A stretch of DNA of 64,000 bases, taken from NCBI GenBank assembly GCA_015852425.1, contig JAAAIG010000022.1:46006-110005 (forward strand), written 5' to 3'. A program made the position numbers and the translations under genes. Source of the DNA: Gryganskiella cystojenkinii (Eukaryota > Mortierellomycota > Mortierellomycetes > Mortierellales > Mortierellaceae). Below, piece by piece: positions 1 through 64,000 of this stretch (its first letter is position 1; each line of letters starts with the position of its first letter). The notes under the pieces are model-generated. The model did no database searches. It was not told the DNA's origin and saw only the letters and a program-made list of their open reading frames with translations.

Positions 1-653
1 GCTCCAGTACTCGAGCTCTTGAAGTGAAGAGGAAGGGGTGCCAGGGGAGATTCCAACGCAAAAGGAGAGGTAACCTTGCCCAAAGAGAGGTCAAACTTGC
101 GAGGGCTCTCCAAGGTATTAGGCGAACCAAGGGAGGCTTTGTTCAAATGAGGGCCTGTTTGGATACGATAGGGCGGGGGCTGTTTGTGCTGCGGCGTTGT
201 TGGAGAGGCCGGGGTTGAGGCTGAAGATGCGGTTGAGGACGAGGACGAAGACTCAGTGCTTGTGCCGAGTGAGGTCGAGGAAATGATAGAATCCGTCAAG
301 TCAGACTGGTCAGAGGAGAGGAAAGTCGTGGTAGTGAAAGGGTCTTGATGGATTCGATTCTTGCTATTGGTATTGCTGGCGGTTGTTATTGGTGCGGTGT
401 TGTTGGGTGTCAGCGGAGCAGCAGAGTCGAAACTGTTTTGAAAGAAACGAGCACGTTCTCGTTCCCGGTCGAGCTCACGCTCCCGGTCTCGTTGACGTTC
501 ACGCTCATGGTCTTCAGGAGGGGACAGGAGGGGTCTTCTGGGAGGACTGCCAACGATTCTCCAGCTGTCGTCGGCAGAAAAGGGTTTCTGGGTTTGAATG
601 GGTCGCGGCGAGACGATGGGCGGGGTGACCAAGCCCGAATGCTTGTTCTCCAT
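1..653 (-). CDS. Ser/Pro-rich hypothetical protein, N-terminal part (cut by left edge)
   Basis: An open frame on the minus strand begins with ATG at 651-653 and runs to base 1 with no stop, so the 3' part lies outside the window. The 217 visible residues start MENKHSGLVTPPIVSPRP. An Arg/Glu/Asp repeat (roughly residues 50-70, RERQRDRERELDRERER) follows, then Ser/Thr-rich and Pro-rich stretches with repeated S-P dipeptides, such as TPASPTTP and LESP. That is a long disordered N-terminus with many possible proline-directed phosphorylation sites, as in fungal signalling or cytoskeletal regulators. No catalytic domain is visible and I do not recognise the product. Codon use and the lack of stops over 650 bases support real coding. 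Confidence 0.6.
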   Translation of the reverse strand, partial: MENKHSGLVTPPIVSPRPIQTQKPFSADDSWRIVGSPPRRPLLSPPEDHERERQRDRERELDRERERARFFQNSFDSAAPLTPNNTAPITTASNTNSKNRIHQDPFTTTTFLSSDQSDLTDSIISSTSLGTSTESSSSSSTASSASTPASPTTPQHKQPPPYRIQTGPHLNKASLGSPNTLESPRKFDLSLGKVTSPFALESPLAPLPLHFKSSSTG

Positions 654-2080
654 CGCGAGTTGGACAGATATATATGGGTGACTATGCTGAGGAAAAGGAG
701 AGAGGGGAGAAGGGAGGGAGGGGTTCTTGTAGTTGACTGACACTCTTTATGGACTCTATGGCAGTCGCAGGGCCAATGAATGCAAATGGAGCAGACACAG
801 ACAGTGCAGCAGGAGGGAGAGAGAAGAGAGGGTGGGGAAAGAGAGTGTCAAACTTTGTTTTTCGTTTCTCTTTTCTCCCTACTTTTCTTTGTTTTCTCGA
901 AGGAAATGAGGTAACGAATGAGAGATATGAAGGAGATGACGAACAGATGATGGGGATGGAGAGGGGATGGGACTGAGGATAACAAAACGAAACAAAAAGC
1001 AGAAAACAAGAGTGAGAGAGAGGGTGAAGCAAAGAAAAAGGACTGAGCGCCTTTCTTTCCTTTCTTTCTTTCTTCAGTTTGGGTGGTCACCAAACCCCTG
1101 TCTGCCTATTTTCTCTGAACACCATTGTTGCAGTTTGGGACAAGAACGAATCGACGTGAGTCTGTGCACCCTGCTTTGTCTCTCCTCTTCAATGCTCTTT
1201 TTTTTGAGTAAAGGGGAGAGGTCAACAACAGGGGACAGACACTGACAGACACGACAGAGAGGACGTTGATTTTTTGGGCAATTCTTTATTTTTGCTCCAC
1301 ACCACGACCAACAACCTCGTTCAAATGCCATCCAGTCGGTGCCCTTCTGTGCATCCTTCCCTCTTTGTGCAACTTGAACACAAATCTATTCACAAAGTGT
1401 CTTGCAATCCACTTGAACTCAAACTCCACAGGTTAAGAAAGCGACCAGGATTACTGCATCCTTCTCGCTAGTGGAACTTCTTGCTCTTTAGCGTGATAAG
1501 ATCATAACAGGAAGAGACAGGATAGCATTGCAGCACAACTGATTCACTATTCAAAGGCCCCCTGCTTTTTTCTTGTTCAGTACCATCCTGTGACCATTGA
1601 GCCCTCTGTGTCCTCACCAAAGGGGAGGGTTCTTTATTATGCTCTCAAAGCGAGCGTCTCTTGTGAGGGCTCAGAGGGACCTCGATGGTGGATCCAGGTC
1701 CCACTCTCAATTACTTGTAGGTATGCCAAAAATTCGCTTTTATTTTTGGTGGCAAACAAGCCGGGTACTGGTAAAGTACTCTGTGCAATTAACATGGAAA
1801 CCGCACACTGGCCTCGGTCGGGCGGTTCATTCCTCGGCACTTGGACCAACAGAGTATCTTGGCTCGATCCATCCTTTTTGGTCCAGACTTCGCCGCACTC
1901 GTCAGACACGAGGGACCAATGCCGACCCGAGCCCAACCAATCCAACGGTTCATTAATCTCACGTGACATCTCAAGCCACCAACACGGTCCCGACGACCGA
2001 AAATGATCTTTCTTTTTGTCTGCATCCCTTCTGCTCTTCAGTTGCCATCATTATCATCACTCGAGACACCATCAACATCA
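654..2080. other. Divergent intergenic region
   Basis: This stretch lies between the left-edge minus-strand gene and the methyltransferase gene, so it should hold both promoters. It is low-complexity, with purine- and pyrimidine-rich runs near 800-1080. I see no convincing gene. A CCAAT box (1937-1941) and a CACGTGAC site (1960-1967) lie 115-145 bases upstream of the methyltransferase ATG. Confidence 0.6.
1960..1967. promoter_or_regulatory. CACGTGAC E-box in methyltransferase promoter
   Basis: CACGTGAC lies 114 bases before the ATG at 2081. CACGTG followed by AC is the core bound by fungal Cbf1-type bHLH factors. The same octamer recurs at 12867-12874 and in the ULA1 promoter at 22897-22904. 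Binding is inferred. Confidence 0.4.
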
Positions 2081-3794
2081 ATGTCTACCTTGCAGCAGCT
2101 CTCGGGGAGACTGACTCGGGCTTCACTGAAGAAGAACGCGCCAAATGGTTTCGGATCAAGGACTCATTACTCCTTCAGCACTTTTCCGCTGCACTCGGTT
2201 AGAATTCAGGAACATCGGATCAGTCGTCTCGGTCGCATCTCGACCGTGACTCCCTCCGTCTCCTCGGCTTGTTCTTCACTCGGTCCTGTCAATCGCACGG
2301 TCGCTTCTTCATCACCGTCGCCCTCAACGGCAGGATTCCATACCTCGGCCATCCGCCGTAACCTGATCGAGGATCCACGCTACACCCCCGAAAAGATTGC
2401 TGCCCGCGCCAAATACCCGATCCTCACCGCCAAAGACACGGCCAAGAGCAAGAACATGCCATTGGAGGCCAAGATGTTGGTCAGGGACTTTATCGACGAT
2501 TCGCTCTACCACCCTAACTATGGTTACTTTTCAAAACAGGCCGTTATTTTTTCACCCGAAACCGACTTTGAGTTTGAGCGCATGAAGGACAATCTAGAAT
2601 TCCTGGACGTGATCGCGGACAAGTACAAGGAGATCGAGGATGACATGGACGTTCGAGACGAGGTCGCTCGGCAAGTATGGCATACTCCCACCGAGCTGTT
2701 CAAGGTAACGTGGGGCAACAGAGAGCACCCTTCCTCTAGGCACATAATTGCCTTCTTTGAAGACCTCAAATGACTTAGACTTTTTTTTCCTTTTCTGCGC
2801 TTGTTTGTATGAATAGCCCTGGTACGGCTATGCAATCGCCAAGTATATCGTAACAGAGTACAAACTCAACAACTACCCTCACAAGGACCTTATCATCTAC
2901 GAGATGGGAGCCGGAAACGGAACCCTCATGCTCAACATCCTCGATTATATTCAACAATACGAACCCAGTGTCTACGAAAGAACCCGTTACAGGATCATTG
3001 AGATCTCCAAGAAGCTCGCTCAACGTCAAGGAGAGCGTCAGGAGGTTAGAGACGCGCGCAAGCAACATTCCTGTGTCGAGATCATCAACAAGAGTATCTT
3101 TGAATGGGATACCCTCGTACCGGACCACTGCTTCTTTGTCGGCATGGAGGTCCTCGACAACTTTTCACACGATTTGATCCGCTATGATACCGTCACAGAG
3201 GAGCCTCTTCAGGGCATGGTTGCGATCGATGAGGAGGGCGAATACACCGAAATTTACACCCCTGTCTCGGATCCCCTGATTCAAAAATACCTAGCGATCC
3301 GACGACAGACCGGATACCGACCCCCAGTCCTCTCCAAAAGGTTTTTGAGAAAGTTACGGAACCGATTACCGTTTGCGCCCAACATGACCGGACCCGAGTT
3401 CATTCCGACAAAGTTGCTCCTCTTGCTCGAGACCCTCAAGACCCAGTTTCCAAAGCATCGTCTCGTTCTCAGTGACTTTTTCACACTTCCCGAGGCTATC
3501 CCAGGAACGGATGCGCCCGTGGTCCAGACCCGTTACAGTGGCACAATGGTCCCCTGTTCGACGTATATGGTCATGCCCGGAATGTTTGATATTTTTTTCC
3601 CCACCAACTTTGAGCTGCTGAGGGATATGTACCAGGAAGTCTGCAGACCTGCGCTGGGTATGGAAAAATCTGTCAAGGTTCAGACCCAGAGAGAGTTTTT
3701 GGAGCGCTATGCAGACCTGGAAAAGACGAGGACGTACAGTGGCGAGAACCCCATGCTTATGTATTACGAGAACAACAAGATGTTCCTTAGTTAG
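2081..3794 (+). CDS. Mitochondrial MidA/NDUFAF7-family (DUF185) SAM-dependent methyltransferase
   Basis: Two exons, 2081-2704 and 2817-3794, joined in phase 0 at a GTAACG...ATAG intron, give 533 residues. The N-terminus is rich in Ser and Arg without acidic residues, like a mitochondrial presequence. A SAM-binding glycine motif (EMGAGNGT, about residues 237-244) sits in the PF02636 domain, followed by GMEVLDNFSHD and the conserved C-terminal core. Family members are mitochondrial; NDUFAF7 methylates an arginine of a complex I subunit. The GMEVLDNF region looks closer to the second fungal paralogue (yeast YKL162C type) than to NDUFAF7, so the substrate is unknown. An in-frame ATG at 2003 exists, but the 2081 start gives a cleaner presequence. 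Confidence 0.85.
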
Positions 3795-3877
3795 ATCAAA
3801 AAAGCATTGTATAGCATTTAAAAAAAAACAAAAAACATTTTAATCATCATTTTCGCGGATTGTTCATTGTCTGGTAT

Positions 3878-4719
3878 TCAAGCAATGGAGACATCAAAGG
3901 TAGACTTTGCACTGTGGATTGCTCTTCCGCATAATATCCTCTGCCTCTCTTTTAAGGTTTCACTGGATAAGCCCCTTGGTCCGATTCCAGAGCCGCGATT
4001 CAGCCTCAGGATTTTTAGGTTTGAGTTCACTGGAATCTCTTCCAACGGAATCGTTCTTACACCGTCGTCGGTCTCGATAGTATTACCCGAGAAATCCAGT
4101 TCTTCGAGCGTACCATAGTTCAGTCCCTGATCAAAGAGATGGCACCAATCGCGGGACAACGGGCAGTCATGGTTGTACCCAAAATGGGTCAACTTTGGGA
4201 CTAGGTCCAAGATCGCCACGACGACGTCCATCTTGCTCTGAAACTTGGCGATACGGAGATCTAACCAGAGACCCTCGAGCCGAGGCTGAAGACGCGGCCG
4301 AGGACGCATATTGACTAAACTTGTAACTGGCGATGCGGAGGGTAGGTCAAGGATCGTTTCCGGGTCAAGGGCAACAGGGTGGTGGTCTTGTTCAACTTGC
4401 GTGGTGTAGAGCTTTTCGAGCTCTTCTACATTTTCGACTTGCCCGTAACGGATCGTGCTAGCATAGAAAAGATGTCTCCGATAAATTCACTCCACTTCTC
4501 TCCAAGCATGCCGTTCTTGAAATGGATCTCACAGTCCGGATTATTAGGCATTCTACCCTTCAATGTATCGAACGGACGACGGTTGTCAGGATGGAGCAAC
4601 TGGAAAAGAGAAGCCAATCGAGTCAAGCCTGGTTTGCGAAGGCGACATGTCGTGAGGTAGAAAGTTTCGACTTCCATCCGGATCGTGGTCATCTTCATCC
4701 GCTCACTCTTTTTAGGTGA
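3878..4719 (-). pseudogene. Broken LRR / F-box-like gene fragment
   Basis: Two minus-strand frames overlap. The upstream one (4698-4426) starts MKMTTIRMEVETFYLTTC and ends soon after GDIFSMLAR. The downstream one is open from about 4450 to its stop at 3878 and carries LRR-like text (LEELDFSGNTIE, NLKILRLNRG). They are one base out of frame around 4445-4460, where the second frame begins YGQVENVEELEKLYTTQ. The combined text looks like the C-terminal half of the LRR/F-box proteins common in Mortierella-type genomes. No F-box and no full repeat array remain. I read it as a frameshifted remnant, although a base-calling error could give the same picture. Confidence 0.5.
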
Positions 4720-4857
4720 GAGAGGGAAGCAGCGGATAACCGAAATTTTTCTTTATTGCGGGGAATTATGGTTTGACCTTGACGCCGTGAATGCGTCTAC
4801 AAAAAAAAGTGAAATTGTGCGTAAAAATATACATATGTATGCTTGACCCGTGGATGC

Positions 4858-7800
4858 CTATCCTTGCTTCTCATCGCTCTCTACGATCCGGATATGCTGT
4901 TGCTGCTGTTGCTCGCCGTGTGCGGAAACAGGTAGCTGCGAACCAGGGTTAACCCCCGTCACCACTCCCGTCCGACCACCTCCACTTCCAGTAGTGCCGA
5001 GGCTCAAATCCTTCGAGTGTTGACGACCAGTTCGAACTGACGAAGTAATTCTGGAAATATCTAGCTGGGTTGCTGCGGGGCTATGACCACCCTTTCCGGA
5101 CTGAACTACCAGCAAACACGACCCCAAGTCAGAGTTTAGGTAAGACTGTGCCACGAGACCGAGTATATTCGAGACCGTCATCGTCGAATGGAGGACGTCG
5201 CGCGACGAGGGCTGGGTACGAAGGCTGTTTCGGGAACGGAGGCCTTGGTGATTCGAGGAATCGCCTAGTGGATTATCAATGGGGTGTGTCGGGGTTCCGG
5301 CTGCAGATGGGGTATGAAGATGGTATCCTGTTGAGGTCGCGATAGGTTGCGCATGGTGATCAGTAGTATGAGTCGATGCAGCATAAGAATGACGACGACC
5401 CTTGGCTTTCTTGGTAAATCCTCGGCCAAGGACAAGTAGGTCCCGAGACCCCAAGACACCCTTGGCAAGACCGATCGCGTCCTGGATCGAAGGCACCTCC
5501 TGTACAAAAATGTTATCTCCAGCCTCGACGCCCAAGCTGACTCCATTTTCAGTGTAGTTGCTATTGCTGTTGCTGGAGGCTCTCTTGTTGGATCGTCGGT
5601 CGGCAAATACGCGGTGACTAAAATACTCTTGAATCAAAACAGAGTTTTCCTCTGGCAACTGGGGCTTGGCCTCGTCCTCGTCCTCAGAATCGATGGACTG
5701 TGCGTCCACCTCGACACGGACGTCACCTTTCTCATCGAGTTCGAGTTTGGAACCTGCTGGGTGTCGGATGCGCACAATGACGACCTTGCAATGCTGGTTA
5801 TGACTCAGGGTTGAGGCCAACTTCAAAGACTCTTCGTCATCCGAGGATCCATAGAGGGTCACCATAATATTCAAAAACTGACCGGATCCTCCCAACTCTC
5901 GATCCACAAAGACGGCCGTTGTCAAATCGGACTTGGCAGTCGTTTGTAACAAGCGGCTGAGTACTTGAGTGTTCGAAGTCACATGTGGTTTAGCCAAGGT
6001 AGCAGGGTGGTTGGGTCCAAGGAGAGACTCATCAAAGTTGTGGTTGTTGCTGCTGCTGTGGAGATCAGGGAGAGAGGTCGAGTTCCAAGGGAATATGATT
6101 GTTCCTGTTCCTGACTCGACGGCCTCATCATAGATACTTTGAGCGAAATCATCAGGATCAGTCGAAAGCGTCATGCGAGGTTCGATCTGGATGCTGTTCA
6201 GTTTAGCAAACGCTTGAAAGACAACCATCAGTGTGTCTCGACGAAGTACTTCAGCTCTCTCTGTGGCTGCGAGCAAAACCGAGGAACTACGCTCTGTCAA
6301 GTGCAAGAGTCGAAGAGCGAGAAGTTTGGGACCAGAAGCACTAGGAGCCGCGGCAATAGACAAGGGTGCAAACGCCATGCCATGAGCAGAACCCGCGCCC
6401 GCGCCATGAACAGTAAGCGTAGAGTTGTTTCCAGAGTCATCGACAGACTTGGGGACAGCACGATGAAGCATCTCGAGAATCGTCATGAGTGCAGGCAAGT
6501 TGTGGATCTGAAAAGGAGAATGATGATACAAAGATTAATATTCATAACTCTCGCTGCCAACCAACCATGGCCATAATAAAAAACAAAATATTACCTTATC
6601 AAGACAGAGCATGACACCAGTGTTGCGTTTCTCCAGAGACTGAAGAGCCTCAAGTCCACCCTCAACATCACCGTTTTTAGCCTTTTCTTTCGCAAGAGCG
6701 CGCAGGGCAGCAGCGCGCTGATAGTGAGGAGGGTAGATCCAAGCCACCATCGGGGATGTCATGCAGGTGGTAATGAGACACATGGCCACCATGATGACAA
6801 AGACCTTGTCATTGATGACTTTAGCGTCGTAGCCGATGTTGAGGACAATCAGTTCGATAAGACCCTTACAGTTCATAAGGATACCGATGGCAAAGGACTC
6901 ACGCCACTCCATGCCCTGAACTTTAGCGGCACCTGTACAGCCGACAATCTTTCCGAAACAGGCGACAAAGGTCGTGAGGATAACCAAGCCCCAAATGCGA
7001 CCATTGTCCAAGAGACCAACCTGGGTCTTTAGTCCAGACAGCGCGAAATAAACGGGAAGGAAGATGACACTGACAAGATCTTCAATTCTCTTGGTCACTC
7101 CATCGGCAAACCCTGTGTCATTTGGGATAATGAGGCCGACGAGGAAGGCGCCAAAAATCGCATGGACTCCGATGATGTCGGTGACGAATGCACTGATCAA
7201 CACAACGGCCATGGTGAAGGCCATCATTGTTTGACTGGGCTCATCCTGAGACTTGGTGACCCGAATCATAAAGATAAACATGGGACGGGCGATGAAGACG
7301 AGAATTAGAGTCCAGGCGATAGACAACAAGACGACATACAAGGGCGTGATCCTGCTCGCGCTGTTGATGATCGAGACCACGAGCGCCAACAAGATCCAGG
7401 CTACGATATCACCGACGGCACCGGCACAGATTGTCAAAAAGCCGACCTTGGTGGTCAACAACTTTTGTTCCGCCAGAATACGGGCCAGGACTGGGAAGGC
7501 GGTGATGGACATGGCCACACCACAGAAGAGGAGGAACTGCCCGAAACCGACGGTGGTAGTGGGACCGAGTTCCTCGTAGAGGACATAACTGACGGCTGCT
7601 CCAACACCGAGAGGGAGAACCATACCGGCAAGCGTGATTCCGAGTGCAAACCTGGCGCGTTTCACAACTTGCGCGGGATCAAGCTCGAGTCCGACGAGAA
7701 AGAGGAAAAAGACCAGACCAATGTTGGAGACCAGGTTGAGGTAGGTTAAACTAGCAGGGTTGAAAATCGTGGTGGCAAAACCGGGGATTCGACCCATGAC

Positions 7801-8227
7801 AGATGGACCCAAAAGAATTCCAGCGATGACTTCAGAGATGACTCGAGGCTGTTTGAGTCTCCTCAAAAACATGTGGAGGATGTAGCATAATCCAATAATG
7901 ATGATGGTCTTAAAAAAAAAAGTTGAGGGAGGACAAGGAGGATATTACACGATGTTAGGTTGGATGTATAGATATTTGGAATATATCACTAGAGAAAGAG
8001 TGGAGGATGTCCCTTACCTGGATAACAAACAAGGGGAAGGGGTCCGAGGGATTGACTGTGGTTGGGTTCAGGCCAGTGACCACGCTGCCTGCAAGAACGA
8101 ACGATAGTATTGGAGGGAGGATCGAGAATCGAGTTAGGCCGCTGCAAAAGATTCAGGGTGTAGGGACGGTAACAGGATGAACTAACGTCTACAAAAATTG
8201 GCATTTACCTGGAGCTGTACCGGCCAT
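4858..8227 (-). CDS. KHA1: K+/H+ antiporter, KHA1 type (CPA2 family)
   Basis: Four exons (8227-8209, 8088-8018, 7908-6595, 6507-4858) give 1017 residues in frame. The short first exons encode MAGTAP, then GSVVTGLNPTTVNPSDPFPLFVIQ, which match the luminal N-terminus of fungal Kha1. Exon 3 carries the Na+/H+ exchanger domain with about a dozen membrane segments, including QPRVISEVIAGILLGPS, FLVGLELD and GAVGDIVAW. The C-terminal half (exon 4, 550 residues) is cytosolic, with regions like universal-stress-protein folds and low-complexity inserts (Asn/Ser near SNSNSNY, poly-Gln close to the end). Yeast Kha1 sits in the Golgi and exchanges K+ for H+. The protein is longer than yeast Kha1 (873 residues), mainly through the C-terminal inserts. 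Confidence 0.93.
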
Positions 8228-9584
8228 TTGATTTGCGAGTGAATTATCGAAACGGTGTTTGATGAAGGGGGCGTCGACGGTATCGAGAACAGTTCAAGAG
8301 AATGTCAAAGATTGCGTATCTATTACTCCAAAGGAAAGACTTGAAGGCAGGTGAAAAAAGAGAGACGAGAAGTCAGAAGGAAGTAAAGAGGGGAGGACAA
8401 CGAGAGAGAACAAGAAGGGGAAAGAAGAAAGAGAGAAAACAAGAAGAAAGAAAAGGAACAGAAGAAGTAGCGGGATATGTCAACCCCTAGCACACATCTA
8501 TTGCAACAACGTGGTGGTGTGATCAAGATGTTTTCTCCCTTCTTCCCGCTCTCAAACTCCTCGAGAAAGAAATCTGAGAAAAAATAATTGACCAAAGGAG
8601 AGTCCAGGCAGGGAAGAGAGACGGTGAACGAATTGGAGGAAGTCCAGGACAAACACGAGACAAGGGGACAGAAGATAGGGGGGTGGGGAGCAGACAAGAC
8701 GACAGTGTGGAGGATCCATCTTTCATCTTTGTCCTTAGCCCTTGGGGAGAGTATTTTGCTTTGTTCGCTTTTTTTGTCTGTATCCCCCTTGACTCGATGG
8801 GTGGTTGTGATGGTATTGCGTTTTTTGTTTGTTTGTGCAGCACCCTGTTCTGTTGCTTATTTGTCCAGAAGACTTGCATCTGTAAACATGGGTTGCGCGT
8901 GCGCACTCTGATTTTTGGAGGATGAGGGTTTATCTCTCTTACATTGAAGGAATGCACTAGCACTGGTGATGAGGATAGTCGAGAGAGAGAGAGAAGGAAG
9001 TGGGGAGAGGAGAGGATGGACGTCAAGGGATTCGATGTCAGAGAGCAAAGTGCAATTGACAAAAGGCTATTGGTCTCGAGTGGTTGTCAATCTGAAGGCC
9101 GTGGTGGCGTTCGAGATGAAGAACTCTCCACCTGAATGCTTCTCCGCACGTGCTTCTTTCCACGCCTGTTTCTCTTCTTTCGACGAATCATCCGCCGCCA
9201 ATAAAATCTTTCTTTTGCTTTAGTGGATTTGTCGCGCCCTTGTGGGCATTCATCAGTTCTCATGGTCGTACCATACAGAGTGTATGGTAACACCAATCCG
9301 TGTCATCTTCTCGTAGTCTATTTGTCTCATTTTTGGGTTCTCTGTTTGTTTTTTGTTTGTTCTTTTTCAGGAGGGTTCATTATACCAGAAACAGGGCAGG
9401 GTGGTGGTTACAGGAGAAACAAGTTCACTGCAACGGCAACCATGGTTACTGCACTTCTCCATTCGCACATAATCGACAACCACAACATTGTCACCATCAT
9501 CTGTCCTCCTTGTCCTCGTGGCCAGGAGTACGGTGCGGACGAGATGGCCTCGTCGGCTCCTGGATGAATAATTCGATCTATCAG
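8228..9584. other. Intergenic region upstream of KHA1
   Basis: It lies between KHA1 and the 3' end of the LRR gene, both on the minus strand. It contains a long purine (GA) tract at about 8340-8470, further GA-rich DNA near 8980-9030, and a perfect inverted repeat at 9269-9289. Open frames here are low-complexity and I support none of them as genes. Confidence 0.6.
9269..9289. repeat. Perfect 9-bp inverted repeat, 3-base loop
   Basis: TACCATACA, GAG, TGTATGGTA form a perfect stem with a 3-base centre in non-coding DNA, about 300 bases beyond the LRR gene stop. It could be a dimeric protein-binding site or a transcript hairpin. Nothing else indicates which. Confidence 0.5.
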
Positions 9585-12500
9585 TCATGGACAGGCAGCT
9601 TATGTTATCACAAAGTTTCGACAAAAGACAGACATCCAAGTCAGCTCAAAAATCCCCCCCCCCCCACCTAGAGTCAAGAAAAGATACACATACCTCTGCA
9701 ATCGAGGTTGCACTGATAAGCCAAGGTCGTACTTGTCTCCACAGAGGCATTTGAGGGGCAAGCCGTGAATGGGTTTGGTTGTACCAGACATACTGTCATC
9801 TGAGGTGGAGCGACCGCACTGGGAAAGAGTCCATCAAAATGATTGTAGTTCACAACCATATACTCGAGCCGAGTCAAGTTCTGGATCTCGACCGGTAAAG
9901 GCCCTGAAAAGCTGTTGTGACTCAAGATCAAGCGGGTAATTGAGGTCATAAGACCAATCTTTGAGGTCAGCCGTCCAGAGAGTTTGTTGTCCATGAAGTC
10001 CACGTTCTTGAGGTTAGGTAGCCAGTAGAGGGTCTCAGGTATCTCTCCTGAAAAATGGTTATTACCCAGGTCGCTGGTTATTGAAAGATGGGGAGAACAG
10101 GTTAATTAGAGGAGTGGAAAGAAAAAGAATTGGCGAGTCACTGACAGTATAAAGATTGAGAAAAGGCACGACAACAATATTATTATCGGATATAACTTAC
10201 ATGCTGCTGAGTTGCTTGCAGTATCCAAACTCTTTTGGGATGTTGCCCGAGAACTCGTTGGCACGAGCGGAGAACTTGATCAGTCCAGTCAGGCCACCTA
10301 CCTCGGGTCCAATCTCGCCCGTGAATCCGTTCTGGTTAATGTTGACCACTTGAAGTTTGCGTAACGAATCAAATAACCCGCGTGGAAGAAACCCATCAAA
10401 CTCGTTGTTTGCGATCGACAACTCGGTCATCTGCTTCAGTTTCAGGACGGAACCTGGAAGTGGGCCAGTTAGATAGTTGTTCTTGAGGACAAGCTCTTGA
10501 ATGTTGACCATCTTGGTCACGGCCACGGGAAAGGTGCCCGTGATCTTGTTCGAGCTTATATCACTATCAAAAATAAAACGTTAGTGAAATGTATTTCCAA
10601 TGGGCGAATGGCCATCAGAAAGCTATTTTACTTACAATCGCTTCAAGCGCGTCAAGTTGCCGTACGACTCGGGAATCTCACCAGTAAGCTCGTTGTTACT
10701 GATATCGAGTATAAGTAGGTTTTCCAGCTCAGTGAGCTCTTCAGGGACTGGTCCTGTTAGTCCGTTAAAGCCTAAATGCCTGTGTCGCACATCCAGAAAA
10801 AAAAAGTGTCTCCTGACAAGTTAATGATAGACTCGACGAGCAACAATATACAAAGCTCCTAGATCCTGCGCATAATATTTCGATTCTTAAAGCTTTGAAG
10901 AAAGGACTTTACAGTTCGACGATATACCAGTCATCTATGACCGATCCCTGTTGCAAAGGCGTGGGCGGCTGGTGCAAAGGATCATCTTCGTTTCCATGCG
11001 CGGGAAGCCCGTAACTAGGACTCTCCGTGTCGTCCACTGGACGAGGGACAGGATTACTCCTCGCATCCTCATCAGGGTCAGAGGGTCTCCCTCTCTCGTT
11101 ATTGTTGTCGTCGGCCGCATGTTGATTGCCTCCAGATCCTCTGCCAGGCGATTTGGGTTGTCTCATGTCACCATTGTGTCCTTTGCCGTCCTTTCCGTGA
11201 TGCGGCTGATTTCGATCATGATAGTTGAAATAGGGAGCTACTCGTTTTCGCTTTGGTGATATGGAATCCATCTTTCGTTTCCCAAAGGTTGGTGCTATGG
11301 GAGTTGATGGACCGGAGACAATCGACCCTCGACTCAAGGCAACGGCCGAAGCTGAGAGAGGAGGCGACAAAGGCCGCGATAATACGGTATTTGGTTCTGA
11401 ATCGGATCCAGAGAGTAGCCCCGCGAGTGCTGCAGAATTACCAGAGGCGGCAACCTTACTGGCAATCAAATCCTCATCATAAGGTGGCCATGGCGGAGGA
11501 AGCATGCCATCAGGTCCGATGCAAACAACACCATACCAACCACAGCAATTGTTTGGATTCAAATCTGCCGCTGGGTTTCCCGCTGGCCCAATCGTTGGGT
11601 CCGATTCGACGGCTGAAGGTGGGTATATCACGTTGGGATTGGATCCAGACGTAAGCGGTGGCGATATAGGTCGACGTTCATCAGATGTAGTACCTGGAGA
11701 AGTAGGGAGTCCTCCAGGTTTTTTAGGTGGAGAGCCTGAAGGATGTCGGGGCGAGGAACGGTCATGGTCTGGAGGAGCTATGTCTGGGCGGTCTTCATTG
11801 TCGTGTTCATGATCATTATCTCTATCCTGATCCTGCTTGCTATCACTAGGGGTTCTCTTCATCGGCCACCTCTTCGATTCTGTTTGTCTCATCCGTTTAC
11901 TTAGTACCTGTACCAAATGCGATCGATCTTTGTTAACGCTGGGACCGCGAGGAAACGATGTACCATTTCCCTTGGAAGGATGGTTAGGTGCACTGTCGAC
12001 GTATTGCCATCCGTCTTGATTGCTCCAAGAGATACCACTGGTGCTGTTGTAAAACCTTCTTAAGATCTCACAAGAGACTTTGAGAGGCACGTGGACCAGG
12101 CCAAGACTTTCTGCGGCCCTGTTCCTCCGACGCGTCGAAGACGGAATGGGACTAGAGGTTGGATAAGGGCGTGATTGAACAGGCAGTCTTTTGGGGGTCC
12201 CTACAGGGTTCTGTCCTGTTGGCGGGTGAATTGAAGGAAATGAGGTAGTCGATGGTGTTGAAGGAACTGGTCGAACTCTTGTATCTGAATGGTCAGCTGC
12301 AGAGCCCGCGGGATGAAGAGATGGCGTGGACGCCAGCGTGAGAGAAGGTTTTGAAACTAATTCATCGGGAGATGGTGGAGCAGGATCTGCTCTTGGGGAA
12401 TCGGCGGTATCGACGATGGATGATGAGGGTGGTTGGATAATCGGATGATGTTCAGTGTCCGAGGTCGCGGCGGCAACGAAGATTGTATCGGGAAGAGCAT

Positions 12501-12585
12501 AGAGACGAAGGTGGTTGCAGAGGACGGTGAAAACCAGAAGCACAAAAAGCGCCCTTTGCGAGCACTTCTTCCAGTACGGAGCCAT
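9585..12585 (-). CDS. Secreted plant-type leucine-rich-repeat protein with disordered insertions
   Basis: Exons 12585-10913, 10779-10636, 10563-10201, 10073-9694 and probably 9598-9585 give about 857 residues. An N-terminal hydrophobic segment (RALFVLLVFTVLCNHL) is a signal peptide or anchor. An LRR N-terminal cap appears in two parts: CEILRRFYNSTSGISW, then, about 150 disordered Ser/Pro-rich residues later, NNCCGWYGVVC. A second disordered block separates the cap from the repeats. Repeats are the 24-residue plant type (LDISNNELTGEIPES, LVLKNNYLTGPLPGS, NNHFSGEIPETLYW). Three introns fall in the same phase 2, and the 144-base second exon equals two repeats. No kinase domain or second membrane segment is seen. 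The last exon is uncertain: an acceptor near 9568 would give a longer tail. Confidence 0.8.
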
Positions 12586-13516
12586 GTTATAGCACGACTA
12601 GGTGTTAAGGGAGAGAAATAGGAGGAGCAGAGGAGCGATGTTGATCTGCCGGCAAGGGTGCAAGGTGCGGCCATATTTATGTAGTCAGAACACTTTGAGG
12701 TTGCCCCGACAGCGGAACAGTAAATGAGTAATGCTGAATGGCCTGACCAAGACTGCTATCCTCTGCGCGCAGTAATCGTAACAAGAGATACAGCTCCATC
12801 GAACGGCTGGAATCACTGCTGACAGGAAGGCAGTAGTTCAAAATGAACTCGCAGTAACCTTGGGCGCACGTGACGTTGTCTAAATTGCCGTTTCTTTTTG
12901 ATGCCGCAAAAGACCTCCTCGTGCTCAAGAGCGACCCAAGAAGTGATGGGCCTTCCAAAGTTTAATACCTGGGTGATCAAGCGCACGGATAGATTGTTCA
13001 ACACACGGAAACGAGCCGGATCAAAGGATCCAGGTTATAAAGTCCAGTTTAGAAAGCAACTCATGTTACGTGCCCCGTGTCTGCTGGTTTCGACGGCCGG
13101 CCTCATCAATACGAGTCTGCTGGCAGAGTTGATCTTTCAGGAAGGAATAAAACTGATCAGGCCAGTATTAGCCAAAGCTTTCTGAAGCATTCAAAACTTG
13201 GCCGAGGTTTATGCTCAATAATTGAACAATAAGATTGCGTTCGCGCCGACTTACGCTGTCACTCAAGATGTTCATATTGCAAAATCGAATACCTTGCAAA
13301 CATAATATATTTGAAAGCAAAAAGACGTAGCCGACTATAAAGTACACGGGTAGATGGTGGATGCGATGCGATGCGGTGAGGGGTGAAGGAAGAACAAAAA
13401 ATGCAAAGGGCTAAAAAATAGAATGTTATGTTACAAGTGGCAAACATGCCAGAGAGATGTTGATTGTTCGATGTTAAAAGGGTATGAGTGACGAGAAAAA
13501 AATAAAGAACCCGGCA
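12586..13516. other. Intergenic region upstream of LRR gene
   Basis: About 930 bases lie between the LRR gene start and the TMA16 stop. Overlapping short frames on both strands (12677-13185) have no recognisable motif. A CACGTGAC site lies at 12867-12874. I see no gene here. Confidence 0.5.
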
Positions 13517-14321
13517 TTACTCCTGCATGTCAGAGCTTTCACTCGACTTTTGAGGACCAGTCGCTGCGGCGACTGCGGCGGCCATCTTGGCCAGGTGCTT
13601 GGGGTCGTTGAGGCGAATCATCTTGATACGCCTGATCGAGTTGAGGTCGCCATCCCATTCACGAAGCACCTTGACGTTCTTTGGGCCCGAGAAATCGGGC
13701 ATTTCTGGAAAAGAGCAAGAGGAGAAAAGAAAAGAAAGCAAGATATTTGATCAACATTCATTGTTCTTTCTAGTATCACAAAAGAAGGATCCTCCTTTTT
13801 TTGGCTGTTGTTCAGTTGTAGACGCTTAATCTCATTATGTAGATTCGAATTGAGCTGGGTTTAAAGTAGCATGAAGCGTAGATCATCATTTGAAAAGAAA
13901 AAAAGAGGAGAGGAGAATGGGATTCTGATTGCTTACCGAAACCAGAGGCGTATTCTTGACGTTCGTTGGCAATGAAGAGAGCCAACATATCCTCGCGCGC
14001 GGCCTTGGGGCGGGCCTTGCCAGGACGGTGCAATGCCAACAGGGACTCGTATTCCTCGTTGTATCTCGCCAAGTATTCCTCAATCAACTCGTGGTGCTGC
14101 TCTCTTGTCAACGTAGGGACATCCTCGGGAACAGCATGACGGAACCACATGACACGATCGACCTGCGAGTGAGACTGATTGGCGCGGACCTTGTTGCGAT
14201 GATCCAGACGGTCCTTTCGGAGAACGACTCTCATGACCTGCTGAGCCTTTCTTGATGAGGGGTGAATCATGTCCTTGTTCTTGATGGCCTTCATCGTGTG
14301 GCGTTTGTTATTGGACACCAT
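13517..14321 (-). CDS. TMA16: Translation machinery-associated protein 16
   Basis: Exons 14321-13937 and 13704-13517 (phase-1 intron with GTAAGC donor) give 190 residues. The N-terminus is basic, with the family signature IHPSSRKAQQVMR. A helical core follows (VMWFRHAV, LTREQHHELIEEYLARYNEE), then the second-exon motif MPDFSGPKNVKVLREWDGD. This matches human and yeast TMA16, a nucleolar factor on pre-60S ribosomal particles, in both order and length. It faces VMA12 across a 226-base divergent promoter that contains the assembly gap. Confidence 0.92.
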
Positions 14322-14407
14322 GGCTGCTTTCCTTTTGTTGATGAGGAGGATGGGTGGGTGGGTGAGGTGAGAGAAAAAAGATGTTTTGCAAAAAAAAAAA
14401 AAAAAAA

Positions 14408-14417
14408 NNNNNNNNNN
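14408..14417. other. Assembly gap (10 N) next to poly-A run
   Basis: Ten N follow a run of about 18 A in the shared TMA16/VMA12 promoter. The fixed length suggests a placeholder whose true size is unknown, so promoter spacing here is unreliable. Confidence 0.95.
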
Positions 14418-14547
14418 CCGTCTTGATCCCGTGACCTGTGACTGCCGAGAAGTCGATTTGAACAAAAGGTCAATTGCTGTCTTTGTCCTCCAAAAAAAAA
14501 GACGTTCCTCTCTCGTATTCATTCAGCAGAAACCGACAAAGACACAG

Positions 14548-15551
14548 ATGGTCAACATCGAATGGACACCGCGCCTAGAAAAGGCATTCAGAAAGGTACA
14601 AGCACAGACCGGCAATGCAGCCGTGACATCACTCGAAAAAGTGACGTTACAAGACGTCAAGGCCATTCTGAGCGAGAAGGCACCAGTGTGCGTCGACATG
14701 GAGCTCATCAAGCAGGTGTCGGCCATGCTTCTAAAGTACAACAACAACCATACACAAGAAGGTATAGCTTGATTCTGGAGGGGAAAGAACGTTTTGCAAA
14801 GAGTATGATAGAGTATCACACTAACAGCTCGTTCTCCTGTGATTCGAAAGGCACCAGAGACGACTGGATCCATTCCATGATCAAGGGAAGCTCTGTATAT
14901 ATACCCAAACCGCCACCAAAAGAACCTGTAAGTGACCTTTTGACTCTCAAGTTTGTAATGAGTTACACAGAAAAAGATACCGACAGGCCAAACTTTTTTC
15001 ACGCCTGTGCAAATTAGAACCCAGAACTGGAACGAATCATGGAAGGGATCAAAGCTCAGGTCGCAGAAAAAGAATACCAGCGTATGATCTCCAGTATTGA
15101 TCCTCATGCCAGCGAGAATCTGTCGATCGGAGGTCATTTGAGGCAGGACATGAAGGAGATGCAAGAAGTCAAGTCTCATCTCACAGGGATCGTCAACGTC
15201 CTTTACACTGGAGGGGCAGTCTTTATGGCTGTATTCATGCTCTCGGCACACTTTACTACAGATCTCGGAATTGTAAGTATAAAAGAGAGAATCGTGTGTA
15301 CAGGGTTTCAGACAGTCTGGTAGAAAAAAAGGTCTCCTAACAACGTTTATTGTGGTGTCTATCTCATAACCCTTTAGCGTGTCTTGCTGGCGTTCCTTGC
15401 GTTTGTGCTGATTGTTGCCTGTGAAGCATATCTCTATACCCGACATTCGTCCATTGCGATCGAGGCCCCAAAGGCCATGAAGACAAGATATGCACCCAAG
15501 GACGTAGTGATCTCCCCGAAGCCATTTTCCTCAAAGGAGAAAGCGTCATAG
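14548..15551 (+). CDS. VMA12: V-ATPase assembly factor VMA12/TMEM199
   Basis: Exons 14548-14761, 14851-14927, 15018-15272 and 15378-15551 give 239 residues in frame. The PF11712 signature is present: HSMIKGSSVYIPKPPPKEP, then EYQRMISSIDP, then two C-terminal membrane segments (VNVLYTGGAVFMAVFMLSAH and VLLAFLAFVLIIVACEAYL) and a basic cytosolic tail. In yeast, Vma12 and Vma22 form the endoplasmic-reticulum complex that assembles the V0 sector of the vacuolar proton pump. The first 70 residues are a helical N-terminal domain, as usual for the family. The exon 2 acceptor was chosen because an upstream AG leads to a stop. Confidence 0.92.
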
Positions 15552-15816
15552 GCTTTGGGCACCTGGGCGAAGTATATTCGGGTTGCCACCAAATTTTTTC
15601 TTGAATAAAAAAGTTAAATATGCGATGCTTTCGGATACCGTGACGTTTTAAAAATCATTTATACTGATCGCTCTTTGCATCCAAGGTGGGAAAGACAAAA
15701 GCGCATCGCCTTCCATTCTCTTCTTCAGACTCGTCCCACTCAATCCCTTTCCTTCTCGTCAGTTCCCTTTCCCCTTTCTTCTCAAAGGATTGACGTTTGG
15801 ACAGAGATATTACATA

Positions 15817-18800
15817 ATGTTCCTCTATAACCTTACCTTGCAGGCCCCCAACGCCATAAACCAGGCAATCCTTGGAAACTTCTCGGGCGCAAAGCCACAG
15901 GAACTGATCGTCTCTCATGTCTCGAGGATCGAGCTCTTGCGACCAGACACCACCACGGGCAAAGTTCACTCTGTGCTCTCACACGAGGTCTTTGGTGTCA
16001 TTCGTTCCCTCGCTGCCTTCCGTCTCACGGGAGCATCAAAAGGTTCGGAGATATCCTCATTTCTTTGGATGGAAGCATATCAAAGCTCGATTATGACAAA
16101 GTGCTGTAATACTGATCTTTTTCGTGTTCTTTCTTCTCCCATGAATAGATTTCATTGTCATCGGCTCGGACTCTGGACGGATTGTGATTCTTGAATACAA
16201 CCCTGTGAAGAACGTGTTCGAGAAAGTCCACCAGGAGACGTTTGGCAAGTCAGGATGCCGAAGAATTGTCCCCGGTCAATACCTCGCAACAGACCCCAAG
16301 GGTCGCGCAGTCATGATTGGTAAGCATGGGATGGTTACGATTCGACACCCAAGTTGTTAACTATTCGCACAAGGGAGCTAGAAGCGAGTACTTACCCGAC
16401 TTTTCTTACGCGTTTTTTAGGCTCATTGGAGAAGCAAAAACTGGTGTACATTTTGAACAGAGACATGGCCGCAAGATTGACGATCGGATCACCACTCGAG
16501 GCACACAAGGCTCATACCATTGTCCACTACTGCACAGGAGTCGATGTTGGATTTGAGAATCCAATCTTTGCCTGTCTGGAGGTCGACTACTCAGAGGCCG
16601 ATCAGGATCCCACAGGAGAGGCCCTCAATGAGACTGAAAAGATGTTGACCTATTACGAACTCGACCTTGGTCTGAACCATGTTGTCAGGAAATGGAGCGA
16701 GACAGTCGATCCCAAATCCAATATGCTTCTTGCAGGTGAGCAAACAGAATTATCCAGATGCAGAATTAATACATGATCATATAACTATAGGCGGACGTTT
16801 TTTGTCGATTACTTACATGACTTTTCTCGTTTGCATAACAATAGTACCTGGCGGCACGGATGGACCTTCAGGAGTGTTGGTTTGCTCAGAAAACTACATC
16901 ACATATAAACACATTGGACACGCCACCTTGACAGTACCTATACCCCGTCGGGAAAACCCATTGGAGGACAAGAGCAGAGGATTGTTGATTGTTTCTGGCG
17001 TCGTTCACAAGATGAAGGTACGATCAGGGACAAATTTTGACAGGAGAAATCTTTTATGTGTGACGCATAACTAACTGCGATTATCTTACATTCACGACTA
17101 TAGAACTCTTTCTTCTTGTTGCTTCAGAGTGAGGAGGGCGATTTGTACAAGGTCACGATTGACTACCAAGGAGATACTGTGAACGAGATCAAGATCAAGT
17201 ACTTTGATACAGTATCCGTTGCAGCTGGACTTTGCATCTTGAAAAGCGGCTTTCTATTTGTTGCAAGCGAGTTTGGAAACCAGTAAGTCGAAAGTCAGCA
17301 ATGGAGCTTTTTTGTAACATGCCTGGACTACAGGTGAAGATGTGACGCTAATTTTTGAAATTTTCTTTTTATAATAGCCACTTTTATCAGTTCGAAAAGC
17401 TCGGAGATGATGATGACACACCAGAATACTCCAGCAGCGACTTTATGAGCAATGACGGCGAGCGATTGAACGCAACAGTGTACTTCAAGCCTAGACCCTT
17501 GGAGAACTTGTTGCTGGTTGATGAGCTCACAAGCATGTCCCCTTTGACAGACGCGAAGGTACCGAGTCATACTTTTGATGAAAATGATATAGTTTTTTCT
17601 GCATGGAGTTTACCACCTAACCATCACCTCGTTTTTGTCTACCGCTTAGGTTCTTAACCTCACAGACGAAGACACCCCACAGATCTATGCTCTTTGTGGA
17701 CGCGGACCTCGCTCCACTATGAGGATACTGCGACACGGATTGGAGGTTACCGAGATGGCAGTTTCACCATTGCCAGCGAACCCAACAGCTGTCTGGACAA
17801 CTCGACTGACAGCCGAGGATCTCTATGATCAGTACATTGTTGTCTCTTTCTCGAATGCGACATTGGTCTTGTCGATCGGAGAGACTGTAGAGGAAGTCAC
17901 GGATACCGGGTTCTTGGCGTCGACACCCACGATTGCAGTACAGCAGCTCGGACAGGATGCTCTACTCCAGGTCTACCCTCAGGGCATTCGTCATATCCGG
18001 TCCAATAAGCAGGTTACCGAATGGCGTGCACCCGGAGGGCGTTCAATTGTACGGGCCGCTACAAATCGTCAGCAAGTCGTGATTGCCCTGACTGGAGGCG
18101 AGCTTGTGTACTTTGAGGTGGATGAGAGCGGTAACCTCAGTGAATCGCATGTCCGCAGAGAAATGTCCAGCAACGTGACGTGTTTGAGTATCCAACCTTT
18201 GCCTGTGGGACGGAGGCGCGTCCGCTTTTTGGCTGTTGGATGTGATGACAACACCGTGAGGATTCTCAGTTTGGACGCAACCACGTGTCTGGAACCTTTG
18301 AGTATGCAAGCCATCTCTGCCGTGCCCGAGTCTTTGGTGATGATCGATATGCCCGATCAAATCTCGGAGGGATCACTCACGACACTGTACCTGAACATTG
18401 GTCTGCAGAACGGAGTCTTGCTCAGGACAGTCTTGGATCAGACGACGGGTCAGCTCTCGGATACCCGAACACGATTCTTGGGCGCAAAGGGTGTCAAGCT
18501 CTTCGAGTTGAACATGGCCGGAAACCCAGCAGTCTTGGCGTTATCGAGCCGGCCCTGGTTGAGCTACCAGATGCAGTCCCGCATTCACTTGAATCCGCTT
18601 TCATATGAGACCTTGGAGTTTGCGACTAGTTTCACATCCGAGCAGTGTCTTGAGGGTGTTGTGGCGATTGCCGGTAATGCCCTCAAGATCTTTACGATCG
18701 AGAAGTTTGGACAGGTTTTCAACGAGACACCTATCCCCTTGACGTACACGCCTCGTCGCTTCGTCGTCAACCCTATCCACAAGACCATTGCCGTGATCGA

Positions 18801-20095
18801 GACCGACAATAATACGTACTCAACCCAGGAAAAGAAGAAGAAGCTAAAGAAACTAGGATTTGAGCAGGACGAAGCAGAGGACGAATCTTTGGACCCAGCC
18901 GTTTTCGGTCATACCAGATCCAAGCCTGGACAATGGGCATCCTTGATCCGAGTCATTGACCCTGTAGCTGCGGCAACGACCTTCAAGTTAGAGCTGACCC
19001 AAAATGAAGCTGCTCTTAGTGTGGCTGTCCTCAACTTTGCAGTAGAAGCGGATCAGATGTTCTTGGCAGTCGGTACGGCGGCGGACCTTCATCTTCAACC
19101 AAGGTCGCTGTCCTCAGGTTTTATTCACATTTACAAGTTTGTGAACGAGGGACGGGATCTGGAGTTGGTTCACAAGACTCCTGTTGATGAGGCTCCTCAA
19201 GCTCTCTTGCACTTCCAGGGCCGCCTTTTGGCAGGTGTCGGCAAGGCTCTCCGAATTTATGATCTTGGAAAGCGCAAGTTGTTGCGCAAGTGCGAGAGCC
19301 GAGCCATTCCTACTGGTATCGTCACGCTCCATAACCAGGGCGGAAGAATCGTCATTGGAGATGTTCAAGAATCGATCCACTACGCCTCTTATGTTGCGTC
19401 TGAGAACAAGATTGTGGTCTTCGCAGACGACAAGGCGCCACGTTGGATCACATGCTCGAGCATGATCGATTATGACACTGTAGCTGCAGGAGACAAGTTT
19501 GGAAACTTTTTCGTCACCCGGTTACCCTCCAAGCTTTCACAAGAAATTGATGAGGATGAGGCGGGGTCAAAGTCGGTTGGTAAGGGATACCTCCATGGTG
19601 CCGCTCATAAGGCGGATCTGGTGTCTCACTACCATGTTGGCGATATCTTGACATCGTTAGCCAAGACGAGTTTTGTGGCTGGTGGTCGAGAGTTGATCAT
19701 GTACACCTCGCTGATGGGTGGTGTCGGCATCTTTATTCCGTTCCAAACTAAGGAAGATATCGATTTCTTCCAGACATTGGAGATGCACATGCGTAACGAG
19801 ATGCCACCGCTTGCCGGTCGTGATCACTTGAGCTACCGTGGATACCATGTCCCAGTGAAGGTAACAACTGAGCATTTGATTATTTTTTGGTCCGATGTGT
19901 GCTTTTTGTGCTGATAGTTAACCTCCTTTTCTTGATTGAATTTTTTGCCATTTTTAGGGTACCGTCGACGGCGATATGTGCGAGCAATACAACCTGTTGT
20001 CAGGTGACAAGAAGCGGATGATTGCCGAGGAACTCGACAGGACGCCGGCCGAGATCCAAAAGAAGATTGAAGACATGCGTATCCGAGCCATTTAG
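15817..20095 (+). CDS. RSE1: Splicing factor 3B subunit 3 (Rse1/SF3B130)
   Basis: Eight exons (15817-16042, 16149-16319, 16421-16735, 16845-17017, 17104-17282, 17378-17558, 17650-19860, 19958-20095) give 1197 residues, close to the 1217 of human SF3B3. The protein begins MFLYNLTLQ as in the human protein and runs colinearly through [31 protein letters not shown], the long triple beta-propeller body and a C-terminus ending [18 protein letters not shown]. It is the DDB1/CPSF-A-family scaffold of the U2 snRNP SF3b complex, which positions the branch site. All intron joins are in phase. An in-frame ATG at 15790 was rejected because homology starts at 15817. The gene converges with ULA1, leaving 160 bases between stops. 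Confidence 0.97.
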
Positions 20096-20255
20096 TAATT
20101 ATTTTTCTCACTGTCACACACGGCCACGACACATAGACCATCGACCCATAAAAACAATGTTCAATACCAAACAGCTGTTATTTATATTTTCCTCTACTTG
20201 GGCGTAGAAAATGCTTGGTTCTTGAGAAATAGATGAAAGTTGGGAAGGAGGGTTT

Positions 20256-22732
20256 TTACAAGGAAAAGACGGCAGAGACCGAACGGGCACCATCAAAGAC
20301 AAACGTGTTGTCCATGGGGATATACTGGTGAGTAATCAACTTGATAATCTCCTGACTCACAACGCCGCCCATGAACGAGGCAATGTTGTGGATAGCTCCA
20401 TTTCCATATCGACAACTACGAGAAGAGGGGGAACAGGTATAAGAGGGTAAGTATGTTGGAGCTTCAGTGTAATAATGCTGTCAAGAAATATCAAGGAGCA
20501 GAGTGCCATCTTACATTTCGTAGGTCAACTCCCTGGAAATAGCATCGCGCTCCAAACCCCAAGACTGCAACAAAGCAGCAACAATGTTGTGAAGCTTGGG
20601 GACATCTTCCTCCTCCCAGGTTGACTCTTCGTTAGAACCCTCGCCTGGGTACCGACCCTCCTGCTCAAAGAACGTGTCCGAGGCACGCAAAATAACATGA
20701 TAAGGGAAGACCGAGTCTGGATCGGACAGCCAAGAAGCTATTTTGTGAGAGCGGATGAATTTATAACATTTGGTGTTACTGGATCATGATCAAGATTTTC
20801 AGGTTGAAAATCTTCGTTTTGTGGGTGCCTCTTCCTTACCAATTTGCTTTGTCTTGGGCTGGGTGTACTCCTCCTCCAGAGTGCGGTAACGGATGACCTT
20901 CAAGAAGGCGGAGAACTTGCAAAAGCTCTCAATCTCTTGGCCAGCAATCGATCCGCGAGCCAAACCAAGTCTCTCCAAGATCGAGTTCACGTTCTTGGTC
21001 ACCTCCACGACATCCTGCTTGGCTTTGTTCTTGTAGCTGTATGGGAGGTTCGAGGTCAGAATCAGAATCAGAAGCTCATTCCACAATCACTTATTTTTGT
21101 ACTAGGGCTACGGTTGGTCCTGTACTTACATGCTCTGCAACGTAACATAGCTGCCGGTTTGAGCCTTCATATCTGGGATGGTTCCTGACAGAGGTAAGAA
21201 TCCTGAGCTCTTGTCCGTGTCGTTTACAAAGTCCCGAGCAGCGCGCAAGATGATCCAGAAGCTCGAGGACTATGTTACGTATGAATAATAAAAAAGAGTC
21301 TCATATTAGCGATTTGATCCGGTGGACAAATGGCAATGAGAAAGATGCTGTTCTGGATAACGCTCAAAAGAATTTACCTCGGCAGTCAAGCTCTCGCACT
21401 TTTCATCCTTGAACAACTCCTGAATCGAGCTTGGTACAACAGTCGCCTGGCAAGACCGCAAGACTGAGCCAATGGCCTCGTCAAAGTTCTCGTCATCTGC
21501 AGATCGCATTCCAGCGCGGATGTTGGCTTTGAGCTTGTTCTTTTCAGCGTAGGTGGAGGGAATATTGCCTCCATGCTAGTTCAAAGTCAATAATGGGAAA
21601 TAAGCGTTAGCGATTGACCCATATCTCATTCAGGGAGTACCCTCGCATTGTTGTAACTCCCTTTGGTAACCTTACTGCTTGCTTCCACTCCTCCATGTAT
21701 TTCAATAGGATGGCCACGTATGGGATATGACCAAACTCCATGGTATCCTGGGTGTTAAAGTCAAAGGAAGTAGCATACGAGGCGAGCTCGGGGAAGGGGC
21801 TGCCAATGCGAAGGTCCGCGACGTTATCGGGGTGGCTCTCCACAACTGAAAAAGATGATAACAAGAGACAAAAAGGCTTGTTAGCAACTACGGCTTGCGC
21901 TATTTCCCCTTCACAAGGACCTGAAAAAACCGAAGTTGGCCTCAAAATCAATTACTTACTAACGTGCTCGGGGATAGCAATTCTGACCTGGCCTACGAGT
22001 CCCACAGTCTTGACCCAGACAAAGGTCGTGTCTTTTAAGCAGAGGGATGCCATCTTTCGAGCAGTCGACTGCGTCACATTAGTAGCAATGACAACACTGA
22101 ACTGAGACAGGTAATTGGGTTCCTCGGCCAAGATCGAGAGAATATCCTTGGCGACCCAATGTCCTTGCACGTCCTCGTTCAGCTCTTCAAGAAGCTCATA
22201 GGCTCTCTCGGCCCTGGATTTCCCGAGGCTATCAGCATCGAGAAAGAAATTGGATCCAATATCTTCAAGTGTGACCTGTCCTGCGTCAACGACCGTGAAT
22301 TGACCGATGCCTGTTGGTAGTCAGAGAAGAAACAGGGAGAAGATAATGGGTGAGATAAGTGATGGCATTCTTGTTGCCGGTGGATATAGAGCCTGACTTT
22401 ACCCAAAAAAAACACACTTTACCGGGAAGGACCATGTTCTTGAGGATTTCGCATCCGACAGCGGAGCCGTTGACGAGGAGGATATGGGCAGACTCCAACG
22501 CAGCCTGTCCGTTGTTTCCCCACAGCCTGTTTTTTTTTTTTTGAAAAGAAAACAAATAGAAAGAATGTCAGTTTCTAGTGTCCATGAACTGTGAAGGTGG
22601 TTTTCGTCGTCCGCAGTCAACCATGGGTGCCATCGCGTCGATGATTGTTTTCCAACAATGTTCCCAGTGTCGCGCCGCGATTCCAGTTCTATACCTGAGC
22701 TGTCGGTCGTATTTCTGAGTCTTTGCGTCCAT
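20256..22732 (-). CDS. ULA1: NEDD8-activating enzyme E1 regulatory subunit (Ula1/APPBP1)
   Basis: Nine exons (22732-22695, 22526-22423, 22310-21960, 21845-21676, 21575-21378, 21269-21130, 21036-20840, 20737-20515, 20415-20256) give 526 residues, against 534 in human NAE1. It starts [16 protein letters not shown], the ThiF-fold E1 signature, with the [16 protein letters not shown] nucleotide-fold motif. The tail ends [15 protein letters not shown]. This subunit lacks the catalytic cysteine. It pairs with Uba3 to adenylate the ubiquitin-like protein NEDD8/Rub1, which then modifies cullins. A CACGTGAC site lies 165 bases upstream. All nine exons join in frame, several with very short introns. 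Confidence 0.96.
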
Positions 22733-22896
22733 GTCGTATCTTTTTGTTGGAATGGTCCTCCTTCGGTGATGGCTGTCGAAAGGTGATGGAGAGGGTTGAG
22801 GGAATGAATAATAATAGCGAAAGAAGAATAAAGAAAAGAGTAATCGCCACCACGAGCAAACCGCAGGCGAAAAAGTACGAGAAGCAAAGCCGTGCG

Positions 22897-22904
22897 CACG
22901 TGAC
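22897..22904. promoter_or_regulatory. CACGTGAC E-box upstream of ULA1
   Basis: This octamer, flanked by GCATGAC, lies 165 bases upstream of the ULA1 ATG. It is identical to the one in front of the methyltransferase at 1960. Function is inferred from the bHLH core. Confidence 0.4.
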
Positions 22905-23598
22905 GCATGACTGCGCCTACACTACGAGCCTTTTTTTTGGGTTCGTCGTTCCAGAGCATAAGAGTATATTGCACGTAGCGAGAATACAGTACAAAGCAAC
23001 GGTCAATTGCTGGATATGACCGGCGATTCGAGGAAACACCAACACTAGAACCCCCTTACCTGGAAATAGTTGCACAAGCAAAACCTATGAATACTGGGCC
23101 AACAGAACTTTGTCGAAAAGCTGACTTTCCAAACGATAGAATGACGCGTCTGCTCATGCATCACCCATCCAACGCCGCTTCCTACTCTTAGAGCTGAATA
23201 TTACGCTGCTTTCCCGAGTAATACTACCAACGTCCATTGTGCTTCCGTTTCTGAACTTGACCCGCTACTTCATTTAAGGCCATGCGATGTCACCGTGCCT
23301 GAAAGGAAGGACGCGTGTGCTTGCCCGCAGCGGTGTGGTTGATTCTGCCTTTTTGATTCATACTTTTGCTTTTGCTTCACTCTAAATGTAGATGCTGCCA
23401 CCATTGACATTCCTTTCTCGGTCTATGTTTGTCGACTATTTGGGAACCAATTCACAGCATAACTAACCTCACTGAAATAACAAAGAACTTCAGAACTACT
23501 TTTTTTTTTTTTTTTTTTTTTTTTAGTAAGACCATAACGTTAACTACAATAGATACTTCTTCGGGAGAATTACGAGTCTCGATTAAGACTGGCTCCCC

Positions 23599-23924
23599 TT
23601 ATTTAGGTGGGATTCCCTTTTTGCAGCGAGCAGTGCAAGTACAGAAGTTCTCATCGCAGTAGGATCCAATGTTGCATCGAGGACAAACTGGTCCACCGGG
23701 GCAAGTGACACAGGCGACGGAATCTACATTGGCAACAGAGATAAACAAAGGGTTAGATTGATGAGACTTGACACTCGACACTGAATCTTTGACACAAGAC
23801 GTGAACCAGTAGGTCTGAGATGAGACGAACCAGGGTTGATGGCGGCGGCCTCGGCGGACATGACCATGAAGAGGATGGTCATCATGACGAACAACAAAGG
23901 GGTGAAGATCTTGAGGGCGTGCAT
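23599..23924 (-). CDS. Small secreted cysteine-rich peptide, copy A
   Basis: Exons 23924-23831 (94 bases) and 23723-23599 (125 bases) join at a phase-1 intron, giving 72 residues. Exon 1 is a near-complete signal peptide (KIFTPLLFVMMTILFMVMS, then AEAAAINP). Exon 2 encodes the mature part with eight cysteines spaced C-x2-C-x5-C-x2-C-x5-C-x4-C-x-C-x3-C and the tail KKGIPPK. A TATA-like TTTAAAAAGG (24012-24003) lies about 80-90 bases upstream of the ATG. Copies B and C lie downstream on the same strand with identical exon lengths. Eight cysteines in about 41 residues suggest four disulfides in the secretory path; metal binding through the two CxxC pairs is the alternative. I do not recognise the family. 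Confidence 0.85.
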
Positions 23925-24398
23925 TTTGAGTTGTTTGGCTGAGGATAAACTGTTGTTGGTTGAAGAATAACAAAAAGAAGTGGAAATGACCTAAACGATG
24001 TGCCTTTTTAAACAGATTTTGACCGCATCCACCACGCGTAAAATAACTGGTTATGAAAGTAAAAGAAATGCAACCAGTAACTACACCCCGCATTTGCAAG
24101 CCGTCTGACAAGAGCTCTCTCGAGATCTGGACCATTCTTTCGTTCACTTTGCTTAAAGGAACAAGCGATAAAAATGAATAAAATCGAATCAGGGTATGTG
24201 GGTCAATTGAAACGACGAAAAGTGTGCACGCAGAGCTTTCTGTTACTGCATACTGATGCGGTCCTAAGAAAACTATGGGAAAGTTCTCACGGTTCATCGA
24301 AAGTAAGATACCGCTGTCGTTCGTACATTTCAGTGGCGAACTGACCGATGCATACGAAAATTCGCTTTTCACCTATGAAGTGCTTTTTTTAGGGTCGC

Positions 24399-24407
24399 GG
24401 TCTAGAC
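24399..24407. promoter_or_regulatory. GGTCTAGAC palindromic motif 1
   Basis: One of four GGTCTAGAC sites seen between 24.4 and 30.7 kb, about 475 bases upstream of peptide copy A. Its recurrence only inside the peptide cluster suggests a regulator site; this is inferred. Confidence 0.35.
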
Positions 24408-24639
24408 AAATGCTCGATTATGCAAGTGAGAGAGAGAACTGTACAAAATCTATGCGAGGAAACGGTCTGGTCCCCTCCTGCATTGTTTGCCATTACACAC
24501 CTCATACCGCGTCAGCTTCGTGACCATTCACGTGCGCTCGGGTCGTCTGTTTGATCCTTCGAACTTTCCAATCTTGATTTCTTGGACTATGGTGCCACAA
24601 ATCAAACAAATAATTACAAATGTTGAAATCCAATAAGTC

Positions 24640-24680
24640 CGAAAATAGTGAACACGCTTTGCCGTGTGAATGATACATCC
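24640..24680. repeat. Duplicated upstream block, copy 1
   Basis: ACACGCTTTGCCGTGTGAAT here recurs at 27650-27672 in an equivalent position about 700 bases upstream of another peptide copy. Both are preceded, 110-140 bases away, by TACCGCGTCAG. Inside the block, ACACG and CGTGT form an inverted repeat. The pair points to duplication of the whole gene plus upstream region. Confidence 0.6.
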
Positions 24681-25726
24681 TGACTTTCAACTGTTGTGTG
24701 CTTCTTTGTTTGTTTTCTTTTAAGAGTGAACGGCTGTCCAAATCACCAAGAAAATCAAAACAACGACACCCTAGTTTCCATCGATGAAGGAAAAGAGGGA
24801 GGCGAGGACTTGGACACTTTCTCATGCACGAGAGCCTCGCCAAGAAAACAAACAAATGCTGCTGACCAAGGGCTTTATCGTGCACCGATGACAGCCACTC
24901 TTGTGTGTCAATTTTTGTTGAAGGATAAGACAGCAAGTTGGGATAGAGAAATTGAGGACCCCGATCAAGACATCTCCATTTTGTAAATGTGTCTTCGCTA
25001 CAACGTTTCAATCGTCTTTGACTATACTTTATACCCTTTTTCCTTTTTTTTCAGACCAGTTCATTTCAATGGGATGGCTAGAGAGCTCATGGAGTCGAGT
25101 TCGGCCGGGTTTTTTGTTTGTACTACAGCTGTCGAAGGAACTAATGTCACCCATGAGCGAACGACACCAAGAGAATATAACTTTGACCGCAAAAAAGACT
25201 GTGGAAAGTACTATGGTATCTCCAATTATTTTGCTCCTAAGCTACTCCTCCATCACTGTCTCGTAGCGTCAACATGAAGTCTTTCTCTCTCCTCGTCTTG
25301 GTCCGTTGGTTTTATCGGTTTAAGGGACACTACCGTTGTCCTAGCTTTTTTCCCTCATTCTCCCTCCTTCTTCTTCTTGGCTCGAGTGAGACACATACCG
25401 CATTATTTCAGGGTATTGCCATATATTGACCATAAATATACGTTTAGTCTAGCATACATACCACCTTTGCCGCTGTCCAAGACATCATTTGCCTACTCAC
25501 GCGTTCTCTTGTGTAATTTCTTACGCCCTATTGTTTTCGTTTTCTACTTGAATTTATCCGCCGATATTGATTTTGAGTTGAAATGAGTGACACAATGTAA
25601 TTCGTAGTCTGGTATTCGATTGGATAGGACGGATACAAGATGGAAGGAGAAGTTTGCTGTTTTATTTGTTTAAGGCGATAAAAACAGATTTGATATTCTC
25701 GCTGTCGATAACACACCGAGAATGTT

Positions 25727-26057
25727 TTACTTGGGTGGAATTCCCGTGACACAACGAGCGGAGCACGAGCACCAGTTCTCCTTGCAGTAGGATCCAAAGT
25801 CGCAATCTGGGCACTCGGGGCCATCGGGGCACACGGCGCAGGCGAGTTGATCTAAAATCATAGATTAAGATGGAAAACCTTGAGGTTAAGACTCGAGGGT
25901 ATGTACGTAATATTTCAAGAGATTTTAAAATGACAGAATCAGTGCCAGTAAACGAAAACGAACCAGGGTTGACGGCGGCGGCCTCAGCGGACATGACCAT
26001 GAAGAGGATAGTCATCATGACGAAGAACAAAGGGGTGAAGATCTTGGTGGCGTGCAT
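25727..26057 (-). CDS. Small secreted cysteine-rich peptide, copy B
   Basis: Exons 26057-25964 (94 bases) and 25851-25727 (125 bases), phase-1 intron, 72 residues. The signal exon differs from copy A at only 3 of 31 residues (KIFTPLFFVMMTILFMVMS core), while the 41 mature residues differ at 15. All eight cysteines, the Gly between Cys4 and Cys5 (DFGSY) and the GIPPK tail are kept. A TATAAAA (26137-26131) sits about 75 bases upstream. The signal peptide is conserved more than the mature region, suggesting diversification of the secreted product. The protein is probably extracellular; function unknown. Confidence 0.85.
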
Positions 26058-26130
26058 TGTGGATCGTTTGGGTGGGGATGAACGGTTGTTGGATTAAGAT
26101 GGCAAGAAAAATATGGGGACACCTTGTAGT

Positions 26131-26137
26131 TTTTATA
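26131..26137 (-). promoter_or_regulatory. TATA box of peptide copy B
   Basis: TATAAAA on the minus strand, 74-80 bases before the ATG at 26057. Copies A, C, D, G, H, I and J have TATA-like boxes at comparable distances. Confidence 0.55.
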
Positions 26138-26438
26138 ATGATACAAGTTGTGCTTGCTAAACGTCGATTGATCTAGACTCGAGTCTTTGTGTGCAGAAAA
26201 CTGTTTTCACTGAAATGTTCAATTGAAAGACAGAACATCTGCGAGTGCACAAAAAAAGAAGAAAAAAGAACAGATGAAGGAAATGAGTGCAGTACTGTCC
26301 TAAGAATGGAGCGGATTTTTGTTCATACGGCTCGATTGCTGAGACTAATTACCCTTCTCTCCTGTATCGCGCTTGGCTGAAATTTGCAAAGTTGACATCA
26401 AGACAAGTCTGTATGTTTTTGCTGTTAGAAGTTTTGAG

Positions 26439-26447
26439 GGTCTAGAC
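26439..26447. promoter_or_regulatory. GGTCTAGAC palindromic motif 2
   Basis: Same nonamer as at 24399, about 380 bases upstream of peptide copy B and just beyond the 3' end of copy C. Role inferred from recurrence. Confidence 0.35.
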
Positions 26448-26646
26448 GTTGTCGCTGATGCAACTGGAACGCACATGACTGTTGCAAACAAAAACTATCC
26501 GACGCTTGCGCTGCGCTGTACAGTGTTCCCATTCACTGAAAAAGAAGCTTTACAATTCTTATTTGGATTTTATATCTTTTATTGTTGACGCATCTGTTAC
26601 ATAATGGTAGATGAAGGGGCCTTTCATCGGCAAAAGACTCCACCTT

Positions 26647-26962
26647 TTACTTAGGTGGGATGCCCTTGACACAGAAAGCCGTGCAAGCGCAATTGTTTTG
26701 CTTGCAGTAGGTACCGAAAGGGCAGTGACCGCAATCGGGCCAGACGGGGCAGTTGGCGCAGGCAACTGAATCTGAGATGCAGGAAGAGGTTCAAACGATT
26801 TATGTTATTCTTTTATAGTGATACGAATGGGAGGTTAGACATTTGCTTACCTAAAATCAAGAACGAACCTGGCTCAATTGCGGCGGCATCGGTGGACTTG
26901 ACCATGAAGAGGAGGGCCATGACGATGAACATCAAAGGCGCAAAGATCTTGGCAGAAGGCAT
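26647..26962 (-). CDS. Small secreted cysteine-rich peptide, copy C
   Basis: Exons 26962-26869 (94 bases) and 26771-26647 (125 bases), phase-1 intron, 72 residues. The signal exon is more diverged (KIFAPLMFIVMALLFMVKS, then TDAAAIEP). The mature part keeps the exact eight-cysteine spacing of copies A and B, the Gly between Cys4 and Cys5 (PFGTY) and the KGIPPK tail. A TATAAAA lies at 27033-27027, 65-71 bases upstream. The same exon lengths in A, B and C show recent tandem duplication without length change. Function unknown. Confidence 0.85.
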
Positions 26963-27026
26963 AGTGGATCGGTGGAGTGTCGGTTATTGGGTGAGTAGGC
27001 AAAAGGGGATAGAGGTAGACAGACCG

Positions 27027-27033
27027 TTTTATA
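27027..27033 (-). promoter_or_regulatory. TATA box of peptide copy C
   Basis: TATAAAA on the minus strand, 65-71 bases before the ATG at 26962, in the context GTATAAAACGG. Confidence 0.55.
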
Positions 27034-27405
27034 CAAAATTCAAACAAATATTGGCGGATGAAATTATCCTAGTACAATTCTCTGGTAATCCGATAAATAT
27101 TTCGTAAAGTTACCATTCACAACGCCAGAATAAAAGACCTTTTACTTGCGATTGCGAACAAAAGTCGACAACACTGCTGTGAGAAAGCAAAAGTGGAAAC
27201 GATATTAGTTCGATCGTAAGCCTGTACAAGTTCGTACATGTAAGCAAACGAGCAAACGAGGGGAGGAGCTCAGTTCAGGGTAAAAGAGCTCTCACAGTTG
27301 ACGAAGGACAGGTACCGTGGACAGGTTCTTCGAATGCCGAGACCCCGAAAACGCAAAGGTTTGAACAGTTGTCTTTTTTTGCGCCAAGTCAAATTCTAGG
27401 GGAGG

Positions 27406-27414
27406 GGTCTAGAC
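27406..27414. promoter_or_regulatory. GGTCTAGAC palindromic motif 3
   Basis: Same nonamer, followed by AAA as at 24399, about 445 bases upstream of peptide copy C. The distance is similar to motif 1 before copy A (475) and motif 2 before copy B (380). Confidence 0.4.
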
Positions 27415-27644
27415 AAAAGGTCTCGGATGCAAGCGATATGCTTGGATCACAAACACAATGACCCCGACCACTATGCAGCGTACATCCATGGCTGAAAAGC
27501 TACACCTCTGCTTAAGGAGGAAAAGATCTCGTTCACCACGTACCGCGTCAGTTTCCACGAACTTGTCATTCTGAACGTTTACTCAAGCTCAAGCCTTCAG
27601 GTTTTCATATTTCAATGGACCGCAATATCACAACAAACCACACT

Positions 27645-27680
27645 ATGGACAACACGCTTTGCCGTGTGAATCATGCAAGC
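27645..27680. repeat. Duplicated upstream block, copy 2
   Basis: ACACGCTTTGCCGTGTGAAT matches the block at 24640-24680, with TACCGCGTCAG again 110-140 bases before it. It lies about 690 bases upstream of copy C, as copy 1 lies about 730 bases upstream of copy A. Confidence 0.6.
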
Positions 27681-28088
27681 TCTCATTCGGTTGTTTCCTT
27701 TGGCGTGCTGTAGCAAATTTAGTCGTCTAAACAAAAACAAAGTGCGCATTGAAGCTCTCTCTCGTTTTCATCTTCGGTTGGGAAGAAAAAAATAAGAGGG
27801 GGGAGATGGACAACTTTTTCTGATATGCGTGAGAGCTTTTGTAAAAGCAAACAAATTTGGAGGGATAATATTTTCCTTTCCCGTTTAATTTGTGAGAAAA
27901 TCGTGACCTCGACCCAGACAGGACATGTCTGTAATCAAATAGCGACTATTTTTTTACTGGACTGACGTAATAGATCTCGGGTGAAGATTGACAAAGGACT
28001 AAAAAAAGCAACTTTCGACAGTCGAGTTGGATAGGACTCATCCTTTTTGGGTCTACAGTTGGTCTCGACGACAAATGTACCATGGGGA

Positions 28089-28096
28089 TATAAAAT
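28089..28096 (+). promoter_or_regulatory. TATA box of peptide pseudogene D
   Basis: TATAAAAT, 95 bases before the ATG at 28184. The promoter survives although the coding part is degraded. Confidence 0.5.
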
Positions 28097-28183
28097 GATC
28101 GCGAGAACAGCAGGCTGGCTGGATCTTCAACCCGACTCTACTTTATTTCACTCGAGAAAAACGTTTCTCAGTATGAAGACAGT

Positions 28184-28470
28184 ATGAAGGATTTCTCTAT
28201 CGTTGCCTTTGCTGTCGCTCTCGTTGACTTCGCTAGGGCCGTAGCTATTCCAGGTATATTGATTCATTTTTTTTTTTTTGCGTTATTATTTTCGAAGAGG
28301 ACAAGGAATGAAACTCAAGTCCTATTTACAAAAAAATTGGCAGAAATAGAGACTAGGCTTGCGCTGTCTGCCCCATGGTCCCCGTTGACCCAAATGCCTC
28401 TCGGGTTATACTTCCTAGAGAACGCAGGCGGTTGTTCTGCTAGCCTCCTGCAGAATCGGCTGGAGCCTTA
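28184..28470 (+). pseudogene. Degraded cysteine-rich peptide gene, copy D
   Basis: Exon 1 (28184-28253) still encodes a start and a hydrophobic segment (FSIVAFAVALVDFARA, then VAIP) and ends at a phase-1 donor like the intact copies. The expected second exon begins at about 28350 after an AG and can be aligned by eye with copy F at 31464. It has lost a base near the start of the mature part and carries further changes, so the frame breaks and most cysteines are gone. The apparent read-through frame (LALSAPWSPLTQ) has none of the pattern. Orientation is plus, opposite to copies A-C. Confidence 0.55.
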
Positions 28471-29614
28471 CTTTGACGTGATAAATAACAAACAACGAAG
28501 AAACTTTCTGATAGGAGAAACCTACTGTCCCCTCGTCCTCTCTGCCTATTACATCTCGCTTGTGTATAGGCAATTCAAAATATAAAAAATGAGTCTTGTA
28601 CTTTCCAACTTGTACAGTACTTTGGTGTTTCTTGATGATGCTAATTCTGGGAGGGAGGGAGGGAGAGAGAGAAAGAGAGAAAAAGGAAAGAGAGGAAGAC
28701 GCTCTTTGCACCATCAGACACCCTTTCACACGCGTGACAAACACGTTTGTCTCCTTTCACAGCAAAAAAAAACATAGCCGTTTGGGTGTGTCAGAAGAGC
28801 CCGTTGATATCTCCTGCGTGAGTCAGGAACAGAGAGAAACTACGCAGGGGGCTGTAGCAACATGCAGCTCTTCGATTTTTTGCGTTGAAAGCAGAATTGA
28901 TCGAATCCAAAGCCAAACTTGCTCTCCCGAGATGTTTTCTTATTTCTTTGTTGTCGATCGCAAATCTGAAGAACCAATCGATCGCATGAGAATCCATGCA
29001 TACCCACAATTCGATTGTCCGTTCTTTTTTTTTTTGACAGGTCACTCTTGTGATCAGGCAGTGATTCTGGCCTTTTTTATTCTCTTGAAATCTAAGGTAG
29101 CACAAACAGAGCCTATTTTTTTTGTTTTAAGCATGACTTCTTCACCAATGGTGTTGTGCTGTACAACTCCTTTCCGAATGAAAAATTGATAGCAACTAAA
29201 GAGCTCCTTTTACTAAAAATAAAGAAGGGAAGAGTACATACATGAAGTTGGCCTAGACTAGAGGCACTCCCCCATTTCCACAGTTTTGTCGCTTTGAGGG
29301 GCAAGGTGTCGCAAACACCTTTGAATCTCGTTAGATGTTAATAGATCTTTCGTTCTTGCTCTCAATCCAAACGTTCTGATATGAGGCATTACCGAAGAGA
29401 AGGAAGGAACCCATTTTTTCGTTGCTCTTTCGAGATTTTGTAAACAAATTGCAACGCATGTATGAGAGAAAATGCCTTTAATCAGTAAGTTTCTCTTCGG
29501 AATGGAACTCGAATCCTTCCTTTTTTTGAATAGTCTGAAGGGGAACCACTGCGTAGTCCTGCTTTTTGCTGATCATCTTTACCCTACCACCTCAAGATTC
29601 ACTAAGAGGAAAAA

Positions 29615-29920
29615 ATGTTCGCTTCCAAATCCATCCTTGTTCTTGTCATGACCATCCTCATAGTCTTGGCGCACGCCAACGTTGAAGCCGCCACGATTCC
29701 AGGTTCGTCCTGAAACACCAAGACCGCCCGTTGTTTGCGCTTTCTAATGAATAATCAAATCGAAATGATATCTAACGATGATCCTCGTTAAATAGATGGT
29801 CGCGCCTGCGTTCCTTGCCCCGTCATGCCTCGTTACTCTCCTCGATGCCCCGGTGGCTCCTATTACTAGAATGATTGTGCCTGCACCGCTCGTTGTGTCA
29901 ACTTACTCCCACCCAAGTAA
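29615..29920 (+). pseudogene. Cysteine-rich peptide gene, copy E, with in-frame stop
   Basis: Exon 1 (29615-29702) encodes an intact signal peptide (KSILVLVMTILIVLAHA, then NVEAATIP). Exon 2 (29796-29920) is 125 bases, exactly as in copies A-C, and starts in phase. It has a TAG at 29867-29869 in the middle of the mature part, right after a Tyr (TAC) where the family has a Cys (TGC). Beyond the stop the same frame continues (CACTARCV) to the normal PPK end and TAA. The third family cysteine is also missing (PRYSPRC). Point mutation without length change suggests recent inactivation. Confidence 0.7.
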
Positions 29921-30669
29921 TGAGATTGAGACCGGTTCCTCTAAGTTTTTCTTCCCAGAGAACAAACATGAAACTCTGAGAACAATTGTAGTTAGTTCTC
30001 CTCTATCTTCATTTCGACAATATATTACAAAACATTTTTTTGGATCATCTGCGTTTCATACACCAATTTGATAATGACATGCATTTCACGCGTAACGAAC
30101 GCGACTTTTGTGTTTCCAAAATACACGCTAAAATCCAACAGAAGTTTCACAGAGCCTTTTTGTCATTTTGTTTGCATTTATTTATTGGAAGACGAACCAA
30201 TGAAAGGGGGCACTACATCGATACACCACATCTCTCACATTGTCGTTTCAAAATACGGGCGTATGCAATCAAGTGCAAAAGTAAGAACAAAATAGACATC
30301 TGATGAGGGCAGGTGTGATGGGAAGAACCATAATGGTTTTCGAAGTTGTTTTTCTCACCCTCAGGGGACGTTGAAAACAACGAACCGATCGATTTCATGG
30401 GAACTCATGCATCCTCTGGATTTGATTTTGCATTTGCTGTTGTTTGTTTTTTTTTCTTTTGGTCGCGATCGGATCATTTATCCCGGACCTTTTCTTCGCA
30501 CAAAGTACGGTTGCACAAAAATGAGCCGATTGCTTGCTTTTCAATCAAAATGCCCTTCTAAACTATTTTCAGCCGTGCGCCTCGTTGTTTGTCTTTTTGG
30601 ACAAGCTTTGTCCATGACACTTGTGCAACCCCATAATTGTGAAAAGGTACATGCACATGGGAAAGCTGA

Positions 30670-30679
30670 GGTCTAGACC
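30670..30679. promoter_or_regulatory. GGTCTAGACC palindromic motif 4
   Basis: A perfect 10-base palindrome, about 625 bases upstream of peptide copy F. It is the most complete of the GGTCTAGAC series. Confidence 0.4.
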
Positions 30680-31295
30680 AGGTATTCTATCAACATTTCT
30701 ATTGTCTTTTACGAGAATTCTTTTACTGCGCAATAACACGGTCTTCCTTCAACTCGGATCGCGATTTTGCCTCTGCTCTCAGCAGTAAGTCAACAGTGGA
30801 CGATTTATACTACAAAAAACAAAAACAAAATTAAAGCAGTGCGTGATGGCAAGAAAAAGAGTAACGCGCTTTTGTTATTCAACTTTTTGGAGTCCATTCA
30901 AAATTGAACCATCCCAAAGGTGTGAGAGAGATTAAAAACAGACTTTAGAGTAACGTCTTCGAGTCAATCCGTCTTTGGAGTAATGAGAATGAACCCAGGC
31001 GTCACTTTTGACTTTTCCACAAAGAAAACGAACACTATCTCCCCTCGAACGAAATGCAATTTCTTTTCAAGATTGTTCCGTTTCCTGTTAATGCAAGTCG
31101 TCAGATGAGGCCATCTTTCTTTGAGGTGGCTGCACCTAACAAACAAAGCAAATACATAGAATAAATAAGGCGAGACATACGAGTAACCATTGTCGTATCA
31201 TTGGTCAGCATGAATAGAAGAGAAAAACAAGGCCAAATACAACATCACCCCTACCCAACCTTCCTAGGACTATTCCCAGTCCCCAAGAAAGCATC

Positions 31296-31591
31296 TTGTA
31301 CGCCGCCAAGTCTTTCCTCGTCCTCGCTATGGCTATCCTCTTTGTGGCCAACGTTGGAGGCGCCACGGTCCCAGGTTCGTACACGGAGCCTCGCTTACTA
31401 ATAGCCAATTTCAGCTCCGCATAATGTAAAAACAGTATTTCGACTCTTTTCTGTTTGCCATAGAGACCGAGGCTTGCGTCTCCTGCCCTGTAGTTCCCCG
31501 CTACCCTCCCAGGTGCTCCATCGGCTCCTACTGCGATCCCAACAAATGCACTTGCCAAGCTCGTTGCATCAAGGGAATCCCACCCAAGTAA
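31296..31591 (+). pseudogene. Cysteine-rich peptide gene, copy F, start codon lost
   Basis: By alignment with copy E, exon 1 should start at 31296-31298, which reads TTG instead of ATG. An in-frame TAG lies further upstream with no ATG between. The signal core (KSFLVLAMAILFVA) and the phase-1 donor (31374) are intact. Exon 2 (31464-31591) is fully open, with seven cysteines, SIGSYC and the GIPPK tail; Cys3 is replaced in the PRYPPRC segment shared with copy E. Translation from the internal ATG at 31329 would leave only about 15 residues of signal. It is either a start-loss pseudogene or an unusual non-ATG gene. Confidence 0.6.
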
Positions 31592-32623
31592 AAACTCCTT
31601 CCTATTTCTCCCCTTCCTCGGCCGCTCCATGAGAGGGAAGGTCCAACTGGATCTCATTTCCCACTCTATAATTTTGAACCAGATTCTAGGTTTTAAGATT
31701 ATTACTTAACGCAAAAAATAAAACCCTCCATGAAAAATCAAAATAGTATCTTCTTGTAATTATCAAGAAGCGAAAACGTTTTGGAAAGTGGTCAATGTAG
31801 CCGATGTATGCCCAATTCGATTCCATGGAGAATATTTTGCGCTAATTTCCAGATAGATGTCCAGGAAGAGGTGGTTGACGCTCCTCTTGTAAAATGTCTA
31901 TTGAAAAAAAAATGTTGTTATTAATGCATTGACTGGGCTTATAATACCTAGACACGAACAAGACGCGTCGACATCGCAACGAGCGAGCAAATTCTCGCCC
32001 ACATTGCAGATTGTCCTCTTTGTTTCTTAAGATGTGCCTTGATGACCAAAGCAAATGAGTTCGCTGACTGTGGGCGGTTAGATGGATTAAAAACAACCAA
32101 TAGGCCCAGGATGTCTTTTTGTTTTTCTCTTGTTTGGAGCAACACGATGGAGTTTTTTTTTCGTAAACAAAATTGCGATGAAAGCAGAGATTTTGATGTT
32201 GCTCTCATGCAGCGACTATGTGACATACCACGCTGCTTGTACTTTTCCAGAAACAAGAAAGAGAGCCGACAACTTGACAAGGGCTGTTGCAGAACACAAG
32301 GAGCGTCGTGGACCAAAGGGCAAAAAAAGCATTAACAAAAGTAGGCATGGATGTGATGGGAAGATACAGTAACGAAACAAGCATGTAATTGATTCCGAAA
32401 AGCTGAATACATTCGTTAAAGACCTCAAGGATCGGGGACACCTCCGCTGATTGTATTGCCCACTTGAATATTCGGCTGTTTTAGCCTCCACTTCATGCTT
32501 CGCGCGGTGACCCACGACTTTGCACTTTTGCTGGGAATACAAATAAAGGAAAAGATGGATAGCTTGGCGAGCGGATGGATGTAAATCGCTTTAGCAAGTA
32601 AACAAACCAAACAAAATTGTTGC

Positions 32624-32630
32624 ATAAATA
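32624..32630 (+). promoter_or_regulatory. TATA-like box of peptide copy G
   Basis: ATAAATA in the context GCATAAATAG, about 80 bases before the ATG at 32710. Confidence 0.45.
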
Positions 32631-32709
32631 GTGGTAGTATCGTCGCTCTCTTCCTCTCACCAGACACCACCGAACCCTCCCCCCAAAAACAACAACCAAA
32701 CCAACCACC

Positions 32710-33004
32710 ATGCTTGCCAACAAGACCTTCACCCATCTGTTCTTCCTTATCATGACCATTCTCGTCATGGTCATGTCTGCCAATGCTGCGATTGCTTCAG
32801 ATTCGACTGGTATGTTGCAAAAATCCGAGAAAGAAAAAAGCAGTTGACATTAAGATAACCCTAAGTTTGTTCTACCGACCTTATCTTTTAGCTTGTCGTA
32901 TGTGCACTGAACCTCCAGAGTGTCCCCCTTGCCCTTTCGGCTGGCACTGCACCTTCAGACCATGCACTTGCCTCGGCATCTGTGTCGCCGGCGCTGGTTT
33001 ATAG
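32710..33004 (+). CDS. Small secreted cysteine-rich peptide, copy G
   Basis: Exons 32710-32809 and 32892-33004, phase-1 intron, 70 residues. The signal peptide (KTFTHLFFLIMTILVMVMS, then ANAAIA) resembles copies A, B and H. The mature part has the exact eight-cysteine spacing C-x2-C-x5-C-x2-C-x5-C-x4-C-x-C-x3-C, with PFGWH between Cys4 and Cys5. The GIPPK tail is replaced by VAGAGL. It is on the plus strand, opposite to A-C. Predicted secreted, disulfide-rich, function unknown. Confidence 0.82.
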
Positions 33005-33897
33005 AGACAAGGATAACTGTAAATGAGAAATAAATCTCTTTCTGCTATTTGCTACTCGATAGCAAGCACATTCCACAACTTATTGGAACCACTTTAATGA
33101 TGAGGAATGGCGCGTTCTGTTTCTTTGGATGAATGATGACAGGGGATTTGCTGTCCTTTGTTTATTTTTGCTGACATCACGTAAGAATGGGACTGTGGCG
33201 GGACGCGTTTCTCTGAATGTTGCCTACTTTGTAATTTCAGAGACGTCTTATTGAATTGCAATCTGGCTGACCTCGATCAATCGAATAAACGAAGGAGAGG
33301 ATTGCGCCCAAATGTTGTGTGGTCACTTGTGACCCAAGAATCGCTTCTTTCTTTACTTCGCGATCGAGCGTTAGAAACGAGACATTTGCTGCCTGTGGCT
33401 TTTTCCCGCCTGATCAGTGCGATGCACCACTTGTTTTCAGAGCTTCTTTGTTGTCGGGTTCACAATCAAAATCGAAGGCGAACCTTCTTTTTTTCAACGA
33501 GGCTCTCGTGCAGCATTTTTGTGGTTGTTCTTTCATAAAATATCCCAGGAACACCATCTGAAAGGCGTAAAACTGCGTCTGGAACTCCGTATTAAGGAAG
33601 TCGGCCCAGGCCTTTTAGAACGAAGAGTCCAAGACGCGATAATCGAGCGTGAGAACAAGCATTTCTAGAACATGTGCGTCGAAGGCACGCAGGGTGACCT
33701 CGTGCCCTTATTTGCATCAGAACCTGAGTCGTCCGTTGAAATGTTAGCCATGATGGCGTTTTCAATGACACTTCATCCCTGGTAAATAAAAAAGGAATGC
33801 TTTCCTTACACAAACAACAACAAAAAAGCAAGAGCATAAATACCGGGCTCGTCCCCACGTCGTTTGTTCACTACTTCATCACCTCCTCCTCTAAAGA

Positions 33898-34241
33898 ATG
33901 GCTGCCTCCAACAAGACCTTCACCCCTTTGCTCTTCCTCATCATGACCATACTCTTCATGGTCATGAGCAGCTTCACAGTCCAGAGCGCTGTCATCCCCA
34001 GTAAGTGTTTTTGTTCCTTCACACTTCGCGCTCAAAGTCGACCATATCTTTTTAAACTTCGCTGATACTAACGAACTCACACTTGTCTCTCACCTATTTT
34101 CTGTTAGACCCTCTTGCCAGAATCGAGTGCCATATCTGCGATGAACAGCCGTTCTGCTCTCCTCCTTGTACTTATGGCCATTACTGCAGCATCGACGACT
34201 GCCGCTGCAGTGCCACCTGTATGTACGGAGACATCCCCTAG
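33898..34241 (+). CDS. Small secreted cysteine-rich peptide, copy H
   Basis: Exons 33898-34000 and 34108-34241, phase-1 intron with GTAAGT donor, 78 residues. The signal peptide (NKTFTPLLFLIMTILFMVMS) is almost the same as in copies A and G. The mature part has eight cysteines; the Cys3-Cys4 gap is three residues (SPP) instead of two, and the rest of the spacing is kept, with TYGHY between Cys4 and Cys5. It ends MYGDIP. A TATA-like ATAAATA lies at about 33837-33843, near 55-60 bases upstream. Copies G and H are adjacent and in tandem. Confidence 0.82.
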
Positions 34242-34616
34242 AAACTCTCCTGAACAGCACTCTTACGCCATGTATTCCAATTCATTATCTGGAGTGAAGT
34301 TGTACGAATAAAAAAAAAGTGCGCGTTATTAGCTTCATGCCTTGCGGATATTATTTTATTTTTGATCGTGATAAATAACGCCTGATTTTTGCTGCTCATT
34401 TGGGCGACTCAAGCACTCAAAAAAGTGAGGAAATCAGAACAATGGACGGTGCGGTTGTCATAAAAATAAGAACCACGACCGAGTGCGGTCCACGCCGACA
34501 TGGATCATAAAAAGGGTCGCAAAAAGCGAGTTTTCTATCCGTTTCACGACCCGTAGTATCTTCTTTTCGACACCTCTCCTACGTCGTACGCATGTTACCG
34601 ACATCTTTTAAGAAAA

Positions 34617-35720
34617 ATGTCACAAAACGACCACACCGATACAACTACTGCTCTTCCTGAGAATTGTCGAGGCGAGTGTTGCCCAGTCTGTGGTCCCACT
34701 CCCGGCAGGCTCTTGACCGACTCGCTTGAACGACTCCGAGATGAAATCCGCCATGAATATTACCGATGCATGTCCACACTCGAGTCTTTGAGCATCCAGA
34801 GTAATCTTCAGACTATGATCTTACACATCAATGGAACAACGGCTGTGGCCGCGGCTGCCGAGGCCGCAGGGTCCGCTGCTTCTGGTGTCGAGATTGTTTG
34901 CTCGACTCCTTGGTGTGTCTACAAGCCCACTTGTCAACTTAGGAAAATATCTCCAAAGGGGAGATTGGCCTGCTTCGTCAATGCAACTGTAAAGAATAAC
35001 GATTTCCCAGTCATGTCAACTTCCTCCGCTCCCGATCCCACGATAGTTTCCATTCATCTTCGTCCGTCTCTGGCTTCACCCACACATTCTGGGATCCCTC
35101 TTCCTCCAGAAACGGCTGCCAAGCTTCGTCGACGTGGCCAACTTGCAGCCTTCATCCCCGTGGCCGAGAAGCCCCTCTCTTTTCCCAAACCATACTACCC
35201 TCCGACAACTTTATTGTCCAAGGAGGAAATCCATGACCATTTTAGCAGCAACCCTACTGTTGTCGGGATTGATCGCCAAAAGGATGGCACCGCGCATTAT
35301 ACCCGTGTCCGATTCTCAAAATGCGATTATGGTCCACTCCAGGATCCGTACCTGAGCCCGACTGATACTCGGCGCCACTTGATCAGTGAATGCGACCACA
35401 ATGTACCGAGGAGTGGCCACGACAGCGAAATTCACCATAAAAATTCCAGTTGTTATGAAGGTGTCAACTCGACACTCCTTCGACTCTGGTTTAATGCGGC
35501 TGCTCTCTGCAGCTACATGCGGCAACTCGACATTTTCTGGCAGGACCTCAACCGCAAGATCGAGGTTCTCGTTCAAGACCGTCAAACTCGAGAGCTTCGA
35601 CTGGCGGAACAAGAATTTGATCTACATAAGAGTCTCCTTCAAAGCAGGATTAAAACCGTCAGCAAGATTTCGACGGTTTTAGGAATGCAGAAATCGACCA
35701 AGCTCGAAAACGAACCCTAG
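34617..35720 (+). CDS. Hypothetical protein with N-terminal cysteine motif
   Basis: A single open frame of 367 residues starts just after the peptide cluster. Near the N-terminus is a cysteine group (CRGECCPVCG, residues about 18-27), then a helical stretch (LERLRDEIRHEYYRCMSTLESL), an Ala-rich segment, a Ser/Pro-rich middle and a C-terminal helical region (LWFNAAALCSYMRQLDIFW followed by Arg/Glu-rich heptads). There is no signal peptide. I do not recognise the family. The helical N-terminal part and the LWF segment resemble the frameshifted locus at 61.3-61.9 kb, so it is probably a lineage-specific family. The frame is long enough to be real, but no intron evidence is available. Confidence 0.65.
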   Translation: MSQNDHTDTTTALPENCRGECCPVCGPTPGRLLTDSLERLRDEIRHEYYRCMSTLESLSIQSNLQTMILHINGTTAVAAAAEAAGSAASGVEIVCSTPWCVYKPTCQLRKISPKGRLACFVNATVKNNDFPVMSTSSAPDPTIVSIHLRPSLASPTHSGIPLPPETAAKLRRRGQLAAFIPVAEKPLSFPKPYYPPTTLLSKEEIHDHFSSNPTVVGIDRQKDGTAHYTRVRFSKCDYGPLQDPYLSPTDTRRHLISECDHNVPRSGHDSEIHHKNSSCYEGVNSTLLRLWFNAAALCSYMRQLDIFWQDLNRKIEVLVQDRQTRELRLAEQEFDLHKSLLQSRIKTVSKISTVLGMQKSTKLENEP

Positions 35721-36616
35721 CTTCTGTTAAAAAACACGACGGCGATGATACAGTTGACAAGGCAGAGCCGTCTAGGAACGATGAGATAAACAAGCAAATA
35801 GCTGAAAAATGGAAATGGTATTCAAACCCTCGTCAACGACTGCATGTCGATCTGTTGTTGGCACAAGGGAAACGAAAACCAAGTTAACGAGAAGTTTCTG
35901 GAAGAGCCATTCTTATATATTTGAAGTTGACAAGGACAATGTCCTTTCAAGATGACAATGGCAATGATAGGGAGTGGTGTAGCGACTCGTCATCCTCCCT
36001 GTTCTGGAGGGCTTTGCCGTCAAGAGGTCTGAAGTGAGGTTGACGATAACAGCGACAACAAGGGTCCAGACAGTTCGTGAAAGAACCCGTCGATCGGTTA
36101 GCATAGAGATTTCAACATCGATCAACAATCGTCTCTAGCTGCCATGGCTGTCGACAGTAGCTCAGGGATTACGGCTATCGAGGTTAGCCATGGGCCTTCG
36201 TCCTTGTGCCGAGCACAGGTACTCATACGATCGCACCTCCTCACAATCCAACCTGGTGGAGGTGGAGCTATCGCACATGGACATGACAATACTAATTCTA
36301 GTGTCGCTTCACCCCTATCGCCTTTGTGGTAATGACAGTCACATTACTCGATACTCCGATATGGCCGGACACAAAAGCTGGGTCCAGTCGTTGAGGTACA
36401 TATCGGCAATCAGCACGTTCTCTAATGACCAAATCCTCGGATTCCAGGGAGTTTGACCATCAACTGTTGACTGTTAGTTTTGATCCATGATTCTCCATAA
36501 AGCTGCATCCTCTGAAAAATGGATATATGATCTATTATGTCTTTTCTGTTGTTTGGTAATGATATCTTCTGGATTTGTTTTTTCCTGCTTTTTGGCTCCT
36601 GAAATAACGTCTCTAC
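35721..36616. other. Intergenic region without recognisable gene
   Basis: About 900 bases between the hypothetical gene and the FBP1 stop. Short overlapping frames (35913-36128, 36144-36456) show no motif or family resemblance. I see nothing I can support. Confidence 0.5.
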
Positions 36617-38655
36617 TTAAGCCTCGGCACTGTAGAAAGCCTCCAAGTCCTCAACGTCATCCTTGGATCCCAGGAAAATAGGCGAACGCGAGTGGATCGT
36701 CTCGGGCTGAACATCCAACATGCGCTTCTTGCCCGTCGTGGCCCATCCTCCGGCCTGCTCGACCAAGAAAGCCATAGGGAAGCACTCGTAGAGAATACGC
36801 AACTTTCCGTTCTTGGATTTAGAATCGGCAGGGTAGCAGAAAATACCTCCGTACAACAATGTCCTGTGAACATCCGCGACCATGGAACCGACGTAACGAG
36901 CACTGTAAGGGGACTTTTTGGGGTCCTCGGGGAACTTGAGCGAGTGGAAGTACTTGGTGCAGGCATTGTCCCAGTACTTTGAGTTACCCTCGTTCACGGC
37001 ATAGATCTTTCCGCGGGAAGGAATCTGGATCTGTTGAGTCAACAAAAACAAAAGCAACAAAAAAAAATGGGCATTAGTTCCGTGAATTAACGAAAAAACT
37101 CGTGGTACATGTTCCTGGGGCTGTTGATCGAGAGCGGATAACAACGTAGTACGTACATCGGGGTGAGTGAGGATGAACTCGCCAATCTCGGCATCGAGAG
37201 TGTATCCGTTGACGCCTTGACCGGTGGTGAGGACCAAGGTCGAGCAAGATCCGTATGTGCAGTAACCGGCAGCGACCATCTCTGAACCGGGACGGAGGAC
37301 ATCTGAAATCTTTCCGGTCGAGCCCTCCTTCTGCGAAAACAAACAGGAAAGTGAGAATGAGAGCAAGTAAGATGTTAGTGGTTTTTTGAGTTTTTTTTTT
37401 GGGGGGGGAGGAGGTTATGTTTTGTGCGCACACCTAACAATGACACCATCTACTTTTTTTCATCCTTTGTCTTCCGTTTTCAGCCCCTCTGCTTTGTCTT
37501 GATTGTTTGTTATGCTGAGTTGCGATGCGTCTGGAAATAGTTTTCTTCATGACTCTTCTCTTTCCTTCTTTTCTCTTTTTTTTTTTTCTTTCCCTCCACT
37601 CCGGTCAAAAAATAACAAGGAAAAGAACCACTCAGCTTCGAATGCGGGGAAATCAAACCTAAGTTATTTTGATCTCAACCAATCAGAGCCCAGTCCTGTG
37701 GGATAATCCTTCTCATCTCTTTTCTTGATTCACACAAGTCGCGAGGTCTGTCTCTCCGTCATCACTGCGCGGTCGGGTTCGGTCTCTTTTCGGTGCGAGT
37801 GTGTCGTCTGCATTTGCTGTGCAAAACAGTCTTCCATATCTTTCCTGTCCACAGTTCTCGTTCTTGTATGCTCTCGGGTGAAAAACAACAATGCTCCTTG
37901 TGGGACAGATGCAGATCAGTGTACCTGATCCTTTTTTTTTTTTTGTGCGTGTGGTCACTCTCCTCCGTCTCTACCTCTCCTTTTCTATTTGTTCATGCGC
38001 AATTGCGCACCCGTGAGAAAATATAAACGACAAAAAAGAAACACTTACGACTTTGTAAATTCCAAAAATGGTTCCGATCGAAACACCACAGTCAATGTTG
38101 GAGGATCCATCGAGGGGATCAAAGACGACACAGTACTTGCCACGGTACTGGGTCTCGATAAAGATCGCCTCCTCATCCTCCTCTGAGACCATGACCGCGA
38201 CCTTGTTCGAAGATCGGAGCGCGTTCACAAAGATCTCGTTCGCGATGACATCCAGCTTCTTTTGCTCCTCTCCCTGGACGTTCGAGGAGTTGGCGAGACC
38301 GGTCCTATTGTGGAATGAACAAAAGAATGACAAGGTTTGATTCTCAAATCAGTCTCATCATGTCGAATTCAGTCCATGGAGATGGAATGGAAATGTCGGA
38401 ATGCAAACGAAAACGAATCCCGTTTCTATCAAGAAAAGGTCCTTCTAAGATAGAAAAGATCCAATTCGTGGAGACATGAACGTACATGCTGATCAAGCTA
38501 GCCTTGCGGACGTTCGAGGCAACAAACTTGCATCCGAGCTGGATAGCGGTGAGAAGGAGGGTGAGGTCACCAGAAGCCTCCTTGTAGTTCTCGACCTGGT
38601 CTTGGAAGACGTGGCGGGTGAGGGTAATAAGGTTGGTCTTGGATGGGTCAGACAT
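36617..38655 (-). CDS. FBP1: Fructose-1,6-bisphosphatase
   Basis: Exons 38655-38486, 38304-38049, 37330-37157 and 37030-36617 give 337 residues, the normal size. The metal-binding acidic motif (VSEEDEE) and the [11 protein letters not shown] phosphatase signature are present. So are the AMP/substrate-side segments: [26 protein letters not shown] and [21 protein letters not shown]. The enzyme converts fructose-1,6-bisphosphate to fructose-6-phosphate in the cytosol, the controlled step of gluconeogenesis. All four exon joins are in frame. The first intron splits the codon for Met in [15 protein letters not shown]. Intron 2 is long (about 720 bases) and T-rich. Confidence 0.97.
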
Positions 38656-39901
38656 GGTATAGTGTATGTGTGTAAAGAGAGAGGGAGAGTAGGAAGAGTG
38701 GGGAGAGAGGAGAGTGGCGGGGGGACAGTATGAAGAAAAGAAGGAAGAAAAGAAAGAAAAGGCACGAGAAGAGAAGGAAGAGAGTTCCAAAAAAAAAAGA
38801 TTAAAGTTCCTCAAAAAAAAAAAGGACGCACACGGATACATTCGAAAAAGGGAACTTGCCCCGGACAGAGACGGACGAGCCTCCTCTCTCTGTCCTGTCT
38901 GTTCATTCCCCAACCTATCTCGCTTTGCTGACTTTTATCCTTCTACCCCGGACAACTTTGATGCAAGGCATTGGCATAGGGGCGAACAACAGGAACATAG
39001 GAAATCCCCAACGACCTCACCCATCTGTTTCTGAAAACTCGTCCCCCTTGTCTTTCCCTTGTCCTTCCCCCTCCGACCCGAGTCACTCCGGGAGTCCAGC
39101 CCTGTCAAGCATGTGCGAAAACCCAAAAATATTGAAATTCAAATTTAGAGTCCTGTCCACGAACTTTTTTATTTCTATTTCTTCCCACGGCTCATAAGGC
39201 CTAATGAACTCTTCAATTTCAAATATGTGTTCACTCCTTCGTGTTGCTAGTCAGCACTCATGCGATCAGACTCGACGTTTCGTTCAAATGAAAGAACAGT
39301 GGTACCGATCAAGGCAATGCCACATCATATCTATCGCACACCAAGACTCGAGGGTATAGTACCGCAAGGCCTCAACAAAGTCATTCTTTTCAAAACTCCG
39401 TCACCCTGGTCACCATTACGATCCTCAGGATATCCTCAGTCTCCGTGACCTCTCAAGTCGAGGGAGCCTTGCACTGACGACGGTGACGAGCCGGATATGG
39501 CCATGATAGAGCATCTTGGCAGTTCCCGTAGTATCTATAGCCAACATCTTCCTGGACCGGGTCGCGAGTTCGACGTTTTGCCCCATCCACTCGCCTGTTT
39601 TGAACTCCAGATCGTGATGTTGCAGACTCTGCTCTTGTCTCCTCTCTCCATTTGTTTTCTTGCTTTCCCTTCTTTGACTCTTTTACCCTTTCTTTTCTTC
39701 GTCTCCAACAACGACGAGCCTGATTCGACTCAACAAACAAAATTGAGAGATAGATCGGTACAAGTACAATGGTATTTTACAACAGAATGAGTTGGCACAA
39801 TTGGCCTAAAAAGCGAAAATATTTCTACTCAGAGATTCACCTAAGCAATGGCAGTCTTGGGGGACGACGATTATCTTTGGAGTCAGGGGTGGCGGCATCT
39901 T
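38656..39901. other. FBP1 upstream region
   Basis: It lies between the FBP1 start and the stop of the next minus-strand gene. A purine-rich tract (38700-38830) adjoins FBP1. Short frames on both strands (39260-39790) have no recognisable motif. Confidence 0.5.
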
Positions 39902-41940
39902 TTACAGGTAATCGTCTCTGCGGCACATAATCATAACCACCCTCTTGAGCCAGGCTGGCTGCATCCTCTCGGGCAAATCCTGCAGACAAGAGAGCTTCTT
40001 CCTCAGCTGATCCTTTGCCCCCTCAAGATCTGGGACCCTTCGACAGTATAAGGAACAGAAGCAAAACAGGTTGCTGATCCGGAGAATCTCGGCCTCCTCT
40101 GCGTCTGTCATCACCCCATACTCGGCTCGACGCAAAAGAAGTTGAAGCATCGGCCGAAAATACTTGACGTCAGGTTGATGTTGCCTAACTTCAGACATCT
40201 GCTCAAAGGTCCATCGCCGCTGATCCTTGAGCGCCTTGGATTTTTTGGGGGTACGGGTGCCTGATCGGGTGGTCACGATGTGGCCATTATTCGGGTCATT
40301 CTCTTGGTCATCACCATCATCGTCTTGTTCTTGGTTATTTTCCTCGCCATCGATATTTTCTTTTTGTGTTCGACTTGAGCTCCTGGTCTTCCTGACTGCA
40401 AGAGGCTCCTCTTTCAGTACGGGATGCATATCTTCCAAGTACGGGATCATATGCCGATCGGAGTGGTCGTCAGCCGTAGGCATGGTGAACATCTGTAAAT
40501 CGGTCACTCTTGTGCTGTAACTGAAATCGTTCTTTTTCAATTGCTTCACAGTTTTGACGAGGCCGCTGGCAATATCTTTGACCAGATCACGCTGCTCTAG
40601 TGGAAGTTCCTGTCGATAGAGCCTGAGCATCGGTTGAATATAAATATTCGAATCCGCTGTTGGATCAATGTTGAAAATCGTTTCCAGAGTTTGAAGCTTC
40701 TCTCGGTTTTCCAGCGCGGCGAGAAGGCTAAAGAGAACGAGAGAGAGAAAAAAACAGTAAATACCCTGGTCAACTTATACGAAGAGAGGCTTGAGTGAAA
40801 GCATATATAATACTTAAAGATGTGATCACTTACTGCAAGCCTTGCAAGCTACCCTTGTTCTCGCTCAGGTACTTTTTCAGATAGGCCTTGGTCTGGTTGA
40901 TCGCCAATCGTCTCGTCCGTGAGATCAGTGTTGTGGATCCAAGACCTTCGGGTCCAATCTTGCCGCACTTGATCCGGACCAGGTATGTCAAGAACATGTC
41001 ATTCGAGCCGTCGAGTTGTAAGGACCGCTCCAGCAGATTTAAAGCTGCGTGTCCATGTCGAGATATACTCGCATTCCAGAGCATGGCCTGGTGATCCAAT
41101 TCATCTGCACCTTCACCGTCAGACCACTCATCAATGTCGCCAATGTCGTCACTGTTTCTTCCCTGGTTAACATCTTGCATCTCGACATCTTGGCCTTCTC
41201 CCGCGTCTTCTCCTCTCTTGTGTTTCTGGTGGACGGCCTTCATCCAGAGCGCATATTCGATGACGCCAGCGTAACCCAGTATCAGTGCGTTTTCGTTGTA
41301 GGGGAACGTTGTGATATATGGCTCTAGAGTTGTATATGCATCCTCGATCTTCCCGCATCGCATCTGATACAGGGCGATCTCGATTAGAATTTGTTGACGC
41401 TGTGTACAGAGAGGGATGAAAAATGTGAGTTACTCACGAGGCATTCCGATTTGTGCATTCTTCCTTAGGTTTTCATGCGCGAGGAGTGTTTTGAAAATCC
41501 AAACCTACACATTGAATCGATTTCGCAAAAAGGAGTTGCATGAATCGGATACACTGGGGCTCGTAGTCTTTGGTGTGCATAAGCAACTCGCAGCCAATCT
41601 AGATACGGGTCAAACAGAAAGAAGGCTCCAACGTTAGTTCTATATTCCATTGTTCCCACTGTTCTTCTTCCTCTGATCCGCTTCACAGTCACCATTGTTG
41701 TCATATCGGTTCACCTGCCTTCCAGACCATCTCCTCGTGGATGCCAGCACGATCGACCAACATCCTGTAAAGCTTAAAGGCCCTTCCATAGTCACGCCGC
41801 ATCAGGGACCTTCGGAGTAGCTGTGCTGTGAGATCCAGGTGGATCTTTCGGTTGGAGGTTTCTTGGAAGAATCGGCGGCAGGGAAACAAAGGGTGGAGAC
41901 CTGGGTCCTCCAACAGCCACTTGTCGCCCTTCTTTTTCAT
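39902..41940 (-). CDS. Probable RNA polymerase I initiation factor (TAF1A/Rrn11-like)
   Basis: Four exons (41940-41719, 41598-41509, 41399-40834, 40727-39902) give 567 residues. The N-terminal helical-repeat region resembles the TAF1A/Rrn11 family: MRRDYGRAFKLYRMLVDR, then VWKIGCELLM, then QQILIEIALYQMRCGKIEDAY. A highly acidic insert follows (GDIDEWSDGEGADELD), then a second acidic disordered segment (EENNQEQDDDGDDQEND) before a C-terminal helical part. That family joins TBP in the core factor that recruits Pol I to rDNA. The identification rests on short motifs and order only. Reading frame requires the first intron to use a GC donor (AAG|GCAGGT); the usual GT two codons on would shift the frame. 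Confidence 0.55.
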
Positions 41941-42380
41941 GGCAGTCTATTTTTGTTGATGAATGAGGCGTTGTGTGAAGTTGCTTTTGGTCGGGTGCGG
42001 AATGAATACTGTGAATTCAGGTATTGTGCGATGTCCTCCTTTGCCCCTCGGTACTGTTGCAGACTGCGTGTGTGGTTGATTCCTGTTTGCCTTTGGAGCA
42101 CCACGCATTCGTTGAATGTAATGAACCAAAAAAGCAGGGTTCTTACCTTTTTAAAAAAAAGCATGTTTTGGTGAAAGCATCAATCGCAGTCACGCTGCGG
42201 TGGGTACGAAATTCACGCAAAAAAAAGTCTGACTCTCAACGAAAAAAAAAAGTGCGGGGAAGTCCTTTTAGGGACAGTGGCGGTGATGTGTTTGTCTTTC
42301 GAGTTCTGAATGTGAATTCTTTTTTCTGCTCCTCCTTTCTTTACTCATCGCCCCTCCACACAACTTCATCTCTATAAGAA
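41941..42380. promoter_or_regulatory. Divergent promoter: Pol I factor / ADE8
   Basis: 440 bases between two divergent starts. No gene is seen. A run of A near 42220-42252 precedes ADE8. Confidence 0.5.
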
Positions 42381-43004
42381 ATGGCTCCTCGTGTCGTCGT
42401 CCTCATTTCTGGAACAGGATCCAACCTTCAGGCTCTCATCGATGCCATCGCCAACGGAACTCTCCAGGCAGAGATCCCCCTCGTCATCTCGAACCGTTCC
42501 AAGGTCTTTGGACTCGAACGTGCTGCCAAAGCTGGAATCCCCACAAAGGTCCTTGCCTTGAAGCCCTACACAACCGCAGGCAAGCCCAGGACAGAATACG
42601 ATGCAGATCTCGCTCAATTGATCCTGGGAGCGAAACCAGACTTGGTCGTTTTAGCCGGATTCATGCATATTCTCTCGCCCGCGTTCCTGGACCAGTTCCC
42701 CTCGACTCCGTTGATCAACTTGCATCCAGCCCTGCCAGGACAGTTTGATGGAGCCCGTGCGATCGAACGTGCCTTCGAAGCCTTCCAAAAAGGAGAGATC
42801 AAGCGTACCGGTGTTATGGTCCACCGTGTGATTCAAGAGGTCGATGGCGGCGAACCTCTGTTGGTCAAGGAGGTCGAGATCAAGCCCGAGGATGATTTGG
42901 CGGCTTTACAAGAAAGGATACATCAGGTCGAGCATGTGCTCCTTGTCCAGGGAGCCAGTCTTGTCCTTGAGCAAGAAAAGCAAAAGAAAGAGGCCTCTGC
43001 ATAG
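42381..43004 (+). CDS. ADE8: Phosphoribosylglycinamide formyltransferase
   Basis: One exon of 207 residues, typical of the stand-alone fungal enzyme. Motifs in order: VVVLISGTGSNLQALIDAI (substrate phosphate loop), LVVLAGFMHILSPAFL, the catalytic Asn/His segment INLHPALPGQFDGA, and VDGGEPLLVKEVEI with the catalytic Asp. It transfers a formyl group from 10-formyl-tetrahydrofolate to glycinamide ribonucleotide, the third step of purine synthesis, in the cytosol. No intron is needed. Confidence 0.97.
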   Translation: MAPRVVVLISGTGSNLQALIDAIANGTLQAEIPLVISNRSKVFGLERAAKAGIPTKVLALKPYTTAGKPRTEYDADLAQLILGAKPDLVVLAGFMHILSPAFLDQFPSTPLINLHPALPGQFDGARAIERAFEAFQKGEIKRTGVMVHRVIQEVDGGEPLLVKEVEIKPEDDLAALQERIHQVEHVLLVQGASLVLEQEKQKKEASA

Positions 43005-43385
43005 TTTCTCTGTCTTTTTTTTTAAAACATTTCCCAGTTACCCGTCTCTGCTTCTGCTTTTTTATGTGTACTCATTCACTCATCCAAATATCATTCTTGT
43101 TCCTTCATGTATCATTGTATCATCCTCCTGTTTTGGTCCATGATGGCTGTCGCCTCGTCTTGGCTGTCAGTCTATGTCAATCGGTCTTTCTACTGTCTTT
43201 TTCTTCCACCAATTTCACACGCTCTGAATCACCTCGAAAAAAGAGGATAAAACGGTTGTGTGACTGCCTTTGTCCTCCTCCGCGCCCCTTCAGTTGATCT
43301 CTTCAGGAACGGGGTCAGCATCACGCTCCCTCTTCTATTTCAATCTTCCCTCAATCATTTCATTCAAAGGATACATACCATTACC

Positions 43386-44922
43386 ATGAGCGAACAGGAG
43401 GAAAAAGTCTTTTCGACCGAGTCCGAGCCAAGAGTCGAGATTGTCGAGGAGGTCCAACCTGATGGATCCATCCTCCGAAAGAAAAAGACCACCCGGACCA
43501 TCACGAAACGAGTCCTCACCACGACCACCAAGGAGGTCGAGAACTCTCATCAGCACCATCAGGAATCGAGCTCCAGTTCTAGCGCCCACGTTGTCTCGTC
43601 TTCTTCATCCTCTGGAGAGAGCACCCACAGCAAAGCCGTTGAGGCCGAAGAGAAGGCCGAACAGGTTGAAAAGGATGCTGCGACCACGACAACGGCTTCG
43701 TCGACTACAACCACCACCAGTGCTACCGCGACTGGATCTTCCTCTTCTTCAGGATCGATGAGCTCTAGATTCCAGAGACGCTTGGACTTGACCAACACTC
43801 CCCTGTACAAATTTTTGGCAAAGTTCCCCTTGAAGCAATCTCCTGCCCCCCATCAACGGCCACGCCCTGTTAAGCCTGTTCTGTATGCATTCGCGCCTGG
43901 TTGGAAGCTCGCAAAGAAAGAGAAGGCAGCCGTAGAATCATCATCGCCATCATCAGATGAAACCGAGAAAAAAACCGCAGAGGAGGAGACTCGTGATGAG
44001 AAGCTCTTTGGAAGCTTTGATGTTGATTCGCTCAAGTGGATGGTAAGCTTGTTTCCTTCTTCCTGTGTTCTCATGCGTGTTGATTATGAATGAGTTCATT
44101 GTTTTCCCCTTTCACCGACACCTTGTATGGATAACAAAAAAACAGGCCTACCTCAAGTTCAACAAGATTGATTTCGATATCAAGTCAGCAACAGAACCCA
44201 ACATGTCACCTTCTGGAAAGTTGCCCTTCTTGTACTTGCCCGATGGAAAATTGATCACAGCCGATGGATTTGAGGCCTTCGTTCAGGAAAATGCTGGATC
44301 TGATGCCCCTAAACTGGAACTGGACCAGGCTACGGAATCCGTTGCTTTTACCGCATTGGCAGAGTCCAAAATCCACGCCGCCCTTGTAAGCTTTTCCCTT
44401 TTTTTTTTTTGTCAAGTATAATGTCCTCAAATTTTACTCAATTTTATACAAACACCTCTAATATTTTTTTTCTTTGGTCATAAATAGCTTTATACCATGT
44501 GGTTCGAACAACCTCATTTCCAGGCGACGACGCGTGATCACTACTTTGGCCATTATAATAACCGACTTTTGTCCATGCTGTTGGCCTACCAACAGAAATC
44601 CGAGATTGTCAACACAATGTTACAGACCCGGACCCAGATCGACCGGGAACAGATCTTTGAAGAGGCCGCTCAAGCGATCGATTCACTCTCGGTTCAATTG
44701 GCCGCATCGGGTGGAGACTACTTCTTCGGACGCTCAGAGCCCTCGGGTTTGGACGCGGTTGTGTTTGCGTACCTGCATGTGATCTTGACGATGCCCCGGA
44801 TCACGAACATAGAGGATGCTGGCCGCTCGGGCGAGTTGGCCAGGATTGTGAGGAAACATGAAAATTTGTTCCGTTACTCGCAAAAGATCTGGAAGACTTG
44901 GTTCGCCACCGAGACCAAGTAG
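43386..44922 (+). CDS. Metaxin-like SAM-complex subunit (Tom37/Sam37 family)
   Basis: Exons 43386-44042, 44146-44385 and 44488-44922 give 443 residues. The last 240 residues match metaxins. They hold an N-terminal thioredoxin-like part (AYLKFNKIDFDIKSA, SPSGKLPFLYLPDGKLITADGF) and a GST C-terminal part (TMWFEQPHFQATTRDHYF, GDYFFGRSEPSGLDAVVFAYL). Metaxins work in the mitochondrial outer-membrane SAM/TOB complex that inserts beta-barrel proteins. The first 200 residues are an unusual Ser/Thr/Glu-rich extension with KKKTTRTITKR and poly-Ser runs. No C-terminal membrane segment is evident. The start was placed at MSEQEEK because upstream in-frame residues look like untranslated sequence. Confidence 0.85.
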
Positions 44923-45236
44923 AAAATACAAAGGCTCTATTTTTTTATTTACCTCCAGGAACAGTCGAACGAAAAGGTCGAGAGATGATGATCGGCGGGC
45001 AATATCCATATAGCATGCGGAACCAAGCGGATGAAAATGCACTAAAAGCAGCCATTCGAAATCAAAGCACCAACTGCATTCGTCCAAACATAATAAAGCA
45101 GCTACTTCATAGACGAATCGATAATGACCAACTGGCTGCATATTTTAATTTTCTGGATGATTGGTAATGATGATGCATTGTACATATTTTATGTATTATT
45201 ATTTTTTGAACGGGTAGGATATTGCCCCAGTCAAGT

Positions 45237-46211
45237 TCAGTGCTTCGTCGTGGTACCAGGTGCATATTGTTGCTGTGAGAGTGAGTACTGGGGAGGAGCA
45301 TGATCGCTTGATGAACCCGCTGCATAGGCTGCCTGTTGACGTGCTTCGCGTTCTTCTTCTTCATAGTATTCTTGAGTCGGGGCTGTGGGCTCAGCAAGAG
45401 GAGCGTGCACTTGACCACCAGCGACATTCGAGGTCCTTGGTGCGTATTGCTGTTGCTGTTGTTGCTGTCCCTGTTGTTGTTGTTGTTGCTGTTGTTGCTG
45501 TTGTTGCTGTTGTTGTTGTTGCTGTTGCATGCGCTGGATCTGTTTCTTTTGGATCTCTTGGGGTGTAGGCTGAGGGACCAGAGCATTAGCCATGACAACG
45601 AGTCGACCTCGGATACCCTTTGGCGCGTTTGGGTCCTTTTTGCTTCGGAGGCCTTTCAATAGGCCACCGCCGCCGCTGTTGTTGCAATTGTCATTACTAC
45701 AATTGTCGTAACCACTGCTGTATCCATTGTTGTAACCATTTGGGCTATTGGTGTAGCCATTACGACCATTGTTGTAACCGTTAGGGTCATTGTTGTAATC
45801 ATTCGAGCCGTTGTTGTATGCGTTGGGGCTGTTGTTGTATCCATTCGGACCATTTGCGTGATATCCGTTTGGACCGTTGTTGTTGTTGTTGTTGCTGTTG
45901 TTGTACCCATTGTTGGGTCCGTAATTATATCCTTCGCCAGTATTGTAACCGTTCTGGCTCTGGTTTTGGCTCTGTTTGTTGTTCTGGGTCGAGTTGGCGA
46001 TCGCGCCGATCAGACCGCTGATCAAACCTCCACGTCGGTGGCCTCCTCCGAGTCCACCGAAATTGTTGTTGGGTGCCATGGGTTTGAAAGGTGGGGGTGG
46101 TGGTGGGAGAGGTTCGTAGATGTTGTAACCAGTTCCGTCGAAACCAGGGTTGTTGTAGTGATTGAAGCTGTTGTTATTTTTGTTGTTGTTACTGTACGCG
46201 TTGCCTTGCAT
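45237..46211 (-). CDS. Asn/Gln/Gly-rich prion-like protein
   Basis: A single open frame of 324 residues. It starts MQGNAYSNNNKNNNSFNHY, then has a PPPPPP segment, a short basic patch (GHRRGGLISGLIGAIANS) and a run of about fifteen degenerate tandem repeats of the form GPNGYNN. A basic segment (KGLRSKKDPNAPKGIRGRLVVMANAL) follows, then a poly-Gln tract (residues about 228-250) and a Tyr/Glu/Ala-rich tail. The composition is like yeast prion domains and RNA-granule proteins. No folded domain is recognisable. It converges with the metaxin gene, 314 bases between stops. Confidence 0.7.
   Translation of the reverse strand: MQGNAYSNNNKNNNSFNHYNNPGFDGTGYNIYEPLPPPPPPFKPMAPNNNFGGLGGGHRRGGLISGLIGAIANSTQNNKQSQNQSQNGYNTGEGYNYGPNNGYNNSNNNNNNGPNGYHANGPNGYNNSPNAYNNGSNDYNNDPNGYNNGRNGYTNSPNGYNNGYSSGYDNCSNDNCNNSGGGGLLKGLRSKKDPNAPKGIRGRLVVMANALVPQPTPQEIQKKQIQRMQQQQQQQQQQQQQQQQQQQGQQQQQQQYAPRTSNVAGGQVHAPLAEPTAPTQEYYEEEEREARQQAAYAAGSSSDHAPPQYSLSQQQYAPGTTTKH
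45461..45535. repeat. CAG/CAA microsatellite encoding poly-Gln
   Basis: A run of TTG/CTG triplets on the plus strand encodes the poly-Gln tract of the Asn/Gln-rich protein. It is likely length-variable between strains. Confidence 0.8.
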
Positions 46212-46917
46212 GGGTAACTCGAATGGGTGGAAGACTTTTTTTTAGTTATACGTTTGTTAAAGGAGTAGGAGGCAGGTGCTGTAGAGGGTTGGAAAGTAAA
46301 ACGACTTGATGGTTGATGAGAAGACTGAGGGGAAAAGAGGCAAATCTCTGGGCTTTTAAAGGGTCAAAGGGCCTGATGTCGAACTTGTTGCCAAGAAACT
46401 CGAGCCATGTATCAATCAACCACCTGCCTTTCTCGTCCAAGAAGGAAGAAAAGAACACATAAGGCCGAGATTGGGCTGAAGTTAGTGCTAAATGTGTCGT
46501 CGTTGTAAAAAATAATCATGACAATCAGTGTGGCTGCAGTCTCTGCAGGATCGTGCAGAGACATGACGCAGAGGCGAACTAAGGAAGAGACGAGGCTGAG
46601 TTCCTCCCCCTGCCAAAAAAAGAGGCTAAATCGATTTAACGTTGAAGCGGATCTCCTTATCCAACAGTATTATTTGTTGTGGCTCTTCTTCGATATGATT
46701 AAAATTCAAAAAGACGGATGAAATAATTCTCCCGGGAGACGGAGGACGTTCTACTTTTTCTATTCCTCTTCTTCTTCTTCATCCCATAGCACTTTGCGCC
46801 AAGGGTCACTTAGACAGGGATTAAAGTCAATGAATTTACTTGTATTCATAAACGAGAAGAATAGACTGCTCGCAGCGTAGAATATATATTTACAAATATG
46901 GACCATTGACGATTTGT
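46212..46917. other. Region between Asn/Gln-rich gene and SulP gene
   Basis: About 700 bases hold the promoter of the Asn/Gln-rich gene and the 3' end of the transporter gene. The short frames here have no recognisable content. Confidence 0.5.
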
Positions 46918-49789
46918 TCAATAATCGTCATCATCCGTGTTGGTATGCAACGAGTCCGAGAACACGGGTCGCTCCATTCCAAAGAAATTGGCTATCCGTT
47001 GACCCCATTCCGTCCGCATCATCCTCCGCTTCCAATCCGCGCCTCTCGAGACTGTGGATGCGCCTGAGGTCGATAGACGCACACCTCCTCCATTACCACT
47101 GCCACCACCGGTCGTGCGTCTCCTCCGATTATTATTACTCAACAAGGAACCTGCGACTTCCTCGGCACCCAAGACACCAGCAGATTGACTCATTCTCCTA
47201 CCAGTAGTAGATCGACGACGCTGCCCTGCGAGGAGTGGACCATCCCGATCATCGATTTCACCATCGCGGCTAAAGATAAAACTGTGTGCGGTGGAGAGCA
47301 AAACAACCAGGATACCGATTGCAATCCCGAGCTCGACACTGACGATCAAGACACCCAAAAACGTCACACTCCAGATCACACAGGCCTTGCGTTGTCCCAG
47401 ACGCCACAGCTTGAACGGTTCCGTGATCTGCATCACTAGGGACTGCAACGCGACCAAGACGATCGCAGCTAGGACGGTGTTGGGGACCCGTTCAAAGCAC
47501 CAGGTCAAACTGATCAAGGTCAAGACCACGGTCACGACACCCACCATACTTGCCAGCGGCGTCTTACCGCCAGACTGGGCCAGGATTGCGGTTCGAGTCA
47601 AGCTACCTGTACAGGCATACCCACTAAACATGGTTCCACCGACAGAGGCTAGACCAAGGGCAAACATTTCCTGGTCCGGATCGACCTTGTAACCGTAGCG
47701 TTTTCCAAACTGTTTTGCGATTGAGAAGGACATGACATAGACAATCACGGCAATCAGGAGCGCGGGTTGGAGCATGGGCAAGACCACATTCTTGAGAAAC
47801 TCGACTGTCATCCATTCCTTGGCGCCGCCAGTGGTGATCAGGTTGGGCGGGAAGGCAAAATGAGGAAGACCTTTAGGGATGAATCCAATCACGTCAATGC
47901 CAAGGCCTCCCTCAGATTGAGGTCTATCCAATGAAAATATCACGTTCACGAGCGTGAGTAGGATGACCGCCATGAGAATATCGGGAATCGGAATATAGAC
48001 TTGTCGGTCCTTTGGTGACGGTGCGACGGCCAATGTGCTCGTCAGGGCTTCCTCGGTGTCGCTGAGTGTTCTTGAGGCAGACGGTGCAAACGTAATCGAG
48101 GGGCCAGCTCTACTACCGTTTCCATTCTCCTGATTGTCTGTAACTGTTCTCAGAGAGATATTGGAGGCGAGGGCATCAGCAGAGGTTGATTGAATATAAG
48201 GCGAAATCGGTCCGTCTCGTCTCGAGTCTAAGTCATCGCCACCGTGGCTTCCTCCGTCCTGCTTTTGTTGTTGCTGGAGTTGCCATTGTCGTTGCTGCCG
48301 ACGTTGCTCCTCATGACTACGGATGACCGCTGCCGAGACTGCTTGACGTTGTTGGACCAGAAATAATTCCTTTTTGCGTTGATGAAGTTCATACTCGGCT
48401 TTGCGCTTCCGCTCCAGCTTGCGCATCATGAGCATAAACAAGATGGCGATCGATCCTAAACCAACTGTGTACCAATTCGTCTCTGTCCAGAGGTTCTCGC
48501 CAATCCACTTCCAGGATTTCAAGAGTGCAAAGGCTCCCTGAGCGGAAGGCATATTCTTCAGACCCAAAAAGTGTTTCAGTTGCGATGTTCCGATGTGAAA
48601 GACTGCTGCAGTGTTGAACCCTCCGACGAGCGCATCAGGCAAGAGATGTTTTGAGGCCCACCCGCCAACCCTCAAGAATGACATCACAATCTGGACCAAC
48701 CCAACGACAAGAGACAGCATCAGGATCATGCCGATAAATCGTCGTTCCGAATCCGGGTCCGTATAGGCTGAATTAGTGGGAGAGGACTGTGTATCGTAAA
48801 GGAGTGTGTTGGTGAGGCTGTAGTTGTCGAGAGATCCCTCTGGGGGGATCACGCCGTCCTGTCTCGCCATCAAGCCACGAACAGCTTGGCCAAGTAGTAA
48901 CGTTGTGATGGCAAACGTACCCGTATGCATATGGCGACTGGTACCAAAGAGGCAGTAGATGAGAATTGGGACGACTGAGGTGTAGAGACCATAGACGGGA
49001 GGGAGAGGTGCCAGCATTGCATAAGCCATGCTCTGAGGGATGACGACAGTGGAGATGGCTGTGAACGAAGAAAAAAAATGAAAAAAATAGGGGGAATACA
49101 CGATTGTAGTGTTAGCACCATTGAAGTCGACAATACTACTCATAAGAGAGGGATGATAGCCATAATTTTTCGTCCGTCAAGCTTGGCTCGGACTTACTAA
49201 TGCCAGCAATAAGATCATCTGGGAGGTCCTGAAGATTGTATCCCGGTGAGATCAACCATCCAAACACTGGGAGCCGCTTCCGTAACCAGGTCTTCCAGCA
49301 GGATTCTCGCTTGACCAGGAGCTCAGAGTCTTCCAACACGACTGCCGAGTTGGAGCGAGGGTGAGCATGTAAGGGTGCAGTTGTTTCGATCAGAGAAGTA
49401 CGCCCCCCTTGAGGTTGTTGTGACAATCCAACTGTGGTGGCAGAGTTGCGAAGATAATCGGTCGAGACGCGTCTGCCGGGTGGGAAATCGTCGGTGCTGT
49501 AGGCTCTCGACATGCGTCTCGCGGGAGTACCGCCGACACCGTCGTTGACGTGGTTGAGTCCACCGAGGGAACTGACACTCTCGCCACTGTCACTTGAAGT
49601 TGAGGTGGAGCTCTCACCCCGGATACTACTGGCTCGACTGCTTCCTGCGCTGAAGTCATTTGTGGAACCGTTGGGCGAGAGTGTCAAGAAGTTTGGATCT
49701 GCTGTGGTCGATGATCCTCGTGCTGGTCCTGGACTAGGAAGGACTTCTTGTTGATCCTGTGTGTCGCCCGGTGGCGTGCCTGGAGGCAT
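46918..49789 (-). CDS. SulP-family anion (sulfate) permease lacking a visible STAS domain
   Basis: Exons 49789-49198 and 49058-46918, phase-1 intron, 910 residues. The N-terminal 150 residues are disordered and Ser-rich. Then come the SulP signature VIPQSMAYAMLAPLPPVYGLYTS and many membrane segments (about 10-14), including GTFAITTLLLGQ, GGTMFSGYACTGSLTRTAI and LGIAIGILVVLLSTAHSF. A 150-residue Gln/Ser-rich loop splits the membrane domain. Family members carry sulfate or other anions across the plasma or vacuolar membrane and usually end in a STAS domain. Here the membrane part is followed only by a Ser/Arg/Gly-rich tail of about 110 residues, so the STAS domain appears absent. Confidence 0.88.
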
Positions 49790-50256
49790 TTAAAGGAGAG
49801 AGATAGAGAGAGTGGGATAAAGAGGGATCGAACGACTGTAAAGGAACAGAAACGGAAGGAAAAGAAGAAAGTAAAAAAGTGAGGTGCAGAAAAAGAGCTG
49901 TGTTCAGAAAAGAGAAAGCATATAAAATAAAATAAAAAAAGTTCTGCAAGGGGGAAAAGAGAGAGAGAAGGCGATAGTCAGGAGAGAAGAGACAGAAAAG
50001 GGATCAGGTCAAATGGATCCTTTTCAATGAGGGATGCAAACGCACGCAACAGCAGGAATGAATGGAATGACAGGGAACAAAGAGAAGGAAAAGGAAAAAG
50101 GGAAGTGTGGTGGGGCCAATGGAGATTAAAAAAATATTTCTTTCCTTGGAATCCATTCAGCGACAGCGGGCAATGAAACCATGACTCGCTTGGCATAGAT
50201 TCATTTTCCTTCCTTCATTACATTCACTCTTCAGCATCACCATCACTCGAACAGTC
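49790..50256. promoter_or_regulatory. Divergent promoter: SulP permease / glutaredoxin-like gene
   Basis: 467 bases between two divergent starts. The SulP-side half is purine-rich (49800-49980). No other gene is seen. Confidence 0.5.
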
Positions 50257-50929
50257 ATGTCCTCATCCCTCTTGCGACTGACCCTCTTCACAAAGGCAAA
50301 CTGCGGCCTCTGCACCACGGCCAAGGAGGCCTTGACGCGGGTGCAAACGAAGGTTGGTGATTTTCTTTCATCGTGTGTTCTTTACCTTCTTTTGTCTTTT
50401 TTTTTGGGTGTGTCAGAAACCTCAATGCTCTCAATCGTGTCCCATATCGATCTCGGGTGGGGTAGTGTGGTGTTTCTTTTCTTTTTCACGGGCGCGATGT
50501 GTTTCGATCTGGATAGGATTGATATGTGCCGCTATCTCTCCTTTGAATCCGTGGCGCCAAACTTCTGTCTCCTTTCTGACATTCAAAACTGTTACGGCAT
50601 GATTACTTTTTTGGGGGGGTCGGAACAGTCTCGATAAAGCCCAAAGCCCCAAGCACACAACCTGGTGAAAAAGACATCATCTTTCGACCGAATGGCACAA
50701 ACTAAAACAACGCTTTATGTTCTTTCGTCCGTGCTTTTTTTAGGTCCCTTTCCACCTCGATCAAGTTGACATTTACGCTCCTGGCAAAGAAGCCGCTCAA
50801 AAGTACATGTTTGATGTGCCCGTGGTCGAGTTGAACGGACGCGTGGCGATGATGCATCGAATCGATGAGCCCAAACTGATTGACATTCTACGACAAGAAG
50901 TCGACAAGTCTGGGTCTACCAAAGCATGA
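50257..50929 (+). CDS. Glutaredoxin-like DUF836 protein (YDR286C type)
   Basis: Exons 50257-50352 and 50744-50929, phase-0 intron, 93 residues. The thioredoxin-fold start LTLFTKANCGLCTTAKEAL contains the CxxC redox motif. It is followed by VDIYAPG and the family block FDVPVVELNGRVAMMHRID, matching yeast YDR286C and human C5orf63. The family is a small single-domain thiol protein of unresolved substrate, often predicted mitochondrial. The intron is long (391 bases) for this window. Confidence 0.9.
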
Positions 50930-51522
50930 ACGGCTGGCCAACATCCCCCCGCCCATTCTTCACCCTTTCCCAATAAAAATAATCTTGTCCCTTGACCTTC
51001 TCAAGGACCCACATTCAAAAGTCGAAAAGAAAAGGTTTGTTGGTCTGCGAAAAATGAGAAGACAAAAATTTCTTTGTGCGACTGACGACTGATGGCGTGA
51101 GCAGGAAAAGGAGTACTATCATTTAGTCACAAAAATCATTTGACCCTAGTGCAGCTCTATCAGACCAAAAAAAGCCCCCCTTCTACCGAGAAAACAACAC
51201 TGTCCTTTGATTCGGCCCCTTTTCGCATGGTCCAAGTTACCCCCACAGAATTGGTACAATAGTGCCACGCTTTTTTCCTGCTCGGACTTCGCCTTGTCAG
51301 CAAAAGAACTCGTGAACATGTTTGCTGTTTTGCTCCAATCGACCCTCCCCTATTTTAAGTCCGTTAAAGACAATGTGTTCCTCCCCGAGGCTAAAAATGA
51401 TGACAATTGTCGGGTGTGATGTGTTGTGGTTCTTTTATGTTCCTCCGCAAAATATATAGTCCTAGGCGTGATTCAGTCAACATGCAAGAAAATCGTCTAC
51501 AGATCCTTTTTAGGAAGACTGT

Positions 51523-51924
51523 TCAGTTTCCTGCGGTTGGTGTTAAAGGCGCTGTCTCTACCGGTGCTGATGATCCAGCTGTTTGACCTGCTTGCCGTCT
51601 GGCTGGATCAAGCTTATCCTCCATAGCATCGCTGATATACAATCCTACTAGTGAGAACGCCATTCCGCCTAGAAAAGCCACAAAAGGTCAAAAAAATGAT
51701 CCACAAACCGTCTTGGTTAGTAGTTGACTTTGATCCTTGCAAAGAGTTCTCTTCTTCTCTTTGCTATGACTCCGACCAGTCGCGTTGATAAATCGAGTCT
51801 TACCGAGTCCGATGTACATTCGCGTGCGAGGAGGCAATGCCTAAAATGCCCGGACGAAATTCATAAAGTATAATAGGTGAGTTTGTGTTGGCGACCAACT
51901 GTTTGTTACGACTGCAAAGCCCAT
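51523..51924 (-). CDS. 65-residue single-membrane-segment protein
   Basis: Three small exons (51924-51910, 51840-51804, 51668-51523) join in frame through short introns (GTAACA...TTTTAG and GTAAGA...TTCTAG) and make 65 residues. The start is MGFAVALPPRTRMYIGL. One membrane segment (about residues 13-31, ending LVGLYISDAMEDKL) is followed by a polar Pro/Thr-rich tail. The LPPRTR then GLG then LYISD pattern recalls a small fungal mitochondrial membrane protein I cannot name. The coding parts are too short to appear as long frames, but phase, splice sites and hydrophobic profile agree. Function unknown. Confidence 0.65.
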
Positions 51925-52613
51925 TGAATTCTCTGTCCTCTGTCCTGGTAATTATTGTTATTCATTGTCCAGTTATGTCCGTCCTGATGGCGCCGTGAGG
52001 TGGCTTTGTTCCATGTTTGTTCCTCCTGCCCTGGTATAATACCTTGTATTGTTGCCACATGGACGCCATTGTCGAGTCTGAAAAGATCAATCAAAAAAGA
52101 GTCAAATTGAAATGTGTTCTGCCAAGTTATGTTCCCGTTTGAAAGTCACATGACCAAATTGCCACCAATTTATCTCTAGAAGTCTCTTTTTTTCGCGTTT
52201 TTGACAGTCGATAACAAAGAAGCCAGTGGAAAATCACAGCAGGAACCAAAAAAATACAAGATTTGCAACTCTATTGCCTCATCGGAAGGGAGTATTTCCA
52301 TCCTACACAAGGGGTATTTCAAACGACCTTACCTCTTTCGGCTGATCGTGAACGTTGGACACAAACAGCCAAAGTTGTACATTATTAAAGAGTTTACCCA
52401 TCGAGAGTGCATGCATGATCATCGAAGGCAACGCTGTTGAAGGGCAAAACTATTGTAGACTATATACCTAGCCCTTTTTGCACGGACGTACGGAACGCTG
52501 ACCAACCTCTTTGTGCACGTTTTGCGCTGTCGCGGAGAACCCGACATGTATGGGTCGATTGAAAAAAAAAACGACTAACGCATCTAAGAAAGAAGGAAGG
52601 GACGAAAATCTGC

Positions 52614-52620
52614 TTAAATA
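52614..52620 (+). promoter_or_regulatory. TATA-like box of peptide copy I
   Basis: TTAAATA, 87-93 bases before the ATG at 52707. The spacing resembles the other peptide genes. Confidence 0.4.
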
Positions 52621-52706
52621 CTGCATTCCGCTCCTGCAACTCAATCGGCGGACAAACTCTTTCAACCAAAACCACCTTCCCATAACCCAGATCACCAACA
52701 ACTAAT

Positions 52707-53096
52707 ATGCTTTTCAACAAGTCCTCTCTCGTTCTCGCCGTCGCTGCCGTCTTCATGGCCGCCATTACCGCCGCCGTCCCCTCTGGCAAAGGTAAGCTTA
52801 ATAGGTAGAATCATCGGACTTTTGTTACCTTTCGAGCATGCGGAAGAAACTATTCTCTAGTTTCCACGCTGCGTTACTAACACGGCGACCCATCACTCGC
52901 ATCTTCTAAAATCTGTCGTTTTTTTCTCCTGATTCACATCGCCCATCATACCATCATAGGCCACATCGACATGTGTGTCATTTGTGAGGTCGTTGTCGAG
53001 GACGTTGATCTCATATCCCTCTGCGGTACCTGCCCTGTCGGCTATATCTGTCAGTGGAACGGTTGCCTCTGTCGAGGTCTATGTGAAATAGCATAA
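52707..53096 (+). CDS. Small secreted cysteine-rich peptide, copy I
   Basis: Exons 52707-52791 (85 bases) and 52960-53096, phase-1 intron with GTAAGC donor, 73 residues. Signal peptide LFNKSSLVLAVAAVFMAAI then TAAVP. The mature part has eight cysteines, C-x2-C-x12-C-x2-C-x5-C-x4-C-x-C-x3-C. The only departure is a seven-residue expansion between Cys2 and Cys3, which is acidic (EVVVEDVDLISL). PVGYI between Cys4 and Cys5 keeps the family Gly. It lies 18 kb from the main cluster. Its first exon matches copy J in length (85 bases) and start (FNKS). Confidence 0.8.
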
Positions 53097-55020
53097 ATGG
53101 GCTTTAATAGCTCTTCCGAAAATACATGTCTTTTTCTCTTGAGAAAGAGATAATAAGAGATGAAATAGCTACTCACCTGTGTTTTTTCTTCACCAGTCAC
53201 TGAACGCTGTGAGAAATCATTGTTTGTCCAGCTGGACTCAGAAATTGCTGCAACCCCCCCCAAAAAAAAACAACAGCAATTTCGCGTGTGAAGGACTCTC
53301 GAAACAGACGCGATGAAAAATGGACCTTTTTCTTTCTCTCTTTCTTTTTCTTGTTTGCAATTGACCCTGTGAAAGAATGCAGCAGACCACCTTGTTTGTT
53401 AGAAAGAAAATATTTACCGGTCCCATAAATAACTCATTTTGTGGAAGCTCCGAGTCAAAGCCGCATGGACAAAATCTCGAGTTCAAGAGGGAGAAACCGT
53501 CATGTTTTTTACTCTTTCGGGACAAAGAACGGATTCACCCAACAACACGAACACAGTTTTGGAGCGAGATCAAGAGACATGGAAAGTTGTGGATCGTGAT
53601 TGTAACAGGCAAAAAGAAGTAATAAACGAAGCAATGACGGTATTCAATCAGAGTTGGAGATAGGGCTGTCTACTATACGAAATCTCGAGCTGACTGAAAC
53701 AAAATAGACGAGCTCGAGGGGGGGGGGGGGCGGGGGGCCTTGGCCACGGTTGAAAATTTACGCAGAAACGAAAGACCAAAAAAAGATAAAAGGTGAGCCG
53801 ACAGATATTTTGCTCACTTGCATCGTTTTGTTTTATGCAACGATCATGAGTAAGCAAACAAATGCTTTGATGACAGTTGCAAACAAAACTCCCGCATGCT
53901 TCAATACATGATGAAAGAACTTGTTCTAGGCCAGAGAATGCGACGATGGAGGTTGGGCGTGTGAAAAAAAACCCCCACTAAAAATCAACCCTCATGATGG
54001 TGATGATATTTTTTTTTTTTTTGGAGAAACAAGGCGCAAACGACTCTGATTCAGGCGCGAGGCACGACGCAAACGAAAAGCAATCGGGACAGACAAACAA
54101 ACAAGCACCTTTATGTCGTAGTGACCAATAAGACCGCGAGTTTGAGAAACATCAAGTCCAAAAAAAACTTCTTGAAAGCTTCACGGGAGAGTTTTACTGG
54201 GACAGGATGGCGCTTGATTGGCATGTATACGCCCCGAGGTACGAAAACGCGTGACAGGACAAGGCAGAAATCAATGAAAAGAGGCGGACACGTATCTCTC
54301 TTGACAATAGAACTTTTGGATCTTGTGAAATCGATTCCACGCATAGGTGTGTGAACACAAAGCTCACCAAACGAGGGCAACGCCTTTTTTTTTTTTTTTG
54401 TTCTGGGTAGGTCATCAACATCCAATCTGTCTCAAGAAGCCATCTGACTAAACACGCTTTTTTTTCCATCCCGAAACTCCAAACAACGCTGAGATTCTTT
54501 TTCTTGTGTTTTGGAGATGCAATGCATGAATTGCCACCGACATTTCTATTGTTGTGTTTGTTTTTTTTCTTTTAACTTATTGAGCCATCGATATCAATTC
54601 AAAGTAAGGCGTGGCCTTGGGAGCACTGACCCAGGCAAAGGGAAACGGAAGAGCTCTTTTCTTCTGCGCGTGCGCGTGTGTTTGTTTCTTGCTGGGGTCT
54701 AGAATTGAATCCTTTTGCCCGGGGTGGGCCAGATGTTTTCCTTGGCAGGCGCACACAACCGCATTCGTCAGATGATGGCAAAATAATGGAGACTTGAAAA
54801 AACACGCTGAGAGAATATTCCCAAGAAGAGCATCTAAAACAACACAAGTACACCGCGAAAAATCGATCAATCGGCACAACATTCTCTTGACAAAGAACCA
54901 CTCTTAGTGTTCACGCTGATCAGAGTTGCCTCGAAGAAAAAAAAACTATAAAAGTACGACCTCTTCCTCTATCTTAAAAAAATCCTCACCCGACTACCAC
55001 CCGAACCCAACAAAACAACA
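53097..55020. other. Region between peptide copies I and J
   Basis: About 1.9 kb with no supported gene. It holds a G run (13 G, one C, 6 G) at about 53718-53738, several poly-A/T runs, and GGTCTAGA at 54696-54703 about 320 bases upstream of copy J. GTTGCAAACAAAA near 53875 also occurs near 26483 in the main cluster. Confidence 0.5.
54947..54954 (+). promoter_or_regulatory. TATA box of peptide copy J
   Basis: TATAAAAG, 67-74 bases before the ATG at 55021. It is the clearest TATA box of the family. Confidence 0.6.
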
Positions 55021-55357
55021 ATGTTCTTCAACAAGTCCACCCTTCTTGCCGTCGTCGTTGCCGCGCTCATGGTCATCTCCACCACCGAAGCTGCCGCTCT
55101 CCCTGGTAATAAAAATAAATGGATTAGTCGAGATGGTATCGCCTCAATGAGGTTGGAAACCGAACCGTTAGACTACGAACACTAACTCGGATCTTGTTTA
55201 TTTCTATTTTATTCAACAAAAAAAATGTATGACAGATGCTTTGGCCTGCCGCATTTGCGATGGAGACCTGGACTGCGGTGATTGTCCCAAGGGTCAATGG
55301 TGCTATATCAACAGTTGCACCTGCATCGCTCGCTGTGTCTCCGGCCCCATCCCTTAA
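55021..55357 (+). CDS. Small secreted cysteine-rich peptide, copy J
   Basis: Exons 55021-55105 (85 bases) and 55236-55357, phase-1 intron, 68 residues. Signal peptide FFNKSTLLAVVVAALMVIS, then TTEAAALP. The mature part begins DALAC like copies A and B and has the exact spacing C-x2-C-x5-C-x2-C-x5-C-x4-C-x-C-x3-C, with PKGQW between Cys4 and Cys5 and the end SGPIP. With copy I it forms the outlying pair of the family. Predicted extracellular and disulfide-rich; no function assigned. Confidence 0.82.
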
Positions 55358-57021
55358 ATATCGTCGGAACCCCACGATGTCCCGTCTTGTGTTACTCAGA
55401 TACCGGAAATATTTCCTTGGTCCCTGGCTCTTCCTCTCCTTTTAGTCTCGGACTGAAGAAAAGAATTGTCAAAAGGACCTTACTATCTATTTAATATATC
55501 TTATTTATCACAATCTGATATTACCATGTTTTTTTTTTTTTGTTTTGGTAACTTTGAGCCCTGCCGCGTTGTTGCTGAGGTCGTTTCTTTTCACCAAAAA
55601 AGGGCTTTGAATCTATATCTTACACATCGAGAACTTCCTTCCTTGCCCTTTCTCTCCAATAATTTTGTCCGCAAGTTTGGTTGGACACGATCCTATTCTT
55701 GTATCAAAAGCAGAAGGGTTTCTTTCGAGCGAACTTGTGTTGCGCGCGAGAACGCTTGCCGTGTTTCTTGGACAGCTAAAAACGATCTAGGAAGCCAGAA
55801 AATAGGTCCTCTACCACCATTTCGACACTAATTTTCTTTCCGATACAAGAGCAAGGGCTGATGGCGTTAGAGTAAAGTCAGCGCGCTGCGTAAAGTAGTC
55901 TATTTGAATGGTAAAGTTGAAAACGTTTTTTTTTTTTTTTTTCGGATAATTCTTACTCTTTATCATTTTATTTTTTTTTAGGCTAATAACTACTTTTCTT
56001 TCTTTTACTCTTTAATACTCCTCCAAGAAAAAAGAATACTTTTGAATTGCGCGCACAGTGGAAATTGGGATGCCAAGTTTCCCTCCACTAGTCGCAAACG
56101 TATTCTTCTTTGTTGAAGGAGTAGAAAAAGAGTAAACAGGGAGACTAAGATTTTACGAAATAAGGGGGAAAAAAGAAATAAAAGAGGATAAAAAATAAGA
56201 GTTATTTGTATCAACAAAAAAAAAGGCTAAAGGAAAGCAAGTTGAAAGGGAAAATGAGCTATGAATATGAAGAAAAACGAGTATGATATTGAAGATCACA
56301 AAAAGAGGCCAATACTAAAAACAATGAATAAAAGAAAAAGAAACAGAAAAAAAAATGGATGTTCTGCTCATCAAAGAGACCAAGCGTGCGATGTGACGAA
56401 TGGTGTCTGCGGCTGTTGAAGCGGGCCTTGTCCGAGGTTAAAGAATCACGACTCTTCCAATGCCTTATCCTCTTACTCCCTGGAGTCAATGAAGACGAGG
56501 GAGATAAATTGAGAAAAAGGGACAAAAAAAGAATCCTTGGCGAAAGAGTGAATCAAAAAAACGGTGCAAGTTGAGATATAAAACGTAATCAATGAAAAAG
56601 TGCGAAAAAAATGTAACAAAAAGGTCAACATGGAAGACAACTAATTGATAATAAGAAAAAACAATGAAAGGAATATAGGAAAACAAAAATGGCAAATAGG
56701 CGTTACAGACGACAAACCAGAAGGGTGCGAAAAGGTTGACCATGGTGGTTGAGGTTGTAAAGACTTGAAAAAGTGCCGATAGGGGTTGTTGTTTCTTCCT
56801 TGATATGGAGGGCCTGTTGAAGGTTCCTTGGGGGGTTTGGGGTTGGTCCATTAAGGCCGTCAAGATGTTGATGTTATCCGAGGCAGGACGCTTATAAAAG
56901 AGTAAAGTTGTAAAAGATAGACGGATCCATTGCAGTCGAGGTGTGCAGAGGACAGGTCATTACAAAAGGGGCCGGCCATATAAGGTCGGGAAGGTTAAAA
57001 ATAGGGGAGAAAGGCCTCATC
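55358..57021. other. AT-rich intergenic region
   Basis: 1.7 kb between copy J and the zinc-finger gene stop. It has long A and T runs (55923-55940, 55968-55978), and 56150-56700 is A-rich, probably in part the 3' untranslated region of the zinc-finger gene. No supported gene. Confidence 0.5.
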
Positions 57022-58167
57022 TCAGGTGGCCAGCCAGCCGTTGTCGGCGCAGGTACCCTTGACAGCAAGGTGGCGACGGAGACCGTCCTGGCGGGAGAAG
57101 GGCTTGTGGCAGGTAACACAGGCAAAGTTACGCTCGCCTTTGTGGACCGAGGCTTCGTGGCGCTGGAGGTCATGCTTGCGGGAAAAGGCTTTACCGCAGG
57201 TCTCATCAGAGCAGAGGAAAGGGCGGGCCTGCTCGGGGTCGTGGGTTTTTTCGTGGGTGTGTAAGTTGAAGAGACGGGCAAACTGGCGGTCGCAGTGCTT
57301 GCATGAGAAGCGCTTCTGGGTTGAACGCTTGTCGTTGTGGCTCTCAAAGGCAGCACGGTTTTTCTTGGCGGGCGAGTCGGCGGGGCTGATGAGGGCCAGG
57401 GACTTGCGCTTCAAGCCGGATACGAGGGCAGCGGAGCGGGAGGAGACAAACTCTTCCTCCTCGTCGTCCTCAAAGAGCGAGTCAGTGGACTTGGCAGGCG
57501 AGGCTGGGGCCGAGGTCATGGTCATATCCGAGGGCAAGAGCATGTTGGGAGCGATGTAGCCGTTGTTGTACGAGGCAAAGTCGAAGGTGAAGTCACCGCC
57601 AAAGAGGGGGAAAGCCGCATTCTGGGCGCTCGTATCGATGGTAGTGTCGAGGAAGTCACCGAGATAAGGGGTCTCGAGAGGGGTGTCAATCATCAAGGGC
57701 GTGTCGAGATAAGGGGTGTCCATAAGAGCCTGTTCGCCGAAGGCAGAGCAGCCGTCGAAACCAAAGAGGTCGGTGGAGGGAGCGGTGACAGCGGCGGAAT
57801 GAGCAGAGACAAGGTCAATCGAGGGGGTCTGAGGGGTGCAGAGCTGGTTGTTGTTGGCAAAGTTGAGCTGGATGGCTTGCTGCTTCAGACCAGTATTCTT
57901 GGCAGCAGCAGCGTTGGCACCAGTGAAAAGAGGATAGTCGAACGAGGTTTCGTCGTCAAAGAGACAAAAGTCCTGGTTGATGGTATTGACAGGAGCGGGC
58001 ATGGTGGAGAAGAGAGTCTGGAAGAGAGCAGATTCGGCAGCGAGAGTGTCGTTGTTGTTGTTGGTAAGAAGTTCGTTGATGTTCGTCGCAGTTGTTGGGT
58101 CAAAGGCAAAGTCAGAGGCAGCAGAGGATGCAGAGGTGGTTGAAAAGCTGTTGGTGTTGGTAAACAT
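57022..58167 (-). CDS. C2H2 zinc-finger transcription factor (Crz1-like finger block)
   Basis: One exon of 381 residues, starting MFTNTNSFSTTSASS. The long N-terminal part is Asn/Thr/Ala-rich with acidic patches (LFDDETSFDYPLF, LFEDDEEEEF), typical of activation regions. Three C-terminal fingers follow: CKHCDRQFARLFNLHTHEKTH, CSDETCGKAFSRKHDLQRHEASVH and CVTCHKPFSRQDGLRRHL. The first two fingers, with NLHTHEKTH and SRKHDLQRHE, are similar to those of fungal Crz1, the calcineurin-controlled stress factor, but no PxIxIT docking motif is evident. It should act in the nucleus. An in-frame ATG at 58461 would add a T-rich, unlikely N-terminus, so 58167 was chosen. The upstream region (58168-58460) has A runs. 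Confidence 0.85.
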   Translation of the reverse strand: MFTNTNSFSTTSASSAASDFAFDPTTATNINELLTNNNNDTLAAESALFQTLFSTMPAPVNTINQDFCLFDDETSFDYPLFTGANAAAAKNTGLKQQAIQLNFANNNQLCTPQTPSIDLVSAHSAAVTAPSTDLFGFDGCSAFGEQALMDTPYLDTPLMIDTPLETPYLGDFLDTTIDTSAQNAAFPLFGGDFTFDFASYNNGYIAPNMLLPSDMTMTSAPASPAKSTDSLFEDDEEEEFVSSRSAALVSGLKRKSLALISPADSPAKKNRAAFESHNDKRSTQKRFSCKHCDRQFARLFNLHTHEKTHDPEQARPFLCSDETCGKAFSRKHDLQRHEASVHKGERNFACVTCHKPFSRQDGLRRHLAVKGTCADNGWLAT

Positions 58168-61100
58168 GTAATCCGAGTGAGGGTTGAAAGTGTTGGGAGT
58201 TGGGGTAGTGGAGCGAATGGTGGTGTGTTTTGCTTTGTTGCAGGCTTTTGTGTATTTGCTTTTTTGTGCGTTTGTCAGTTGCGACGATGATTGAAACTCT
58301 TGTTTTTCGTTGATGATGTAGAAGTGAAGGGTGAAGAAAAGAAAAGAAAAGAAAAGAAAAAAAAAGAGACCGATGGAACGATTATGCTGCTGATAAAGGA
58401 AAAAAAAATTGTTGGTCTCGTTTGGCTGTCGCCCTTCTCTGGGTGAGTGATGATTATTCATCTTTTCTTTGGACCCCTTCTCTCACCGTGCGCGCCGTCA
58501 TTTGAGTATTCAGTCGGAATGCGCCTTTTGAATCAAAACCTTTTTTTTTTTACTGCGGCAACCTTGTCTCCTTCCTTTGTTTTTTTTGCGTTGCGTATCT
58601 CCCTCCCTCCTTTCCCCGTCCCCTTCTCAGTGCTCTTTTGGATGTTTTTTTTTCTTCTTTTGCTTGGTGGTGTCGCTTCCACTTTGTTTCTCTTTCTTCT
58701 TTCGCTTCTTCTTGATAGCTTCCTGCTACAATTGCAATCATGCTATTGAACACCCACGATCAGCGTGAAGGAGAACAGTGGTGAAAGGAACTGATATCTT
58801 TTTTCATATCCCCGTTCTGCAATTGCTCTTCATTTGGCTTTCTATCCTTTGCAGTCCTGGTGGCAACCAGATGTGGGTCGTCATTTGTGCGTTGTTTGTT
58901 TTTGTGTTCATCTTTTGCCACCGTTTTTTTTTTTTTTTTTTTCAGCCTCCGCCTCTGATTTTTCATCGTGCCCAAATTAGGCGAATGGACTCTTTGGAGT
59001 TTTTTTTTTTGCGCTGAGTCCTCCCCTTTAAAATGGCCGCCTCCCCTCTTTCCTTCAATTGATTGCAGCGACCGAGTGAAAATGGTATTTTCTTGGCAGA
59101 GTTTGCATGGCCAGTGACAAGAAATGAGTATTGTGGCACCCAGTCGAAACGACACAACATTTCCTGTTGTTGTCCTGTGGTCTGATCAGATTTTTTGTCT
59201 TCGAAGATTGGAAGCGGGGCATGGTCAAAGCTGCCTAAGAGCTGTTTTTTGTTTTTGTTCGTGTGTTGTTTTTGTACTGCTGGAGAAGGACCCTCCTCTC
59301 CTGGCCAATCAGCTTCACCTTCTCTTCCACACCCAACCTTAGTCAAGAGCATCAACAAACGAGATTAACACCCTCGCAGGGTTTGCTTTCCCTCGAACTC
59401 GCAATCGTCAACGTCACTTCAATCAATCAATCTATTCCGCCTTTTTTTTTTTTTTTTTTTTGGCTCAAAAGATATCTTGGTAAAATAAAAGGATGAGGGA
59501 AAACATGAGCCCAGGTGGGGACTGGAAATACTGGAACAAAGGCATCCATTCTCCAGAGACCGCAATAATCCCACAGACCCGCTGCTGGCGACCTCCCAAT
59601 TGAATTTGAGGAACCGAGCGGAGAAAAAAATCAAATACAGTCAGCCCCACTTCCAAACACAAAATGAAAAAAATGATGTCGTTGTGCAGGCACATTTGTT
59701 GTTGTTACTCTAGGTGTCCGTATCTCTTTTCCCTGTTGAGGTTTTTGTCTGGGCCTTGTTGATGGTTCTTTCCTTTTTCGCTTGCTTGATCCCAAAAGTC
59801 CAAAACGAAAGCTCATGAAGTCACTTCTCGCACTGCCTCATTTTTGATTGACGGAGTTCTCACTTTTCTTATGACGTTCTTTTCATCACCTTATCTTCGA
59901 ATTGGTCAAGAAAGGGGTGAGGTCCGTGGAAAAGAAAACAAAATCGACACACCCGAAGTAGGGGCTGGAGATTGTCAAGGGGACAAACGTGTCGAAAAGA
60001 GAAATATTCCACGAAACTCATGGCAAAGTCGACAGCGGAACAACATTCCTGCCAGCAGTTCTATCTTTTCTTCGGGCAGTTTTGAAGCGACACACGTTTG
60101 CAAGGTAGGTTTGCCTTTGAGCCCCCTTACCCATCGCAATTTGTTTGCGTTCAAGCTCGTTTGTATTTTTTTTTTCTGTTTTGTGTTGTTATGCTCAACT
60201 TGGAGAGGCACGCCGCACTTTTAAACTTATTTCGCGCGCTTTTTTTTTTCTTGTTTGTTGAGAAATGGTTGACGCTGCCGAAGAGACAACGCTTATTGTC
60301 CGAGGGAGTCAAACGGCGGCTGTAGATTAGATCTGCTTTTTGGGTGCACGGTATTTCAACATGCTCAAGAAGTTGTTCTTCCAATCGATCTTCTTCCTCA
60401 GTTTCACTCAAGCAAAAAGAATGTATGTAAGGACACGCCGCACAGAGCCCTGGTGGAACAATTGTTGATGACCACGACTCATTCCTCCTTGCAAGGCCCC
60501 ACCAGTTGGCTATAAAGCCTGCACTCATGTTCAAACTTGCCAAGCAACACAGCCAAGACAACATTTGATGGAGATGATGGAGGGTCTCGCCTCTGCTTCC
60601 GATTCGACAGTTCTCGTTAAAAAACTGCTCGTCCAGTCAGTAACCTTGTGTTTTTGTTTGTTTATGGCGAAGTACAGTAACTGAGTCGTTGCCTCGCTTG
60701 ATATGGACAAAAGAGGGGCATGCGACACTTGGACAGCGATTCTTTAACAAAAAAGAAAATCGCTGGGTCGCTTTATGCGTAGGTGACGCGACAATAGCGG
60801 AAAGCAAGCTTCACTCTGTCAACGCCTTCTTGATTAGTTATAGATGAGAAGGGACGATCCCGTAGTCCTTTGCCTTGCACGACCGCCACTGCGTACCCCA
60901 TTGTGGATGTTTTTGCATCTACGCCTATGATCCTTACCGCTCGTACATTTGGTCTAATGATGCATGCCGACCTTGTTACTATTACGAAATCGCTACTTCA
61001 GTGTTAGGCAAGGTTGATTCATATTCTAGAGCCTCGTTGATCCCCCATTGGCGTCTGAGTCTGAAGGCGCACCTCTATCTTATAGAGATCGACTTGATAT

Positions 61101-61259
61101 TGCCTTTTTCTTGTGCTTTACGTTACCCTTTTCTTCTCAGTTCCTGTTCCTTTCCTCGTCTCCTTGGACTATCATCGTCACCTTTCGCTCAAACAAAGAA
61201 AAACGACCCTAAGCTATGTCACCCCGTCGTTACTGTACAATACGACCACCGCCAATACC
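58168..61259. other. Long intergenic region
   Basis: About 3.1 kb with many T runs (58929-58943, 59442-59460). No frame is convincing. A cysteine-rich open stretch near 60875-60990 (HCVPHCGCFC) lacks a signal peptide and the family spacing. Part must be the promoter of the zinc-finger gene. Confidence 0.45.
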
Positions 61260-61924
61260 TATGCCCAGTCCATGGGATTTGACATTCCTGTGGTCGCTCC
61301 ATTATCAATTGAGGTCCCTTCTCTGGCCGGACTTTCTACACCCCAGCCACCGCCTGCACCCTTGGCTTACACCCCACTAACCGGCGCGATTTGTTCAAGC
61401 TGCCAGCAAACCCTAGACCAGCGTTCTCCTGTGACGCCTCCATCCTTCAGCTTTCGAAACCAGTGCAAGCTCAAAGCTCACGGTCATGACTCCATCGTCG
61501 ACAAATGACAGCTACCTCAGGAACATGTTGTTTCAGGATATTCGCGAAGCCCGCGAATCTGTATCAAAGACTTGAGAACTATTTCGAAGCACTTCGTCAG
61601 CAGCAGGAGAACAAGATGGACGACATCAGTACGAAGGCGTCCACCACAGCAATTGATGATGACAACAGCCATGGTGAGGATAATATAAAGACCAGTCCCG
61701 CGATTCGTGTTGTCAATAATGGACCAACAGTGTATTGGAGACCACCCGTAGGACCCTGTCGAACACATCATCCTCACTTGCATCAGCTCTGGTTCCACTC
61801 GAGTGATCGAAATAGCTTCATGAAACGACTGGAGGTCTTTATGGAGAAGGGAAAACATGAATGGGACTCCTGGCTAGAACGGAGATGTAAGAGGCGTATC
61901 GTCTATGAGGATATGAGCCGTTAA
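61260..61924 (+). pseudogene. Frameshifted relative of the 34.6-kb hypothetical gene
   Basis: Coding-like text moves through three frames. The first frame, to about 61470, has ICSSCQQTL with a CxxC. The second (about 61440-61568) reads SYLRNMLFQDIREARESVSK. The third, from about 61569 to the stop at 61924, reads RLENYFEALRQQQ and later LWFHSSDRNSFMKRLEVFM. The second and third pieces form one continuous helical stretch if a one-base shift is allowed. Order and content resemble the gene at 34617-35720 (CPVC, a helix with LRDEIRHEYYRC, then LWFNAAALCSYMRQLDIF). I read it as a shorter, broken paralogue. A short ATG-started frame from 61505 is an alternative reading. Confidence 0.45.
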
Positions 61925-62009
61925 CAGGCGTCTGGTGCGATCCAGCTGTTTGGTACTGTACGGCATATGGGAGGGGAGGCCAGTGGAAGCTGGAAGGGCT
62001 CAGCATTCG

Positions 62010-62017
62010 GTCACGTG
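62010..62017. promoter_or_regulatory. GTCACGTG E-box before F-box gene
   Basis: GTCACGTG, 156 bases before the ATG at 62173. It is the reverse complement of the CACGTGAC found in front of the methyltransferase and ULA1. Confidence 0.35.
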
Positions 62018-62172
62018 CAGATCGCGTGACTGAAAGAGCCGTTGAAAGTCTCTGACGTGTTTTGAACCGCAGCCATCGCCCTTCATTTGTCTTTTCCTCC
62101 GTTCTTTCCTTTCTTCTTCTTTCCATTTCGAATACTCACCCCCCACCCCCTCCAAAAAAATGAAAAATAAAA

Positions 62173-63945
62173 ATGTCATTACGAATATCGCCCGTTGAAA
62201 TCCCACTTATCCTCGATATTATCTGCCTTTCGCTGGAATCCTGTCATATCGCCCGCTGTTGTCTAGTCTCGACCACCTGGCGCGTCGTGTTCACGCCGTT
62301 TCTCTGGCAATCCATTCATGTCCGTCGTAAATACGTTGTCCGACAGTGGTGGCTCGAGAAACCGGAAAACTGCCATCGATCGCCGACACATCGGATCATG
62401 TTGACCAGGCTTTTAGAGGAACGCAATGCACGTTTGGTTCGGTCCCTTACGGTCTATCATGCGTACCTGATTACGGAGCTGGAACGTCAACTTCAATTAC
62501 AACAGGAACAACGACAAAAGGAGCACTTGTTATCCCTTCCAGAAGGATCAAACCAAGTATCAGTGCCGGCACCCGCGCCCGCGTTATGGAACATGTTCCG
62601 GAACTTGACAGTCCTGCGCTGTGTCTCTTTCCAGAGCAAACCGTACAGCCGTCGACAGAATGCCTTCCATACGGAATCCACGGTCGCGTTCCTGATACGA
62701 GCCGGTGAACACCTTCAAGTCCTTGAGCTCGGTTACATCGATGACGATTTTAACTGGCGCCAGGTGCTGACTTTTCTTCAGAACCATCTTTACCTCCGAC
62801 AATTCACCCTACTGCACCCGTACTTGTTTATGACGGCGAGCATGTTTCGAGGTTTCTTGAAGAGCTGCACCAGTTCCACAAATGCTCCACTGGAAAAAAT
62901 CAAGTTTGGGTTCTCGCTTTACTATGATGTGAGCGAAACTCAGTATAATCGGTATTTCAGTAACCATCCCTGGTTCGGCTTTGAGAAAGAGTCTCCGGGC
63001 GCGCCGACGAAACGGAGTTCCTCGCCATTGAAAGAACTGGATATCTCTGCGGTCCAGTTTCGGGAGGGACAAGCAGGGACCGTTTTGCCATTCTTGAAGC
63101 GATTTTGTCCGAGCCTTGAGAGATTGGTCTTGTCAGATGTCATTCAGAGGGAGACAGAGGAATTGACACAGGCGATCGAATGTGGGCTGCCGCAGCTACA
63201 ACATCTGGATATGACCCTGGCACGAACCAGTGATGATCAAACGGCCAAAATACTGAGAGGCTGCGGGAGCTCTCCTAGAAACTTTGCTGTTGCCGAAGGG
63301 ACCAGTCAAAGGTCAAGAGAACGCGGTCTCGTCTCATTCTTAGGTCCTGTTGGAAACACCCAGATAGGTTCGCTGTCAATCGACGCTCTAGTGAATTATC
63401 ATGGTGAGAGTCTTCAAGAGTTGGACCTTACGCGGTGCTCTTCCGTTTCGGGGGAGATGATCAAGAGGGTCCTCGAGAGTTGCCCTCGACTGATCCGGTT
63501 TCGAGCTTTACGGGATTACGCAGACATGACACTCGCCGAGAAACGATCAAAATACCTGCAGATCAAGGATCCGTTCGTTGATTATCGGGATAGCGACAGT
63601 CCTCAGGGTCAAGCACCAACCGACGAGATTGCTCAGGAATTGTTTGCTGGCATGACTCCGCTTTCAGTGTTCATCATAGGACCACCAATACCGGCGAAAC
63701 CATGGGCTTGCTCAAGGAGTCTCCGCGTTCTGTCTCTTCAATACCTGGAAACGGATTCGCAAGTCTTTCCGTTGGCGTTTGTCCAGCAACTTGCTAGACT
63801 AACGCAGCTGGAGGAATTAAGACTTCAGCGCCGGACTCTCTTGGCTTCATTGGTTCCATTACGGTCTCCTGGGGCTCATCCACTTCCTCTTCAATGGCCT
63901 ACACCACTGGACGCGATAAAAGTAGAAGCAGAAACGATAACAACG

Positions 63946-64000
<55 letters not shown>
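62173..64000 (+). CDS. F-box protein with LRR-like repeats (cut by right edge)
   Basis: An open frame from ATG at 62173 continues past base 64000, 609 codons visible and no stop. Residues about 5-45 (ISPVEIPLILDII, then ARCCLVSTTWRVVFTPFLW) form an F-box. The remainder has irregular leucine-rich repeats (LQVLELGYIDDD, LKELDISAVQF, LQELDLTRCSSVSGEMI, LRVLSLQYLETD). Such proteins are the variable receptor of SCF ubiquitin ligases: the F-box binds Skp1 and the LRR face binds the target. They are very numerous in Mortierella-type fungi. A Gln-rich insert lies near residue 115. At the right edge the frame enters a (ACA)n tract encoding poly-Thr. Confidence 0.85.
63939..64000 (+). repeat. (ACA)n microsatellite encoding poly-Thr
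   Basis: About twenty ACA/ACG triplets end the window inside the F-box frame. It may be where assembly stopped, and the copy number is unreliable. Confidence 0.8.

What the first reader, a model, noticed from the sequence alone, without database searches (positions are those of the whole stretch)
23599..55357. Undescribed family of small secreted eight-cysteine peptides, ten loci in 32 kb
Ten two-exon loci (A-J) share a signal-peptide exon, a phase-1 intron and a second exon coding for C-x2-C-x(5 or 12)-C-x(2 or 3)-C-x2-G-x2-C-x4-C-x-C-x3-C. Seven are intact. The Gly between Cys4 and Cys5 is present in every intact copy. I know no named family with this exact scaffold; antistasin-like and granulin-like domains share cysteine richness but not the spacing. 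Candidate roles are antimicrobial, signalling, symbiosis-related or metal-binding; none is shown by the sequence.
Basis: partly seen in the sequence, partly recalled or inferred. Interest (0 to 1): 0.9.

Follow-up and report, generated by a model that had tools for sequence, protein, structure and literature searches.

The report
Secreted cousins of a yeast sensor domain
A soil fungus carries a cluster of ten genes and gene remnants for tiny, apparently secreted eight-cysteine peptides that look like free-floating, shortened relatives of the outer domain of Opy2, a fungal signalling protein; what they do is not known.

Summary
The window is from Gryganskiella cystojenkinii (Mortierellaceae). 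Seven loci (A, B, C, G, H, I, J) are intact two-exon genes for 68-78 aa, predicted secreted peptides with C-x2-C-x5(12)-C-x2(3)-C-x2-G-x2-C-x4-C-x-C-x3-C. E and F are broken; D is a doubtful remnant. A, B, C and G are already GenBank hypothetical proteins.
'No named family' is only partly right. The first half of the motif is that of the extracellular eight-cysteine domain of Opy2 (PF09463). Five of eight mature sequences match it, all below Pfam's cut-off, against 1 of 40 Cys-fixed shuffles. Searched against the whole 35-Mb genome, G's best non-self match is an Opy2-domain peptide gene (BGZ83_011449) that passes the cut-off and has the same leader exon and phase-1 intron. Other Mortierellaceae have leader-bearing proteins with one or two Opy2 domains and, by eye, no membrane anchor. 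The window family is best read as a divergent, locally expanded offshoot with shortened C-terminal loops. It is not Opy2 itself. Kinship rests mainly on G; locus I alone shows none. Function is inferred: extracellular binding peptides. Structure prediction did not finish.

The parts
23831..23924 (-). Locus A exon 1 (leader); GenBank BGZ83_004169
23599..23723 (-). Locus A exon 2 (mature eight-Cys peptide)
25964..26057 (-). Locus B exon 1; GenBank BGZ83_004170
25727..25851 (-). Locus B exon 2 (mature peptide)
26869..26962 (-). Locus C exon 1 (GenBank BGZ83_004171 model runs to the other donor, 26851-26962)
26647..26771 (-). Locus C exon 2 (mature peptide)
28184..28253 (+). Locus D, putative exon 1 of a doubtful remnant; broken exon-2 trace near 28357-28386
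   Evidence: read; frames; one search gives no significant profile match
29615..29702 (+). Locus E exon 1 (pseudogene)
29796..29920 (+). Locus E exon 2, in-frame TAG at 29867-29869, Tyr in place of Cys3
31296..31374 (+). Locus F exon 1, no ATG at the expected start
31464..31591 (+). Locus F exon 2, open, seven Cys (Tyr in place of Cys3)
32710..32809 (+). Locus G exon 1; GenBank BGZ83_004172
32892..33004 (+). Locus G exon 2; closest member to Opy2-domain peptides
33898..34000 (+). Locus H exon 1 (no protein returned by the database searches)
34108..34241 (+). Locus H exon 2 (x3 between Cys3 and Cys4)
52707..52791 (+). Locus I exon 1 (no protein returned by the database searches)
52960..53096 (+). 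Locus I exon 2 (x12 between Cys2 and Cys3; most divergent)
55021..55105 (+). Locus J exon 1 (no protein returned by the database searches)
55236..55357 (+). Locus J exon 2 (mature peptide)

Best explanation
The ten loci are a lineage-specific tandem expansion, in Gryganskiella cystojenkinii, of small secreted peptides descended from the Mortierellaceae family of free-standing Opy2-type eight-cysteine domains. Shown from sequence: gene architecture, hydrophobic leader, invariant 8 Cys plus Gly, clustering, purifying selection in A, B and C. Supported but not proven: common descent with Opy2-domain peptides (same first half C-x2-C-x5-C-x2-C-x5-C, similar leader, same intron phase and position as in BGZ83_011449), with the second half shortened from C-x6-C-x2-C-x4-C to C-x4-C-x-C-x3-C. 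Inferred: the leader is cleaved, eight Cys form four disulfides, and the roughly 40-residue knot is released and acts as a soluble binding module outside the cell. The most likely target is a glycoprotein of the cell surface or wall, because the one member of the domain family whose binding I could trace, the yeast Opy2 CR domain, binds the extracellular domains of the mucin-type sensors Msb2 and Hkr1.
For: Pfam Opy2 matches in 5 of 8 mature sequences (A 16.1, B 16.7, C 11.1, G 12.9, J 16.9 bits; cut-off 22.1), against 1 of 40 Cys-fixed shuffles of those five. G exon 2 against the 35-Mb genome: best non-self hit is the Opy2-domain peptide on contig C944, E = 0.0015, ahead of four cluster paralogues at 0.011-0.05. 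BLASTP of G against that protein: 40% over 47 aa, E = 3e-12 for one comparison. That protein (P0005 = BGZ83_011449) scores 28.8 bits against Opy2, over the cut-off, and its gene has a leader exon and a phase-1 intron one codon before Cys1, as in G. P0005 against the window mature HMM: 20.2 bits, 0 of 500 Cys-fixed shuffles. Cys-fixed shuffles against an Opy2-peptide HMM: G reached by 3 of 5000, sum over seven members by 5 of 5000, and by 6 of 5000 with P0005 left out of the model. Full-length hhalign probability 97.8%. Leader-bearing Opy2-domain relatives in Mortierella, Modicella, Lobosporangium, Linnemannia and Gamsiella. Opy2 CR domain binding to HMH domains of Hkr1/Msb2: PMC13233613, passages seen.
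Against: No window member reaches Pfam's cut-off, and PF09463 searched in the own genome gives 4 matches, none in the window. F, H and I give no Opy2 match, and the scores of A, B, C, G and J drop when the leader is attached. Individually most members are unremarkable against Cys-fixed shuffles: A 110, B 431, H 745, C 1356, J 1607, I 4061 of 5000. In the reverse test, of 27 Opy2-peptide domains scored with the window mature HMM only P0005 beat all 500 shuffles; the other 26 were reached by 5 to 386. P0017 as query finds only C944, not the window; B finds 8 window loci and not C944; I finds only itself. The tree puts a branch of 3 changes per column between the two groups. Mature parts alone give hhalign probability 72.8%; part of the full-length score comes from hydrophobic leaders, which resemble each other by chance. 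No structure model, no expression data, no binding partner; no HMH-domain protein was looked for in this genome.
Confidence: 0.6

Rival explanations
1. An independent family of secreted cysteine-rich peptides that converged on the first half of the Opy2 cysteine spacing. Its function would be unrelated to Opy2, for example antagonism of other microbes or nematodes.
For: Sub-threshold Pfam scores; six of seven members individually reached by 2-81% of Cys-fixed shuffles; second-half spacing differs; local expansion and pseudogenes are common in antagonistic peptide families (general knowledge).
Against: G and the family sum exceed nearly all shuffles. G's best non-self match in 35 Mb is an Opy2-domain peptide gene with the same exon structure. 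Net charge of the seven is -5 to +3, not the consistent positive charge of most membrane-active antimicrobial peptides.
Confidence: 0.22
2. Secreted metal-binding peptides (metallothionein-like) that use the C-x2-C and C-x-C motifs to bind metal rather than to form disulfides.
For: 18-21% Cys in the mature part with C-x2-C and C-x-C motifs; stray zinc-finger-type matches.
Against: A leader exon would route them through the oxidising secretory pathway. The zinc-finger hit is weak and in one of 8 members (H, E = 0.08). The yeast Opy2 domain is extracellular.
Confidence: 0.08
3. Mostly decaying, unexpressed duplicates with no present function.
For: Three of ten loci are damaged; splice donors are GTTCGT in five; three intact loci had no protein returned by the database searches.
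Against: Seven intact reading frames with all Cys kept. Exon 2 shows fewer amino-acid than silent changes per site in A-B, A-C and B-C (Fisher p = 0.0019, 2.4e-5, 0.0038; pairs not independent). TATA-like boxes lie upstream of intact loci (by eye).
Confidence: 0.1

Closest known systems
Mortierellaceae leader-bearing Opy2-domain peptides (BGZ83_011449 of the same species = P0005; Mortierella, Linnemannia, Lobosporangium, Modicella and Gamsiella proteins among P0006-P0019). Five of them (P0007, P0011, P0013, P0014, P0015) carry a UniRef name that begins 'Membrane anchor Opy2 N-t...' (cut off in the listings).
   Same: Short protein; hydrophobic leader starting M-x-x-x-[KR] in most; eight Cys with C-x2-C-x5-C-x2-C first half; no membrane anchor seen by eye; in BGZ83_011449 also the phase-1 intron just before Cys1.
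   Different: Second half C-x6-C-x2-C-x4-C with a conserved block around I-I-P-A-x-C-x-D-C-G-S-G that the window family lacks; 7 of the 10 proteins scanned pass the Pfam cut-off, none of the window members does; nine have two or more domains in tandem, the window ones have one.
Opy2 (PF09463), membrane anchor of the yeast HOG and filamentous-growth MAPK pathways
   Same: Extracellular eight-cysteine motif with matching Cys1-Cys5 spacing (compared with the Pfam model and with P0021, not with the yeast sequence itself).
   Different: Opy2 is a single-pass membrane protein with a cytosolic Ste50-binding part (passages); the window peptides end 3-7 residues after Cys8 and score below the family cut-off.
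Antistasin-like and granulin-like domains
   Same: Cysteine-rich, secreted (recalled).
   Different: No match to either in Pfam scans of the window sequences at E up to 10 or among the 12 PDB sequences listed.

Membership tests
Opy2 domain (PF09463) | Score at or above the Pfam gathering threshold (22.1 bits) | tested here: not met
   Best of 8 mature sequences 16.9 bits; no window hit in the genome search
Opy2 domain (PF09463) | Eight Cys with C-x2-C-x5-C-x2-C-x5-C in the first half | tested here: met
   A, B, C, G, J exactly; H has x3 before Cys4, I has x12 before Cys3, F lacks Cys3
Opy2 domain (PF09463) | Second half C-x6-C-x2-C-x4-C as in P0005-P0021 | tested here: not met
   Window: C-x4-C-x-C-x3-C in all seven; Opy2-peptide domains
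Opy2 membrane anchor | Transmembrane segment and cytosolic Ste50-binding region after the eight-Cys domain | tested here: not met
   Stop codon 3-7 residues after Cys8 in the seven intact genes
Opy2 membrane anchor | Eight-Cys domain binds the HMH domain of Msb2/Hkr1 | not testable with these tools
   Reported for yeast Opy2 (PMC13233613, passages); no binding data here
Mortierellaceae leader-bearing Opy2-domain peptides | Leader exon, phase-1 intron just before Cys1, eight-Cys exon, stop | tested here: met
   Same in BGZ83_011449 and in the seven window genes; gene structure in other species not seen
Mortierellaceae leader-bearing Opy2-domain peptides | Residue similarity beyond the cysteines | tested here: inconclusive
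   Clear for G (3 of 5000) and for the family sum (5 of 5000); weak for A (110) and B (431); none for C, H, I, J taken singly
Membrane-active antimicrobial peptide (functional class) | Consistently cationic mature peptide | tested here: not met
   Net charge +3, -2, +2, 0, -4, -5, -1 for A, B, C, G, H, I, J; amphipathicity and activity not tested
Four-disulfide knot | Eight Cys paired in four disulfides | not tested
   Two AlphaFold jobs had not finished at their last polls

The most novel reading that the evidence does not exclude
Mortierellaceae have turned the ectodomain of a MAPK-pathway membrane anchor into a family of soluble secreted peptides that bind mucin-type surface sensors on their own or neighbouring hyphae. 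They would act as extracellular ligands or decoys tuning filamentous-growth or osmotic signalling, with a diversified clustered set in G. cystojenkinii.
Probability: 0.12. Interest if true: 0.8.

Novelty: new variant of a known kind. Interest (0 to 1): 0.42.

Why it matters
Small cysteine-rich secreted proteins of early-diverging fungi are mostly filed as orphans (general knowledge). Linking this family to the Opy2 eight-cysteine domain gives it a testable hypothesis, binding to mucin-type surface proteins. It also suggests that proteins named 'Membrane anchor Opy2...' in Mortierellaceae can lack any membrane anchor and be secreted single- or multi-domain peptides.

Tried and rejected
Looked for other kin: PDB sequences by profile (best hits NKG2-D and a CCCH zinc finger, E = 0.032, on part of the cysteine pattern) and by the Opy2-peptide alignment (one hit, E = 0.63): rejected as chance. 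Moricin hits on leaders (E = 0.18 for B and G; 0.019 for P0015 and 0.18 for P0017) rejected as hydrophobic-leader noise. Ste50 SAM domain (PF09235) in the own genome: no match, but the tool's control also rang nowhere, so it says nothing. Literature: in ten searches I saw no listed paper on secreted Opy2-domain peptides; the species name gave 0 papers. Searches listed only 30 of 549 and 15 of 588 papers. [quoted passage not shown] irregularis), PMC13233613, PMC7776561, PMC6339444, PMC4759460 and PMC10597418; no paper was read whole. Positive selection on the mature peptide: rejected for A, B and C. Of the other 18 pairs, 12 are saturated at silent sites in exon 2 and in the other six dN is below dS, not tested. 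The 15-leader set contains P0010, whose model is truncated and has no leader; it was not removed, so leader scores there are slightly diluted.

Full report
What is there. The window is contig C243:46006-110005 of a 35-Mb genome. Four of its proteins are in the protein database as BGZ83_004169 to BGZ83_004172 of Gryganskiella cystojenkinii, a Mortierellaceae species. Seven loci encode complete two-exon products of 68-78 aa: A, B, C on the minus strand at 23.6-27.0 kb, G and H on the plus strand at 32.7-34.2 kb, and I and J at 52.7-55.4 kb. Exon 1 codes for a hydrophobic leader (judged by eye; no predictor was available). A phase-1 intron follows, and exon 2 carries all eight Cys. The regular expression gives 7 hits in the window and 0 in 60 dinucleotide shuffles. 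All eight Cys and one Gly are invariant in the seven. Profile scans of all window frames find exon 2 of A, B, C, F, G, H, I and J plus the two pieces of E; D's remnant reaches only E = 0.73. E has an in-frame TAG, E and F have Tyr for Cys3, and F lacks an ATG start. H, I and J were not among the proteins returned although their words were in the query. GenBank's C uses another splice donor.

Setting. A-H lie together in about 10.6 kb. I and J follow after about 18.5 kb that includes fructose-1,6-bisphosphatase, a formyl transferase, a sulfate permease and a glutaredoxin-like frame, the last just below its Pfam cut-off (10 of 46 listed open frames scanned). Protein searches of the whole genome find further copies only here: 8 of 8 matches for B, 1 of 1 for I (itself), and for G 5 of 6, the sixth being the Opy2-domain gene discussed below. 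The tool scores only its best candidates, so these are lower bounds. TATA-like sequences lie upstream of intact loci: TATAAA in B, C and J (and D), looser AT-rich forms in A, G, H, I (read by eye). A and B are nearly identical in exon 1 (silent divergence 0.11) but not in exon 2 (1.13) (Fisher p = 0.0007), which suggests exon-1 conversion. Exon 2 is under purifying selection in A-B, A-C and B-C. Of the other 18 pairs, 12 are saturated and six have dN below dS (not tested).

Kinship. Pfam scans of the eight open exon-2 products (including F) give Opy2 (PF09463) in 5 of 8, at 11.1-16.9 bits with a cut-off of 22.1. With leaders attached, the scores of these five fall to 8.7-12.9. Of 40 shuffles of A, B, C, G and J with cysteines held in place, 1 matched Opy2, so the signal is not cysteine spacing alone. 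In the genome, PF09463 has 4 matches and passes its cut-off once, on contig C944. That gene has a leader exon, a phase-1 intron one codon before Cys1, and an exon with C-x2-C-x5-C-x2-C-x2-G-x2-C-x6-C-x2-C-x4-C and a stop. It is BGZ83_011449 (P0005). Searching G's exon 2 against the whole genome gave 6 matches; the best after itself was this gene (E = 0.0015), ahead of B, J, H and C (0.011-0.05). G against P0005 by BLASTP: 40% over 47 aa, E = 3e-12 for the single comparison.

How strong it is. Against an HMM of 27 Opy2-peptide domains, Cys-fixed shuffles reach the real score in 3 (G), 110 (A), 431 (B), 745 (H), 1356 (C), 1607 (J) and 4061 (I) of 5000; the sum over the seven is reached in 5 of 5000, and in 6 of 5000 with P0005 removed from the model. 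The sum treats paralogues as independent, which they are not. In the reverse direction P0005 scores 20.2 bits with the window mature HMM and beats all 500 shuffles; the other 26 domains are reached by 5 to 386 of 500. Leaders: against class-order-preserving shuffles G 1, B 4, H 20, C 22, J 25, I 28, A 90 of 500. Full-length hhalign 97.8% probability, mature parts alone 72.8%; an earlier run on fewer sequences gave 98.0% and 82.8%. An unrooted tree of 21 rows (7 window, 14 Opy2 peptides; P0010, P0020, P0021 and the C402 frame left out) separates the two groups with 97/100 support on a branch of 3.0 changes per column. So G carries most of the evidence and the others follow through their clear relation to G. 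I is the least certain.

The wider family. Three searches of about 5.8 billion proteins: the window alignment returned only its own four proteins; with the C944 gene and a C402 frame added, 9 proteins; the Opy2-peptide alignment, 17. Fourteen of 17 have a leader, judged by eye, and one or two domains; P0010 has four domains by Pfam and a truncated start. Of 10 scanned, 7 pass the Opy2 cut-off and 3 lie just below (19.6-21.7 bits). Only P0021, of unnamed source, shows a downstream membrane-spanning segment like real Opy2 (by eye). UniRef names for five of them begin 'Membrane anchor Opy2 N-t...', which misleads.

Mechanism. In yeast, Opy2 is a single-pass membrane protein whose extracellular cysteine-rich domain binds the HMH domains of the mucins Hkr1 and Msb2 and whose cytosolic part binds Ste50 (PMC13233613, passages seen; related passages in PMC10597418). 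The primary paper on the eight-cysteine motif was not held; I saw only its title in reference lists. By analogy, I infer that the window peptides are soluble, disulfide-bonded binding modules outside the cell. Whether the target is a self sensor, the wall, or another organism is open. Charge from -5 to +3 speaks against a uniform membrane-lytic role.

Verdict. It is not a member of Opy2 proper (cut-off, second-half spacing and membrane anchor tested and not met). It is best called a new variant of secreted Opy2-type eight-cysteine peptides.

Noticed in passing
L003/L004 (G000:C402:641-748 and 1680-1775), L005 (G000:C568:23083-23184): Further Opy2-like loci in the same genome, below the Pfam cut-off; the C568 copy lacks two cysteines, and the C402 (641-748) and C568 copies seem, by eye, to have their own leader exon.
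   Followed up: partly
23831-23924 and 25964-26057: Exon 1 of A and B is 94% identical while intron and exon 2 are 58% and 69%: likely gene conversion of the leader exon.
   Followed up: partly
26851-26869: GenBank's model of locus C uses a downstream splice donor (GTAAGC) and inserts six residues before the mature peptide; the family-consistent donor is GTTCGT.
   Followed up: partly
24401, 26172, 26441, 27408, 30672 and 54697: TCTAGAC, on either strand, occurs at six places in the window, five between cluster genes A-F and one upstream of J; it may be a shared regulatory or repeat element. No significance test was made.
   Followed up: no
45237-46241 (-): Open frame of 334 codons in a stretch of simple repeats, read by eye as rich in Asn and Gln tracts.
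   Followed up: no
P0010 (Mortierella sp. GBAus27b): A protein with four Opy2 domains by Pfam and a start that looks truncated; eight further relatives (P0006, P0008, P0009, P0011-P0015) have two domains.
   Followed up: partly
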